Shown here: piece after piece, positions 1 to 64,000 of the stretch
How the letters are laid out: each line of letters opens with the position of its first letter
Position numbering within the stretch: the first letter of the stretch is position 1
Source of the DNA: Echinarachnius parma
Taxonomy: Eukaryota; Echinodermata; Echinoidea; Clypeasteroida; Echinarachniidae
Reading direction: 5' to 3'
Length of the DNA stretch: 64,000 bases
Assembly: GCA_037951105.1 (NCBI GenBank)
Contig: JBAMJV010009027.1
Span: 1 to 64,000 of the forward strand
The notes under the pieces: generated by a model
The model's database searches: none
What the model was told of the DNA's origin: nothing
Seen by the model: the letters and a program-made list of their open reading frames with translations, nothing else
Program-made: the position numbers and the translations under genes

Positions 1-333
1 ACTTACATGTTTGAATGGTGAAGATGAATGCAAGAGCCAAACTGGAAAGAAGCTTGGTGCGTAGAGGCTCCATTTTGACCATGCTCGAATGACGACTGAT
101 CAATACTTCAGACGAAATTGTGATCGGGAAGTTTACTGATTGGGAGCAAGTGTTATGTCAAAACAATGCCGATGTGTTATCATTCGAGTTACTCGAATAG
201 TGTTGAGCCCAAAAAGAAAAGCACAATTCATTCGTTGGGCGATGTATCAAAACATGTTCTGTATCCGTTCAGGTTTAGCTCGATTGGAGATATAGGTTAT
301 GAAAAACTCTACTATGGGAGTATGGGCAGATTA

Positions 334-365
334 CCCCCCCCCCCCCCCCCCCCCCGTCTCTCAAC

Positions 366-398
<33 letters not shown>

Positions 399-420
399 TA
401 CATACACACTCACACTCACC
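334..420 (+). repeat. poly(C) joined to (CA)n
   Basis: About 22 C then CA/CG dinucleotides. One of some eighteen poly(C)/poly(G) tracts in the window. Confidence 0.95.
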
Positions 421-919
421 TGCACATCAATGGTGCTTATCCAAATGGTTGTTTTATAAAATGATCATGATGAGGCCGTTGGGTTCACCCCTCCCACACC
501 CTCCTCATTGTGACTCATACGCATATACAAATCCATGATGTATGCATGTTTTTGTTTTATGATTGAGCGTACGGAAATTAACCAACATGTGATCTACTGT
601 TATATTCCTGTCTGCCATCCTTCCTGTGTTTGTTAACGACCACGCAAATTGATTTAAAAAGCAATCAAAACAAATTAGTGGTCCCATATACCCCGGCCGG
701 TGGTTTTACTGACATGTACGCATCATAATATGGGCAATGGGCAAACATGATAAACCATAGAAACATCTTTTCTTTAGGGTAGCGGTGTTGTATAGCTATA
801 TTTTGTTGTGAGGAATTCTATATTTTAGAAAATTAGGGTATTGCAAACCTTTTCATTAGAAACTAACGTTTTAAAAGCGATCATGTGTATGCTCTACATT
901 ATCTCCAAACCTTTATAAT

Positions 920-1800
920 ATATACTGTTGGTCATAAAGTTGGATTTTTTTTTTTATAGATCAAACTTCATTCTTTTCCCCTATGTTTGCGCCTAATGAA
1001 CCATTGTAGACTAAACATAATGATTTAAAGGACTGTCCCTCTTTTACAAAACGTCTGAACAGTTTCCAGTTGACGGATGGGGATGAATGTAACACACACA
1101 AACAAATCAGATCGAACAGCCCTGTAATTTGGATTCTACGGATAAAAAACGAATGCGTCCCTCCATCAAACTATATATCGGCCAATAAAAGAGTTTAACT
1201 GATTTAGCATAATATTACAACAATATTGTACTTATTCTTATAAAGGTATTATTTTGTTTAATATTTGGTCATGCTATTATTATGTGTGTGTGGGTCACGT
1301 AGCTAGCACGGGTCACGTAGGGGTCACGCATAACGTTGTGGTACTTCGTGGAATCCGTGTACGAACTTCCTCACTGGGTGAATACACGTAAATGCACAAT
1401 TAACTGTTGGTTGTCGTTTTATTAGTTTTAGGTCTATAACTTCACGAAAAAGATATTTCAAGCCCTAATTTTGTCAGGCATGCTATTAAATGACATTTTC
1501 TTTCATATAAGACAATAACCTCGCAACTTTTGAAATTTGGCTTGCAAAAGAGGGAATGTCCCTTTAACAATGTTTCCAAACTACCGATATACAATACATG
1601 GTTGCATGAATTTGCATTAATTAATTTGGTATTTTGTTTTGAGCTTTGAAAGGCAGGACCTTTGATGATTGGCCCCTTTCCCTCTCCAAAGCGTATGTCC
1701 AGCAAGTCATCATTATGTGTCATGTTCTGTTGGCTGTACAATTTTCAACCAAAATTGGCACAGAGGCCTTCTAGGCCATACTCCGGTGGGAGTATTTCAG
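920..1800 (+). repeat. CATAAAGTTGGA repeat, copy 1
   Basis: ACTGTTGGTCATAAAGTTGG at 926 and the block AGGCAGGACCTTTGATGAT to GGCC-x-TACTCCGG (1650-1795) recur in order at 47290-47640. The break between is an insertion. The Tc1/mariner-like end is a guess. Confidence 0.6.
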
Positions 1801-2160
1801 GTGGGGGGTGTCCTGTATTATCATCCCCCCCTCCCCCCCCCCCCCCCCCCAATATTTGGGGTTCAAAAATATATAATAACATTACAATTAAGGAGCATTG
1901 CCCCTTCTCATAAATGGAAGTTGTTACTATAGTCTTCTTTAAACCACTTTTTGATAATGCTAAACTGCCTAAATCCAATATCTTCCGGGGCTGCGCCCCT
2001 GGATCCCCATTAAGGTTATTTGACCCAGTCCCGGCTCTGTACGCATTGAATAGTTTTATTCAGGACTTCTCTCTTGTACACTTTCAGGCGATACTGGCCC
2101 ACTGTGCGTCTGCGCTTCGCTCACTAAAATTGAGCTAACTATTCAATAGTTAACTGTATT

Positions 2161-2695
2161 ACTGGATATTAAAAATCCCAAAGCTTCCGAGGGATCCGCC
2201 CCCTGGACCCCCAATAAGCTGTCCAATGTGGGTATCCCTTTGACCTTTTCTAATCAGGGTTCCATCAGGATGATGCAATTGACAGGATGTATATCTATCA
2301 GGCTAAAGTTCATCCATACTTGGACAAAGCCCTCCTCATAACATGATGCGCTTGCAATGTGCACTTAATAATCTTCCAATCTCTAAACAGCTAAATCGAA
2401 AGCTAATTAACTAAAGAATAGTTAACTCTATATTTACATATATATAGACAACATCTTTTTATCTGGATATTACAAATCCCAAAGTTTCCGGGGGCTCCGC
2501 CCCCTGGACCCCCAATAAGCTTCCCAATGTGGGGATCCCATGACTGATGCTATTCATGGCTCCATCATAATGCTTGCAATATATGCATATATAAGGCTAA
2601 AGTTCATCTTGGACAAAGCCCAGCTCATAACATGATGCTGGCAATGTGCACTTGATAATCTTCAAATTTCTAAACAGCTGAATTCAAAAGCTTTA
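2161..2695. repeat. Tandem duplication, ~300-bp unit, two copies
   Basis: 2161-2410 and 2462-2695 share AATCCCAAAG, CCGCCCCCTGGACCCCCAAT, AGGCTAAAGTTCATC and TTGGACAAAGCCC. A further partial copy of the start lies at 1978-2015. Confidence 0.75.
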
Positions 2696-2799
2696 GGGCC
2701 CACTACCCCCCCCCCCCCCCCCCCCCCTCATCCATAAAAACCCGGGCACGCTGCTGGGTTGTCGCTTCACTCCCTCGCCAGAGATGGTCAACATAACGA

Positions 2800-3020
2800 C
2801 TCATCCCCCAATGGCAAGAAGAATTCGACGCCCTTGGCCTGGACACTAGTGATATGTCATCTTAATGGATACGAGCCATAACATCCTTGACCGAACAACA
2901 TATGGAAGACAAAGGGTTCGTCGATTACGTGACGAGAAGCTCAAAGATTTCTTCATTCACAAAACGACTTGAGGTTGTGAAGGCCCAACGGTGGTATGGG
3001 TCGTACCCATTAAGATGTCA
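2800..3020 (+). pseudogene. Decayed coding fragment, copy 1 of an unrecognised protein
   Basis: With a stop in the middle it reads WQEEFDALGLDTSDMSS, then WIRAITSLTEQHMEDKGF and VDYVTRSSKISSFTKRLEVV. The second part is about 70% identical in protein to the fragment at 48845-49415. Two copies in repeat context suggest a transposon-encoded or retro-copied gene; family unknown. Confidence 0.5.
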
Positions 3021-3719
3021 TGACATTCGTGAACAAAATATGTCGATTTTGATTGTCATACCCGCTAATACACAGAGACAAAACATGCAGTATCAGTCTA
3101 TTTCTCAAGGTTGATTGATTCAATTTGTTTATTATGTAGTTCTATCTGCAGTGAAAACTCGAGATGATTTAAAACTGCCTCCAAAACGGGTTATTCAGGA
3201 TAAAACTTTCCACGTGGATATAAATTCGCATCCCTTTTCTGTTTATTTCCTTTTATTCCGGAAATGTTCTAGATTGTGTTTATTTGATACTTCCAACAAA
3301 AATGAACATCGAATATTTCAAGGGTCCTTGAAATTAACAAATATAACTGGACTTTTATCAAACATTATGCTTTCCAAAAGAACTGTTTAAACAATTTTAC
3401 AAAGAAACTAACGCTTTTCCATATAGTAAGGTCCAACTTACAGTTAAGTTCAACGTTGAATATATTTGTGAAAAACCCACCCCCCCCCCCCCCCCCGAGC
3501 TAAAAGCGAGACAAAAGAAAGAAGAGAAGATGAAGCAGGCAAAGATATACTACATGCCCTGATGCACATGAAAAGGGACAATTCGATTTCGATGTACATG
3601 ACGCCATTTATGGTCATTATCACTTAGCACGTACTGATTATTCGCAGTCGACATTTGATCTGTGTTGTTAGTGACATATATTTCCTTGTCCGGCTGGCAA
3701 TTTTTTTGTATCGGACTTA

Positions 3720-4130
3720 AAGGGATCTAGTTAACTTTGTTGAGATGTGCAAAAACTGATGAATGGTTGATGCAATGTATATTGTTGTTATCTCATATGT
3801 CCACATGGTACTTGTGTGAAAATTTCAAGTCAAATGGACAATGTATGGCCAAGTAATTGAGCGAAAATGCAAAGTGATATTGGGTGATATTCACCAACTC
3901 ACTGCATTCACTTTGTACAGGGATGAAAATCTCGCCCGGAGATTTTCTTTATCTGAATACTTCTATCATACATATCTTTGTAATGAAAGGGAAATTTGAA
4001 AAACCGAAAGCTGTCCCATGATTTTATTGTTAATACGAATACAACAAGGTATAAAGGAACCACTAGAATTAAAATTTTATTTTGAGGATTTGGACAATGT
4101 TACTAAGTCCCTTAATATTCATGTAAGTAC
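3720..4130 (+). repeat. Dispersed repeat family P, copy 1
   Basis: Shares in order ATATGTCCAC, GTGTGAA-x-ATTTCA, AAATGCAAAGTGATAT, CACTGACTTTGT-like, and TACGAATACAACAAGGTAT with the copies at 7200, 9455 and 30840. It ends in TTTGAGGATTTGGACAATGT, the same words that open the coding relic at 48845. Confidence 0.75.
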
Positions 4131-4315
4131 GTTGATTCATAATATTATGATTTATTATTTGTGATATGAAAATATTTCTAAAGTGATGATATGTTCAATT
4201 ACAATCATGATACTGCGGATTATGTTGGACTGCAGGTTAGAAACTGTGCTTTAATCAGCAAAGTTTTTCGGGGGTATTGTCATATCACTCCTGCGAATTA
4301 TATATCATGTATCTA

Positions 4316-5400
4316 GTGGCGTAATGAGCCAAAACTTTTAGGGGCAAAACAAAAATCCGCATCACCACCACGCAGTGGCGTAATGAGCAAAAACTTTTTG
4401 GGGGGCAGAACCAAATCCGTATCATCACCGCATATTGCGAGGGAGCGAAGCGACCAAGCCCGAAGCAGGGGCGGATCTAGCTTGTTTTTTTGCTAAGGGG
4501 GGGGGGGGGGTTGACCCAATGACGATGCGGAGCATCGTCCACGAGGCGCGAAGCGGCGATTTTTTTGCTATTTTGAACCCCCGTAAGTGATGTCTTTTTT
4601 TGCTAAGGGGTGGTTTGAACCAATGACGATGTGGAGCATCGTCCACGAGCCGCGAAGCGGCGATTTTTTTTGGCTATTTTGACCCCCCGTAAGTGATGTT
4701 TTCCACATCACAAATTTAACTTGGCAGCCCAAGTGGAGGGGTTTAAACCCCCTAACCCCCGCCCCCCCCCGTAGATCCGCCACTGCGAAGGATCGAAGCG
4801 ACTGAGCGGGGGGTGGGGTGGGAGGGGGTGTCCCCCTTCTCAGGGTAGGGAGCTTTTGCATTTTTGGACTTGAAACTGTGCAATCTGGTCCATACATGTA
4901 CCTGGAAAGGAAATTCTGACTTCATTTAGTATAATTGTGCGTTGTCCGGGGGGGGGGGGGGGGGGTACTCAGATTATAGTCGGGACGGGGTTGTGCGGCT
5001 GAGACATCCCAACCCTTACCCCACATCCAAGGGTCCTTTTGCTGTAAATAGGTACTCATGTGTATGGATTTTTTGTGAAAAAATGGACCCATGTCTGAGA
5101 TTTCCGAACTTTAAATATTACATTTTTTAGCTGTAATATAATACAATGGCCAATCATTTTGCATTTTTTGGATACATTTGTCAGTATTATTAGTGAACTG
5201 TACCATACTACAGGGGGCGGCGCCAGAGTATTTTCCTAGGGAGGGCGAAAGTGTAAAAAATTGAGGGTGCGGAAGCGACCGAGTGGGGGGAGGGCAATTT
5301 TTACACTAGAATGGAGCTATCTGGTGCATATCGGAGGTGAAATTCTCAATATTTCAAATGATTGAAAACAGTGAATAGTCTTCAATTATGATGCGGTAAT
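4316..5400 (+). repeat. AGCGAAGCGACC-word repeat cluster
   Basis: Two starts (AGTGGCGTAATGAGC at 4316 and 4375), then the hAT MITE, then GGGGTGTCCCCCTTCTC, CTTTTGCATTTTTGGACTTG and a poly(G) tract. It continues into a GCGCCAGAGTATTTTCC block before the satellite. Confidence 0.6.
4466..4785. mobile_element. hAT-like MITE with internal duplication
   Basis: Ends CAGGGGCGGATCTAG and TAGATCCGCCACTG fit hAT-type CAG...CTG termini; both flanks carry CGAAG. The interior contains two ~105-bp tandem units with CAATGACGATG and GAGCATCGTCCACGAG. It is nested in another repeat with 'AGCGAAGCGAC' words. Confidence 0.75.
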
Positions 5401-6365
5401 TTGCATAAATATTAATAATGCGAGCGAGCGGAGCGAGCTTAACAATTTTAGCAATTTCACAGCGAAAAAATTGCCATTTGTTTCAATATTATTGTATGGG
5501 TATGTTCGTTTTTATTACTTATGATACTGGCGTTATGAAGGGTAATATATAAACACTCGAGGTTGTGAAATATCATTTATGCGAGCGAGCGGGAGCCAGC
5601 TTGAAATTTTTAGCAATTTCACATCGGAACATTTTTTGTTCCAATATTATTGTATAGGTATCTTTGTTTTTACAATATGGCGTTTGAAGGGTAACATATA
5701 AACCACCCGAGGTTGTGAAATATCATGTATGCGAGCGAGCGGAGCGAGCGTTGAAAATTTTAGCAATTTCACAGCGGGGAAATTGTCATTTGTTTCAATA
5801 TTGTATGGGTATATCGTTTTATTACTTATGATATGGCGTTATATAACACCCGAGGTTGTGAAATATCATGTATGCGAGCGAGCGGAGCGAGCTTGAAAAT
5901 TTTAGCAATTTCCACATCGGAAAATTGTCGTTGTTTCAATATTGTATAGGTATATTCGTTTTATTACTTATGATATGGCGGTTTATATAACACCCGAGGT
6001 TGTGAAATATCATGTATGGCGAGCAGAGCGGAGCCGAGCTTGAAAATTTTAGCAATTTCACAGCGGAAAATTGTCATTTGTTTCAATATTGTATGGGTAT
6101 ATTCGTTTTATTACTTATGATATGGCGTTATATAACACCCTCGAGGTTGTGAAATATCATGTATGCGAGCGAGCGGAGCGAGCTTGAAAATTTTAGCAAT
6201 TCACATCGGAAAAATTGTCGTTTGTTTCAATATTGTATAGGTATATATATTCGTTTTATACTTATGATATGGCGTTATATTAACACCCGAGGTTGTGAAA
6301 TATCATGTATGCGAGCGAGCGGAGCGAGCTTGAAAATTGTAGCAATTTCACATCGGAAATCCCAA
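5395..6365. repeat. Satellite array, ~146-bp unit, about 6.5 copies
   Basis: GAGGTTGTGAAATATCAT recurs at 5559, 5709, 5852, 5996, 6143 and 6289 (steps 143-150). Each unit then has GCGAGCGAGCGGAGCGAGC, TTTAGCAATTTCACA and TTGTTTCAATATTGTAT. It sits inside an 'AGCGAAGCGAC'-type repeat and is absent from the inverted relative at 26330-26870. Confidence 0.9.
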
Positions 6366-6589
6366 ATCCCGGAACAATGAGGGGAGAAAAGAGGGGAAAG
6401 GAATAAATGGATTTTTAAAAATGAAAATGGGACTAAGGACTATGTCTAAGGATCTTTTCTTGTAAAATTCACCCTTCCCAGCGGCACATCCCCGTATACC
6501 CCATATACGTGAGTACCCCCCCCCCCCCCCCCCCCGCCCCCGGGGTGCGTTATTGTGTCATCCATCGTCATGATATCTTAACAGAAGAG

Positions 6590-7025
6590 GTTATGATTGA
6601 TTCGTGAAGAAAAACAAAAATGCACCCCCAAAATAATATTCGCAAAGTGACATATTAAGTTCAAACAGTGCATCAAAAGCATTATTTTATGACAAAACAT
6701 GAACATTGTATTCCAGACGTATACAAAACCGATTCCCGAGGGAGCGAAACGATAACCGAGAGGGGGAAGGGTGATGGAGGGTGTGATGGTAGGTGGGTGC
6801 ACGGTAAAGGTGCTTTTGCAATGTTTTAATTGAAATTATGCAATCTGGTGCATACTTGGGAAGGAAATTTGACTTGACATGAAGTAAGATCTGAGTTTTC
6901 TTGTATAAAGAAATACTCTTTTCTTTCAATCACTTTTATCGAATTAGATAAAAGCCATGATTTGAATTTATTTGGGGGGTCAAGCGCCCCCCCCCCCCCC
7001 CCATGACCCCCCACCAGTACGCCAG
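6590..7025 (+). repeat. AATTATGCAATCTGGTGCAT repeat
   Basis: Its reverse complement is at 26330-26600. A poly(C) tract and CCACCAGTACGCCAGTGCC close the block. Confidence 0.65.
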
Positions 7026-7199
7026 TGCCACCACGTATAACGTAATGGCATGGTTTCCAACTTTGTGACTGGGACTTTGAGAGGGAGCGATATGATATAA
7101 ATCATGTTACGCATCTTTCTATGGCGATTATTTGTATGATGTTTTTATTCCTGTATTAATAGTAGGCCTATATTGCTCCCTTGTAAGCGCGAATGCACG

Positions 7200-7510
7200 A
7201 GCGTCGATCTATAGTTAGTGTGCTGACATATAAAATTGATAAATAGTGATCTGATATGTCACTGGGTAATGTGTGAACATTTCACGTTGAATGAATGCTA
7301 TAATTATTGCCGAGTAATAAGCAAAATGCAAGGTGATATTTGCTAATTCATTACACTGACTTTCTACACAGTTATGACTATCCAGTGGATAGTTAAAAAT
7401 CCTAACACTTCAATTTTAAATATTTTTCAAACGAAATGGAAATTCGAAAAAAATAAAACCTGTACTTCTATTGGTAATACGAATACAACAAGGTATATTT
7501 TTCATTATAT
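7200..7510 (+). repeat. Dispersed repeat family P, copy 2
   Basis: Carries the AAATGCAAGGTGATATT and TACGAATACAACAAGGTAT blocks in the family order. It directly precedes a copy of the hairpin element. Confidence 0.7.
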
Positions 7511-8600
7511 CCCTTCTATGAATATTCATGAGTATTCTAGAAACGTGATTGGTCAATTGGGGCTCTCACAATAAAGATTATTTCCACTATAAATCTGAAA
7601 TCGGGGAATATGTTTTACTATTTTTGCCGATACCAGGAAAATAACGTTATAGATCATATTGCCCATAGAGATGCGTGTAATAACAGCTTCTCTGCGAGCG
7701 GAGGTCTTGTTTTAGCTTGCGAAAGATTCTCGACGAGATTTCCCGAAGAGTAATTTAAAACGAAATACAGAATATTTTCACCCGTGAATATCAACAAGTT
7801 CCAAAAAATGTTCTAGAGATGCATTTCATGTATAACATAGCGGTTTTCGAAGTAAACAATTTCGAAAATGGTGCACATTTTGCATCGTTGTCCTTCCATG
7901 GTCGTGACAGTAATTCATTTCATTTAATTTCATTTCATGTAATGTATATAATGTGTACGAATAGCTATTTTCCCATTCAATTACACACGTGTGTATGTAA
8001 AGCGGGTTAATTATTCAATTGATGCGCACGTTTTGCATTTGTGTGCGCATGTGCGCATTAGTTGTTAATGCGCGTAACCATGAATGGAAAGATAGCGCAA
8101 TACGCGCTCTGTGCCAGGACTATTGCGCAAAGGGGGCCAGTGTCACAAACAGAACATAGTGCAGTGATGGTTCTATGATCAATGGTTTGTTTTCCTTTAT
8201 AATACTTCAGTTTAATTGAAATCATTTATTTAGATGATTATAATCATGCGAAAGATACAGAGCAAACAGAAGGGATATAAAACAAATATACCAAGCTTTT
8301 AGTTCAAAAGTATAGTGGAAATTATATATCTTCGGAGGGACTGGCATAGTTACTATTTTTGTCCTCGGGGCTTCGCCCCTCGGAAAAAATAGTTCTATGC
8401 CAGTCCCTCCTCAGATATATAATTCCACTATACTTTCTCACAGCTTGGTATATTTGTATATTATATCCTACATGAATGAAATCCTGTTCAGTGATTGGTC
8501 TACATAGCGTCATGACTGTGACCAAACATAGTAATGCCCATGGAGAAAAATGTGCTATGCGTGACGTCATTCATGGAATAGTAAATGCTATTCCATGAAT
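7505..8600 (+). repeat. ~1-kb hairpin element, copy 1
   Basis: From AATATTCATGAGTATTCTAG to the distal hairpin. Shares long near-identical stretches (GAATGGAAAGATAGCGCAAT, GCGAAAGATTCTCGACGAGA) with 8600-9450 and, inverted, with 24500-25500. No coding capacity beyond chance frames. Confidence 0.8.
8289..8450. repeat. Long hairpin, arms ~75 bp, apex GGGGCTTCGCCCC
   Basis: TATACCAAGC ... GCTTGGTATA brackets near-complementary arms (AGTATAGTGG, GGGACTGGCATAG) with apex CTCGGGGCTTCGCCCCTCGG. A few mismatches and one short bulge. Confidence 0.9.
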
Positions 8601-9450
8601 GACGTCATCATGGTCATAGACGCTGGGTGATCATATTGAGCCCATAGAGATGCGTGTTATAAAACTTCCCTGCGAGAAGAGATCTTGTTTTTGCTTGCGA
8701 AAGATGCTCGACGAGATTTCTCAAAGAGTTATTTAAAAAGAAATACAGCATATTTTCACCTGTGAATATCAATAAGTTCCAAAGAATATTCTAGAGATGC
8801 ATTTCATGTAAGGCCTATAACGTAGCGGTATTCGAATTTAAAAATTACGACAATGGTGCACATTGTGCATCGTTGTCCTTCTGTGGTCGTGACATAATTC
8901 GTCATTTAACAATCGGCCGCGGTGTGCACTGCACTAGCTGTATGTGTAATGTACGAATAACTATTTTCTCCATACAATTACACGTGCGTACTGTAAAGCA
9001 GGTTAATTATTCACTTTGATGCGCGCGTTTTGCATTTGGGTGCGCATTAGTTGTTAAGGGCGCGTAACCATGAATGGAAAGATAGCGCAATACGCGCTCT
9101 GCGCTAGGACTATTGCGCAAAGGGGGTCAGTGTCACAAACAGAACATAGTCAGTGCAGTGATGGTTCCATGATCAATGTTTTGTTTTTCTTTATATTTTT
9201 CTTTAATTTAATTGAAATAATACATTTTTGCGATGATTATGATTATGCGAAGGATATAAAACAAATATATCATGCACTATTTCGAGCCACTAGTGAAATT
9301 ATGGATTCCTCGGTGACAGAAAAAGCACTATGTTCTTCGGGTCTACGACCCTCAGAACATAGTGCTTTTCCTGTCACCTCGGAATCCATAATTTCAACTA
9401 GAGGCTCTCAGTGCATGGTATATTTGTTTACTATATTTCTAGTGAATTTG
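8600..9450 (+). repeat. ~0.85-kb hairpin element, copy 2 (tandem)
   Basis: Tandem relative of 7505-8600 with the same flank words but a different hairpin sequence (9271-9417). The two copies are separated by a short palindrome (ATTCATGGAATAG ... CTATTCCATGAAT) around 8569-8600. Confidence 0.8.
9271..9417. repeat. Long hairpin of different sequence, apex GGGTCTACGACCC
   Basis: CATGCAC ... GTGCATG brackets arms containing AAATTATGGATTCC, GGTGACAG and AAAGCACTATGTTCT. Position in the element matches the hairpin at 8289, but the arm sequence does not, apart from near the apex. Confidence 0.9.
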
Positions 9451-9454
9451 TGTG

Positions 9455-9800
9455 GATTTGGACAATGTTACTAGATCCGTTTGACATGACTGTGTAAGAA
9501 CTGGCGAATGGTGTATAAAATGTGTATTTCTGTGATTTGAAATGTCCACTGAGTGATGTGTGAACATTTCAGAGCAAATGAATGACCAAGTAATGAACGA
9601 CAGAATGCAAAGTGATATTATCTTTACTCATTGCACTGACTTTGTGCATATTTATAACTTGTTGGTGTATAATTAAGAATCCGAACTCTTCACTCGTAAA
9701 TATCTTTCAAACGAAATGGAAATTCGACAAACCAAAACCTGATCCATGCTTCTATTGGTAATACGAATACAACAAGGTATGATATAACCACTAAAGCGAT
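9455..9800 (+). repeat. Dispersed repeat family P, copy 3
   Basis: Begins with ATTTGGACAATGTTACTAGA and runs to TACGAATACAACAAGGTAT. It follows the second hairpin element. Confidence 0.7.
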
Positions 9801-10201
9801 TGCCTCCAAATTCAATAACGTATGAACTGTATAGAATTCTTTTCAATATATGGTATTTATTACTACAGCCACTGGCGCCCAACGAACGGGAGCTCTATCA
9901 TTTGTATAAATAGTTTCATGCTTCAGACGATTACCCATGCATGTCATGGAATTAAAAAGTCGCGATCGTCATTCCTCTCGTATAATGATTGCTATATTAC
10001 ATTGTGAGATATGTTAATATAATGACAATTGATATTCTGTGTGTGTGTGTGTGTGTTTTTTTATATTTTTATATAAAGAACCGGAAGGTTTTTGCATTAT
10101 GACTTTTGATTTGAATATCTATCATCACAGAAAAACAAAAGTGATTCGAACATGACTGAGCCCATGGAAAAGGGGAATAACTGCCCCCTTCGTACACGGA
10201 G

Positions 10202-10309
10202 CCCTCCCCCGCATCTGTTGCAACCCCCGCCTACACCGGCCCTGCACCCCAGCAAGGCTATGTTCATGTCACCAGGAGGGGTGACGCCCAGCAAGGATAT
10301 GTGATTCAG
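10202..10309 (+). CDS. CD20-like gene: N-terminal cytoplasmic exon
   Basis: Open stretch ending GYVIQ before donor CAG|GTAAGT. It reads PSPASVATPAYTG then PAPQQGYV, a Pro/Gln-rich tail typical of MS4A-type N-termini. An in-frame stop at about 10178 forces the exon to start after it; the only AG in range ends at 10201. Exon start is therefore by elimination. A second frame has ATG (10152) but stops before the donor. Confidence 0.55.
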
Positions 10310-10355
10310 GTAAGTTTGGTTGTTCTTATTGACGTTGAATTGTTGCTAGCTGTTA

Positions 10356-10482
10356 TTGTTTTTTGTTGTTGTTGTTGTAGTAGTTGTTGTTGTTGTGGCT
10401 GTTGTTACTGCTGTTATTTTTGCTGCTGATGTTGTTGTTGTTGTTGCTGCTGATGTTGTTGCTGCTGTTGTTGGTGTTGTAT
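10356..10482 (+). repeat. Imperfect (GTT/GCT)n run
   Basis: TTGTTG and GCTGTTG units just after the N-terminal exon's donor. Confidence 0.9.
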
Positions 10483-10865
10483 AAATAACTCAAATTCCAG
10501 ATAAGTGTATGGTTTGGTATAATGTATTATTACTGTAATTATTGTAATCATTATTACTATTAGTATCATCGTCACCATCGTCATTATAAAAACATATGCA
10601 ATAGCATAACATGAACAACAATATTACATAGTCACGATGAGAGGATCTTAAAGTAGGCCTATGTAGGTCAAATTTTATAAGATTTATTCTAAAGATGCAC
10701 AATGTTACGAATACAATTATTCAAGCTCACTATGAGCTACAATATGAGGGAAATATTTATAGATAAAATACATTGTAATTGAACAACAGTCGTAATAATT
10801 ATAAAAGTGGAACTATAATCAACTGAATTAATTAAATTAACCTGGGCATTTGGTCGATCCAACAG

Positions 10866-11078
10866 AATGTGCCTGTCCCGGCTAAGATGGGATTATGTGG
10901 TGGTCGATCTGACAGGTTCAAACACAGAGTCGGTGTGACCACGGGCATCATCCACCTCGTAGTTGCCTTCTTCACCATTGTCCTCTCTGCGTTCACCATT
11001 GTCATGATCGATGAAGCCGATGGCAGCGATTTCTATGGAATAGGTGCTGCCATTACTGTGATTGGTGGGGCCGTCGTG
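10866..11078 (+). CDS. CD20-like gene: TM1 and start of TM2
   Basis: 213 bp, phase 0-0, between GATCCAACAG and GTAAGC. It carries a Cys/Arg-rich start (MGLCGGRSDRF), TM1 (GIIHLVVAFFTIVLSAFTIV), an acidic loop (DEADGSDF) and the start of TM2 (YGIGAAITVIGGAVV). Confidence 0.8.
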
Positions 11079-11195
11079 GTAAGCTAACATGATACTATTA
11101 TGATTGTTGCTATTTTCCTTATCATTATTACTAGTAGTATTATTAATTAGTATTATTATTATAATTAGTATTATTATTTTGTTGTAGCATTATCA

Positions 11196-11238
11196 TAAGT
11201 TTTAGTAGTAGTAGTAGTAGTAGTAGTATACTAGTAGC

Positions 11239-11281
<43 letters not shown>

Positions 11282-11282
11282 C

Positions 11283-11367
<85 letters not shown>

Positions 11368-11370
11368 AAA
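11196..11370 (+). repeat. (AGT)n microsatellite
   Basis: About 55 AGT units with a few breaks, in the intron after the TM1 exon. Confidence 0.95.
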
Positions 11371-12261
11371 TAGTAGTACCCAGCTAGCCACCTGAAGTTG
11401 GGCCGATGTCGGAATTTGGTTGTCGGATGTCGGCATATCGCTGTTGGCTCGAGGTTAAAATGTCCGCCAGCCCAACATCGTCACGATGTCATTTTTGTGA
11501 TATATTGGCATAACGTCATTTTCCGACAATGGCCCAACATCATGTCATGAGATGATATGAAAAATGATCATCACTCCCGTCTTAATGTTGTTTTCATGTA
11601 ATGTATTTGTGTGCATAGATGGGAGCATTCGGTCTGATTGGATATCATAATAGAGTGTCATAGCGTGACCGGACCAATAAAGGAGGTGGGCAAACGAATT
11701 AGTGGGGACGCACCTTATGTATCTCTTTATTTCTACACAATACTTTCAGGCACGTTATTGTTAATATTGTTTTTGGCAAATTATTGGGGGGGGGGGGGGG
11801 GGGGAGGGAAGTGCCCCACATAGCTACTCCAGTGTTATAATAATGGTGATTATGACACTGACAATATAATATATACATTACCGTCACTAGGTATGCCCAC
11901 GATGCAAATAATGATAACAATATAACTTACAGTATAAATACTAATAATGATTTACTTTATGTACGAAGCGAACATTGCAAAAGAACACCTAATGAACAAA
12001 AGTGACTGTTTAAAGGTACACTTGAATAATTGATGCTTCCCGAAATGCCCCTTGACTCTTAATTGATTGACTATAATTCGATTCGAAAAGTCAGTGAATA
12101 AAACCAAGGAGTTACTCCTTGATAAAACATGAAAAATGAGAATAATTCCGTTTCGAATGATCTCAAAATTGTAAAATTTGATTTAAAAATAATATCGTCT
12201 GGCCAGGCGATATCTTGACTCTTAACAAAAATACACTTATACACTTCTTTTCAAAAAAAAA

Positions 12262-12945
12262 AAAGGGTTTTTAAATAGTTGTTGATGGTCGATCTATTTA
12301 ATCATTATGTTAACAAAAACATCACAATTTTGTATGAACATTTTGTTGAAACCAGTGAGTTTTTAGAGAGCGTCATTTTGAGTTGTAACGGCTATTTTTA
12401 ATGATAACAGGGTTTTCACTTAGACCTCGTTTACAGTGCAGGGCCGGGCCGAGACGCGTCTCGGCCCTGCTTAAATTGCGGTACTCGGCCCCCCAATTTT
12501 GGTGCGTTTACAGTGGCGGGGCCCGGCGCCCTTTCAATATCTTGTCGTAGTGGCGCTCTGCATGTAAACAAACACAGTAAACAAACCATTATTTGGAGGC
12601 ACGCCTGGGTCACAGAACAAAGGCGCGTTATTTGCAATGAATTGTTTTCCCAATTTGGTACCGCATTTGGCCCTGCGTGCGTTACAGTGAGAAAAAGCGG
12701 GGCCGAGAATACTTCCAGAGCAAGGGCCAAATGCGCGGCCACTTTTGGCCCCGCATTTGGCCTTTTGAGCGTTTACAATGAAGAAAAGGCCGGCCGAGAC
12801 GCGTCTCGGCCCGGCCTTTTTTTCACTGTAAACGGGGTCTATGTCGTTTTTATTTGTGTGTACCTTCGAGCATGTTGGATATATAGTTTGTACTGTAATG
12901 GTGCAGGTTCTGGTTTGACTAAAACTCAACTATTCCTATAAGTTA
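12262..12945. mobile_element. Partial TTAA-family (GGGATAGTTGAG) MITE, host of the GC-rich MITE
   Basis: The right part matches 19127-19665 and 36977-37551 (TAGTTGTTGATG, TTTTTAGAGAGCG, ACGGCT, GTAATGGTGCAGG, AACTCAACTAT). It is interrupted by the element at 12422-12840; the left end is missing. Confidence 0.7.
12422..12840. mobile_element. MITE with AGACC-x-CGTTTACAGTG ends, GC-rich iterated words
   Basis: Ends AGACCTCGTTTACAGTG and its near-reverse complement at 12824-12840. The interior is many copies of GGGCCGAGACGCG and GGGGCCAAATGCG words in both orientations. It sits inside an older TTAA-family MITE in the CD20-like gene's intron 2. Confidence 0.85.
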
Positions 12946-13030
12946 TAAACAAATATCTTGGTCACCTTTAAAAAAAATCTCATATATGTTTTATTCTGGA
13001 TATATTTATTTTGTTTCTTTTCATCAATAG

Positions 13031-13087
13031 TTCTTCATACCTGCTGGTATGCTTGGTATACTGACAATGAACAAGAACAACTGTGTT
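13031..13087 (+). CDS. CD20-like gene: end of TM2
   Basis: 57 bp, phase 0-0, between CATCAATAG and GTAAGT. It encodes FFIPAGMLGILTMNKNNCV. The GG-x-x-FF-I-x-A-G-x-L-G-I layout across the junction is the family's TM2 signature. Confidence 0.8.
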
Positions 13088-13257
13088 GTAAGTAACATTT
13101 TGATAATATATACTTCACTGAAATAGCGTAATACTCGGTGTTCTTACTATGTATTTGTTTATATTTGTATCATTGTAATTATTATTTCCTTATTATGTAT
13201 GTTCATTAATATTAATACATTACATGTATATTTATTATCTTATTCATTTTGTTGGTT

Positions 13258-13258
13258 A

Positions 13259-13307
<49 letters not shown>

Positions 13308-13309
13308 TT
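13258..13309 (+). repeat. (CAT)n microsatellite
   Basis: About 16 CAT units upstream of the TM3-exon acceptor. Confidence 0.95.
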
Positions 13310-13385
13310 TCTTACTAGTAGTGTCATTATTACTGTAGTTGTTGTTGGTAAAAATTGATATTATTTATGAACTTGTATCTTGCAG

Positions 13386-13406
13386 ATCGTGGGCTACCTG
13401 GTAGTA
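13386..13406 (+). pseudogene. CD20-like gene: left fragment of the TM3 exon
   Basis: After acceptor ATCTTGCAG the reading IVGYLVV runs directly into the MITE, where the frame hits TAA at about 13446. Confidence 0.72.
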
Positions 13407-13834
13407 GCGTCTTTTCGCTCGGCGACGGGACAATGGCTACAACGCTAATCTTAGCGGGGGGTCGCACTCAGAGCGAAAATTTCCCCGTAGCGGCCAAACC
13501 TAGGACGGTAGTTCGCCGAACTAACGTCGGTCGTAGAGCCGCTACGCGGGTACGTGATCAGCCAATCAGAGCGCTTGGACGGCGAGGCTCGCTGCCTCAC
13601 GTGTTTCATGCACTGATTCGTACACACGCGCTGCATGCACAGTATGTTGTGATTTGTACTGCCTATACCGTATGCTTATAGTACAACATGCATGATAAAT
13701 GGAACGAGTGAAACTCCCGCGTATTCAGAATTGCGAAACTGCAAATAGATCGCGACGGTAGCCAGAGTACGGGGACGATCAAAGCTAATTTAAATCCCCC
13801 GTAGCCGCACTCCCGTCGCAGAGCGAAAAGACGT
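13407..13834. mobile_element. 428-bp MITE inserted in the CD20-like TM3 exon
   Basis: Terminal inverted repeats are CGTCTTTTCGCTC and GAGCGAAAAGACG, extending to GCGACGGG with one mismatch. A TA on the left faces AA on the right, compatible with a mutated TA duplication. Removing element plus 2 bp (430 bp) restores the exon frame. The interior repeats words such as TAGCGG and CGCTACG. Confidence 0.82.
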
Positions 13835-13836
13835 AA

Positions 13837-14019
13837 ATGACAATCCTGTCCGCCATTCATGCTCTGATCGTGATGGGTGTAGAGATCCCAGCCGCCATCT
13901 TCTCATCCTCCCATAATGTCTGCAGTTATACTTCTTACCCCGACATGGTTGACGACGACCGCGCCCCCTACATGGACTTGGATGATGGTTACTATACGTG
14001 TCGTTCTGAGCTGGTTGTG
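13837..14019 (+). pseudogene. CD20-like gene: right fragment of the TM3 exon with outer Cys loop
   Basis: It reads MTILSAIHALIV..., then an outer loop with Cys in NVCSY and YYTCRS and several acidic residues, ending VVV before GTAAGT. An in-frame TAA immediately precedes the ATG, so no upstream extension in this frame is possible in the present sequence. The ATG here is the original internal Met after LVV, not a natural start. Confidence 0.75.
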
Positions 14020-14034
14020 GTAAGTTGAATGTTT

Positions 14035-14268
14035 CTCCTTCTTCTTCTTCTTCTTCTTCTTCTTCTTCTTCTTCTTCTTCTTCTTCTTCTTCTTCTTCTT
14101 CTTCTTCTTCTCTTCTTCTTCTTCTTCTTCTTCTTCTTCTTCTTCTTCTTCTTCTTCTTCTTCTTCTTCTTCTTCTTCTTCTTCTTCTTCTTCTTCTTCT
14201 TCTTCTTCTTCTTCTTCTTCTTCTTCTTCTTCTTCTTCTTCTTCTTCTTCTTCTTCTTCTTCTTCAGA
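14035..14268 (+). repeat. (TTC)n microsatellite, ~230 bp
   Basis: Nearly uninterrupted TTC run starting 16 bp after the TM3-exon donor of the CD20-like gene; one frame slip near 14110. A long homopurine strand can form a triplex. Confidence 0.97.
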
Positions 14269-14461
14269 TGAACGTCCTTCTTCAGATGAATATTCTTCAT
14301 CTGCTTGATGTCTAGATTATTTGATATTCAATTATAAATGCTCTTTGTATTATACAATGTTTTATATTGTTCAATTGCGCCCTTAGGAGTCCAACATCTT
14401 TTTACACGACAATAAAAGATAGGTCGGAATCTGGATTTGTTTGTTTTTTGTTTCTTGGCAG

Positions 14462-14572
14462 AGCGTCCTTGTGATCTTCATCGAGTTCATCAGCGCCATC
14501 GTTGGCGCCGCCTGCTGCTGCAGCGGCTGCTGCTGCAACCAGACCTCCCAGCAGCAGCAGAGTACCAACAGT
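14462..14572 (+). CDS. CD20-like gene: TM4 exon
   Basis: 111 bp, phase 0-0, between TTCTTGGCAG and GTAAGA. TM4 SVLVIFIEFISAIVGAA is followed by two Cys triplets (CCCSGCCC), likely palmitoylation sites (inference), then QTSQQQQ. Confidence 0.8.
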
Positions 14573-14811
14573 GTAAGAATATTATTTAGACATATTATAT
14601 GTAATGGCATGACAATTTTGTTTAATTACGCCCTTCTTTAATTATCATTCAATTGTCTATATGATAACAGTAGTAATACTTATAGTAATGATACAAAATA
14701 GTAATTAGAATGAAATGAATTAAGGATGAGCGAATTAATTATCAGATTGTTAGCATTAAATAGTTATATAATGTTGATAATGATATCTATGACGACAATG
14801 ATAAAAGTATA

Positions 14812-14816
14812 ATAAC

Positions 14817-14889
<73 letters not shown>

Positions 14890-14932
14890 GTAATAATAAT
14901 AATAATACTAATACTAATAATACTAATAATAC
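14812..14932 (+). repeat. (AAT)n microsatellite
   Basis: About 40 ATA/AAT units in a CD20-like gene intron. Confidence 0.95.
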
Positions 14933-15234
14933 TGACAATACTAATATTGACAAGCAATAATCTTATACAAGCGCTTTGTTTGTTTGTATATGTAATTAAA
15001 TTTTCATAGAATGGTTATATTTGCTGTTGGAAACAAAAAACCGACAATTATAATTATAAACTACAAGCCCCGCTTTTTTTAGTGTAACTCTCTGTTTCTA
15101 ATAAATCAAATTATGTTATCTTGTCGCTACTTATAGTTGTTACAATTATACATGTTTTACATGCAATTTGTTGGAACGAAATCATTAAATTGGGATTGAA
15201 ATTAAATTGAAATGCTGATATTTTGATTTTGCAG

Positions 15235-15319
15235 ATGCACTACACCCCAGTGGGACAACCCCATGCCACGCCTTGCCCCAGACGGGTCGCGGTACAGGTG
15301 GCCCCTGCTGTAGAAGCAG
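15235..15319 (+). CDS. CD20-like gene: C-tail exon
   Basis: 85 bp, phase 0 to 1, between TTTTGCAG and GTGAGT. Pro/Ala/Val-rich cytoplasmic tail (MHYTPVGQPHATPCPRR). Confidence 0.72.
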
Positions 15320-16124
15320 GTGAGTCAACCACATAATTATACAGCCTTATTCCTTAATAATTAGTCATAACTATACGCATTCGCTTTAATGACTGAGTAT
15401 CATTTTACGTACCAATAAAACGATAAGTTATGTTCATTTCAGAGCTCAACTCAATGTTGAACAGAGTCTGATTGTAAACGATTATCAATGAATATGAATA
15501 TAAATTCTGATTATCAATGTAGTACGTATACATTGTTGTACTTATAAATGATTATTGTTAATTGTGAATGTTCATAACATCTTTTATCATAGTTCAAAAT
15601 TATTCAATTGTCTCTCATATGAAACGCGAACCTTAAATACACTGACTACCTTTGTTCGCACCATTAATTTGAATGAAATTGCAGACTGAACTTTGTCTTG
15701 CCCTTGTTTACCTTGTTAATTTGATATCTTTTGGTTATGTCATAGTTATACATGCATTTTTTGTTTTATTTTTTTATTTTATTTATTGATTTATTTATTT
15801 TTTAATACTTTTAACGTGATAAATATTATACAAACCCCTTAGTTTTGTTTAGTTGTTTTGTTTTTGTTTCTTTGTTTGTTTTTTATTTTGTTTATCTTGA
15901 TGTTATTGTATTATGTTATTGGTTTTAAAGTTTTACTCGTATGTTTGTTGTCGTTCAATTCATAAATAATGTTGGAATTTGTTCTTAAGTAGCTAAATTA
16001 TCCTGTTGTTATTTTATGTTAGTTTTAAAAATGTTCGCTGAAGCATCAGTTTTATTTGATTTGTATTTAACAGTTATGTAGTTAAATTATGATTTTGATG
16101 TATAATACGTAGAAATAAGTGCAA

Positions 16125-16205
16125 ACGTAAAATGTAAAGCGCGTTGAGAAAACCTGCGGTTTTGAAATGCGCTATAGAAGAGCAACCTATTATTATTATT
16201 ATTAC
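16125..16205 (+). repeat. LINE-type 3' end with (ATT)n tail
   Basis: GTAAAGCGCGTTGAGAAAAC, GAAATGCGCTATAGAAGAGC, then TATTATTATTATTA match the L2/CR1-type 3' end layout. Inverted relatives at 29870-29935 and 56640-56705. Confidence 0.55.
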
Positions 16206-16344
16206 ATTTATTTGCTAGCTGTAACTTGTTGTAACTATATGTACATAATTCATTGCCTTATTTCTTGCATTTACACGTTTTACATGTTATTGTATTGCAT
16301 AATTCACTGTATATTTTATTGTTATTTTTATGTTTGTGGACCCC

Positions 16345-16410
16345 TTTGAAAATCAGCTGCGCTGAAAGGGCCATCCACCCTATGAGAGGAAATAAATAAA
16401 TAAATAAATA
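16345..16410 (+). repeat. Repeat end with (TAAA)n tail
   Basis: GAAAGGGCCATCCACCCTAT is followed by six AAAT units, a retroposon-like tail. Confidence 0.45.
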
Positions 16411-16528
16411 AAATAGATAAATCATAGATCATCATATTTCATTAGAATGAACCACTATATATATATAGATTATTGTATTGCTCCTTTTCAAAATCAAATC
16501 ATCTTTATTTCCTCCTTTCTTTCTGCAG

Positions 16529-16557
16529 AGGCAGACCCACTCCCAAAAAAGGCCTAG
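16529..16557 (+). CDS. CD20-like gene: terminal exon
   Basis: After CTTTCTGCAG, phase 1, it reads ADPLPKKA then TAG at 16555-16557. No AATAAA is seen in the about 80 bp before the next transposon begins, so the native 3' end may have been displaced. Confidence 0.65.
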
Positions 16558-16644
16558 ACAGACACGCAGGATGAATTAACCCTTAACAAAAAAAAACATA
16601 ATCGAAACACATGTGTTAGTACCGGTATTTGAGTCTGCTGTAAC

Positions 16645-18888
16645 TAAACCCCTCAAAAAAAGTTCGGAAACTCAACTTTGATCGATTATATCACTCTTAT
16701 TGTCAAATTGTATTTTTTTTTTTATTTTAGTGTTATTGCAATTCATGATGATTTCCCTTTGAAATGGTACATTATTTGTCAATTTTTTTTAAATCAGGGA
16801 ATACGCAGTGCGTTTCAGAATGGAGGACGGTCAGAAGTCAAATGTCGCAAAATGGGCCGAAAGTATTGAATTGGGAAATTTGACTCTTGTTTCGTATTTT
16901 TTATTGTTCATGTTGTATCGAAGATTGTAGCGTGTTCAAATGATTTAAACAGATTTTGTATCATTTTACAGCCCATGTGTCTATCTTTTCAATACAATTA
17001 TGTCCGTAACAATTTTATTAACAGGTTAAGTATGGTACAGCCGAATATGGGGAGGGCCGAAAGTGAAATGTTGCAAAATGCATTTCATTTTGTGAAATTG
17101 AAGGCGTTGCATCGAAAAACGACTGTTGGAGGAGATGTTTTGGGGATTTACATTGCATAATCATCAGTAAATCTAACATCATGTGAAAGCGTGTTTATTT
17201 TTCCTTAAAATCATGTCTCACCTGTAATAATTATGCTATTGGAGTGTGTGCAGTAAAACCGGGTATGGGGGTCTATTAATGCAATGAATTTAAGGCCGTG
17301 GCTTCTTGTTTCAAGATTCCGGTGAGCAGTCAGGACCACTTTCGCTTTTCCACTATCGTGAAAATAGCGGTTTCCCACTATTCTCCAATCAATGTCGCTA
17401 GATGGCGCATATATCGTTACGATAGTACCATGCGATACTATCGGTGATCGAAACAAAATAAAATTTTGTTCAGCCGTTTTTTACATGTATGCAGCGTTGT
17501 GTCCGCCATTCTCGCCTTCCGCGTGCTAAGTTTATCTTGCCGTTCTCTTATCTTGCCGAGCTATACGCCTCTCTCACACGCTCCCTCCTTTTCTCTCATT
17601 ATTTCGCACCGTACTAGTTCGTACGGCATCAAACACCTGTTGCGTAAGTCTATGCGCGAATCAACCGTTTATTTGAAAAACGAACCCGCATAATCGAGCA
17701 AGATTTTCTTAAAATGTTCTGCCAGATCATTTAGACAAACTACACACCATTAGTTTAATTATCAAGGATGCTACAAATTTACTATTTAGATGATCTGTCC
17801 AGAACATTGGGCGAAAATAAATGTAATTTAATTGAATGTAGTCGTTGCACAAATATCCCCATTGCCACAACACGTGGAACCGAAAATGACGCAATACTGC
17901 GTGTCACGTGATAATCGCGGAATAGTGCTTTTCCGCTATTTTGAGCGATAGCGGTTTTGCGAAAGTGGTCCTGACTGGTAAGATATTGTTGTATTAATCA
18001 TTACTCTATCATCATTCCGTGTTGCACTATTGGAAAGCTCGTTAAATTATCTTTAATAATTTTATGATATCTCATTTGCAATGATTATGCTGAATGTGAG
18101 TGTGCAGTACAGGAAACTCACAAACTTGATGTTTTGAAAATGCATCAAATTTCTCTAAACCTACGCAAACTGGCCAGAACTGGCATATTAGCGCCCTCTT
18201 TGACCGTGTAGGTATGCCCTTATTACCACATATCAAACGGTAGAACATCGACATTTTGAGCCCAATACATTTAGAGGTACTACACACAACTCAATCACAT
18301 AAGCACTATGAATGGAGCATTATTTTATTGACAAATCACCACGCTTCAACATGATGTTGAATTTCATAATGATTATGTAAAGTAAAGTAAAATATCCCCA
18401 CAAAAAGTAGTTTTTGGATGCAACGCCTTCAAATTCACACAATGAAATGCATTTTGTTTACATTTTGCTGTCGATCTTCCCCAATATTCACCTTAATTGT
18501 ACCGTTCCGGCTTTCATAATCATTCCAAGTGAGGTGTCATTGGAAAGATAATTAAACAGGCTTTTGTCTGATACTATATTCAAGAGTATCTCTTCATTGT
18601 CAATATATTCATCGTGGAAAGAATTTGAACTTGAGAAAGACCGTGATATGGGTGTCAGACCTTCCAACTGAAGTTTTTTGGCGCATTTTGTGACATTTCA
18701 CTTCTGACCTTCCCCCGTTCTCAAATATACTGCGCATACCTCGTGCTCGTGTTGCTTACGAATTTGGTATCATTTTAAAGAGGTATACACACTCTTTCAA
18801 GTGATACCAAATATAACCATTATGATTTCATAAGAAAATTTATATAATCGATCAAACTTGAGTTTCCGAACTTTTTTTGAGGGGTTTA
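16645..18888. mobile_element. 2.2-kb element with ~500-bp inverted arms
   Basis: Outer ends TAAACCCCTCAAAAAAAGTT and reverse complement. The arms (about 16645-17165 and 18360-18888) stay complementary over several hundred bases with indels, including the words TGCATTTCATT and AAGGCGTTGCATC. A second MITE sits in the centre (17327-17977). No transposase frame remains. Confidence 0.8.
17327..17977. mobile_element. Nested MITE with CAGTCAGGACCACTTTCGC ends
   Basis: Ends CAGTCAGGACCACTTTCGC and GCGAAAGTGGTCCTGACTG are exact complements. The interior repeats ATAGCGG and GATAGT words. A CAG...CTG end suggests hAT, but no convincing 8-bp duplication is visible. Confidence 0.8.
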
Positions 18889-19126
18889 GATGTGTTAAAT
18901 TGGATTGCGTTTAAACTTTTGATGTTGAATACACAATCAAAAACATCAGTGTTATTACTAGGTACTAGACACTAGTTGTAACTAGGCGTGTTTGATTTGT
19001 TGCCTATTTTACATGCCCCGTCGAAAAAAACGAAAAAAACAAACTAATTGGGTTCCACAAGTGTAAATACTCGGATTTCTACCGAACGGTACTTCGTGTA
19101 ATTAAATAGTGATTCGTCTTGGTTAA

Positions 19127-19665
19127 GGGATAGTTGAGTTTTGTTATAGAGGGCGCTTAATATTTCTTTGTTAAAGTCATGATCGAATAACTGAATGTCA
19201 AATTTGAAAGAACATGCAAGTTTAATGACAGAATAAACTTCATTTGATCAAAATCGGTTCAGAAACAACTGGAATATCAAAAAAAATATAACCATTTGTA
19301 ATTGTTGTGGGATCCAACAATAATTCGATAATTTCGTTGAAAATCGTTGAGAAAAAAAGAAATTAAATGCTTACACTTTTTAAAAATGTACAAAATAGAT
19401 TCATGATTTGTTGTTGATGATCTCTCTATTTAATCATTATTTTAACAAAGTGTCTCATGCACATTTAAAAAAAATAAATAAAATGGTTGAAACCAATGCG
19501 TTTTTAGAGAGCGCCCTCTTGTGTTTTAACGGCTCTTTTTGAATGATAACAGGTTTTTTACATACTTGTTTGTAATTGTTTTTACATTTCGAGTATGATG
19601 GAGTTTTAACTATTAGTTTGTAATGTTATGGTGCAGGTTTGTGTAACCAAAACTCAACTATCCGT
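19127..19665. mobile_element. TTAA-flanked MITE, GGGATAGTTGAGTTTTG family
   Basis: TTAA at 19123-19126 and 19666-19669 brackets GGGATAGTTGAGTTTTG and CAAAACTCAACTATCC. TTAA targets suggest a piggyBac- or Kolobok-type mobiliser (inference). The same element reappears in the duplicated segment at about 61652-62190. Confidence 0.82.
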
Positions 19666-19679
19666 TTAACATCTTATTA

Positions 19680-20900
19680 ATAGTATAATATTCTTATATT
19701 TTCGCATCTAATATCATAGTATCTACATTTTTAACAATAATATAATCATTCGAGTAAAAAGTGGCTTATTTTTTCAATTTTGGGGATCTGTATATAAGTG
19801 GTAAATTGTATCTCTTATACAAACACATGTATAATGAGTAAAAACTTATTATTATTATCATTTAACACAACTTAAGAAATTATTCACCATCATCTTGCTG
19901 AAGTACTTGTAGTTTTTAATTCACTATATTTATTGTATTCACAAACTAACAGAAAATATAATAGTACGATATGTGCTTCCTTTCAATAACTCTTTCAGTT
20001 TGATTTTTGTAATCATAATTTTTTCGCTACACTGTCTTCCAAACTACGCATACACATGTAATCAGAGTTTATTTGCTTCTATAGTTTTGCTTGCTGATTG
20101 TAATACAAACATGTACATATAAGACACTATTATGAGGTAATTATGAACAAACAATATTGAATTTTACATACTAAATAAAAAAATCTATTGTAGCGAATAA
20201 AAACACAATCGCAAACTATTACACTTTCATTGAAGTATCGGGCTTCTTAAGACTATTGTTCGCATATTAAATCAATACGTGATTGATTATAAAGGTTTAT
20301 ACCAGTGCCTTTGATGCTTTACACAGCTTTAGATTTATGTTCAGCTTGAATTATTTTCATTAAAGGAAATTGAATATGCCTTGTAATTTTTCTTAAGTAA
20401 CATGCTATCGTATGACGGAAAATGCAAACCCATTGCATATTCTGAAGTAAATACAAAACACATATTGTAAGAGAGAGGCTTATTTATCAGGATTATTCTA
20501 AGCAATTAAACAAAGCAACACAGTTGCATAATGTGTCAATGTTCCAAAGATAGCATTGTTTAAACAACTGTACTGAACTATACATTTTAATAAAAATAAA
20601 TGTAATACAGTATTAATTTCCGATTACAATACATTTATTGCTGAAAACAATTTTGAAATAATTTCAAGTACTTTTAAAATTTGTTGATGATTTTGGAGTC
20701 TTGCCAAAGAATAATGCGTCGATCAAATTCAAAATTAAGTACTGACTATGTATTTACGAAAGAAAATACAAGCTTCTTAAAACCTGTAATGTGAAAACTA
20801 AATATTGGATTAAAACAAACGGATAACAATGTATACACACGCACAAATAAAATAGATACCGACATTGTAACAAAAATTGTAACAAATCAAACATTAAGGA
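19680..20900. other. AT-rich stretch without recognised feature
   Basis: No gene, inverted ends or tandem repeat seen; part of the duplicated 3.1-kb segment. Confidence 0.6.
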
Positions 20901-20950
20901 AACTGACCAGAAATATATTTTTGTTAATAAATGAAAATGACCGAAAAATT

Positions 20951-21024
20951 ATCGGCTTCTCCGGGAATTGAACCCAAGACCTCCTTGCTATAGACCCGTC
21001 CGATGCTCAACCATCGAGCTATTA
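20951..21024 (-). repeat. tRNA-like SINE head (A and B boxes)
   Basis: Minus strand carries an A box-like TAGCTCGATGG and a perfect B box GGTTCAATTCC 37 bases later, with tRNA-like spacing. The acceptor stem does not pair, so this is a SINE head or dead tRNA, not a functional tRNA. Repeated at 63476-63549. Confidence 0.55.
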
Positions 21025-21344
21025 CTTTCTTTAAAAAATGTATTAGTAATATTATAATAGTCTCTGTAACAAATTCCCGCATCAATGTTGTAATAGTGGA
21101 AATATGGTGAAAAGTGTGTATGTGTGTGTGCGTGTACGTATATGATGCGCATATAATGTATGTGTGTGTGTGGGTATATATGTGTTTGCGTGTGTGCGTG
21201 TGTGCGTGTGAATGTGTACGTGTACGTGTGTGCGTGTGTGTGTGTGTGTATTTGTGCGTATGTATCATATTAAAACATGTATGTGTGTATCAACGTATCA
21301 AAGCTTGTCATGCAGGGGGAGGGTGATGACACTGTTCGAGACAG

Positions 21345-23089
21345 TGGGCCGTATGCATAAAACGTGGCAATTGCTTATAAGCAATTGCTTCAAGCACAAG
21401 CAAGAGCTTGTCCAGCAAAAGATCAAGTTCAAGCAATTGCTTAATTTCGTATGCATAAGCTTTTGCTTGCGCTGAAACCTTTTGCTTACACTGCCTAAGC
21501 AATTGCTTACGTGTTGAACAAAGCATCGTTACGGTTGTGCGAACATCGCACTGCATGACAACAAAGGGGATTCGTAGTGTATGCAAACGTCGTGTAGTCC
21601 CTTGCATAGCAGCTTTCCCTGGTCGTGCCCGACCTGGCAACAGTATTTTTCTTACGCAAATTTGTTCAAATCATGAACAAAATTGCCTACATGGGTATAA
21701 ATGGGCCGTATGCATAAAAACAAGCAATTGCTTATAAGCAAATGCTTTAAGCACAAGCAAGAGCTTGGGCCGTATGCATAAAAACAAGCAATTGCTTATA
21801 AGCAAATGCTTTAAGCACAAGCAAGAGCTTGTCAAGCAAAAGATCAAGTTCAAGCAATTGCTTAAATTCGTATGCACAAGCCTTTGCTTGTGCTCAAACC
21901 TTTTGCTTGCACTGCCAAGCAATTGCTTACGTGTTGGACAAAGGATCGTTACGGTTGTGCGAACATCGCACTGCAGGGCAACAACGCTTCGTGCCCGACC
22001 TGGCAGCAGTATTTTTTATTACGCAAATAGGGGGGAAACAGCGCGGAGCATCAGGGGGGTTTCTGTGCAGATCGATGGACAAAAATTGCCGTAAAAAGTC
22101 TAAAATAACAGGAATTTGATCACAACATAACCTCTGGAATATGGAGCTTGAAATCATCCTGAAACGGTACGAAAAATTGATCCTTAAACGCGAATGCCCT
22201 GAGTAAGCAAGAGCTCAAGCTGGTCTGGATGTGCTTGAAAAAACGCAAGCAATTGCTTATCAAGACAAGTAAAAGGTTCGTTTTATGCATACGGTTTTAA
22301 GCAATTGCTTGTTTGGTAAGCAATTGCTTACGAGCAGTAAGCAATTGCTTGTGCTTGTAAGCAAATGCTTTTGCTTGCAAGCAATTGCTTGTTTTTATGC
22401 ATACCGATTCAAGCAAAAGGCTAGCACAAGCAATTGCTTGTTTTTATGCATACGGCCCAATGTCAAGCAAAAGATCAAGTTCAAGCAATTGCTTAAATTC
22501 GTATGCACAAGCCTTTGCTTGTGCTCAAACCTTTTGCTTGCACTGCCAATCAATTGCTTACGTGTTGGACAAAGGATCGTTACGGTTGTGCGAACATCGC
22601 ACTGCAGGGCAGCAACGCTTCGTGCCCGACCTGGCAGCAGTATTTTTTATTACGCAAATAGGGGGAAACAGCGCGGAGCATCAGGGGGGTTTCTGTGCAA
22701 ATCGATGGACAAAAATTGCCGTAAAAAGTCTAAAATAACAGGAATTTGATCACAACATAACCTCTGGAATATGGAGCTTGAAATCATCCTGAAACGGTAC
22801 GAAAATTTGATCCTTAAACGCGAATGCCCTGAGTAAGCAAGAGCTCAAGCTGGTCTGGATGTGCTTGAAAAAACGCAAGCAATTGCTTATCAAGACAAGT
22901 AAAAGGTTCGTTTTATGCATGCGGTTTCAAGCAATTGCTTGTTTGGTAAGCAATTGCTTACGAGCAGTAAGCAATTGCTTGTGCTTGTAAGCAAATGCTT
23001 TTGCTTACAAGCAATTGCTTGTTTGTATGCATACCGATTCAAGCAAAAGGCTAGCACAAGCAATTGCTTGTTTTTATGCATACGGCCCA
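21345..23089. mobile_element. AAGCAATTGCTT-word element, tandem and nested copies
   Basis: The 12-bp palindrome AAGCAATTGCTT and variants recur dozens of times. Outer ends are GGGCCGTATGCATAAAA and reverse complement. Starts appear at about 21347, 21704 and 21768; two ~630-bp units (21830-22457 and 22461-23089) are almost identical, each with a unique core (CGTGCCCGACCTGGCAGCAG, CAGCGCGGAGCATCAG). No transposase frame. Confidence 0.85.
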
Positions 23090-23802
23090 TTGCGTTTAGA
23101 GCTAGGCTAGTTTGTACGCACTATACATCATTATGTGCCAGTGTGTATTTCACACCGTGTGCAAGGCGTTCACTAGATGGCACCCCAGGCGATACATGCA
23201 TAATTGTGAGACAAATTTCACACATACTCTTTTGTATTCCTTTATTTGCATAATATGCCCAAGACAAATTATAAATATTTACAATACAAAAATTAAAAAC
23301 AAAAAGATTATGAACAGCCAGGCGTATATAATTAAAGCTATATACAAAACATTGAAATGCATCGACATGATTATACAGTATACAGATTAAACAGTATTCT
23401 AAAGAGACATTTTGCATAATATACTATGGTAACAGTAAAAGCAAGCAAATTGATACTACAACTATTAGTAATCATAAGCGTTATTATAATGACAGTAATA
23501 ACAAAAGTTGCAATTAATTGCAACTTTACAATCGATTGCATCTCTTTCTGCAACGGGGCCCTGGAGTTACATTTGTTCGAATTAAATAACAATAATATGT
23601 TCGATTTATAAAGCGACTAGTAATTGCTTATCATTAACTAAGCATATATAAGCAGTAACCTTTAATACAGAACTGTAAATTTTTGCAAGTACAAATATTG
23701 ATAATCAGATATTTATCAAGCACATATTCAACAATCGCAATAGTTCATAGTATTCGTCGAACGAATACATTTTGTCTGGTCAATTTAAGGAACATGCTAT
23801 GA

Positions 23803-23808
23803 TTTATT
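23803..23808 (-). promoter_or_regulatory. Candidate polyadenylation signal AATAAA
   Basis: AATAAA on the minus strand about 100 bp after the TAG of the possible terminal exon; supports that exon only weakly. Confidence 0.25.
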
Positions 23809-23908
23809 CTTATGCTAGCCTTTAACAAGGCTTCGTGTCTCAAGCAAGCAATGGCTGCGCTGCATGCAGGATCAGCATGATCAGGAACGACTGAACGCCT
23901 GATGGAGG

Positions 23909-23986
23909 CTATATCTGGCGAGTGGTGAATTCACGTGCGATCTCTGCAAATGATTGTGCAGGGTTAGTCGCACTGTCCAGTCGTTC
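23909..23986 (-). CDS. Possible terminal exon of an unidentified minus-strand gene
   Basis: On the minus strand an acceptor (ATTATGCAG) opens a 26-codon stretch, ERLDSATNPAQSFAEIAR then EFTTRQI, ending in TAG. AATAAA follows about 100 bp downstream (23808-23803). The composition is protein-like and the stretch is not part of any repeat I can match in the window. No partner exon was recognised upstream, so it may be a relic. Family unknown. Confidence 0.3.
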   Translation of the reverse strand, partial: ERLDSATNPAQSFAEIAREFTTRQI

Positions 23987-24499
23987 CTGCATAATGCATA
24001 CTATACCGTGCATTCAACTCAGCTCAGACGAGACATGCCTTGTCAAGAGGCTATTCTTATGCGGGATCGTGATATCAGATTCGTGTTTAACAACCATTAA
24101 TATAAATTTACATTACATATCCCACTGAAGCACATTACAAATTATATTACACGCTAGGAGTAAACATCTCGTTTGTTTCAATATGCACACATCTATTAAA
24201 TCTACACATCAAATTCTCAACCATGTGCTTGCCTTAACATTGTAGCGGAATTGAATGGAATTAAATTGAATTTATTCCACATTTGCATAAGAAACATCAA
24301 CCTTTGTAAATACAGTTTAAATTAAAACAATATAGCATAACAAATAAAGACAAATAATATAACAGAGAGAAAACAAAGAAAACGCAAAGTACAAATAAAA
24401 AAGAAGTCAACTGAAAAGGCAGCACGCATTCCTTTTTGTTAATTTCGTTAATTTTTGAAAATCCTCACAAATATCATTACATTGACAAATAGTTTTAAT

Positions 24500-25500
24500 A
24501 TACGCAAAGATGCCCTAAAAATAATATACAAATATACCAAGCTGTGAGAAAGTATAGTGGAATTATATATCTGAGGAGGGACTGGCATAGAACTATTTTT
24601 TCCGAGGGGTGAAGCCCCGAGGACAAAAATAGTAACTATGCCAGTCCCTCCGAAGATATATAATTCCACTATACTTTTGAACTAAAAGCTTGGTATATTT
24701 GTTTTATATCCCTTCTGTTTGCTATATATCCTTCGCATGATTATAATCATCGCACAAATAAATGATTTCAATTAAACTTAAGTATTATAAAGGAAAAACA
24801 AACCATTGATCATAGAACTATCACTGCACTATGTTCTGTTTGTGACACTGGCCCCCTTAGCGCAATTATCCTGGCACAGAGCGCGTATTGCGCTATGTTA
24901 CCATTCATGGTTACGCGCATTAACAACTAATGCGCACACAAATGCAAAACGCGCGCATCAAAGTGAATAATTGACCCGCTTTACATACACGTACGTCATC
25001 ACACGTGTGTAATTGAATATGGGAAAACAGCTATTCGTACGTGTACGTACAGCATACATTACATGAAATTAAATGAAATGAAATGAATTACTGTCACGAC
25101 CATGGAATGACAACGATGCAAAATGTGCACCATTTTTGAAATTGTTTACTTCGAAAACCGCCATGTTATACATGAAATGCATCTCTAGAATATTTTGTGG
25201 AACTTGTTGATATTCACGGGTGAAAATATTCTGTATTTCGTTTTAAATTACTCTTTGGGAAATCTCGTCGAGCATCTTTCGCAAGCTAAAACAAGACCTC
25301 TGCTCGCAGGGAAGTTTTATAACACGCATCTCTATGGGCTCAATATGATATGCTTGCTATTTCTGCTATCGGCAAAGATAAGGAAAAATATTCCCCGATT
25401 TCAGATTTATAGTGGAAATAATCTTTATTGTGAGAGCCCCAATTGACCAATCACGTTTCTAGAATACTCATGAATATTCATAGAAGGGATATAATACTTC
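24500..25500 (-). repeat. ~1-kb hairpin element, copy 3 (inverted)
   Basis: Reverse complement of 7505-8500, with the same hairpin arms as copy 1. It ends at CATGAATATTCATAGAAGGG. Confidence 0.82.
24533..24696. repeat. Long hairpin, same arms as 8289-8450
   Basis: Third member, apex GGGGTGAAGCCCC on the plus strand; a G-T change in the apex distinguishes it. Confidence 0.88.
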
Positions 25501-26160
25501 ATGATTAATGTTTATTTGGCTTATAGTATGATCCTTAGAACTACACAGGCTACATTTCACTTTACTCGTTGGAGCACTGCTGAATTATTCAACATCAGCT
25601 GTGTCGTCAATATTTAGTTTGCGGCATGACCGTCTGTATTCATTTGCGCGTGTTTCCTTATTAAAGTATTTCCTTTCTAATATGCATGGCTAACTACTGT
25701 TGTTAATTAAATGTAACAAGTTGCATAGTGCGCATCTCGTGGTTCTGACTTGGAGCTCATATAAGGGTTTCGGGTTCGAGTCCTATAGGCTATACGAGTT
25801 ATACGTTTGCACTTCGATAATTGTCATAAGGCACTTTATGCAATTGTGCCACTGGGGCACCAAGCAAATAATATATTAACGTTAATGCCTAATGTGTGCT
25901 ATCATTGTAGCTAGCATAAAAGCCTGTAATGAATATAGCACAATTCTATCTATTAAGTATAATATTTGGTATCAAACGCGATATAAAAGGTATGCTTTAT
26001 CATTGTCATTACATATAACATACAGAGTACGGAGGGTGGCATAATAGAGTAGTGCCGTGATAGTTATGATAATTCCACAGTACATGGAAATATACAATAC
26101 GGTATGTAATAGTCTAGACTATTTGCGTGTTGACTCTTCTCAGAGCTACAATAAACACCA
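25500..26160. other. Stretch without recognised gene
   Basis: Only a weak tRNA-like fragment (25738) was noticed. Confidence 0.5.
25738..25800 (+). repeat. Possible tRNA-derived fragment
   Basis: GGTTCGAGTCC is a perfect B box. An A box is poor (CATCTCGTGGTTC). Listed only as a candidate SINE fragment. Confidence 0.25.
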
Positions 26161-26163
26161 CCG

Positions 26164-26870
26164 GCATACTGGGGGGGGGGGGGGGGGGGGGGGGGGGGCT
26201 TAGGGGCTCTTGCCCCCTCCCCCCCCCCCCCCCCTCCCAAATAACATTCCAATCATGGCTTATATCTAATTCGATACCGCAAATTGAATGTATTGAATAT
26301 TGAATGTATTTCTTTAGACAAGATAACTAAGATTTTGCTTGATGTCAAGTCAAATTTCCTTCCCAAGTATGCACCAGATAGCATGATTTTAAGTAAAACA
26401 TTGCAAAATCACCCTCACCGTGCACGGGCGGACACCCACCTACGATCACAACATCCCATCACCGTTCCCCCTCTCAGTAATTGTTTTGCTACCTTAGGAA
26501 TCGGTCTTTTCTACGTCTGGAATACAATGTTCATGTTGTTGTATCATAAATAATGTGGATTTTGATGCACTGTTTGAACTGTATGTCACTTTGCGAGGGT
26601 GCATACATTTGACGCATTTACCCACATTATAGTACATGTCGTCAAGTCAGAATTTCCTATCAAGGTATGCACAGTTTCAAGTCTAAAAATGCAAAAACAC
26701 CCTACCGTGGGAGGGGGGACACCCCCCTCCCACACCCTCCCCCCGCTCAGCGCTTCACTCCTTCGGGCTTGGTCGCTTCGCTCCCTCGCAATATCCGGTG
26801 GTGATGCGGATTTGGTTTAGCCCCCCCAAAAGTTTTGGCTCATTACGCCACTGATAACCACTGTACACTC
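26164..26870 (-). repeat. Inverted relative of the 4316-4930 and 6590-6900 repeats
   Basis: Reverse complement of GAGGGAGCGAAGCGACCAAG, GTGGCGTAATGAGC and CTTGAAACTGTGCA words of the left cluster, and of the AATTATGCAATCTGGTGCAT block. It begins with two poly(G)/poly(C) tracts. It lacks the satellite and the hAT MITE, so those inserted later in the left copy. Confidence 0.75.
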
Positions 26871-26899
26871 CCTAATCGAATACCGCGTGCTTTCTTTGA

Positions 26900-27680
26900 A
26901 TCATGGAGTGTCATCTCTATAAATGTATAACTGGTGGGGCATGCTTAAATTCATATATTCAATTTATATAGTTTAAATACAGATCACAGAGCAATGTACA
27001 TCAGCTGCAGTGCATAACCCTAAACCAGACTAATTTTAATGAAGAAATCATGGAGGTATACAAGAGATGTATCAGGTAATCATGAATGAATCTGACTGGT
27101 TTGAATACCAACATTTCCTATCAATTGGCTAATGGGCAAGAGTGATTAAAAAGAGTATAAATAATTCATTTGAATGCAAAATACGAAGTTACAAATTCTA
27201 TTCTTTTTGATCAGTTGTATTTGCTCAAGCCTAATCCAAAATTAGGAACGCACAACTGCTTAGATAACAATGTAAGAACAGCAAAAAAATGGTTCACATG
27301 TTTAACTGCATAGGATTACAAAATTGAGCAAAATGTACAATTCAACGCCCCATTATACATTTATGCAGATTATACATATATTTACAAATTATTTTCGAAC
27401 AATATTTTACACAGCATTCGTGGGCAATTTTTACTTTATATAACATATTACATTATTCATTATTCCTGGAACATTATTTACAATTCAAGTGATATTGACA
27501 TGAGATATCAACCCATATTTTTATTGTTCGGATATCCTGTCGGAAAAATGACAAATAAAAGTATATATTACCGCATATACACACCATATTAATGAACAAT
27601 GTGATATTCATATTGTTATTTTTTTTTCAATTTCAAGTTTGATTTATTTCCACTTATAAAAAATAAAAAGTGAACAATAT
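26900..27680. other. AT-rich stretch without recognised feature
   Basis: No gene or repeat boundary seen, apart from a reversed retroposon-like tail near 27620-27670. Confidence 0.5.
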
Positions 27681-27952
27681 ATCCCTGATGGAAAGAACAC
27701 ACTTATAAATCCACATGATATCACTATCGCCACAGTGTGAAATTGTCTGGGTTCACAGTGTGTAAAAAGGTGCGCTCACACATGATTGTGTATCACAGCG
27801 ATTTCACAGTGTGTTCACCTGTGTGATCACAATGTAAGTTGGCTTTCACACTGTGAAACAGCTCGAATGTAACAGTGTGGTCCACAATGGGAAACACAGT
27901 GTGTTCACACTGTGTTCACACTGTGGATGAGTGTGTTCTTCCGGTTGGGGTG
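27681..27952. mobile_element. Iterated-word MITE (CACAGTGTG words)
   Basis: Ends GGAAAGAACACAC and GTGTGTTCTTCC. The interior is more than ten copies of CACAGTGTG/TTCACACTGTG in both orientations. Confidence 0.85.
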
Positions 27953-28269
27953 ATACGCATTAACATAAAATGCATGATTGGTAATACAATTATATGAATA
28001 AACAAAAGTGGGGAATCATATAAAAGCACATGTAGGATAGTAGAAAATTATCCCTATATTTGCATAAAAAGGCTAAAACTATATCACATACTGAATCACA
28101 ATAAAACACGTTAACTAAAGTAAGAGAAACAAATGTATAATCAAAAATAACATTAGGAAATATGTTTATATAATGATACATCATTTGACAGTCAATTCAC
28201 AATATCGACAGACAATTGTTTCTGTCAGAATCTTTCAAATTGACTAAGTTTTACAATCCTTTAATAATG

Positions 28270-29350
28270 TTGGTAGGTTCCAAATGATAGGGGTCTGCTC
28301 GCTGTTCATAAGGATCGCTATTCATAAGGACCGCCATATAGGGACCCATATTCATAATTTGAAAAAGGGGTCATTGTACAAAAGGTCTGCTATTAATCAT
28401 CTCCTCCGAATAATTTGCACAAATAATAATAAGCATTAGGGGAAAAGAGTAGATATTATCAGTTTATAAATAGCGACCCTTGTCTTACATTACGAACAGT
28501 GTTGGCCGCACAAATTCATTTTGTGTGCATTCAATTTCGCCAATTTTGTCACCGCAGCTGTATTTTGCAGTTCAAATTCTTTTTTTTTTGTTAGCATTCG
28601 AATTCATATAAGGTCAAAACAAATTGTTGGATTGGAGTAACGGGCAACCAAACATTAGGGTAGGTATAGGTATGTTTTTTTTTTTTTTCAGGATTCGCAC
28701 AAATACACAAAAACACACATATAACACAAACATAACACATATCGCACAATTTTTGAAGAAAAAAAAAAAAAAAAAAAATCAGAAAAAACCTTTAGGGTCG
28801 GCGGTATTTTTAGGGTCGGGCGGGTTACGCCAATCCAACAATTTATTTGTTTTGGCCTAACGATCATCCGAACACATTTTGTTTGCATTCGATTAAAGAC
28901 GTGTTTCTACTTTGTAAAATTGTCATTCATTTTGAAGCGAATAAATTCGTGATTACGTAATACCACATTCCGTGAAATCTGGTGGCGAAATTGAACGCAA
29001 ATATCGTGTTTTTTTAATTGAATGCTAAAAGTGGTAAGTCACTTGACCGAAGAGCTAAATCGTATGATCAAAATGCAATTTGAACCACAATTGCAAGCCT
29101 TCAGCTCAATTTCGCGAAATTGAATGGCACGCTTATCAAAACGAATGAGAAGCTTACGAAATTGGCCCAGAAAACCTATATTATGAATAGATACTAAATA
29201 TAGTTGTCCTTATGAGTAGTGACCCCAAGTATTATGAATATCGCTCCTTCTTCATGTTTATGAATAGCGACCCTGATTTCGTGTAAGCGACCCTCATCTT
29301 ACATTATGAATAACGGTCCTTATGGATAACGGTCCTGATGCCTTTATGAA
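28270..29350. mobile_element. ATGAATAGCGACC-word element with nested CATTCAATTTCG-word element
   Basis: Left and right parts (to 28500 and from 29185) repeat TTATGAATAGCGACC, TTCATAAGGACC and variants. Between them lies an element with TTCAATTTCG words ending GAAATTGGCCCAGAAAACCTA, related to 56709-58222. A poly(T) and poly(A) pair brackets a further insertion at 28675-28778. Confidence 0.75.
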
Positions 29351-29944
29351 TAGCGACGCCTTTTGCGTTTTAAGAATTACGAGTTTACCCCAAATGATAG
29401 TACCACGTTAAAATATTGAAGATTGTGTTACGATTGTTCATTTCATGTATTATACGTGTGAACTTGACCTTTACACATAAAAAGTCGTTACATAGGACAG
29501 GAAGTATATATTTAAACAATTTATGCATGAATATTGCAGTTTCTAAAGATATAGTTTCATTAATTGGTCAAATTGAAATTTGTATAACAAAGGTGCACTA
29601 TAGGATTCTTAAAAAGGCGAATCGGTTATCAACATTATTTCACGTTTTGCAATTTATGTATTCGCTCAAGATTTGTTTTGGATGTAATACCGGCAATAAA
29701 ATGTTGCAATAACTAACCTGCAATGATATAAGTTAATGAAATCGCATTTTCAAAACTGTTTGAAGCAAAAATTGTAGCTAATAAATCTCCTACTATAGTA
29801 TTAAATACATAATTTACATGCTGATTCGAAGAAATTTGTTTATTTAAGTGTACTTCTAAAAATAATAATTGATATTTATACAGCGCATTTCCAATTAAAA
29901 ACTGATCGATGCGCTTCTAAAAACTTCTAACAACTGTATACGTA

Positions 29945-30835
29945 ATAAGTGTAAAAGGAGGGTCGCTTTTATAATCAAATTGAATTATACAGAGTGGCCC
30001 CCAAATAACGGAACGAGGTAATAATTGCCATAATGACATAATTCAAGGGATGGGGCATCTTTAACAAAGAAAATTGATACCAAGAACAGCAATTTTGGTC
30101 GAGTAGTTTTTATTTTACGAAGTCTTAAGTGAGACCATGTCAGGTTCCCATTTTGTAAATTTGTTCCAAGTCATTGCCTGATAAAGCGCACTTCCTGTCC
30201 GTCATAGCGTCGAATAACTATACCCATTCTCTCGGCAAACAGGGCACAGCTGAATGCACACTAAAAATTGCGCACGTATTGCTCGTTGTTCGATGCTATG
30301 ACAGGCAGTAAGTGCGATTTATCAGGCACTGACTTGGTAAAATTTGACACAAATGGGAACCTGACATGGTCTCACTTAAGACATCCTAAATCTAAAACTA
30401 CTTGATCAAGATTACTGTTTTTGGTATCATTTTTAGATGCCATGTCCAGTCAGCCTAGTCATCACGTGTCTTTATTATGGCAAGTACCTCGTTCCGATTT
30501 GTTTTCTCTTTTCGGGGGGTGGGGGGCACCCTGTATATTACAAAAGCAGGGTCGCTATTCATAATGTAAGAAGATGGTCGCCTGTTATCATTTTATTATA
30601 GCGACCCTTTTCTTATACATGTATTATAAAAAGCGACCTAATTTCGTCTTACGAATAGCGACCATTGTGATAGTGACCCTCAATGTGAATTATGATTTAT
30701 ATAGTGACAATTTCTGATCTTTATAGCGATCATTATGAATAGCAATCTTCATGCCTTTATTGAGTGGCGACCCCGTTTTCATTTTATGAGTAGCGTTCCT
30801 TCAGTATAGGGAAAACGTTATGAATATCGGGATCT
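29945..30835. mobile_element. Second ATGAATAGCGACC-word element, split by a foldback MITE
   Basis: GGGTCGCTATTCATAATG-type words flank the MITE at 29986-30537. Confidence 0.72.
29986..30537. mobile_element. Full-length foldback MITE, TACAG-x-GTGGCCCC family
   Basis: Ends TATACAGAGTGGCCCCC and GGGGGGCACCCTGTATA, then AACGGAACGAGGTA and its complement. Almost the whole element is one inverted repeat (CATGTCAGGTTCCCATTTTG ... CAAATGGGAACCTGACATGG). Confidence 0.87.
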
Positions 30836-30839
30836 AGTA

Positions 30840-31180
30840 AATTTTATGACATGTGCAAAAAGGGGTGAGTGGTTGATACAATGCATATTGTTGTTATTTG
30901 ATATGTCCACTGGGTGTTGTGTGAATATTTCAAGTTCAGTGGATGTTATATGGCCAAGTAATGAGCAAAAATGCAAAGTGATATTTACTAACTCATTGCA
31001 CTCACTTTGTTCACGGTTTTCACGGTCGCGTAATTATCTGTTTTAAGAAAGGGAAATTTGAAAAAACCGAATTCTGTCCCATGCTTTTATTGTTAATACG
31101 AATACAACAAAATATGAGGGAACCGCTAGAATTCCAGTTAGATTTCGAGGATTTGGACAATGTAACTAAGTCACTTTAAG
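30840..31180 (+). repeat. Dispersed repeat family P, copy 4
   Basis: Same block order, ending TCGAGGATTTGGACAATGTA, then joined to a MITE at 31178. Confidence 0.72.
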
Positions 31181-31808
31181 GGGCCGTGCCAACCAAAATA
31201 ATGCATGTTGTCTTATGTTTATATGTATTAGTGTACACATCATCTTTATGTGAACTGTTTGACTTAAATATGTTTTTGTATATTTGTTTAAATGTTTGCA
31301 ATTATTTGTCTTTATGCTGGTCAGCCCCCACCTCTTAAATAACTCTCTAGAGTGAAGTGATATTGTTGACTGGTTGTGACATGATCAGTCAATCACTACT
31401 CAGTGACGTGGCAATGCATTTATTTTAAGCGATGCCTGCTGAGAATAGCATCACAAGATTGAATATAATACCAACTCACGCACTTTCAATTTCAATAGCA
31501 GTTGCTTTATCAGAAAAGCGAAGCCATCATTAGGACAAGAAAGGCAATGCCTAAGCCATTTTATGGAAGCATGCAGTGCATACTAATGTAAGCGTGTTAT
31601 GTTGGCACTTTTTTCTTTAGTTCTTCCCGTTTTCACTGGCCTGTGAATGGCAGATGATATCACAACCACTTCACTATCGAGAGTTTTTTATGAGGTGGGG
31701 CTTAGCAACATTAATAAAATAATTGATATATTTTTAGAAATACACAGTTTACAAATGTGTAAACTTAACAGATAAACAGAAGTCAACATGCACTTGGTTG
31801 GTACGGCC
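31178..31808. mobile_element. MITE with GGGGCCGTGCCAACCAA ends, host of a second MITE
   Basis: GGGGCCGTGCCAACCAAAAT faces TTGGTTGGTACGGCC. A second inverted-repeat element (31321-31701, GCCCCCACCTCTTAAATAAC against its complement) is nested inside. Confidence 0.75.
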
Positions 31809-32033
31809 TATTATCGATAGCGAGGGCTCGCCCGTACAACATGTTTTACTACGGCTGCTCCGTCACAGTAAAATGTTATTAGGTACATTATCAAGACTTC
31901 TATATAAGTCTGAACTGTTATCAGCAATAAACATGATGACTTGGCAACCAAACATTCGCATTTGATCAAAGATTTATACCGGTCGGGCTTAATTAATATA
32001 TTAGACATAATGGCCCATACCATTATAATGCCT

Positions 32034-32623
32034 AGGTCACAAATGCTCCGGGCGCCGCACGATTTCATTACCTATGGCGGATGTTCTATGATTTCGTGCA
32101 GTTGGGATATCGTCTGCGATATCTTTAATGTAGCGGTCACACATTTTCCGGTGCACGTACGATGACTTGGGAGTTCAAGCAAATTTAAATCACACGGCTC
32201 CCGTAATTACAATCTGAGCGCTTGTACTGACACCTTACGGAACTCGTATGGACATCGCAAAAACTCTTTCAACTTTGGTTGACATTTTAAGGCTATCGTA
32301 CGATTTGGATGGCCCCAAATTCAGTCGAAAAAATCGTACGATATTCGAGGGGACAAAAAAACTACGGTGCCCGTACAGTGCCCTTGCGATGATGCTCTCT
32401 ACGACGTGTCTACGGGCTTACGGAAAGTAACAAATCGGCCGATGCATTTTTCAAAATTTTCATCCCGCGTTAAACATTTTTTTTTATATCATACGGCCAG
32501 GAAAAATACAACGGCGACCGCACGGTAGCTACGGCACCCTTGCGGATGCGCAAGATTTCACCTAAACGTGGTATCGTACGGGCGCCGTATCGCAAATCGA
32601 AGCATTTGTGACCTAGACATTAC
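32034..32623. mobile_element. Iterated-word MITE (CGTACGAT words)
   Basis: Ends CTAGGTCACAAATGCT and AGCATTTGTGACCTAG. The interior repeats CGTACGATTT, GCGCCCGTACG and ATCGTACGG. It lies about 120 bp beyond the stop of the Ig-GTPase gene and may affect its 3' UTR. Confidence 0.85.
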
Positions 32624-32741
32624 TGTGCCGAATACACAGATTTGGACCGCATCCCATGCAACGTATGTACAGAGTGATGCATTTGTTCACGAGGACAAAA
32701 GTGGCTCAAGACTTTAACAATTCGAGTTAGTGTGTTAGTTT

Positions 32742-33382
32742 TTAGCTTATAACGTTACTATTCTTCTCACGATTGTATTCTTCCAAGAAATGTGCATTCC
32801 TCTCTGCAGTATCTAGGCACACCAACAAGAAGTCTAGAAACTCAATGCTCCTATTACGATCCTCATCATTACTTTCATCAGTGTAGTTTACAAACGCCCA
32901 GATGTTTTGTTTCGGAATGTTTGTATAGTCGAGGATCATTTTTTTCCATTTACACAGCGTACTTTCTCCAGTTAGAACCCTAAGCATGTTATCTATTGTT
33001 TCATTACACGTGTCTGCTTCCTTTTCATCCTTTTTTTTGTTTGAAAAGACGTGTGAACTCATTGTACTGACTTTACGTTTGAATGTTTTAATTGGCGATT
33101 TGTTCTTATTGGTTTTTTCCTTTCCAGCATTAATTTGCTCATCTTCATGGGCAGCCGTACTCACCGTAGATTCCCGTGTTTGTACTTCTTCTTGTGTGCC
33201 CTGTGAATTCACAAGTGCGTTATGTTCTTGTCCCTCGTTACCATCGTTACCTTTGCTCTGCCCCTGGTGAAGACAAGTTTCATCATATTGGTTACCACTC
33301 ATCTCGTCTTGCATGTCCGTTATCTCGTCCTGTTCTTTGTCCAACATATCTGTGTGCGTGAAGACCACATGGACGTGCCGAC
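32742..33382 (-). CDS. Ig-GTPase gene exon 11: G4 motif, acidic insert and C-terminal tail
   Basis: Terminal exon, 641 bp, starting after TGAATAACAG and ending at TAA (32744-32742). It opens with strand RHVHVVFTHTD, the G4-like TxxD motif. Then comes a long, low-complexity, acidic Gln/Glu/Asn-rich insert and a basic Lys-rich segment (around IKTFKRK and SNKKKDEKE). The end, with NIWAFVNYTDE and a helix (SIEFLDFLLVCLDTAERN), resembles the IFI44 C-terminus 'v-x-N-Y-x-x-E ... L-x-x-A'. The roughly 100-residue insert between G4 and this tail is unusual for the family. No clear AATAAA follows; a MITE begins about 120 bp downstream. Confidence 0.87.
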
Positions 33383-36300
33383 CTGTTATTCAAAATGATA
33401 TAATGACATTAAACTACATCATTCTGTAATATATCACGTTAAAGGAGGGGTTCGGACGATTTTCAGCATTTATCAATCAAAGAAGCAATATTTTTTCAAC
33501 ACATTGCCTTTGTCTCAACGAAAAAGGACCAACTGGATCATTCACAATCACTTTGGGACTAGATAAGGTAACAGTTCTTGATCGAATCTGCCGCCAGTGG
33601 GATCTATCCCAGCATGTAATTTTCGTGACGTCGATGCCTCACTTTGCTGCCAATACAAAGCAAAGTGAGGCTGGCGCGTCACGCGACCACGTGATAGAAA
33701 TCAGAAGCGTACAGAAAATAGACGATGAATATCAAAAATTGCAGACATAAAACAGTATAAATCATCCTGATAGGATATTTTTTTGATAAAAATATATTAC
33801 CAATGAGTAATTTTTTAGATTCTGGTACATTAATTTTGAAATCGTCCGAACCATCCCTTAAAGAGAAATGGTACAGTTTTGGTGGAGAATACGCTCGAAT
33901 AAATGTATTTAATTGAAAGGTAAAGGAAAATTGAGTGTTGAAACTCCAAGACCACAAACATTTTGAAATAAACCAATGTTTGTTTGATCAAAATCCGTTT
34001 CGAAATGGCTGAAATGTTAAAATTGTATCCCAGCGGAAGATATGTTGGGGCCCAACATCTATTTCATATTTAACAAAATGTTTATAACGCGTTCCCATTT
34101 GTTTAATTATACTGATGTGGCATCAAAAGTGTGCTTTGAAATCTCTTTTTGAATAATTATTATAACGAAGACACACATTCACGATTAAAATAAAGGCTAA
34201 GCCTTACAGGTGCATGAAGGGCAACCTCTTGCGGTAACGGCTGCATTTGTTACTATAACTACCTTCTTACTTATGCATTAATACGTTTCTCTTCCATTTA
34301 AGTATGGTTGAATAATAAATAAATGAATTATAACGCGTAACGTTATACAGGGTGGCCCCAAAAGAACGGAACGGGGCACTTCCCAATATAGAGTAACAAA
34401 CTGATTATGTCTATCGGATAGGGTGTCTTTTCCAATGAAACACGATACCAAGAACAGTCATTTTGGTCGTGTAGTTTTTGTTTTAGGGCGATGTGAGTTA
34501 CACCATGTCAAGCTCCCATTTTTGTAATTTTTTACCAAGTCAGTGTCTGATAAATCGGACTTACTGCCCGTCATAGCGTCGAACAACGAGCAATACGGGC
34601 GCCATTGATAGTGTGCATTCAGCTGTGTGCCGAGCGAATGTCAATAGTTGTTCGATACTATGACGGACAGTTAGTCCGATTTATCAGGCAGTGACTTGGT
34701 CAAAATTGACAAAAATGGGAACCTGACATGGTGTCGCTCACAGCGCCCTAAAACAAAAACTACACGACCAAAATTACTGTTCTTGGCATCGTTTTTCATT
34801 AGAAAAGACACCCTCTCCGATGGACATAATCATTTTGGTACTATATTTTGGGAAGTGCCCCGTTCCGTTTTTTGAGAAGCCACCCTGATTACGTAATCAG
34901 TAGACAAGTTGGCTAATAGGCGTAGGAGGCGGAGAGTTTTGGACTACAGCCCCTGGAGTTTTGAAAACAACCACATTCGGTTAAAAGGCGCCTGAAACTC
35001 GTGCAAAACCATAACATATTCGGGCAAAAACATTATTTTCTCTGTTTATTGATTGTACGTTGTATGTTTGTTTTATAACAAAATAAATGCAGCCTTCCAA
35101 ATAAAAGGCGGTATAGATCTCACCAAATTTCTCGTGAATATCATCAGAAAACTTCTTTAGAAATTTCATGCCGTCTCTGAGACCAGCAGCGTCGCTGTAA
35201 AAGAAAATCATAAAATTAGCAGATAGAAATTAAATATGTCTTCAGACTCATTAATTTTCATGCAGATATGGCGAGTTAACAGGTTTTTCTGAACCAACTG
35301 CTTGGAATGCTAGTTCATGTTATCAAAATAAATATATATCACATGGTAGTAATCTTGTTGACGCTTTCAATAATTCCCGATATTAGTCAAAAGTTAATTC
35401 CAAACTATGCTACTTAATATCCAACGTCCGGCATTTAATCATGTAATTCCGTATTTTATTTGGATACGATTTGTGCATCAAAGCAACAATGGGAGCTATA
35501 GATATTTATTAAAATATGACCATGTTTATATATACTCCGCAAAACAAAACAAACTAAAAACTTGTATAGGTTGAAATATTTCATATTTATGTACAATAAA
35601 GTGTGCATTATCTTATATCAAATTCCAAGGAAATGCAGTCCTCTACATGCAGGGTATGAATTAAAGGTGTAATCGTTCATGCATGACATGCCATGGTCAA
35701 TACCAATAGCAAAGACTTGGAGCGGTTTCAGACTGAGGAAAATGCGTGATTTCAATCATGATTTGAGTTATTTTTCACTCCAATCACGGTATTTTTGACA
35801 GTGTGAACGGTAATGTCAATCACAGTGGCATAAATTCGTGATTTCAATCGGCATGATTTGAGTTATTTCTCACTCTAATCACGGTATTTTTGCCAGTGTG
35901 AACGGTAATTAGAATCACGAATCACCGGAATTCAAATCATGGTCCAGAGGTGTTTTCAAATCATGATTCACTCAAATCACAGTGCGAATCTCTAGTCTGA
36001 ACGGCTTGACCTCCAAAACATGATTTGGGAGGCGGAGCTTACGTGACCTTACATGCACTTCCGCCGATAAACCGGGCGCTCTTTCGCATGCATGATGCAA
36101 TACATGTACAGTGCGCGTGCTAGTATAGGACAGAGTAGGGTAGGCAATATATTAGCTCCTACGTTATATACCGTAAATGTTTGACTATAAGGACTATGGT
36201 ATATGGCTCTGTATATTGTCTTTAAAATAGCGTCAGCTGAGTCTAAAAGTAGGAAGTTTCCCGAGATGTTGAATATAATTTGAATGTGAATGATAATGAA

Positions 36301-39300
36301 TATTGATGATGAATAATGACTACTAAATGCAAGTTTGTTTACAGGAAACTTGCGATTGAAATAAACGATTGTATAACAAAGGGTATTATATAACAGATTA
36401 CTGATTCAAATTCCTCGATAGATGTTCAAAGCCACCACTTTCAACAGAGGCTAAATTAAACGGGGCCTATTGACATTACTTGCAGGTGGGAGAATATTTA
36501 CGTTCCTAGTATAAATTTGTCATTGGGAGGTATACAAGTTAGTGTTTCGTATCCAGACTTTCCTTGATTTGAGTGGGTATGGAAAAAATAGTCAGTCGCC
36601 ATAAAATTGATTAGCAGCTCCGTCACTAAATTTTCTAGACTCCATGAGAATTGCAGACAACACATATTTACATCGGACATTAACAAATAATAGGTGAAAC
36701 TTGAATATGCTAATAATATCACACCGCATTTTGATCTTTGTAAAATGTTATCTATGTACATAAAAACATGATGTCAGGGGTAAGGGGTTAGGTTTTTTTT
36801 TTTATTATTTTTATTATTATTTTTTTTTTTTTGTTAAGGATGGTATAATTGATCAGTGTATTTGTATATTCATATGAAATTCCCGATGTCAGCATATGGA
36901 TAATCATCTTCGGGAAGGCATGCCCTTATTACAGGAATAGCAGAAATAGCAACACAACACTGTTTGAAGGCGTTAAAGGGATAGTTGAGTTTTGGTATAG
37001 AGAGCGCTACACAAAATATTTTTTGTGAGATACTGAAAAACTGAGTGTCAAATCTGAAAGAGCATACAATTTCAATAACAGAATAAACTTTATTTGATCA
37101 AAATCGATTCAGAAATGGCTAAAATATCCAATAACATAACCATTTGTAATAAACGTGGGGCCCCACAATTAATAGATAATTTTGAACCAGCCGTTCATTT
37201 TCTTTTTTTTAATGCTTCATCTTTTCAAATATTTACAAAAGAGGTTTTTATATAGTTGTTGATTATCTCTCTAATCTTTATCTAATCTTTATTTAAACTA
37301 AACATCACATGCAAAATATTTTATTTAAAATTGTTGAAACCAATGAGTATTTAGAGACCGTCCTCTTGAATTTAAACGGCTCTTTTTGAATGATAACAGG
37401 CTTTTTACTTTAGTCATGTTGTAATGTTGTATTCCTTTCGAGCATGGTGGAGTAATAACTGTTATTTTGTAATGTAATGGTGCAGGTTTTGGTAACTAAA
37501 ATTCAGTTTGACCAAAACTGTTTCTCTCTTTACCAAAACTCAACTATCCCTTTAAGACTGCTATCGACAATAGAATCCCGAACGTGTCTTTTTTTTAAAT
37601 TCCATCTTGAATAAAGGCTGTCAGTGAATCATGTGTCCAAAAACTGTGATTGTAATCACAGTTTTTTCGTAGTGTGAAAGCAAGGTAACAGAGTGATTGT
37701 AAACATAACTCCAATCATGATTGCAATCACCAGTCTGAAACCGCTCAAAGTCTGTTTTTAAAAAAACTCGCGGCCTTTCGCTTTGTGTGAGTGATATAAG
37801 GTATTGAAAGGGCGTTTTTGAGAGTTGACACAATGGCCGATTGGGAAAAACACAAAAGAAGTTGTTGACTACTTTAAACAAAAATCTAAGTAGGTTTTTA
37901 AATAGTTGTTGATGATATCTCTTTTGAATCATTTTATTTAACAAAACATGAAATGCACAATTTTGTATGAAAAATTGCTAAAACCAATTATTCTTTTAGA
38001 GCGTCCTTTTGAGTTGTAACGGCTCTTTTTTTTTCAATGATAGCATAGTTTTTACTTAGTCGTTTGTAATTGTGTATATCTTTCGAGCATGGTGGAGTGA
38101 CAACTATTAGTTTGTACCATAATGATGCAGGTATTGGTTACTAAAGTTAAGTTTGACCAATACTCAACTATACTCAACTATCCCTAAAAGTAGACATGCA
38201 CTGACACACACATACACTCACACATGCACTGTGAAGGGAATATGTAAGTGTTATTGTTTCACAGTTTCCCACTGAACGATAACAGCCGGCGTAACATCCG
38301 TAGACACGCGGCGGAATCGACCGCTTGTATATTGCATGTTGTGCGTAATAAGCTAAATCCGTAATCTTGGTTTGCCATGCCAGAGCCATCCTCTTTCGAG
38401 AACTGTGTTGAGTTTTTATATTTCATTTCGAGATTTCAAATAACTTGTTTAAAAGAATCAAAAAGCTTTAGAATGATCTGTAGTCAGAACGAATGACACG
38501 TGGAATTTTTCAGCCCGAGGCGTGAAAAACCCTTATAGTTTTTCAATAACAAAGTATGTCCTAACTCACTTTATAGTAAGACACCATTCAACTGAAATGA
38601 TAGTAAGCGTTTCACTTAAAACAAGATGTGTGAAGCAAGTAAATTATGACATGTTTCAATGAAACAGGGCCAGGTTATGAGATCATCAACATACGGGTCC
38701 GTATTTTAGGCATAAAGCTTGTCTGTTTCATGTGTCCCCTGCAATTGTAATCTTAGTTACCTAAAGAAATGACATGTAAAAAACTGCCCAACTGATTGAT
38801 CAAGGACGACATCAGGTTCTGAATATGTTTGGACTACGGTGGAATTCTTAAGAATAACTTATTACATTTGTTCATGCTGAAATAAGGACGTATTCGACCT
38901 TTGCCGTAAAATCCCCATTGTGTTACATTTTGATGAAAATAAAACCTATAACGTTCACAATTTGTCTTCATGTATTTAGGATGAAGATGAACAGGTCACA
39001 TTTGTAACGTAAATGTATGCCATGTAATGAATATAGCGTCTCAAGTTATGCTTATCAACATTTATATGGTTGAGTGGATGTTCCATTTTTGCTACTTTTG
39101 AAAACAGACCTTGTTGTAGCTAATTGACAGTGACAAGTCATGCATGAATGATTTAAACTGGATTGTATGCCAATATCTTTAATTTGATATACAATATAAT
39201 TTATTTATTTCAAATGAATATGAACATTTGTTGTCCTATACAAATGTCCGGTTTCCTTTTTACGGAGTAAGGTTTGCAGTTTGGGCGCATTTACAGATTG

Positions 39301-42300
39301 TACAGTTATATCTGAACCACCTTATTGATAATTGTTTTATTATACTATTATTATAAACATACCTTGATTTGACGACAAAAACTGGGCAATCAATTTCTGT
39401 CCCACCAGTTGTCTTCTTCTTGGTGTCTTGTCCTCGTTTGCCACCTATAAAAGTATATCACTTAATGAATGTAGGTTTGTTTAAATCATTTCTTTATTCA
39501 GGAAAAGGTCACATTTATACCAGGTCCACTGTCATTCAAGACAGTGATAGGTAATACACACAAATACATATAATACAAAATGATATTACTCACGTCATTA
39601 TACAAAATAAATAAATCCAATGGAATTATGTACATACTTGACAAACTTAATTTAATGCTAAATTATACACAGACGATTAAGCATATTTCATACATCAATT
39701 TAATTATACTTCTTACTTTTCTATTATTCTTCAAGGCTATCATCAAACCTCCTATATTATTGTAAGCAATATTAAATAAACAGAGAATAAAAAGTTATTG
39801 TTATCGAACATCAATTATTTTATTTTTAGTTGTATTATAACTATCACAAATTGAAGAAAAAAAAAGTAACTTTCATTTCATATTTGTATATAATTATCAC
39901 TATAATTCCTTTAAATTCTATACCTCATAATACAATACTAAAATACGTATTGTTCTTGAGGAATACAAAATTTGTATTCCTCAAGAACAATCAAGCAATC
40001 AAGAACATAGGTTCGCCTCCCTTGTTTTGTATTGAATATTGACGGTTTGGCAGTGTATACACAGGCCCAAGCGAGGAAAGCGGGGGGGGGGGGGATGGAT
40101 GCGTTGGGTCCCGTTTTTGTAAATTATATTCCCACCACCCCCCCCCCCCCCCCCCCTTCCCCTTGAAACTCCTGCCTACGTGTCTTATGCATGTTGTGTT
40201 TTAAAACTGAATCTGAAGGGGAAAAAGCATCCATTTTTCATTGACGCTACACCACAAACAAATACAAGTATACATATTATTTGATGATTCCCCCCCCCCC
40301 CAATTTCCGTACATTATAGATCAAGAAATAACAAAATCTTCTAACAATAATTTCACATTCATGTAAAATACAGACATAGGCATAATGCTGTTTCAGTATG
40401 TGTATGGAAAGCATTATATGATGTAACAGGGAACTGAATTCTTACTTCATACTTAGCCAATCGTGTTCACCCCAAATCTCCCATGCATTTTCTATGGGAA
40501 CCCGGATGAAGGCTACCAAATAATACTAGCCTATGCGTAATGCTACTGCAGTTTAGCTAAGTAGCCAGTTAGGGATTATTATATTATAACCTCATATAAT
40601 TATTTGAGTTACACTTCAATTCCGTGATATATTTACGTGATCGCGGTACAGTAAAGAATTCCACTTTCAATCACAAACAAATTTGATTCCAGATCTATTA
40701 TACAAAGTGCAGAAGTAGGCTACCGTAAAAGTTTGACTAGAGGCGCTACTTTCTCAGGAGTAATCAATAGCGCCATCAAACATCCAACATGATCCAGTAT
40801 AATGAATATGTATCTAGCCTTTTGTCAACGATCTTCGAGCCGGTCTAAATGAATATTCATGATAGCATTATCACGCAAAGTTGGAAAAGATGAACGTTAC
40901 TAAAGCCCTGGTCACAACCCACCGTGCGTGTTTTTAGTCCGTACGGTTTTTGGGGAGGCCACGGCCGCCACGTTTTTCTTAAAACGTAGGGAGGGAGTGG
41001 CAAAGGCAGGGAGGGAGTACCGGCAACGCACGTCACACGCACGGTGTAAGTACGTGGCCCGCACGCCACGCCTGGCCGTGAGCGGTTGCGTGCATCGTAC
41101 GTTGCGCACGTGGTAAGTGCGTTGTACGTGCTTACAACGTGCTTACAACGTGCTTACAACGTACGGTCTCCGTGCGGTTGCTACGTTATCGTACGGAGGC
41201 CGTACTTACACGTGCTGCTCACGTACGGTGTCCTTACTCACTAAGTGCGTACAAGTGCGAACAACCTTTTCTGCTCATATTATACTGCAGAAATCAGTGC
41301 GCACAACGTGCGTTGTAAGTGCGGAGCACGTGCTTACTCGGTACGGTCCACGTGAGTAAGCACGGACCACGCACTTATCACGTGCGCAGCACGCACGTGC
41401 GCTCATTGGCTGTAGAACGCAGCGAAAACGCAGCGAACGCAGCGAAAGTTCCTCGTGCACTAAAAGTGCTACGTCGTGTCTGCGTGCTCCCAAATCCGTA
41501 CTGAGTCGGTACTGAGTCGGTACTCACCACGTACGGATACCCAAATTTTGCCCACGTTTTTGCAAGTAGACAGCACGCACGGGGCACGCACTTGCAAGTA
41601 CGGCGGGTTGTGACCACCGCTTAAGGGTTGAAATCCAATCACGCAAGCAGAAGTACCTCTTGGGTCGGTGGTTAGTGCAAATCAATGTAAGGTAAACTTG
41701 CATCACGGTATGTAAAGCCGTAGGTTCAAGACGCACTGATAAGTGATTTTTTAATTTTTTTTTTCATAGGAAATTATGTTTTAACAGCGTTTTGTGCAAA
41801 TGAATTGGAATCATAATTATAATTTTTGTGTTAAATACACAATTGTTACATTTAGGTGAAATCCTGACATTCTGCTAGTATTTAGCTTTATATATAGTGT
41901 ATGCATGAAGGGGGAGGGGGGAGGGTAATTTTAAAATTGATTCATCACCTTGTTCCAGCCAACTCATTCATCTTTTATTTTGTAACCTGCATTTAAAAAC
42001 GATGTTTTCATGATTGGTTTTGTTTTCATTCATTCAAATACAGTACGCACATATGTATAGCACCACCTGTTTAACAAATGGAACTCTGTTTAATACTGAA
42101 AGAAATTATATATTTTTTACGTTAGTAGACTGAACGAATTATATAATTTTATAATCTGTATTACAAATCGGACACGGTTAATACTGATACTAAATATAAT
42201 CAGTAACCGCGCGCTTAAAGTATAGTACACAATATGTACTCGAGATTACTAATTCCGACGTTGTTTTACTGTGACTATTACGTGTCCGTCTTGTACGCCA

Positions 42301-45300
42301 ACCAACCCGAGGAGTGCGCGCGCGCGGTAGCGCAGCCGCGAGAGCGCTGCCGCGCAGCGCCGCGCCGCCCGAGCTAGCCCGGCGCGGCCCTGCCCCGGAC
42401 GGCGGGCGATATCGGAGCTAGAGCTAGCTAGCTAGCTACCAGCTAGCTTAAGTCGGTTTTTCTCGTCCGATAAGAGTCAAAATGACTCCAAAAGGGTCTA
42501 GTTGGCTTCGGTAAGGGTAAGGGTTGGGGTTAGGGGTATTTTATTTTTATTTTTATTTTTTTTGAATTACATTTTTTTTTTTTTTTATTCTTTTATTTTG
42601 ACATAAAATAGATAAAAAATGCTTAAATATTATTTGTGTGCACTTAAGAATTTATTTGTTTTGCTAAAATGTCATATTGATCCCTGTGACCTCTACACTT
42701 TGAGCGCACGACACAAGAGTCAAGGACAAAAAAGTTATTGTAAATACAATAACTTTGAAGGGACTTGGATAATTTTCGGCTTCTTCGTTAAAAAACAATT
42801 TTTTTTGCTGGAACCTTGGAAAATTATTCGGTATGCCTTTATAAGCCCCCAGTATGAATTTTAGGTGAATTAAAGAATTTTTCGCAAAAATATTCAACAT
42901 TTTTAAAAATTGATAATACCCTGAGAATGCAGAAGTCACTAAATGAGACATATAGAAATGACTACCAACTCATGTTTAACGGAAATATATAAAATTTATT
43001 GCATAATACAAGTAATTGGCTGAGAAAATAACTTATCGTATAACACATACATTTGCCAGATATAAAATCACGCAAATGGAAACCTATGACCTGCGACCTT
43101 TGATCTTTGACCAAATGACCCTAAAATCACAGCCCTTCATCTATCCCCCTAGATACATGAATATACCACGTTTGGTGACGATTGGTCATTTGGTTCTTGA
43201 GATATGGCAAAAAGAAGATTTTCCCGCCAATTTTAACGATTTTCTCAAGTGGATAATACAGAAAACGGCCATAACTTTTTTTAAAAATGATCGGAATTGG
43301 CTCAAATTCACAGAGGATGTTTACTATGATGTACTCTTAATTTTAAATTTTTTTTTTCAAAATCGGACTAAAAAGTATCCCATAATTTTTTGTTTTGCAG
43401 CAAACTAAATAGGAGTATGTCTTCCTAGCACATTACCAGCCACTTGCATTTTCTTGAAAATTCGATGTCCAGATTTCCAAAAAATGACCATTTTGACCAG
43501 GGTCAATCAGGGTTCGGGAGGGATGCTTACATGCATCATATTCACTAACCTGACAAAAAAAACCTCTGCAGGAAGTATGCTAACTCGAAAAACCTACCTC
43601 CGTGTTTTAGGTTACAAAACGGTAGGTTCTGGTTTCGTAACCACGCATTAGGGTTAGGGTTAGGGCCTATACTAGTAGTCTATATTAAAAGACCTTACAT
43701 TGTAGATTCATTTAGCGAAGGACACATTTTCTGTGCCTCCGAAGGCACCCCCACAAAAAAAAATGCATACTTCCAGAACAAAAATTAACTACAGATATTG
43801 GCCAAGAAATATATAAATTTAAAAGTATATATAATTAATTTAGGCCAAGCTCACGTAATGCTCATGGTTAAACTACCATTTTCGGGCCAAATTAGGTCAT
43901 AATATGCCCCGTGTAGATGGCCTAAAAATCATTTTACACCTACTATATTATGGTAGGTGTAAATGATTATTTTTAGGCCATCTACACGGGTGAGGACCTT
44001 GTTTTACTTTTTTCTTCTTTCTTTTGTTGATTGTCATGTGCCCGGCCTCATGAAAATCCAATGCCCCCCGGTGCACCCCCCCCCCCCCCCTCCTCCCCCC
44101 CCCCCCCCCCCCCCCACTGAAAATATCCTAGCTACGCCATTACATTGCATAGAGCACAATAAACAATTTAAAAAGGGTGAGGCTGACTTATTGGCAGTCA
44201 TGGAGAAATCCCCTTAACTGATCTATTTCATTAATTTATGTTAATAATCAATTATCTTCGGCGGGGATCAGGATTTATCATAAAATTACTTCAGTAACCT
44301 AAGGCTGATTGTACAGACTATCACCTGATGAAATATTATGAAATTATAATTCGGTACAGAAAAAATTACCTACATTATAATACGTATTGAACGATATAAA
44401 TCAAGGTGTATTTGCAAGCCAGTTAAGGAATTATAAAAGTTCACACTAACGAACTAAGATAAAACATAATCCATATGGCAAGATACATGGTACGACGACA
44501 CTGGATTACAGTATGTCACGTTTCATAACCGTTCCCATTGTAATATCAAATTAAATTATATTCTGTCAGCATGTAACTGTGACGTATTTGTAATACAGAT
44601 TACGAAATTAGTAATATGCTCTGTAATATGCTGTGCCATGAAAGTAATTTATCTCAGTATCATACTGTGGCGATCTGTTAATGGGGTGATAGCACACACA
44701 CCTCACACGCGTGAATACCAGAATAATGCTAGCAAGTATCTGTAATCCCAATATAAATCAATTGTTGGCCCCAAAGTCCACTCAGATTGATAAACGGACA
44801 AAATGTCTCCTCCGATAGACAATATCGCTGCTATATTTTCTTGCCCAAGTGCTTCAAAATATGACGACATCTGGGATAACCTCGATCAGTTAATCGACTG
44901 TAAATCAACGGCATAATATGCCAAATGGACTATCATGCAGAGAGCACTATAATGCATAGTTACGTAATATTCAAGCAGATCGACTGCTTGTACGAGGTTT
45001 ATCTGCTTCAGTGTGCATCGTAAGATATGATAACAAAAGAATGACATGGAAACCAAACAGGTGATCGTAATGAATAGAAATTCAACCGAAAAGAGGAAAC
45101 TAGTTAAAGACAAATTACATTATTAGATGAACATAATGCTTAAATATAGAGCGATTTTGTAATACATATTTGTAGATGCTTCTATGGAATGATTTGTGAA
45201 CATACTGTAACATGTTAATATAAAACACATTCCCTTATTCAAACATATCAGGAACCAATGGCTATGAGGCAGACTGCATACTGTACATATACAGACTCGA

Positions 45301-48300
45301 TAGCTACATTGCTATTTAATTTGATTGAATTGTTTTGAATTGTCATCTACTAGCATTCATGGGATCTGGCTTTAAGGTGCGTCTTTTCTTAAAATAATTC
45401 GAATACAATACGTAATCCTCATTGATTGACTGGACGAGATGTTCAGTGAAATATTTTGGAGGGGTCGAAGGGGGTGGATGATGGGTAGCTTGAGAGACAT
45501 TATTAAATGGACCAAGGGTTTATAAAATGCATAACAAATATTATTTAAAAAACACACTATAAACGAATGTATCGTAAACCACAAAATGAGTATACGGACA
45601 TATATAAAGACATTTGGTTTTAAGGTTATTAATCCCCCTCCCACGCATCCCACCCCATCCCTAATCCCCGACTTCAAGCCGGTAATTCAGAAAAGCTCAG
45701 GACTGCACGAGACTTTCAAAAAGATGTTTAACCTTCATCGCTATGCTTACCGATCTCTTCCAGACGTTCTTTGACGTTATCTAAGTCGTAGTCTTTCATG
45801 CCTCTGGTATCCACCAAATGAAGGCGTTTCGTGAGCGGCACGGCCTGCCGATGCATACTGGCACTACCTCCCTGATCACCAGAAGTCGTTAATGTAATGT
45901 TATCTTGAAACGCACCTGTGGTAAATGATAGTGATGTTTCGTGTTGTTACGAAAGTCAGGGCGATTTGCTACCTCATACCCCTTCAAATGGCTAAAAAAG
46001 CCATACATGGGGGCGTTTCACTAAGATTTCCTTGTTGAACTTAACACTAAGATAGACTTCACAATTATAGAAAGCCATTTGTAGCTGCAAAAGGTAACGT
46101 ATTCAAGAGCCCAAATGCGAAAGTTTAAAACTTTCCACATAATTGCATACTCTAGCTTTTGCAAAGTAAAACTTGCCCGGTATGTTGCCTGGGCAGAACT
46201 GTTTGCTTTTAAAGGTTTGTTTTGTCATTTAGCACTACTCAGGGAAATCAGCCTTAACGACAATTGAATCTGTTATCAGGGTAGAAATCTATACACAAAA
46301 TCCTCTAAATCATACAGGCCAACTTCCCTAGCTGAATTTCAATAGGTTGAATTTTTTTTTTTTTAAAGAAAACATTAATGATTGATATCAAAACTGTAGG
46401 CCTGTTTAGAGAACTCGTTTGTATCAAATTTTACAAAGAAACTAATGACTTTCCATAATTTTGAAGTGCAATTTATTAAGTTTGAAATGGGGTATTTATG
46501 GAACATCCCCAAACTTTTAACATAATGTTAAAGTGAGAGCGTGTAAATTGTAACCCCCACCCCTTAAAACAAAAAATTACATATATCTTCGGCGGGCCAT
46601 CAAATCAGATTCCACCCTCTAAGGTCTGAGAAATGGAAATCAAATCAATGACCAAAATCAGTTAAGAATATATCAACAACAGTAAAATCAGGGATTGATA
46701 TATTGTGAGCTTGAGTTCTGATAAACCTGCTATATCGCACGAAATGTGATTGTTTCCAACATTGTTTCAAATATGTATATCTCTATTTTGTATAAATTGT
46801 AATAATTCATTTGTAATGTTTTATTGGAAGCAAGAATAAAATTGAATTGAATTGAATTGAATTGATACATATGGAAATGAGTTATTAACCAGAAGTTGAG
46901 CTAATCCTCCTACCAAAACATGTGTATACCTGACCGAGAAATACTATAATAAGCCGGTTACCTTTCAGCGCAAAATGTAGCGATTTAATGAAAGCCGATT
47001 TTCCTGCTGCCATGATTCCGTAGAGTCCAATGTTAATGACTTTATTTTCCGGGAATATGAAGTTTGAAGCGGCTCCCGGGACGTAGTTTCTGATTTGTTC
47101 CCGTTTCTCTTCAAGTTCAGCGATCGAAGGATCTGGAAAACAGATAACAGACAGAAAATGTATGACGTTATTCGCATGTGGAATTGTATATTCTCAGCAT
47201 AAATTTGAACTTTAATTATATTACAGACCTACGGTACTTTTAAAAGTATGTATGTATTTCAATATACAGAAAGGGTATTGGCATTATGTTTCTACATACA
47301 CTGTTGCCCATAAAGTTGGAAAATTGTTTTTAGATCCAGCTTCAATCTTTGTCCTTTCGTTTGCGCCCCATAAATCATTATTGATATATTGATAGCATAA
47401 CGTGTCCAAACTGCCAAGGTACAATGAGTAGTTGCATACATTTACATTAATCAATTTAGCTTTTACTTGCTTGGAGCTTTGAAAAGCAGGACCTTTGATG
47501 ATAAGCGCCCCTTTTCCTCTGAAAAGCGTATGTCCAACAAGTCATCGTAAATTGGGTAATTTCTCAGTGTTGGCTGTAGATTTGTCAACCATATTTGCCA
47601 CAAAGGCTCTCCAGGCCGTACTCCGCCAACGACATTGGCTACAAGCCAAACGATGCTTGTGCTCCACCATGAAGGGGTGTCAACAAGCAATGTCCACTAT
47701 ATCGTTGAAACATCGCAGGGTACGGTCTGTAAAATCCTCAAACCTCAAATAAAAGCCACGGGAATCTCTGGGTCGTCCACGATTGACCGCCAGAATTGAT
47801 GATCACAAATTTCATAACCGATTTTCACAGCGACTCGCAACGATTTACTAGAACGAATCGACTCGATTTAGCCACAATTTAACAACGAATTTGGAAGAAT
47901 TGTACGGCGACTCAAGACGAATATTCGTTCTTCGTCGTTGTTCGACGAGTCAGTTCGTCCTTCTTTTGTCTTTTACCATTGCGGTAGAAAAATCATGGCA
48001 AAAAAAAGTTGTGGTCCCATAGTGGCGATTTTTACGGCGACTCGCAACGAATTATCATTCGTGGAGAAAATCGCTTGAGTCGTCGCAAGTCGTTGTAGTT
48101 CGTTGCGAGTCGTTGTAATTCGTTCTGCGAACCGTTGCGCATCGCGAAGAACGCCATGAATCGTGTTAGCACAACGAATGTTTTGGGACTGCTCAAAACT
48201 ATCGCCATGTCGCGACGATTTCCTTTCATTCTTTTTATGGAACAATAGGGCAGTGCACCATATGAACAATCGGACTTGTTTGAGTCAGTTCCATGGGCGT

Positions 48301-51300
48301 AGATCTGTCATTTATACAATTCAACAGGGGGATGATCTATTCATTCACCCCCTCCCAGGGGTGTCGATCTGTGCGGAAAACAAAAAAATGCATTGGGGGG
48401 GCGAGCATTGTTTGTGAACAATAGCTCGCCCCTCCAATGTATTGTGTTTTCCGGACAGATCGACACCCCTGCCCCCTCCCCCTCTCGTGATGAATAGATA
48501 TTACGTAAGTCTTTACGCCTATGGTCAGTTCAAAAACGGAAAGCGGCGATCTTCACGACAAAGCGATACGAGTCGTAACGAATTGGAACGATGTGGAACG
48601 ACGTGACATGATTGTGCAACGGTAAATACAATAGTTTTTGGTAAAAATCGTCGTGGCGTGGCGATTGTTTTGAACAGTTGAAGACGGCGATTTTGGCTCC
48701 GCTTTCACGATTTTCTTCACGATGCGCAACGGATTTGGGGGAAGAACCGATACGATGTAACACGATGCAACACGACCATGACGATTTTCTCGACGAATGT
48801 CAAATCGTTGCGAATCGCCGTGAAAATCGTCAGTATGGGACTGGGCCTTAATACGAATACAACAAGGTATGAGGGAACTGCTAGAATTCCAATTGTATTT
48901 TGAGGATTTGGACAATGTTACTAAGTCCCTTGAATGGGTACGAGCCATAACATCCTTGACCGAACAGATGACAGACAAAGGGTTCGTCGATTTCTTGGCA
49001 AAAAGCTCGAAGATTACTGCCTTCACAAAACGATTTGTGGTTGTATTGGCAGGTATTCACTATGACTGTGAAACACCACTGGTGTTTCCAGGTGAAAATG
49101 CCATCGTCCACCGGGACATTCTCCAACACGCAAGAAGGCCCCACGGAAACTATTCCTTGCTGCAAGACGACAACGCTATGATAATTGTTTGATAAGATGG
49201 GGTTGCAGCAGTTAATTAACATGTCCTGCATTTACCTTGATACAAGCCATTTTGAGCATGCCTGTGATGTCCTAGCCCAAGCCATTAATGGCAAAGGCAA
49301 CTTTCTCCATACGCAACAATAATTAGTTGGGGCTCTGACCAAAGAGTGGGACGAGCAATCCTTTTACAGCGTCAACAAGCTCAATGACAACATCCTGAGA
49401 CATGTTAAGCACTGACCCGTGTCAGTGGTGGCCCAATCAGGGGTCAGTGGTCATAATCTCGATATTAGTGACTCACTGACTGACTGAGATACTGAGATAC
49501 TGAGATACATTTAATTTAAATATTGAACATTTTCATGGAAAAAGTCCACTCCAGCTGTTGTCTTGCCCCATTTTTTTGTTACCTTGCGAAGGATATTACA
49601 TCATATTACATCATATTTTGTAACGATGAAATATATGTTATTGTATATCAAATTAAAGATAAAATAACCCTCTTCGATATTAGCATAGAATCCAGGAGAA
49701 ATCATTCATGCATGACTTGTCACGGTCAATTAACCACCGCAAGGTCTGTTTTAAAAAATAGCAAAAATGGAACATCCATTCAACCATTTAAATGTGGACA
49801 AGCATGATATAAACGCTATATTCATGACATAGCATAATTATTTCATTACAAATGTGATCTTTTGTAGTTTCATCTCAACAGAAAAATTGTAAAATTGTGA
49901 ACGTTGTAGGTTTTATTTTCATCAAATGTAACACAATGAGGAATTCCATGGCTAAGGTTTAATTCGTCGAAACTACAGTTTGTGCCCTTATTTCAGCATG
50001 AAACTTTGTATAAATTGTTCTCAAGAATTCTACCCTAGTCCAAAAATCTTCGAAATCTGATGTCACCATTGGTCAACCATTTGGGTTGTCTCTAACATGT
50101 CACTTCTCTAGGTAACTATAGTTGAAATTGCAAGGGACACATGAAACAGACAAGCTTCATGCCTCAAAAACAGACCAATATGTTGATGTTCTCATAACTT
50201 GGCACTGTTGTATTGGAAATTGGAAAATATATATTTTTGGTGTTTGTTTATGACAATAAGGTTGTATGGTGTCATAAAAGACTTGCCCCGCACATCTTGT
50301 TTCAAGCAAGACGCTTAATCATTGCAGTCGAATGGTGTGGCCATCCATTTTTGTTGCTATTTTTGAAAACAGAACTTGCTATTGTTAACTGATCATGGCA
50401 GTTCATGCATGAACGATACACCTTTAATTTATATTCTGCAGGTAGAGGACTAAATTTCCTTTAATTTGATATGTGATAATGTACACTCTGTCGCACATAA
50501 ATATTAAACATTTCAACTTAAACAAGTGTCCAGTTTCTTTTTGTGCGGAGTATAATACGTACACATGTATACAGCTTAGAAAGGGGACGAAGACATGTAA
50601 CAGTGTAGTAATGGAGAGGCTAGCTGTGAGTGGCCAATCAGACTTGGCTGGGATTAGAGGGAATATACACAAAGAATGTTGTGTAATATGGGAAAGGGAG
50701 CTGGATGGTATGTGTGAATAGGATGCATGGAGGCAAGATGAAAGCTGTGCCATGAGGCTGATCGGACTATGAATGGCACACATATGACCAGGGGAAGAGA
50801 GTCGGCTTGTCCCGTGTTCACACACAAACATTTCATCGTATAGCTAGTCGAGAGCTGACAAGCTATACCGCTCTCGACTAGCTATACGATGAAATTGTGT
50901 GTATGAAAGCTCACTAACGATACGTCCAATAAAGAATCATCGTATAGCAAAACGGGGGTTTTAGCATCGTTTTGAACTAGAGCTGACTAAAGAATCACGC
51001 TCGATTTGTGTGTGAACGCTCGGCGACTCCAAGTTTATACGACAACGGTATAACTGGGCGGGGCTTAACATGACCGCGTGTTACTTCACTCCGATTTGCG
51101 CTCGCTCACAGAAGACAGCAGACAGGAAAAAAGACACCACACTGCGCAGTAGCAAACTGCGCACCTATAAGATATTTCGTTGTAGCTGTTTCGGGATCTT
51201 GTTTTTGTGTGTGTGAACGCTCGATGTTTCTTTATACGATGATTATCGATACGACGTTTCGTTAATCATGATTCTTTATACGACTTTTCGGGATAAAAAA

Positions 51301-54300
51301 TTGTTGTGTGTGAACACTCTGATAGAAGCAAAGGCATTTGGGGGTCAAAGATATGAAAGTGAGAGAGGCCAAAGTGGCGACATTATGTCTATATGTATGT
51401 TCTGTGTGTATCAACGTCATTTAGCCTCGGAAGAATAATCAGCTAGGATCGGAAACTATTGACCCTCATTTTACTACACATGCCTTATTATAGAAGATAA
51501 GCAGTTTACAGCAGTATTTTGCACCATTCAATAAATATAAGTATAGTAATATTACAAATATATGCTAATACCAATGTATACATGCTGTACTTACCAACTA
51601 GTTGTTCGCTTTCTTCAACTGTTGTTACTACTGTTACAGTAGTACTCTCAGGCTTGAGTTCTGACTGTTTGTCCAAGAACTTGCAAAAGCTTAGAACTAT
51701 GAAATAATGAACATGAATCAATAGACGTCGAAGAGCTATCATTGTAATTTAGCATCATTATTACTTCGTTAATTGATATTTTCATTTATATGCATACATG
51801 ATAATTTATGATAATAATAAATATCAGTATTAAAGGGGTAGTACAGTTTTTGGTAAGGCTGAACTTTAGTAACCAAAACCTGCACAGTAACATTACAAAT
51901 TAATAGTTATAACTACACCATGCTCGAAAAGTTTACAAAATTACAAACGACTAAGTAAATAGCATGTTATCATTCAAAAAGAGCCATTAAAACACAAAAA
52001 TGCGCTCTCTAAAAAGGCATTATGCATGTGATGTTTTGTTTAAATAATTATAAAATACATAGAGATCATCAACTACTATTTAAAACCGCTTTTGACAATT
52101 TTTGAAAAAGTTTAAGCATTTTTACAATTTCTTTTTAAATCATCGAATAAATTTGGGGCCCAAATTTATAACGATCTGATATATTTATTGATATTTCAGC
52201 CATTTCTGCACCGATTTGGACCAAATAAAGTTTATTATGCCATTCAAATGCAGGTTCTTTCAAATTCGACACTCAGTTTTTCATTACCTTACAAAACAAT
52301 TGTGTTGCAGCGCCCTCTTTACCAAAACTGAACTACCCCTTTAATACAAAATAATCCTGATATATATGATGATTACAAAACATCATTATAAACATTATAT
52401 AAATCATTACGTTGTAGAAGAAAATGTAATGTTTGACTTTTTCCACACCTGTGAAGCTTAATTAAAATAAAATTACTACAATCTTGACAAACATTACAAA
52501 GATGTGTTCTAAATTATAACAGATTATGTCACTTCGAATGTCTATGTTGAAACAAAGAAATGCCACTGGTGTTTGAATGGATATTTTCATACACGTAAAG
52601 ACGTTGGAGGACAGAAACCCAACCATAAGGGTTATTATGAACAACCTGAAGAATATCTAGAAGGGATTATGGCACTTCATTGCTTGAAACAAAGTGCGTT
52701 ACAAACAAAGTGCCAAAGCCAGGTTAGCGAACACAAGGGTATGGTGACTACCATAAAAGGGAGCTCGTTGTGCTCAAAATTTCGTTGTATCATATAATAA
52801 TGAATCAATGAACGTGTGTCCATTTTTGTATCCAACCTTACCTCTAGCGAGGGTGGGAACTTTTCTTTTAAATGAGGGCAAATGTCCATGATTCATATAA
52901 CATATGTGAAATACAAATATTATATTGTCAATAGCTATCATGGTAGGTACGGGAAAATCATTGGCCCGAATTCTTATCAGAGGCACAACTTTAGTCTCGG
53001 CAAAAAAAACACGAAACCGTTTCATAGCTGTAGCCAATTGATTGTTGTCATTATTGCCACCACATATATTCTAATTTCTTCTTTTTAGTATTCAATCAAT
53101 GCAGACGTCCGTACAAAGATTCGCTTGACATTCCAGTCAAATATTACCGGTCACCAGTAATCTAAAGCAATCCGTAATCTAGATCTAGATGATCCAGGAC
53201 GCAATATTGTTGGTTCCGGCCAAACTATGACTGGAATGTCAGGATACACTTTGTGTTCGTGATTTTGTGCTCTGGTCTTGGATTGGTCTGGACTAAAGTG
53301 GTCCCACTGATGAGAATTTGGGCCATTATGTTGAAAGACAAATCACAACTTTAATTATATACCTCGAGTTGGTAGGAGTCTCTCTAGGTATGACCTTCGG
53401 TATCTGTACAGGTAAACGAACCCTGAGCAGCAGATGATCGGCAAGAGTAGCAGGAAGAGGATACACAAAACCGCTGTAACGCCTGATGAGAGACCTGTAA
53501 GGGAACGACATGAAAATCATGTTTTTGCAAAGATATACTCAATGTTTGGTCATTTATTATTTCGTAGTCTTGGGCATTTCGAACATAGTTATAAATTAAA
53601 TCCCATGTGGTTCTACTTTTGAATTTCAATTCTGAAAGCGAATATGCATCAGTGGGATACACGCATACAATTAAATTTCGATTGCTTACTTCAGAATTGT
53701 ATATATGTCACTCATCTTGGGTATTGAATCTAGTGCACGAATTATTTAATAGTGAGTTGACTCATGCCTTGTAATTAAAGTTTATAGTAAACATGGCGGC
53801 CATGTTTACTATAAACTTTAATTACAAGGCATGAGTCAACTATTAGTAAAGCTATTTTTTTAAACATTAAACGTTAGTATTCAAACTAATAATAAAACAT
53901 GATAATTGAACGTGTTGCAAAATAGTATTTATTTGATGTATTACAAATTGACTACCCCTTTATAGGCACGTTAATATAGCTTGTATTATGACTACAATTC
54001 CAGCCCACTCTTGTCAATGAACACTATTATATTTAAAGAGGCTTGGGGTCTTGGAATGTGATGCTGTGCAAAGAATTAAATTCACATCATCTATATCAAA
54101 AGATCTACACAGTGACTAAAACTTTTAAAAAATTGGAATTACCAGAAGGAGGAACATGAGGAAGAGGGGGCAATACTCGAACAGATATTGTTCCATCAAA
54201 CTGCCATGTGCCATTTACTGCCTTCCCGTTCGCCATACAAGTGAACGAAGTGGCGTCGGCAATTGCTGACAGGCTTGCTGACATTGTGACCCGCGTGTCG

Positions 54301-56511
54301 AATGTGCCATCCTCTCGCTGTGTGTGAACAACCTGTGTGTCGTTGATGACTCTGCCGGCTGCACCCTCTGACCACGTGATGTCGGTCACCTTTGGTTTGG
54401 CGCCACTTACAGAACAGTCCAGCGTGAACGATTCTGCATCAGTGGTTACGTTATGCGTGCACTTCGCGCAATTATGACTCTCCTGGCCTGCCGTACAGCT
54501 GTCACATTGGGTTATCTGAACGTACGGTTCTTCGGGGAGGGCTTTCATGAAAAAGGGTGATAATAATAAGAACAATCCTATGTAAACATGCACACATCGG
54601 TCAGAAGAAACTTGTCGCTCATGACAATGATTATCGACTGAATGACATTACAAAAGTAAAGATTACAATTTAAAGGGATGCCTGTAAAGCCTCTACGAAA
54701 ATTACTTGGAGCTTCCTCGTTTCTCTTCTACCGTGTTGTTTAGCTTATGGTAAGAGAATAATAAAATAGGATTAGATTTTTTTTAAATGCCCCTCTAGTA
54801 TAACGATATCTATCATTCAGCTCAAGAGCGTTAATGAATGGTCATAAACTGTATAAACGTCATACAGTAATTCGTTGTAAAATCTGACGCATATTTTCGC
54901 TTTTTTAACCAGGAAAGCAGTGTTCTTTTTCATTGAAACTTGTAAACATTATTCGGACATATCTTACAATGATTTTGGTACAGGATTGAAGTCTCAAATG
55001 TCATTTTGGGCAATATCTGACACTTTACAGGTGCACCTTTAATAATACGCTTATTACGAATAATGATGATACAAATCATTATATTGAACAAAAGGATTTC
55101 AAACACAAACATGTTTGTGCCTACAAATTGGTTAAACATGCGTCTGTGCAATAAAAGGAAGCTAAACTAGTTATATGCCTACCATAGACCGTCATTATTG
55201 TGCTATTCTGGAGCTGCGTCCCGTCCGTTTTCCACACTTTGCAAGTGTAGTTCGCCCCGTCGAGTACCTCGATGTTTGTGACGTGAAGCTGGTAGTTCTC
55301 GTTCCAGGAGAAGCGACTGTTGCTTCCAATGACTTCATATGTATCATCAGCGTATCTGAAGACGGTTTCAACTGATGGCGGTTGACGGGAATTGTCGATC
55401 TTGTTCCAAAGGACTTTGCTAGCGGTCCCAGTGAAGTCACATGGTAGGTATTCACTGGAGCCCTTCCACGTGGTGATATTCGGTTTGGTGTAGGCAACAA
55501 CATTTTGTGGATCTGTGAAAGAATATTAAAAGAAACATGTAGATTATGATTGTGTGAGAATTAAATTGAAGCCCGGGAAAGATTGTTTACATCCACACAA
55601 AAAAAATACAGATTATAAGTTCACTTCCTTTAACATCTCCGGGCTGTGTCAGTTATTTTAAAACCCACCACTGTCAAGCTGTAAAAGCAACTCTAATAAA
55701 GGAACAAGCATGAATGCTAACGGCCAGGGAAATACTTGCACAAGCCAACTGCTCAATCTCGCGCAATAATGCCAAAACATACTTATAGTAGAAGATGGGA
55801 ACTGTGTTTGAACACACGAAACCGTAATACACAAATCTGCTACCCCAGAAAACCTGAGGAAACTAGCCTCATGACCAGTATAACGCTCATGCCTGAGAAA
55901 GACACTTTTAGTCGAGCTGTCTCGGAAGACATCGTTCGTTTCAACAGAAATATAAGGTTCCTTAAGGAATTTTTAGGCACCTACCCTGTTCAAGAATCTA
56001 CATGTACATGGTGCATGTAAGACCAGGATATTCATATTATACAGTCACATAATGATGTATAGCATGTATGTAATTATTAGCTCCAAACTAAATGTAATCC
56101 TTGAAGCAGAACCTACCATGTACATGATGCGAGAGCCTCTACAATGCATCATCATAGTACAAGGAGAATCACCGGAAAGCCAATCAAACTTAGAATCTCA
56201 TCTGAAGAACATTCAAGCAAATAGTGGATGGTCAAGGTCACCCATATGCCACCGGATAATATATTGTGATCATAGTGATCATGCAGTCTATTTTGATGTG
56301 ACATGTAATAGATCTCTGGTAAATGAAGTCGATGTCACAATGCTCAAGTCAGCTAAAGGGATATTAGGAATGCCCTTGGTAAATTGAGCATATCTCAGAC
56401 CACTGACAATCTCAGTTTGTTGTGAACTGGTATGGGTGAAAGTGCAACATCGAAGATCTGGCAAACGCTAACGATATTTGCAGGTACTTGTACGATGGTG
56501 GTAAATGATAG

Positions 56512-56542
<31 letters not shown>

Positions 56543-57281
56543 GGTGGTGGAGGTGATGATGATGTTGATGATGATGATGATGATGATGATGTTGAAACAC
56601 ACGAAAAAAACACCCACAAAATACATAAATTGTATTTATAATAATAATAATAGGAATATTTATATGGCGCAGCTACTATAAATATATACTCTACTGCGCT
56701 TAAATAATTATGATAGGTTTTCCAGGCCAATTTCCCACATTACGCGCCCAAATTCGTTTTATGTGCATTCAATTTCGTCAAATTGCCGTGGAGGAGTCGC
56801 TTTGGTCATTCAAATTCATATTCCGAGCATGCATATTCGTATATGGGCTCCCAAATTTCAAATCGCACACTTCAAATTCGCAAATGGGCATTCGATTTCA
56901 TCATTGGGCGCTATTTTCAACAAATGGGCATTCAATTTAATACGGCAAGCTTGACAATCGCTCGTTTGTGCATTCAATTTCGTCAATGGGTGACCAATTT
57001 CCATACATGCTCATTCAATTTAAGTTACACAAAAAAACATCCATACGTATTCACAAATAAACATACTGTATATACATTTATTTATACAACCACATACATA
57101 GTTACGCATATAATATATAGGCGTACCTAGGGGGAGGGTTGGGGGTTCAACCCCCCGGTCTCGACTGTCATTATCGCTGGTCTCGGGCCTCGAAAAGTGC
57201 GCATAGCACTGGTCTCGGCCTAAAAAAATGTCGAAAATTACCGGCCTCGGCTTTGAAAATGTCCTACGACTACCCTCCCCC

Positions 57282-57312
<31 letters not shown>

Positions 57313-59798
57313 ACACACAACCCCCTCACAGGTTTCTCAAGCACTGGGTCTTGGTCTCGACCTCGAAAATTGTGGACCGGACCTGGTCTCGGTCTTGAAA
57401 ATGTCGTAAATTCGCGGTGTCGACTTCGGATATCTTCTACGACTATCACCACCCCCGCTGACAGAAAATGTTTCTGAAGAAATAACCCCCCCCCCCCCCC
57501 CTTTAACAAATCCTGGGTTCGTTACTGGGTACGCTCACATAAACACACGCACACACATTCACCTTTTATCTTACATAGTCTCAACCATTATTTCGTCAGG
57601 CTATATTTTTCATTTTTTAGATGTACTTTTCAACATTGAATCTTCACTTTTCGTTATTCCTCGGTCACATTCGTCTAGATCTGTTTGATGTTCAATCATG
57701 TAATCTGTATTTTCTTATTTTTACATTCACTCGTTCATCATCTTGTCTTAACTTTATCATCATGCGAGTTCATAATGTAATTTCATCACATGATGTTATT
57801 TGTCATGTGATCGTTATTCATATATTGTATCATACTTTTTGTTCACCATTTTGTATTTTTATTTCCATCATGCTTTCTATATCATACATGTACCACGATG
57901 TTAAATAACATGTCCCCTGCACATTTTTAATTTGAATGCCAATGTAATGAACTTGTTTGCCTATGCGCGAATTCGAATGACCGAAATGACACCCGAGACT
58001 GCTAGAGATGAAATTGAATGCCCAATGACGAAAATCAGTGCCTATCTCTTACAATAGAATGGCGCAAGTGTGAAATTGGTCGCTCTGTTACTCAATATGA
58101 ATGACCAAAAACGATTTTGAATGACGATATGTCGATCCAAGCGTGGATTAGACGAAATTGAATGCTGCTTATATGAAATTGCATGAGAAAATAGCGAAAT
58201 TGACCGGGAAAACCTATATTAAATTATTATTGATGAAAACAGTTATCCTAACACTAATCCTAACAATGCGAACCCTGACCTACATTTTGTCATGTTTGTG
58301 ATAATGTGTACAAAAAAATAATTCCTGTTGGATCACGATGCAAATTACCTTAATTACTAATTTTGTGTGTGTGTCCACCAACATAGATTTCGCATCGTGA
58401 TTTTGAGTTATGTTTTTTTTTTTTTTAATGATCGGCCCTGGTATTTGCTTACCCAGTACTCGAACATCCGTCTGGTTGCTGATGATGAAGCCGTTGTAGT
58501 TCGACACCTTGCATGTGTACGTCCCAGAGTCCGACTCAGTGAGATCATTGAACAGCAGGGTGTGATGATCAGCGGTGATACCAAAACGTGATCCGTCTAT
58601 TCCTTGTCCGTAAGATACAGTCCCACTAGGCTGAGGTTTGGTATACCATGTAAGAATTGTCTTAGAATCTAAGCATAACGATACAATTTGAAAAGGGTTA
58701 TTACGTTGAAAGAATAGATTTATCAACGAAGGGTATAAGTATCAAAGCGTATATAGAATAGATTTATCAACGAAGGGTATCAGTATCAAAGCGTAGAATC
58801 GATTTATCAACGAAGGGTATCAGTATCAAAGCGTAGAATCGATTTATCAACGAAGGTTATAAGTATCAAAGCGTGTTCCACCGTTTCCCTGTCCGTAGGA
58901 GACAGACCTTTGAGGCGTATGATACTATGATACCATGTATTGGAATGTATTAAAAAGCAGAAATTAAATTCATGGAATCTCATTTTAATGGCAGGGTACG
59001 GAGATTATCGATGATACCAAAACGTGGTCCATCTTTTTATTCCCATGTACGATAGTCCCTAGAGGATCAGGTTTCATGTAGGCTACCATTTTATAATTGT
59101 CTTGTAGTATAAGCAGGAGGAATACTTTAGAAAAAGGTCCTAGAGCATATTCTTGAACAGCAGTGTACGAGTTTTGTGATAGTAGTAGCAAACCTAAAAT
59201 GTGAATGATTATAATTATAAAATACCAATTTAGTTTACGATGAATTATAGCAAAGAACATTTGGTAATATACTGCAGTTTTGTTATACTCTACTTGATAT
59301 TTTAAGAGGGGGTAAATAATATTCTTGACTTGACCACGATATTCAAGCAATAGCTTGCATATTTGCAACACGGGTACTCAATGAGTTCAGCATTGTTATC
59401 ATGGATATTTAAAACACAATTTTCTACCGTAGTAGCGTAATTCAGGTCTCCGTCTTTTATTACTAATATCGCGGGTTTGAACCCCTACCCCCTAATAATT
59501 ATGTAAATGTTGTTACCATGGTCATTATTATTTATCATCATCACTGCCATTATAATTTTTACTATTAAACTTATTATCATAATCATTATTATTTTTACCA
59601 AAGTGAAGGTTTTTCTGTTCGATGTTGTATCCTACCTTTTAGCCAGTACACCGCATATGGTGCTCCTAGGTACTCGCAAGTAAGGCTGGGATCGGTATGT
59701 CCGAGCCAGAGAGTCAGAATTGGTGGGGTCCAGACAACATTATCCGGTACTGCCGCAGACTGTATTATAACTGAAGAGATACAGATAATGTTGTACAT
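32742..59798 (-). CDS. Predicted Ig-domain transmembrane receptor with cytoplasmic IFI44-like GTPase domain (11 exons)
   Basis: Exons (minus, 5' to 3'): 59798/59770-59636, 58668-58453, 55512-55183, 54541-54143, 53494-53363, 51696-51595, 47132-46962, 45915-45751, 39444-39363, 35194-35124, 33382-32742. Every junction has AG/GT and compatible phase. With the in-window Met at 59798 the chain is about 823 residues: Ig1 (~17-125), Ig2 (~127-236), Ig3 (~237-369), TM helix (~375-398), then P-loop GIMAAGKS (486-493), DTRG (540-543), THTD (619-622) and a C-terminal helical tail. P-loop, DxxG and TxxD order and spacing match the IFI44/IFI44L family, but the usual TLDc-like N-terminus is replaced by Ig-TM. 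Inferred role: a cell-surface recognition receptor signalling through a GTPase. The 5' end is uncertain: the first exon also has a strong phase-1 acceptor at 59771, so a separate signal-peptide exon may lie upstream. The link across the large introns is inferred from phase and domain order, not from transcripts. Confidence 0.82.
33443..33857. mobile_element. TTAA-flanked MITE, AGG-x-GGTTCGGACGATTT ends
   Basis: TTAA 33439-33442 and 33858-33861; ends AGGAGGGGTTCGGACGATTT and AAATCGTCCGAACCATCCCT. A central hairpin (CCTCACTTTGCT ... AGCAAAGTGAGG) is present. It lies 57 bp from the last Ig-GTPase exon's acceptor. Confidence 0.85.
34345..34889. mobile_element. Full-length foldback MITE, same family as 29986
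   Basis: Ends ATACAGGGTGGCCCCAAAAG and the matching CTTCTCAAAAAACGG complement region, ending CCACCCTGAT. The inner arms with TCATAGCGTCGAACAAC are shared with the other copy. Confidence 0.87.
35124..35194 (-). CDS. Ig-GTPase gene exon 10: helix before G4
   Basis: 71 bp, phase 2 to 1. Acceptor TTTTACAG, donor GTGAGA. Read with exon 9 it gives SSDAAGLRDGMKFLKKFSDD, an amphipathic helix as found between the core strand and the G4 strand of IFI44-type GTPases. Confidence 0.78.
35717..37750. mobile_element. Iterated-word element (AATCATGATTTGAG words)
   Basis: Ends TTGGAGCGGTTTCAGACTG and CAGTCTGAAACCGCTCAA. Both arms repeat AATCATGATT and CAGTGTGAACGG. The middle is a non-repeated stretch plus a TTAA MITE. 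Confidence 0.7.
36977..37551. mobile_element. TTAA-flanked MITE, GGGATAGTTGAGTTTTG family
   Basis: TTAA 36973-36976 and 37552-37555; ends AGGGATAGTTGAGTTTTGG and CAAAACTCAACTATCCCT. Near relatives at 19127, 12262, 37885 and 51834. Confidence 0.85.
37885..38188. mobile_element. Truncated GGGATAGTTGAG-family MITE
   Basis: The right half of the same family (TTTTTAAATAGTTGTTGATG through ACTCAACTATCCCT); the left end is missing. Confidence 0.7.
39363..39444 (-). CDS. Ig-GTPase gene exon 9: core strand IDCPVFVVKS
   Basis: 82 bp, phase 1 to 2. Acceptor TTTTATAG, donor GTATGT. A Lys/Gly-rich loop is followed by EIDCPVFVVKS, which corresponds to the IFI44-family strand 'i-h/d-C-V-x-x-V' after switch II. 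The next exon must begin with one base, and it does. A 6.3-kb intron separates it from exon 8. Confidence 0.78.
40901..41623. mobile_element. Iterated-word MITE (ACGTGCTTAC words)
   Basis: Ends TAAAGCCCTGGTCACAACCC and the complement of TAAGCGGTGGTCACAACCC. The interior is built from ACGTGC, TTACAACGTGC, GTACGG and similar words, giving a CpG-rich island with chance open frames. Confidence 0.88.
42303..42455. repeat. Isolated GC-rich island with self-complementary words
   Basis: About 150 bp of GCGCGCGCGGTAGCGC and CGCGCAGCGCCGCGCC-type sequence, then GCTAGCTAGCTAGCTA. Nearly every word has its complement within the stretch. CpG-dense in an AT-rich background. No gene start is evident. Confidence 0.6.
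43000..43410. repeat. GACCTTTGAC-type dispersed repeat
   Basis: ACCTGCGACCTTTGATC, TTTGACC, then GTTTGGTGACGATTGGTCAT and TTGAGATATGGCAAAAAG. The order is that of a repeat I recall as widespread in marine invertebrate genomes. It contains a long chance open frame (43016-43408), which I do not call as a gene. Confidence 0.4.
43648..43668. repeat. Short interstitial telomere-like repeat
   Basis: Three and a half TTAGGG units; a degenerate GGGTTAGGGG run lies at 42515-42535. Confidence 0.7.
43909..43990. repeat. Hairpin, ~37-bp arms
   Basis: CCGTGTAGATGGCCTAAAAA and TTTTTAGGCCATCTACACGG bracket CATTTTACACCTAC and GTAGGTGTAAATG with a 5-base loop. Confidence 0.88.
44200..45370. other. Intron stretch without recognised feature
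   Basis: Inside the intron between GTPase exons 8 and 9. No repeats or frames worth calling. Confidence 0.5.
45751..45915 (-). CDS. Ig-GTPase gene exon 8: switch region with DTRG (G3)
   Basis: Phase 1-1, 165 bp. Acceptor TTTACCACAG, donor GTAAGC. The chain runs from a Thr/Ser/Gly-rich switch I region (candidate G2 Thr in LTTSGD) to strand RLHLVDTRGM, the DxxG motif. It ends in an acidic helix (NVKERLEEI). The spacing from the P-loop (about 47 residues) is normal for small GTPase-like P-loop domains. Confidence 0.87.
46795..46866 (+). repeat. Retroposon-like tail (ATTGA)n
   Basis: AAGCAAGAATAAAATTGAATTG and further ATTGA units. A reversed relative is at 24250-24290. Confidence 0.45.
46962..47132 (-). 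CDS. Ig-GTPase gene exon 7: P-loop (G1) of IFI44-like GTPase
   Basis: Phase 1-1, 171 bp. The acceptor is TGTTTTCCAG and the donor GTAACC. A predicted helix (ELEEKREQIRNYV) leads into strand VINIGLYG, then GIMAAGKS, a full Walker A GxxxxGKS. It is followed by AFIKSLHFALKG, which matches the IFI44 pattern of a helix ending in F-x-G after the P-loop. This exon identifies the family. Confidence 0.88.
47290..47640 (+). repeat. CATAAAGTTGGA repeat, copy 2
   Basis: Uninterrupted version: CACTGTTGCCCATAAAGTTG, GTTTGCGCCCCATAAATC, GCAGGACCTTTGATGAT, GCGTATGTCCAACAAGTCAT. It lies in the intron upstream of the P-loop exon. Confidence 0.65.
47815..48835. mobile_element. Iterated-word foldback element (ACTCGCAACGA words)
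   Basis: Ends GATTTTCACAGCGACTCGCA (left) and the reverse complement of GATTTTCACGGCGATTCGCA (right). The inside repeats TCGTTGCGAGTCG and ACGAATCG words throughout. It is interrupted by the hAT-like MITE at 48292-48523 and lies in an intron of the Ig-GTPase gene. Confidence 0.7.
48292..48523. mobile_element. hAT-like MITE with exact 8-bp target duplication
   Basis: Ends CATGGGCGTA and TACGCCTATG are flanked on both sides by GTCAGTTC (48284-48291 and 48524-48531). Most of the interior is a long hairpin (arms around 48355-48410 and 48425-48475). It is nested in the 'GACTCGCAACGA'-word element. Confidence 0.9.
48845..49415 (+). pseudogene. Decayed coding fragment, copy 2 of an unrecognised protein
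   Basis: Open from a start at 48869: ELLEFQLYFEDLDNVTKSLE, WVRAITSLTEQMTDKGFVDF, LAKSSKITAFTKR, then IHYDCETPLVFPGENAIVHR. After a stop at 49192 another frame keeps protein-like content (MSCIYLDTSHFEHACDVLAQ; ALTKEWDEQSFYSVN) with one more stop. It lies on the strand opposite the Ig-GTPase gene, inside its intron, next to a MITE. Not identified. Confidence 0.5.
49520..50545. mobile_element. ~1-kb inverted-repeat element, TTCATGCATGA words
   Basis: The left part (ATTCATGCATGACTTGTCA, AGGTCTGTTTTAAAAAATAG, GGAACATCCATT) is the reverse complement of the right part around 50290-50420. The right end is TTTTTGTGCGGAGTATA, related to the TACTCCGC ends at 35534 and 39260. Confidence 0.65.
50813..51320. 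mobile_element. Iterated-word MITE (TATACGATGAT words)
   Basis: Ends GTGTTCACACACAAACATTT and TTGTTGTGTGTGAACAC. The interior repeats CGTATAG, TTTATACGA and GTGTGTGAACGCTCG, and contains an exact palindrome around TCGAGAGCTGACAAGC. Confidence 0.8.
51595..51696 (-). CDS. Ig-GTPase gene exon 6: cytoplasmic linker
   Basis: Phase 1-1, 102 bp (34 codons). It was chosen because a phase-1 acceptor (TTTCATAG) and donor (GTAAGT) bracket an open stretch that keeps the frame between the TM and GTPase exons. The product is acidic and Thr/Val-rich (STTVTVVTTVEESEQ), with no recognised domain. It is the least constrained exon and could be alternatively spliced, since skipping it preserves frame. Confidence 0.6.
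51834..52340. mobile_element. TTAA-flanked MITE, inverted relative of GGGATAGTTGAG family
   Basis: TTAA 51830-51833 and 52341-52344; ends AGGGGTAGTACAGTTTTTGG and AAAACTGAACTACCCCT. The interior is the reverse complement of the other copies. Confidence 0.83.
52510..53090. other. Open, protein-like stretch of unknown origin
   Basis: The plus strand reads VETKKCHWCLNGYFHTRKDV, then GYYEQPEEYLEGIMALHCLK to a stop at 52797. A minus frame over 52774-53037 is also open. It lies in an intron of the receptor gene between the TM and linker exons. Composition suggests a decayed transposon reading frame; unidentified. Confidence 0.3.
53363..53494 (-). CDS. Ig-GTPase gene exon 5: transmembrane helix
   Basis: Phase 1-1, 132 bp. 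Acceptor CCCTTACAG, donor GTATAT. It encodes a strongly hydrophobic stretch (TAVLCILFLLLLPIICC) followed by YLYRYRR, a basic stop-transfer. This fixes a type I orientation with Ig domains outside and the GTPase inside. Confidence 0.86.
53755..53841. repeat. Perfect 43-bp-arm palindrome in an intron
   Basis: Arms 53755-53797 and 53799-53841 are exact reverse complements with a single G between them; the centre is CATGGC-G-GCCATG. It lies in the intron between the Ig3 and TM exons of the receptor gene. No terminal duplication was found, so it is not obviously a MITE. Confidence 0.92.
54143..54541 (-). CDS. Ig-GTPase gene exon 4: Ig3 domain with Cys-rich insert and juxtamembrane stalk
   Basis: Phase 1-1, 399 bp (133 codons). 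It starts after ATGAAAG and ends before GTAATT. An unusual Cys cluster near the start (CDSC...NCAKC) precedes the regular Ig core (FTLDCSVSG, ITWSEG, TSFTCMAN). The extra four Cys could form a small disulphide knot or make intermolecular bonds (inference). A Pro-rich end (PPLPHVPPS) reads as a stalk before the TM exon. Confidence 0.86.
55183..55512 (-). CDS. Ig-GTPase gene exon 3: Ig2 domain
   Basis: Phase 1-1, 330 bp (110 codons). The acceptor is TTTCACAG, the donor GTAGGC. It has first Cys (YLPCDFTG), Trp (KVLWNKI) and second Cys (DGANYTC), the C-W-C pattern of a V/I-set Ig domain. Sequons NIT, NYT and NST suggest extracellular glycosylation. The domain is complete on one exon. Confidence 0.87.
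55736..56387 (+). other. Two open stretches of unknown origin
   Basis: 55736-56020 (includes SRAVSEDIVRFNRNIRFLKE) and 56052-56387 (includes EPLQCIIIVQGESPESQSNL) are protein-like but lack ATG contexts or splice partners that I can defend. They sit opposite the receptor gene, between its Ig1 and Ig2 exons. Possibly a relic gene or transposon. Confidence 0.25.
56517..56595 (+). repeat. (GAT/GGT)n microsatellite
   Basis: GATGAT, then GGTGGT, then GATGAT units in an intron of the receptor gene. Confidence 0.93.
56709..58222. mobile_element. Iterated-word element (CATTCAATTTCG words), host of another MITE
   Basis: Ends ATAGGTTTTCCAGGCCAATT and the complement of ATAGGTTTTCCCGGTCAATT. The arms repeat CATTCAATTTCGTCA and AAATGGGCATTC. 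The centre holds the element at 57121-57532 and an AT-rich spacer. Related copy at 28500-29185. Confidence 0.78.
57121..57532. mobile_element. Iterated-word MITE (GGTCTCGG-x-CTTGAAAATGTC words)
   Basis: Ends GCGTACCTAGGG and CTGGGTACGC. The inside repeats CTGGTCTCGG and GAAAATGTC words and holds poly(C) tracts and a (CA)n run. Confidence 0.65.
58453..58668 (-). CDS. Ig-GTPase gene exon 2: second half of Ig1
   Basis: Phase 1-1, 216 bp. The acceptor is ATGCTTAG and the donor GTAAGC. It completes Ig1 with the hallmark DSGTYTC motif around the second Cys, and the N-glycosylation sequon NQT occurs near the end. The split of one Ig domain over two exons is seen only for Ig1; Ig2 and Ig3 each sit on one exon. 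Two decayed copies of this exon lie just upstream in the intron. Confidence 0.85.
58710..58874. repeat. About 40-bp minisatellite, four units, between Ig exon and relic exon
   Basis: Unit: GATTTATCAACGAAGG, then GTAT-A/C-AGTATCAAAGCGT. Four tandem units run from the 5' flank of the live exon into relic copy B. The unit end resembles the exon words GATACCAAAACGT, so the array may have grown from a duplicated exon edge. Confidence 0.8.
58868..58945 (-). pseudogene. Relic copy B of the second Ig1 half-exon
   Basis: Plus-strand blocks TTCC-x-TGTCCGTA, GA-x-ACAG, GAGG and ATACCATGTA correspond in order to the live exon. It abuts the minisatellite at 58710-58874. Confidence 0.6.
58985..59110 (-). 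pseudogene. Relic copy A of the second Ig1 half-exon
   Basis: Shares with the live exon (58453-58668) the blocks GATACCAAAACGTG, TCCxTCT, ATAGTCCC-x-TAG, GxxGGTTTxxTxTA and AATTGTCTT in the same order on the plus strand. Small deletions and substitutions destroy the reading frame. Confidence 0.65.
59636..59798 (-). CDS. Ig-GTPase gene exon 1 (or 2): signal peptide candidate and first half of Ig1
   Basis: Encodes the first half of Ig1 with the first Cys (SLTCEYLG) and Trp (VYWLKD). It ends in phase 1 before GTAGGA at 59635. Two start models exist. An ATG at 59798 gives a short hydrophobic leader (MYNIICISSVIIQSAA) that could be a signal peptide; another in-frame ATG lies at 59873. Alternatively the acceptor TCTCTTCAG ending at 59771 starts an internal phase-1 exon at 59770. 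The latter suits the all-phase-1 pattern and would put the signal peptide further upstream. Confidence 0.75.
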
Positions 59799-59884
59799 TA
59801 AAACAACAAATATGAATAGGGTGTCTTTTGTATGTAAGAAGAAACACGGAATAGATATTTCAAATGTGAACATAGAAAGCAATG

Positions 59885-59966
59885 TTGGGATTGGTCGGTC
59901 CTGGAGAGTTGCTTTGGGTGGGGTACAGGCACTTAATAATGAGGCAACATTTATCTGGTACTGTTA
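59885..59966 (-). pseudogene. Relic copy of the Ig-GTPase gene's first Ig half-exon
   Basis: Read on the minus strand, the stretch follows exon 1 piece by piece: CAGTACC-x-GATAA, TGTTG, ACCCCACC, a CTCTC-x-x-GG block, then ACCGA and ATCCCA. Indels break the frame. It lies just upstream of the live exon and is cut by a TTAA-flanked MITE at 59964. Confidence 0.6.
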
Positions 59967-59967
59967 A

Positions 59968-60415
59968 AGGCATATATGCGTGGGTTATTAGACGCGTGGA
60001 TCCATCTTGCGCACTTGTACGCACGGTACGTAATCCCCATTGGCTCAGTTATAAGTAGCGATCGCAAACTGTCCCACTTCCGAATACCCGAGTCAAAAAT
60101 GCATCAAAAATAGTCGCGTTCGGAATGTTTGTACTTCTAGTCGAATGGAGATCCATCAGAGATGTTTACGAGCGAAAATATCACGTAACACGTTTAACCG
60201 CAACCGACTTCAAAGTGCCGCCGTTTGATGCCTAGGGCTGTCAGCGTGAGAAATTTGTTTGCTGCATGCAATTTCATAAGAAGGCCTTTGTTCAGATATT
60301 TCGAAGCACCTCTCTTCGATCGATCCAACACATATCGTGAGTTTACCTCGAGAGATTACGGTGGAGTCGAGTTGGAATTTGCTGACTACCCTTTATAACC
60401 CACGCATATATGCCT
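59968..60415. mobile_element. TTAA-flanked MITE with exact 21-bp inverted ends
   Basis: TTAA at 59964-59967 and 60416-60419. Ends begin AGGCATATATGCGTGGGTTA on each strand. It interrupts the upstream end of the relic Ig exon. Confidence 0.88.
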
Positions 60416-60859
60416 TTAATGGCTATGCTCATAGGCGCCGGAAGTGGGGGGGGGGGGGGGCAACAAGTGGGGGGGCAAAAAGTGGAGGGGCAAAAAAAAA
60501 GCCCCCCCAAAAAAAATATATATATATTTAAAAAATAAATAAATAAATAAATCAAATCAAATCAAATATTAAATATAACGTTCAAAAACGAATTCATACA
60601 TCCATTTTAAGTTTTTCGCGCAAACAGATTATCTGTTTGTTGTGTACCTTTCGTATGTTCTGGGGTGAGTGCAGACCAATGCGTGAGACACATGCATTTT
60701 ACTGATCTTTGATCTCTGAAAATCTCACGCCCAAGCCTAAAAATGATAACAATAGAGGTTTGCATTTAGTTTTTATAAGCACTTCCATCAAGTTAAAGTA
60801 CTGTTTTTTCTTTAAAAAACCGAGCGTGAGATGCGTCTTGTAACTAAGTATACCCAGGG

Positions 60860-63800
60860 ATCACCACGCTTCAACATGATGTTGAATTTCATAATGATTA
60901 TGTAAAGTAAAGTAAAATATCCCCACAAAAAGTAGTTTTTGGATGCAACGCCTTCAAATTCACACAATGAAATGCATTTTGTTTACATTTTGCTGTCGAT
61001 CTTCCCCAATATTCACCTTAATTGTACCGTTCCGGCTTTCATAATCATTCCAAGTGAGGTGTCATTGGAAAGATAATTAAACAGGCTTTTGTCTGATACT
61101 ATATTCAAGAGTATCTCTTCATTGTCAATATATTCATCGTGGAAAGAATTTGAACTTGAGAAAGACCGTGATATGGGTGTCAGACCTTCCAACTGAAGTT
61201 TTTTGGCGCATTTTGTGACATTTCACTTCTGACCTTCCCCCGTTCTCAAATATACTGCGCATACCTCGTGCTCGTGTTGCTTACGAATTTGGTATCATTT
61301 TAAAGAGGTATACACACTCTTTCAAGTGATACCAAATATAACCATTATGATTTCATAAGAAAATTTATATAATCGATCAAACTTGAGTTTCCGAACTTTT
61401 TTTGAGGGGTTTAGATGTGTTAAATTGGATTGCGTTTAAACTTTTGATGTTGAATACACAATCAAAAACATCAGTGTTATTACTAGGTACTAGACACTAG
61501 TTGTAACTAGGCGTGTTTGATTTGTTGCCTATTTTACATGCCCCGTCGAAAAAAACGAAAAAAACAAACTAATTGGGTTCCACAAGTGTAAATACTCGGA
61601 TTTCTACCGAACGGTACTTCGTGTAATTAAATAGTGATTCGTCTTGGTTAAGGGATAGTTGAGTTTTGTTATAGAGGGCGCTTAATATTTCTTTGTTAAA
61701 GTCATGATCGAATAACTGAATGTCAAATTTGAAAGAACATGCAAGTTTAATGACAGAATAAACTTCATTTGATCAAAATCGGTTCAGAAACAACTGGAAT
61801 ATCAAAAAAAATATAACCATTTGTAATTGTTGTGGGATCCAACAATAATTCGATAATTTCGTTGAAAATCGTTGAGAAAAAAAGAAATTAAATGCTTACA
61901 CTTTTTAAAAATGTACAAAATAGATTCATGATTTGTTGTTGATGATCTCTCTATTTAATCATTATTTTAACAAAGTGTCTCATGCACATTTAAAAAAAAT
62001 AAATAAAATGGTTGAAACCAATGCGTTTTTAGAGAGCGCCCTCTTGTGTTTTAACGGCTCTTTTTGAATGATAACAGGTTTTTTACATACTTGTTTGTAA
62101 TTGTTTTTACATTTCGAGTATGATGGAGTTTTAACTATTAGTTTGTAATGTTATGGTGCAGGTTTGTGTAACCAAAACTCAACTATCCGTTTAACATCTT
62201 ATTAATAGTATAATATTCTTATATTTTCGCATCTAATATCATAGTATCTACATTTTTAACAATAATATAATCATTCGAGTAAAAAGTGGCTTATTTTTTC
62301 AATTTTGGGGATCTGTATATAAGTGGTAAATTGTATCTCTTATACAAACACATGTATAATGAGTAAAAACTTATTATTATTATCATTTAACACAACTTAA
62401 GAAATTATTCACCATCATCTTGCTGAAGTACTTGTAGTTTTTAATTCACTATATTTATTGTATTCACAAACTAACAGAAAATATAATAGTACGATATGTG
62501 CTTCCTTTCAATAACTCTTTCAGTTTGATTTTTGTAATCATAATTTTTTCGCTACACTGTCTTCCAAACTACGCATACACATGTAATCAGAGTTTATTTG
62601 CTTCTATAGTTTTGCTTGCTGATTGTAATACAAACATGTACATATAAGACACTATTATGAGGTAATTATGAACAAACAATATTGAATTTTACATACTAAA
62701 TAAAAAAATCTATTGTAGCGAATAAAAACACAATCGCAAACTATTACACTTTCATTGAAGTATCGGGCTTCTTAAGACTATTGTTCGCATATTAAATCAA
62801 TACGTGATTGATTATAAAGGTTTATACCAGTGCCTTTGATGCTTTACACAGCTTTAGATTTATGTTCAGCTTGAATTATTTTCATTAAAGGAAATTGAAT
62901 ATGCCTTGTAATTTTTCTTAAGTAACATGCTATCGTATGACGGAAAATGCAAACCCATTGCATATTCTGAAGTAAATACAAAACACATATTGTAAGAGAG
63001 AGGCTTATTTATCAGGATTATTCTAAGCAATTAAACAAAGCAACACAGTTGCATAATGTGTCAATGTTCCAAAGATAGCATTGTTTAAACAACTGTACTG
63101 AACTATACATTTTAATAAAAATAAATGTAATACAGTATTAATTTCCGATTACAATACATTTATTGCTGAAAACAATTTTGAAATAATTTCAAGTACTTTT
63201 AAAATTTGTTGATGATTTTGGAGTCTTGCCAAAGAATAATGCGTCGATCAAATTCAAAATTAAGTACTGACTATGTATTTACGAAAGAAAATACAAGCTT
63301 CTTAAAACCTGTAATGTGAAAACTAAATATTGGATTAAAACAAACGGATAACAATGTATACACACGCACAAATAAAATAGATACCGACATTGTAACAAAA
63401 ATTGTAACAAATCAAACATTAAGGAAACTGACCAGAAATATATTTTTGTTAATAAATGAAAATGACCGAAAAATTATCGGCTTCTCCGGGAATTGAACCC
63501 AAGACCTCCTTGCTATAGACCCGTCCGATGCTCAACCATCGAGCTATTACTTTCTTTAAAAAATGTATTAGTAATATTATAATAGTCTCTGTAACAAATT
63601 CCCGCATCAATGTTGTAATAGTGGAAATATGGTGAAAAGTGTGTATGTGTGTGTGCGTGTACGTATATGATGCGCATATAATGTATGTGTGTGTGTGGGT
63701 ATATATGTGTTTGCGTGTGTGCGTGTGTGCGTGTGAATGTGTACGTGTACGTGTGTGTGTGTGTGTGTGTGTGTATTTGTGCGTATGTATCATATTAAAA

Positions 63801-64000
63801 CATGTATGTGTGTATCAACGTATCAAAGCTTGTCATGCAGGGGGAGGGTGATGACACTGTTCGAGACAGTGGGCCGTATGCATAAAACGTGGCAATTGCT
63901 TATAAGCAATTGCTTCAAGCACAAGCAAGAGCTTGTCCAGCAAAAGATCAAGTTCAAGCAATTGCTTAATTTCGTATGCATAAGCTTTTGCTTGCGCTGA
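60860..64000. repeat. 3.1-kb segment, copy 2, running off the window end
   Basis: Same sequence as 18335-21475. The left junction follows TATACCCAGGG and cuts into the element without its left half. The right limit lies beyond the window. The sequence before each junction is unrelated. Confidence 0.93.

Follow-up and report, generated by a model that had tools for sequence, protein, structure and literature searches.

The analysed window is a whole stretch of 64,000 nucleotides of Echinarachnius parma (C9011:1-64000), and it was compared with the 1.2-Gb genome assembly. The mitochondrial contig of this assembly (C14600) points to an echinoderm: in cox1, TGA is read as W, AGA occupies four serine positions, AAG occurs at lysines, and one AAA falls where asparagine is expected, while the next frames resemble nd4l and cox2, a code and gene order typical of echinoderms. 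On its minus strand, from 59770 to 32742, eleven exons join into a single open frame that encodes 823 amino acids from an ATG at 59798, and the encoded chain presents, in order, three immunoglobulin (Ig) domains, a single transmembrane (TM) helix, a linker, and a P-loop GTPase-like domain. The Ig domains, the TM helix with its YLYRYRR sequence, and the motifs GIMAAGKS, DTRG, and THTD had all been placed here by the initial annotation and were recovered by Pfam searches, hydropathy, and motif comparison. The features of the locus, in window coordinates, are as follows.

59636..59770, minus strand: exon 1, first half of Ig1 (V-set) with the first C and the W; paralogs on C6597 and other contigs
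58453..58668, minus strand: exon 2, second half of Ig1 (V-set) with DSGTYTC; paralogs on C6597, C8636, and other contigs
55183..55512, minus strand: exon 3, the whole of Ig2 (V-like) in one exon; phase 1-1
54143..54541, minus strand: exon 4, Ig3 (C1-set/C2-like); phase 1-1
53363..53494, minus strand: exon 5, TM helix and YLYRYRR; phase 1-1
51595..51696, minus strand: exon 6, cytoplasmic linker
46962..47132, minus strand: exon 7, G1, P-loop GIMAAGKS; phase 1-1
45751..45915, minus strand: exon 8, G3, DTRG; phase 1-1
39363..39444, minus strand: exon 9, GKRGQDTKKK...CPVFVVKS, the strand preceding G4; phase 1 in, phase 2 out
35124..35194, minus strand: exon 10, inter-strand helix; phase 2 in, phase 1 out
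32742..33382, minus strand: exon 11, G4-like THTD, low-complexity insert, end of the G domain (IWAFVNYT...FLDFL), and stop
18335..60859, no strand: 42.5-kb unit that contains the whole gene as modelled

All exon junctions were in phase 1, with the sole exception of the junction between exons 9 and 10 (39363/35194), which was in phase 2. Eleven phase-compatible exons in one chain had been proposed from the outset, and a complete frame was indeed obtained once exon 9 was included; when it was left out, the ten-exon model broke phase ahead of the exon at 35194. Exon 9 was missed by three pattern scans of the intron in which it lies (45750-35195) and was recovered by translated comparison of the equivalent intron in three paralogous loci. 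Comparison of this intron with the middle of a provisional IFI44 sequence gave weak matches that were taken as chance. Other isoforms are possible, since exons 1 to 8 are all phase-symmetric. The 5' end is unsure. Its candidates are ATG 59798, shortly before a good phase-1 acceptor (59770), and a second in-frame ATG at 59873; no in-frame ATG was found at the corresponding 5' position in paralog A (C6597). A scan of positions 59771-64000 for a signal-peptide exon (first exons of 37-170 bases) yielded nothing better than ATG 59798, and the signal peptide may be encoded farther upstream, by an exon of its own.

Between exons 1 and 2 lie partial, degenerate minus-strand copies of exon 2 (59080-58992 and 58915-58868) and a 40-bp tandem repeat (58711-58874). 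Two related plus-strand open reading frames (RAITSLTEQ...DKGFVD), one inside intron 6 (48824-49192) and one at 2866-3114, probably belong to a repeat element; Pfam at an E of 0.01 gave no match in four other open reading frames of the window, this pair included, and Rfam gave no match over its thresholds anywhere in the window. The 42.5-kb unit is repeated in tandem at C9011:60860-103415 (99.94% identity over 38,621 bases and 99.57% over 3,981 bases), and the repeat is also seen inside the window, where 18335-21475 corresponds to 60860-64000. Either the duplication is very recent or the assembly contains the unit twice in error. The exon 2-3 spacing, taken to the same offset, differs by ~32 bases between the two units.

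In Pfam, the Ig part matched V-set with an E of 1.2e-17 (64.5 bits; cut-off, 26) and Ig_2 with an E of 7.8e-16, and Ig_2, ig, I-set, Ig_3, and C1-set were all over their cut-offs, which assigns this part to the immunoglobulin superfamily. Exons 1-2 and exon 3 encode two V-type Ig domains and exon 4 a third, for which the C1-set match had an E of 9.2e-5 (3.7e-6 in a second scan) and 27.6 bits (cut-off, 21). The TM helix has a mean hydropathy of 2.89 across 19 residues and is directly followed by YLYRYRR, and no second strong hydrophobic stretch was found C-terminal of it in the protein. According to the positive-inside rule, positively charged residues flanking a TM helix mark its cytoplasmic side, and because YLYRYRR follows the helix, the GTPase-like half is predicted to be cytoplasmic.

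Within that half, the G1 pattern GxxxxGK[ST] is present as GIMAAGKS, the G..GK columns being invariant in an alignment of eight rows, and the G3 pattern DxxG is present as DTRG. At G4 ([NT]KxD) the window protein reads THTD, with T and D retained and K replaced. Close copies read THID or THKD and others THKG, THGN, THGD, or TREG, the last of these in some Ig-linked relatives. We use the name GTPase-like because G4 reads THTD and varies among relatives. In the window subfamily, G4 is separated from the final part of the domain by a low-complexity insert; it measures roughly 110 amino acids here, is far longer at C6597:3026, and is absent from the Ig-linked relatives on C3402, C10577, C14107, and C183. 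Exon 11 (33382-32742) ends earlier than its counterparts on C4930 and at C6597:3026 and does not have their common SYK..HP tail.

The family of this domain was sought in Pfam, where the G domain gave RsgA and MMR_HSR1 only, both sub-threshold; septin, AIG1, and IRG domains were absent from the Pfam matches of this protein. We then used a family profile of eight rows, with the insert excised from its three long rows. Against the PDB, the best match of this profile was septin CDC10 (E, 3.6e-4; 23.1 bits), followed, among other GTPases, by septin-9, EngB, IRG, and GIMAP at E values of 0.04-0.23 ("Interferon inducible GTPase 1C," 0.11; GIMAP4, 0.23; GIMAP and IRG entries spanning 0.11-0.41); these matches were weak and fell in the P-loop half. 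Septins and IRG and GIMAP GTPases are not known to have a receptor ectodomain. Searches with the model that lacked exon 9 gave candidates that were set aside, namely just two calcium-dependent kinases with phmmer against the PDB (E, 0.03-0.11) and CobT alone in NCBIfam (0.031, through the acidic insert), and PADLOC gave no match for that model.

The initial annotation had called the cytoplasmic arm an IFI44-type GTPase. In favor of a true member of the IFI44/IFI44L family, the profile gave a provisional human IFI44 sequence 19.6 bits, compared with 4.6 for the best of 500 shuffles, in two co-linear patches only (P-loop and beta5/G4), and T-H-x-D at G4 is common to both. However, TLDc had no Pfam match in the window protein at a maximum E of 10 (787-amino-acid model minus exon 9 and the first residues). 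In addition, a C-terminal profile scored the provisional human IFI44 among shuffles, a single-sequence comparison with it matched at the P-loop alone, the profile scored septin CDC10 higher than IFI44, and a query with the provisional IFI44 (run without a positive control) found no match in the whole genome at an E of 1. IFI44 is not known to have a TM helix or an Ig domain. We dropped IFI44-like membership because there is no TLDc, the C-terminal part is unlike, and the best PDB relative is a septin; a true IFI44/IFI44L-family arm is, in our judgment, unlikely. On its profile matches, the G domain is placed in the septin/IRG/GIMAP/IFI44 neighborhood and is assigned to none of these families. 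The antiviral connection drawn in the initial annotation is conjectural.

A second alternative comes from sea cucumbers. AjNLRC4 of Apostichopus japonicus is described as a membrane receptor with Ig domains outside (31-132 and 251-353), a TM helix (483-503), and a P-loop domain inside (600-757), identified as NACHT by SMART; its Ig part binds bacteria, and it oligomerises, binds actin, and drives phagocytosis (PMC8699970). Like the window protein, it is an echinoderm protein with an Ig ectodomain, a TM helix, and a P-loop NTPase on the cytoplasmic side (predicted in our case) in matching order. A window protein that belongs to this Ig-TM-NACHT family and has a diverged NACHT would accord with the like order of parts and with what is probably the same phylum. 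The two were compared by published description. Against membership, NACHT (PF05729) gave no match in the window protein at a maximum E of 10, at which the HMMER filters lose most matches above ~0.1, and a second TM helix is described after the NACHT of AjNLRC4 (PMC8699970), whereas the window protein has one TM helix and a GTPase-like domain. In the genome, 99 NACHT matches were scored of 608 candidates, all over cut-off and on 92 contigs, and none of these contigs carried an Ig2/Ig3/TM or GTPase search match. We therefore consider a diverged member of this family improbable. The NACHT matches themselves indicate that NLRs have expanded greatly in this genome.

A further protein of A. japonicus, AjNLR-new (1197 amino acids), also combines Ig, TM, and P-loop NTPase parts in an echinoderm, with an Ig-TM-NACHT order; the reported topology is the inverse, with the Ig part intracellular and the NACHT extracellular (PMC13133943), whereas the GTPase-like part is predicted to lie inside here. 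As it was worded, the initial statement that no described receptor of such a layout was known is not supported, given these two published Ig-TM-NACHT receptors (PMC8699970, PMC13133943). The general layout is already published, and what is new is the AjNLRC4 plan with a different P-loop domain. An Ig-TM-GTPase receptor was not found in the literature among the matches listed, which is weak evidence of absence, as subscription journals were thinly covered.

Relatives of both halves were sought across the genome. The GTPase half gave at least 118 matches on 55 contigs, Ig2-Ig3-TM gave at least 108 matches on 53 contigs, and a later search with Ig1 gave 74 matches; match types were set by query range, and some matches contain stops where they run beyond an exon. 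Both GTPase and Ig2/Ig3/TM matches were present on 25 contigs. Locus number is possibly overcounted, since some of the copies may represent haplotypes or stem from recent duplication. Among P-loop-exon matches, 29 of 32 shared a contig with an Ig2/Ig3/TM match, and in 26 of these 29 the nearest such match lay upstream on the same strand, ~1.5-8.4 kb off (P = 3.6e-13 under four equally likely arrangements, the loci being related and not independent), or in 25 of 28 when the second C9011 tandem copy was left out. The three exceptions were C4930:64109 and C6597:3026 (~6.3 kb and ~3 kb, respectively, from a contig end) and C5835:68887. P-loop-exon matches on C13836, C939, and C11824 had no Ig2/Ig3/TM match on the contig; the Ig1 search added a same-strand upstream Ig match 4.9 kb away on C13836, and on C939 and C11824 there was still no Ig match. 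Matches with P-loop and DTRG in one frame (22 on 19 contigs, one of the 22 with an internal stop) had an Ig2/Ig3/TM match on the contig in 0 of 22 cases, and a by-eye comparison found no Ig1 match on these 19 contigs.

Individual loci retained the exon series to different extents. Locus A on C6597 preserves the exon order, with relatives of exons 1-5 and of exons 7-11; its frameshifts and a P-loop changed to SIMSAEKS indicate that some copies have decayed. Locus B on C6597 has exons 1-8 and then reaches the contig end, and the compact C8636 locus has relatives of exons 2-8 (from the second half of Ig1 to DTRG) within ~4.5 kb, its exon 6 relative having been found by eye. In the divergent C12774 and C9540 loci (Ig3 and P-loop exon 40-49% identical), the Ig3, TM (by eye), and P-loop exons lie within ~1.7 kb and ~2.3 kb, respectively. 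The exon set is beyond chance, since homologous exons recur with order and strand kept at many loci.

The recurrence of this unit at many loci, with phase-1 splice sites kept, upholds the initial proposal of one gene, and we are highly confident that the Ig domains, the TM helix, and the GTPase-like domain are fused in a single gene. Two neighboring genes, an Ig-TM receptor and a downstream GTPase that co-duplicate as a unit, would fit a short Ig-TM isoform ending at exon 5 (where read-through of the donor meets a stop within three codons), an intron 6 of ~4.5 kb with repeats, evidence that is so far genomic, and the 28 of 53 Ig2/Ig3/TM contigs without a GTPase match, but this explanation is very improbable, since exon 7 has no in-frame ATG upstream of the P-loop, whereas the one-frame GTPase exons read at six of the 22 loci have one in 6/6; since the phase-1 acceptor of exon 7 is kept in 8/8 covering rows; since the order is kept in divergent loci, with a gap of only ~0.9-1.1 kb from TM to P-loop exon; and since the splice sites and frame of exon 6 survive a 30-nt in-frame deletion in a C6597 copy. 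Some of the 28 Ig-only contigs hold close relatives near a contig end, and many hold distant Ig matches, which may be other proteins. The other covered exon borders mostly agree between copies, with exceptions such as the exon 1 donor in C6597 A.

Selection was assessed as NG86 dN/dS of the window gene versus each copy (intervals in parentheses). Versus C8636, dN/dS was 0.30 (0.20-0.41) for the ectodomain and 0.13 (0.08-0.30) for GTPase exons 7-8; versus C6597 A, it was 0.32 for the ectodomain and 0.32 for the GTPase exons; and versus C6597:3026, it was 0.25 for the GTPase part. For the TM exon, the intervals versus C8636 and versus C6597 A reach ~1. Versus the close copy C6597 B, the ectodomain value was 0.33, and those of TM plus linker (1.03 [0.47-2.77]) and of GTPase exons 7-8 (0.67 [0.28-1.86]) had intervals that include 1. 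Against distant copies, both the Ig and the GTPase-like halves are under purifying selection. Between the window and C8636, dS was 0.37 in the ectodomain and ~2.4, near saturation, in exons 7-8; this difference suggests that ectodomain exons were exchanged between subfamilies, or that the genes have a mosaic history or underwent gene conversion.

Stand-alone GTPases appear as the sisters of the fused genes. When 16 P-loop halves were placed in a tree, one branch (support, 99/97) split the 10 fused from the 6 stand-alone sequences, where two rows counted as fused (C4930 and C6597:3026) have no adjoining Ig match owing to contig ends and the program warned of long branches meeting. Three of the six one-frame starts read MGAGESK, MGSGPSK, and MGGGPST, and 4 of 12 C-terminal stretches at other loci had CaaX-like ends (C9843, CSVM; C3389, CIVM; C6956, CSVM; C11298, CEVM), on contigs without an Ig2/Ig3/TM match; the two kinds of ends thus come from different loci. 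We take the MGxGxSK-like starts to resemble the N-myristoylation motif and the CSVM, CIVM, and CEVM ends to resemble the CaaX motif. These ends suggest that the sister GTPases may be lipid anchored through myristoyl-like or CaaX-like termini. Lipid-anchor-like GTPase relatives were recorded at L032, L034, L035, L042, L043, L044, and L049.

We consider it probable that the fused genes form a lineage-expanded family of single-pass surface receptors with an Ig ectodomain of the V-V-C type, a short linker, and a GTPase-like cytoplasmic arm. Some GTPases pair through their G domains, and by analogy with these and with AjNLRC4 we propose a mechanism of clustering followed by assembly, in which we place slightly less than even confidence. 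Ligand binding or cell-cell contact would cluster the Ig domains, which would crowd the GTPase-like domains beneath the membrane; once crowded, these could pair or polymerise in a nucleotide-dependent manner, and the assembled domains would recruit cytoskeletal or membrane-remodelling partners. The TM helix of the fused branch would be the counterpart of the possible lipid anchors in the sister GTPases, and the low-complexity insert of the window subfamily is probably a docking loop. The most likely role would be in phagocytosis or self/non-self recognition in coelomocytes. Taken together, and loosely, a fused receptor of a lineage-expanded family and this mechanism seem reasonably likely. More doubtful, and offered tentatively, is a new class of "receptor GTPases," encoded by a multigene family of echinoderms. 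In these proteins, Ig recognition outside the cell would directly switch a self-assembling GTPase carried on the same polypeptide, and the class would have arisen by one fusion from a family of lipid-anchored GTPases, with ectodomains exchanged between subfamilies.

Animal receptors usually signal via kinases, adaptors, or death/TIR domains. Ig recognition and a GTPase-like switch in one chain would make this family a testable case of a ligand-gated GTPase. The family, taken with the Ig-NACHT receptors of sea cucumbers, suggests that Ig ectodomains were coupled to a P-loop switch more than once among echinoderms, and it bears on the recognition systems that are built by animals without antibodies.
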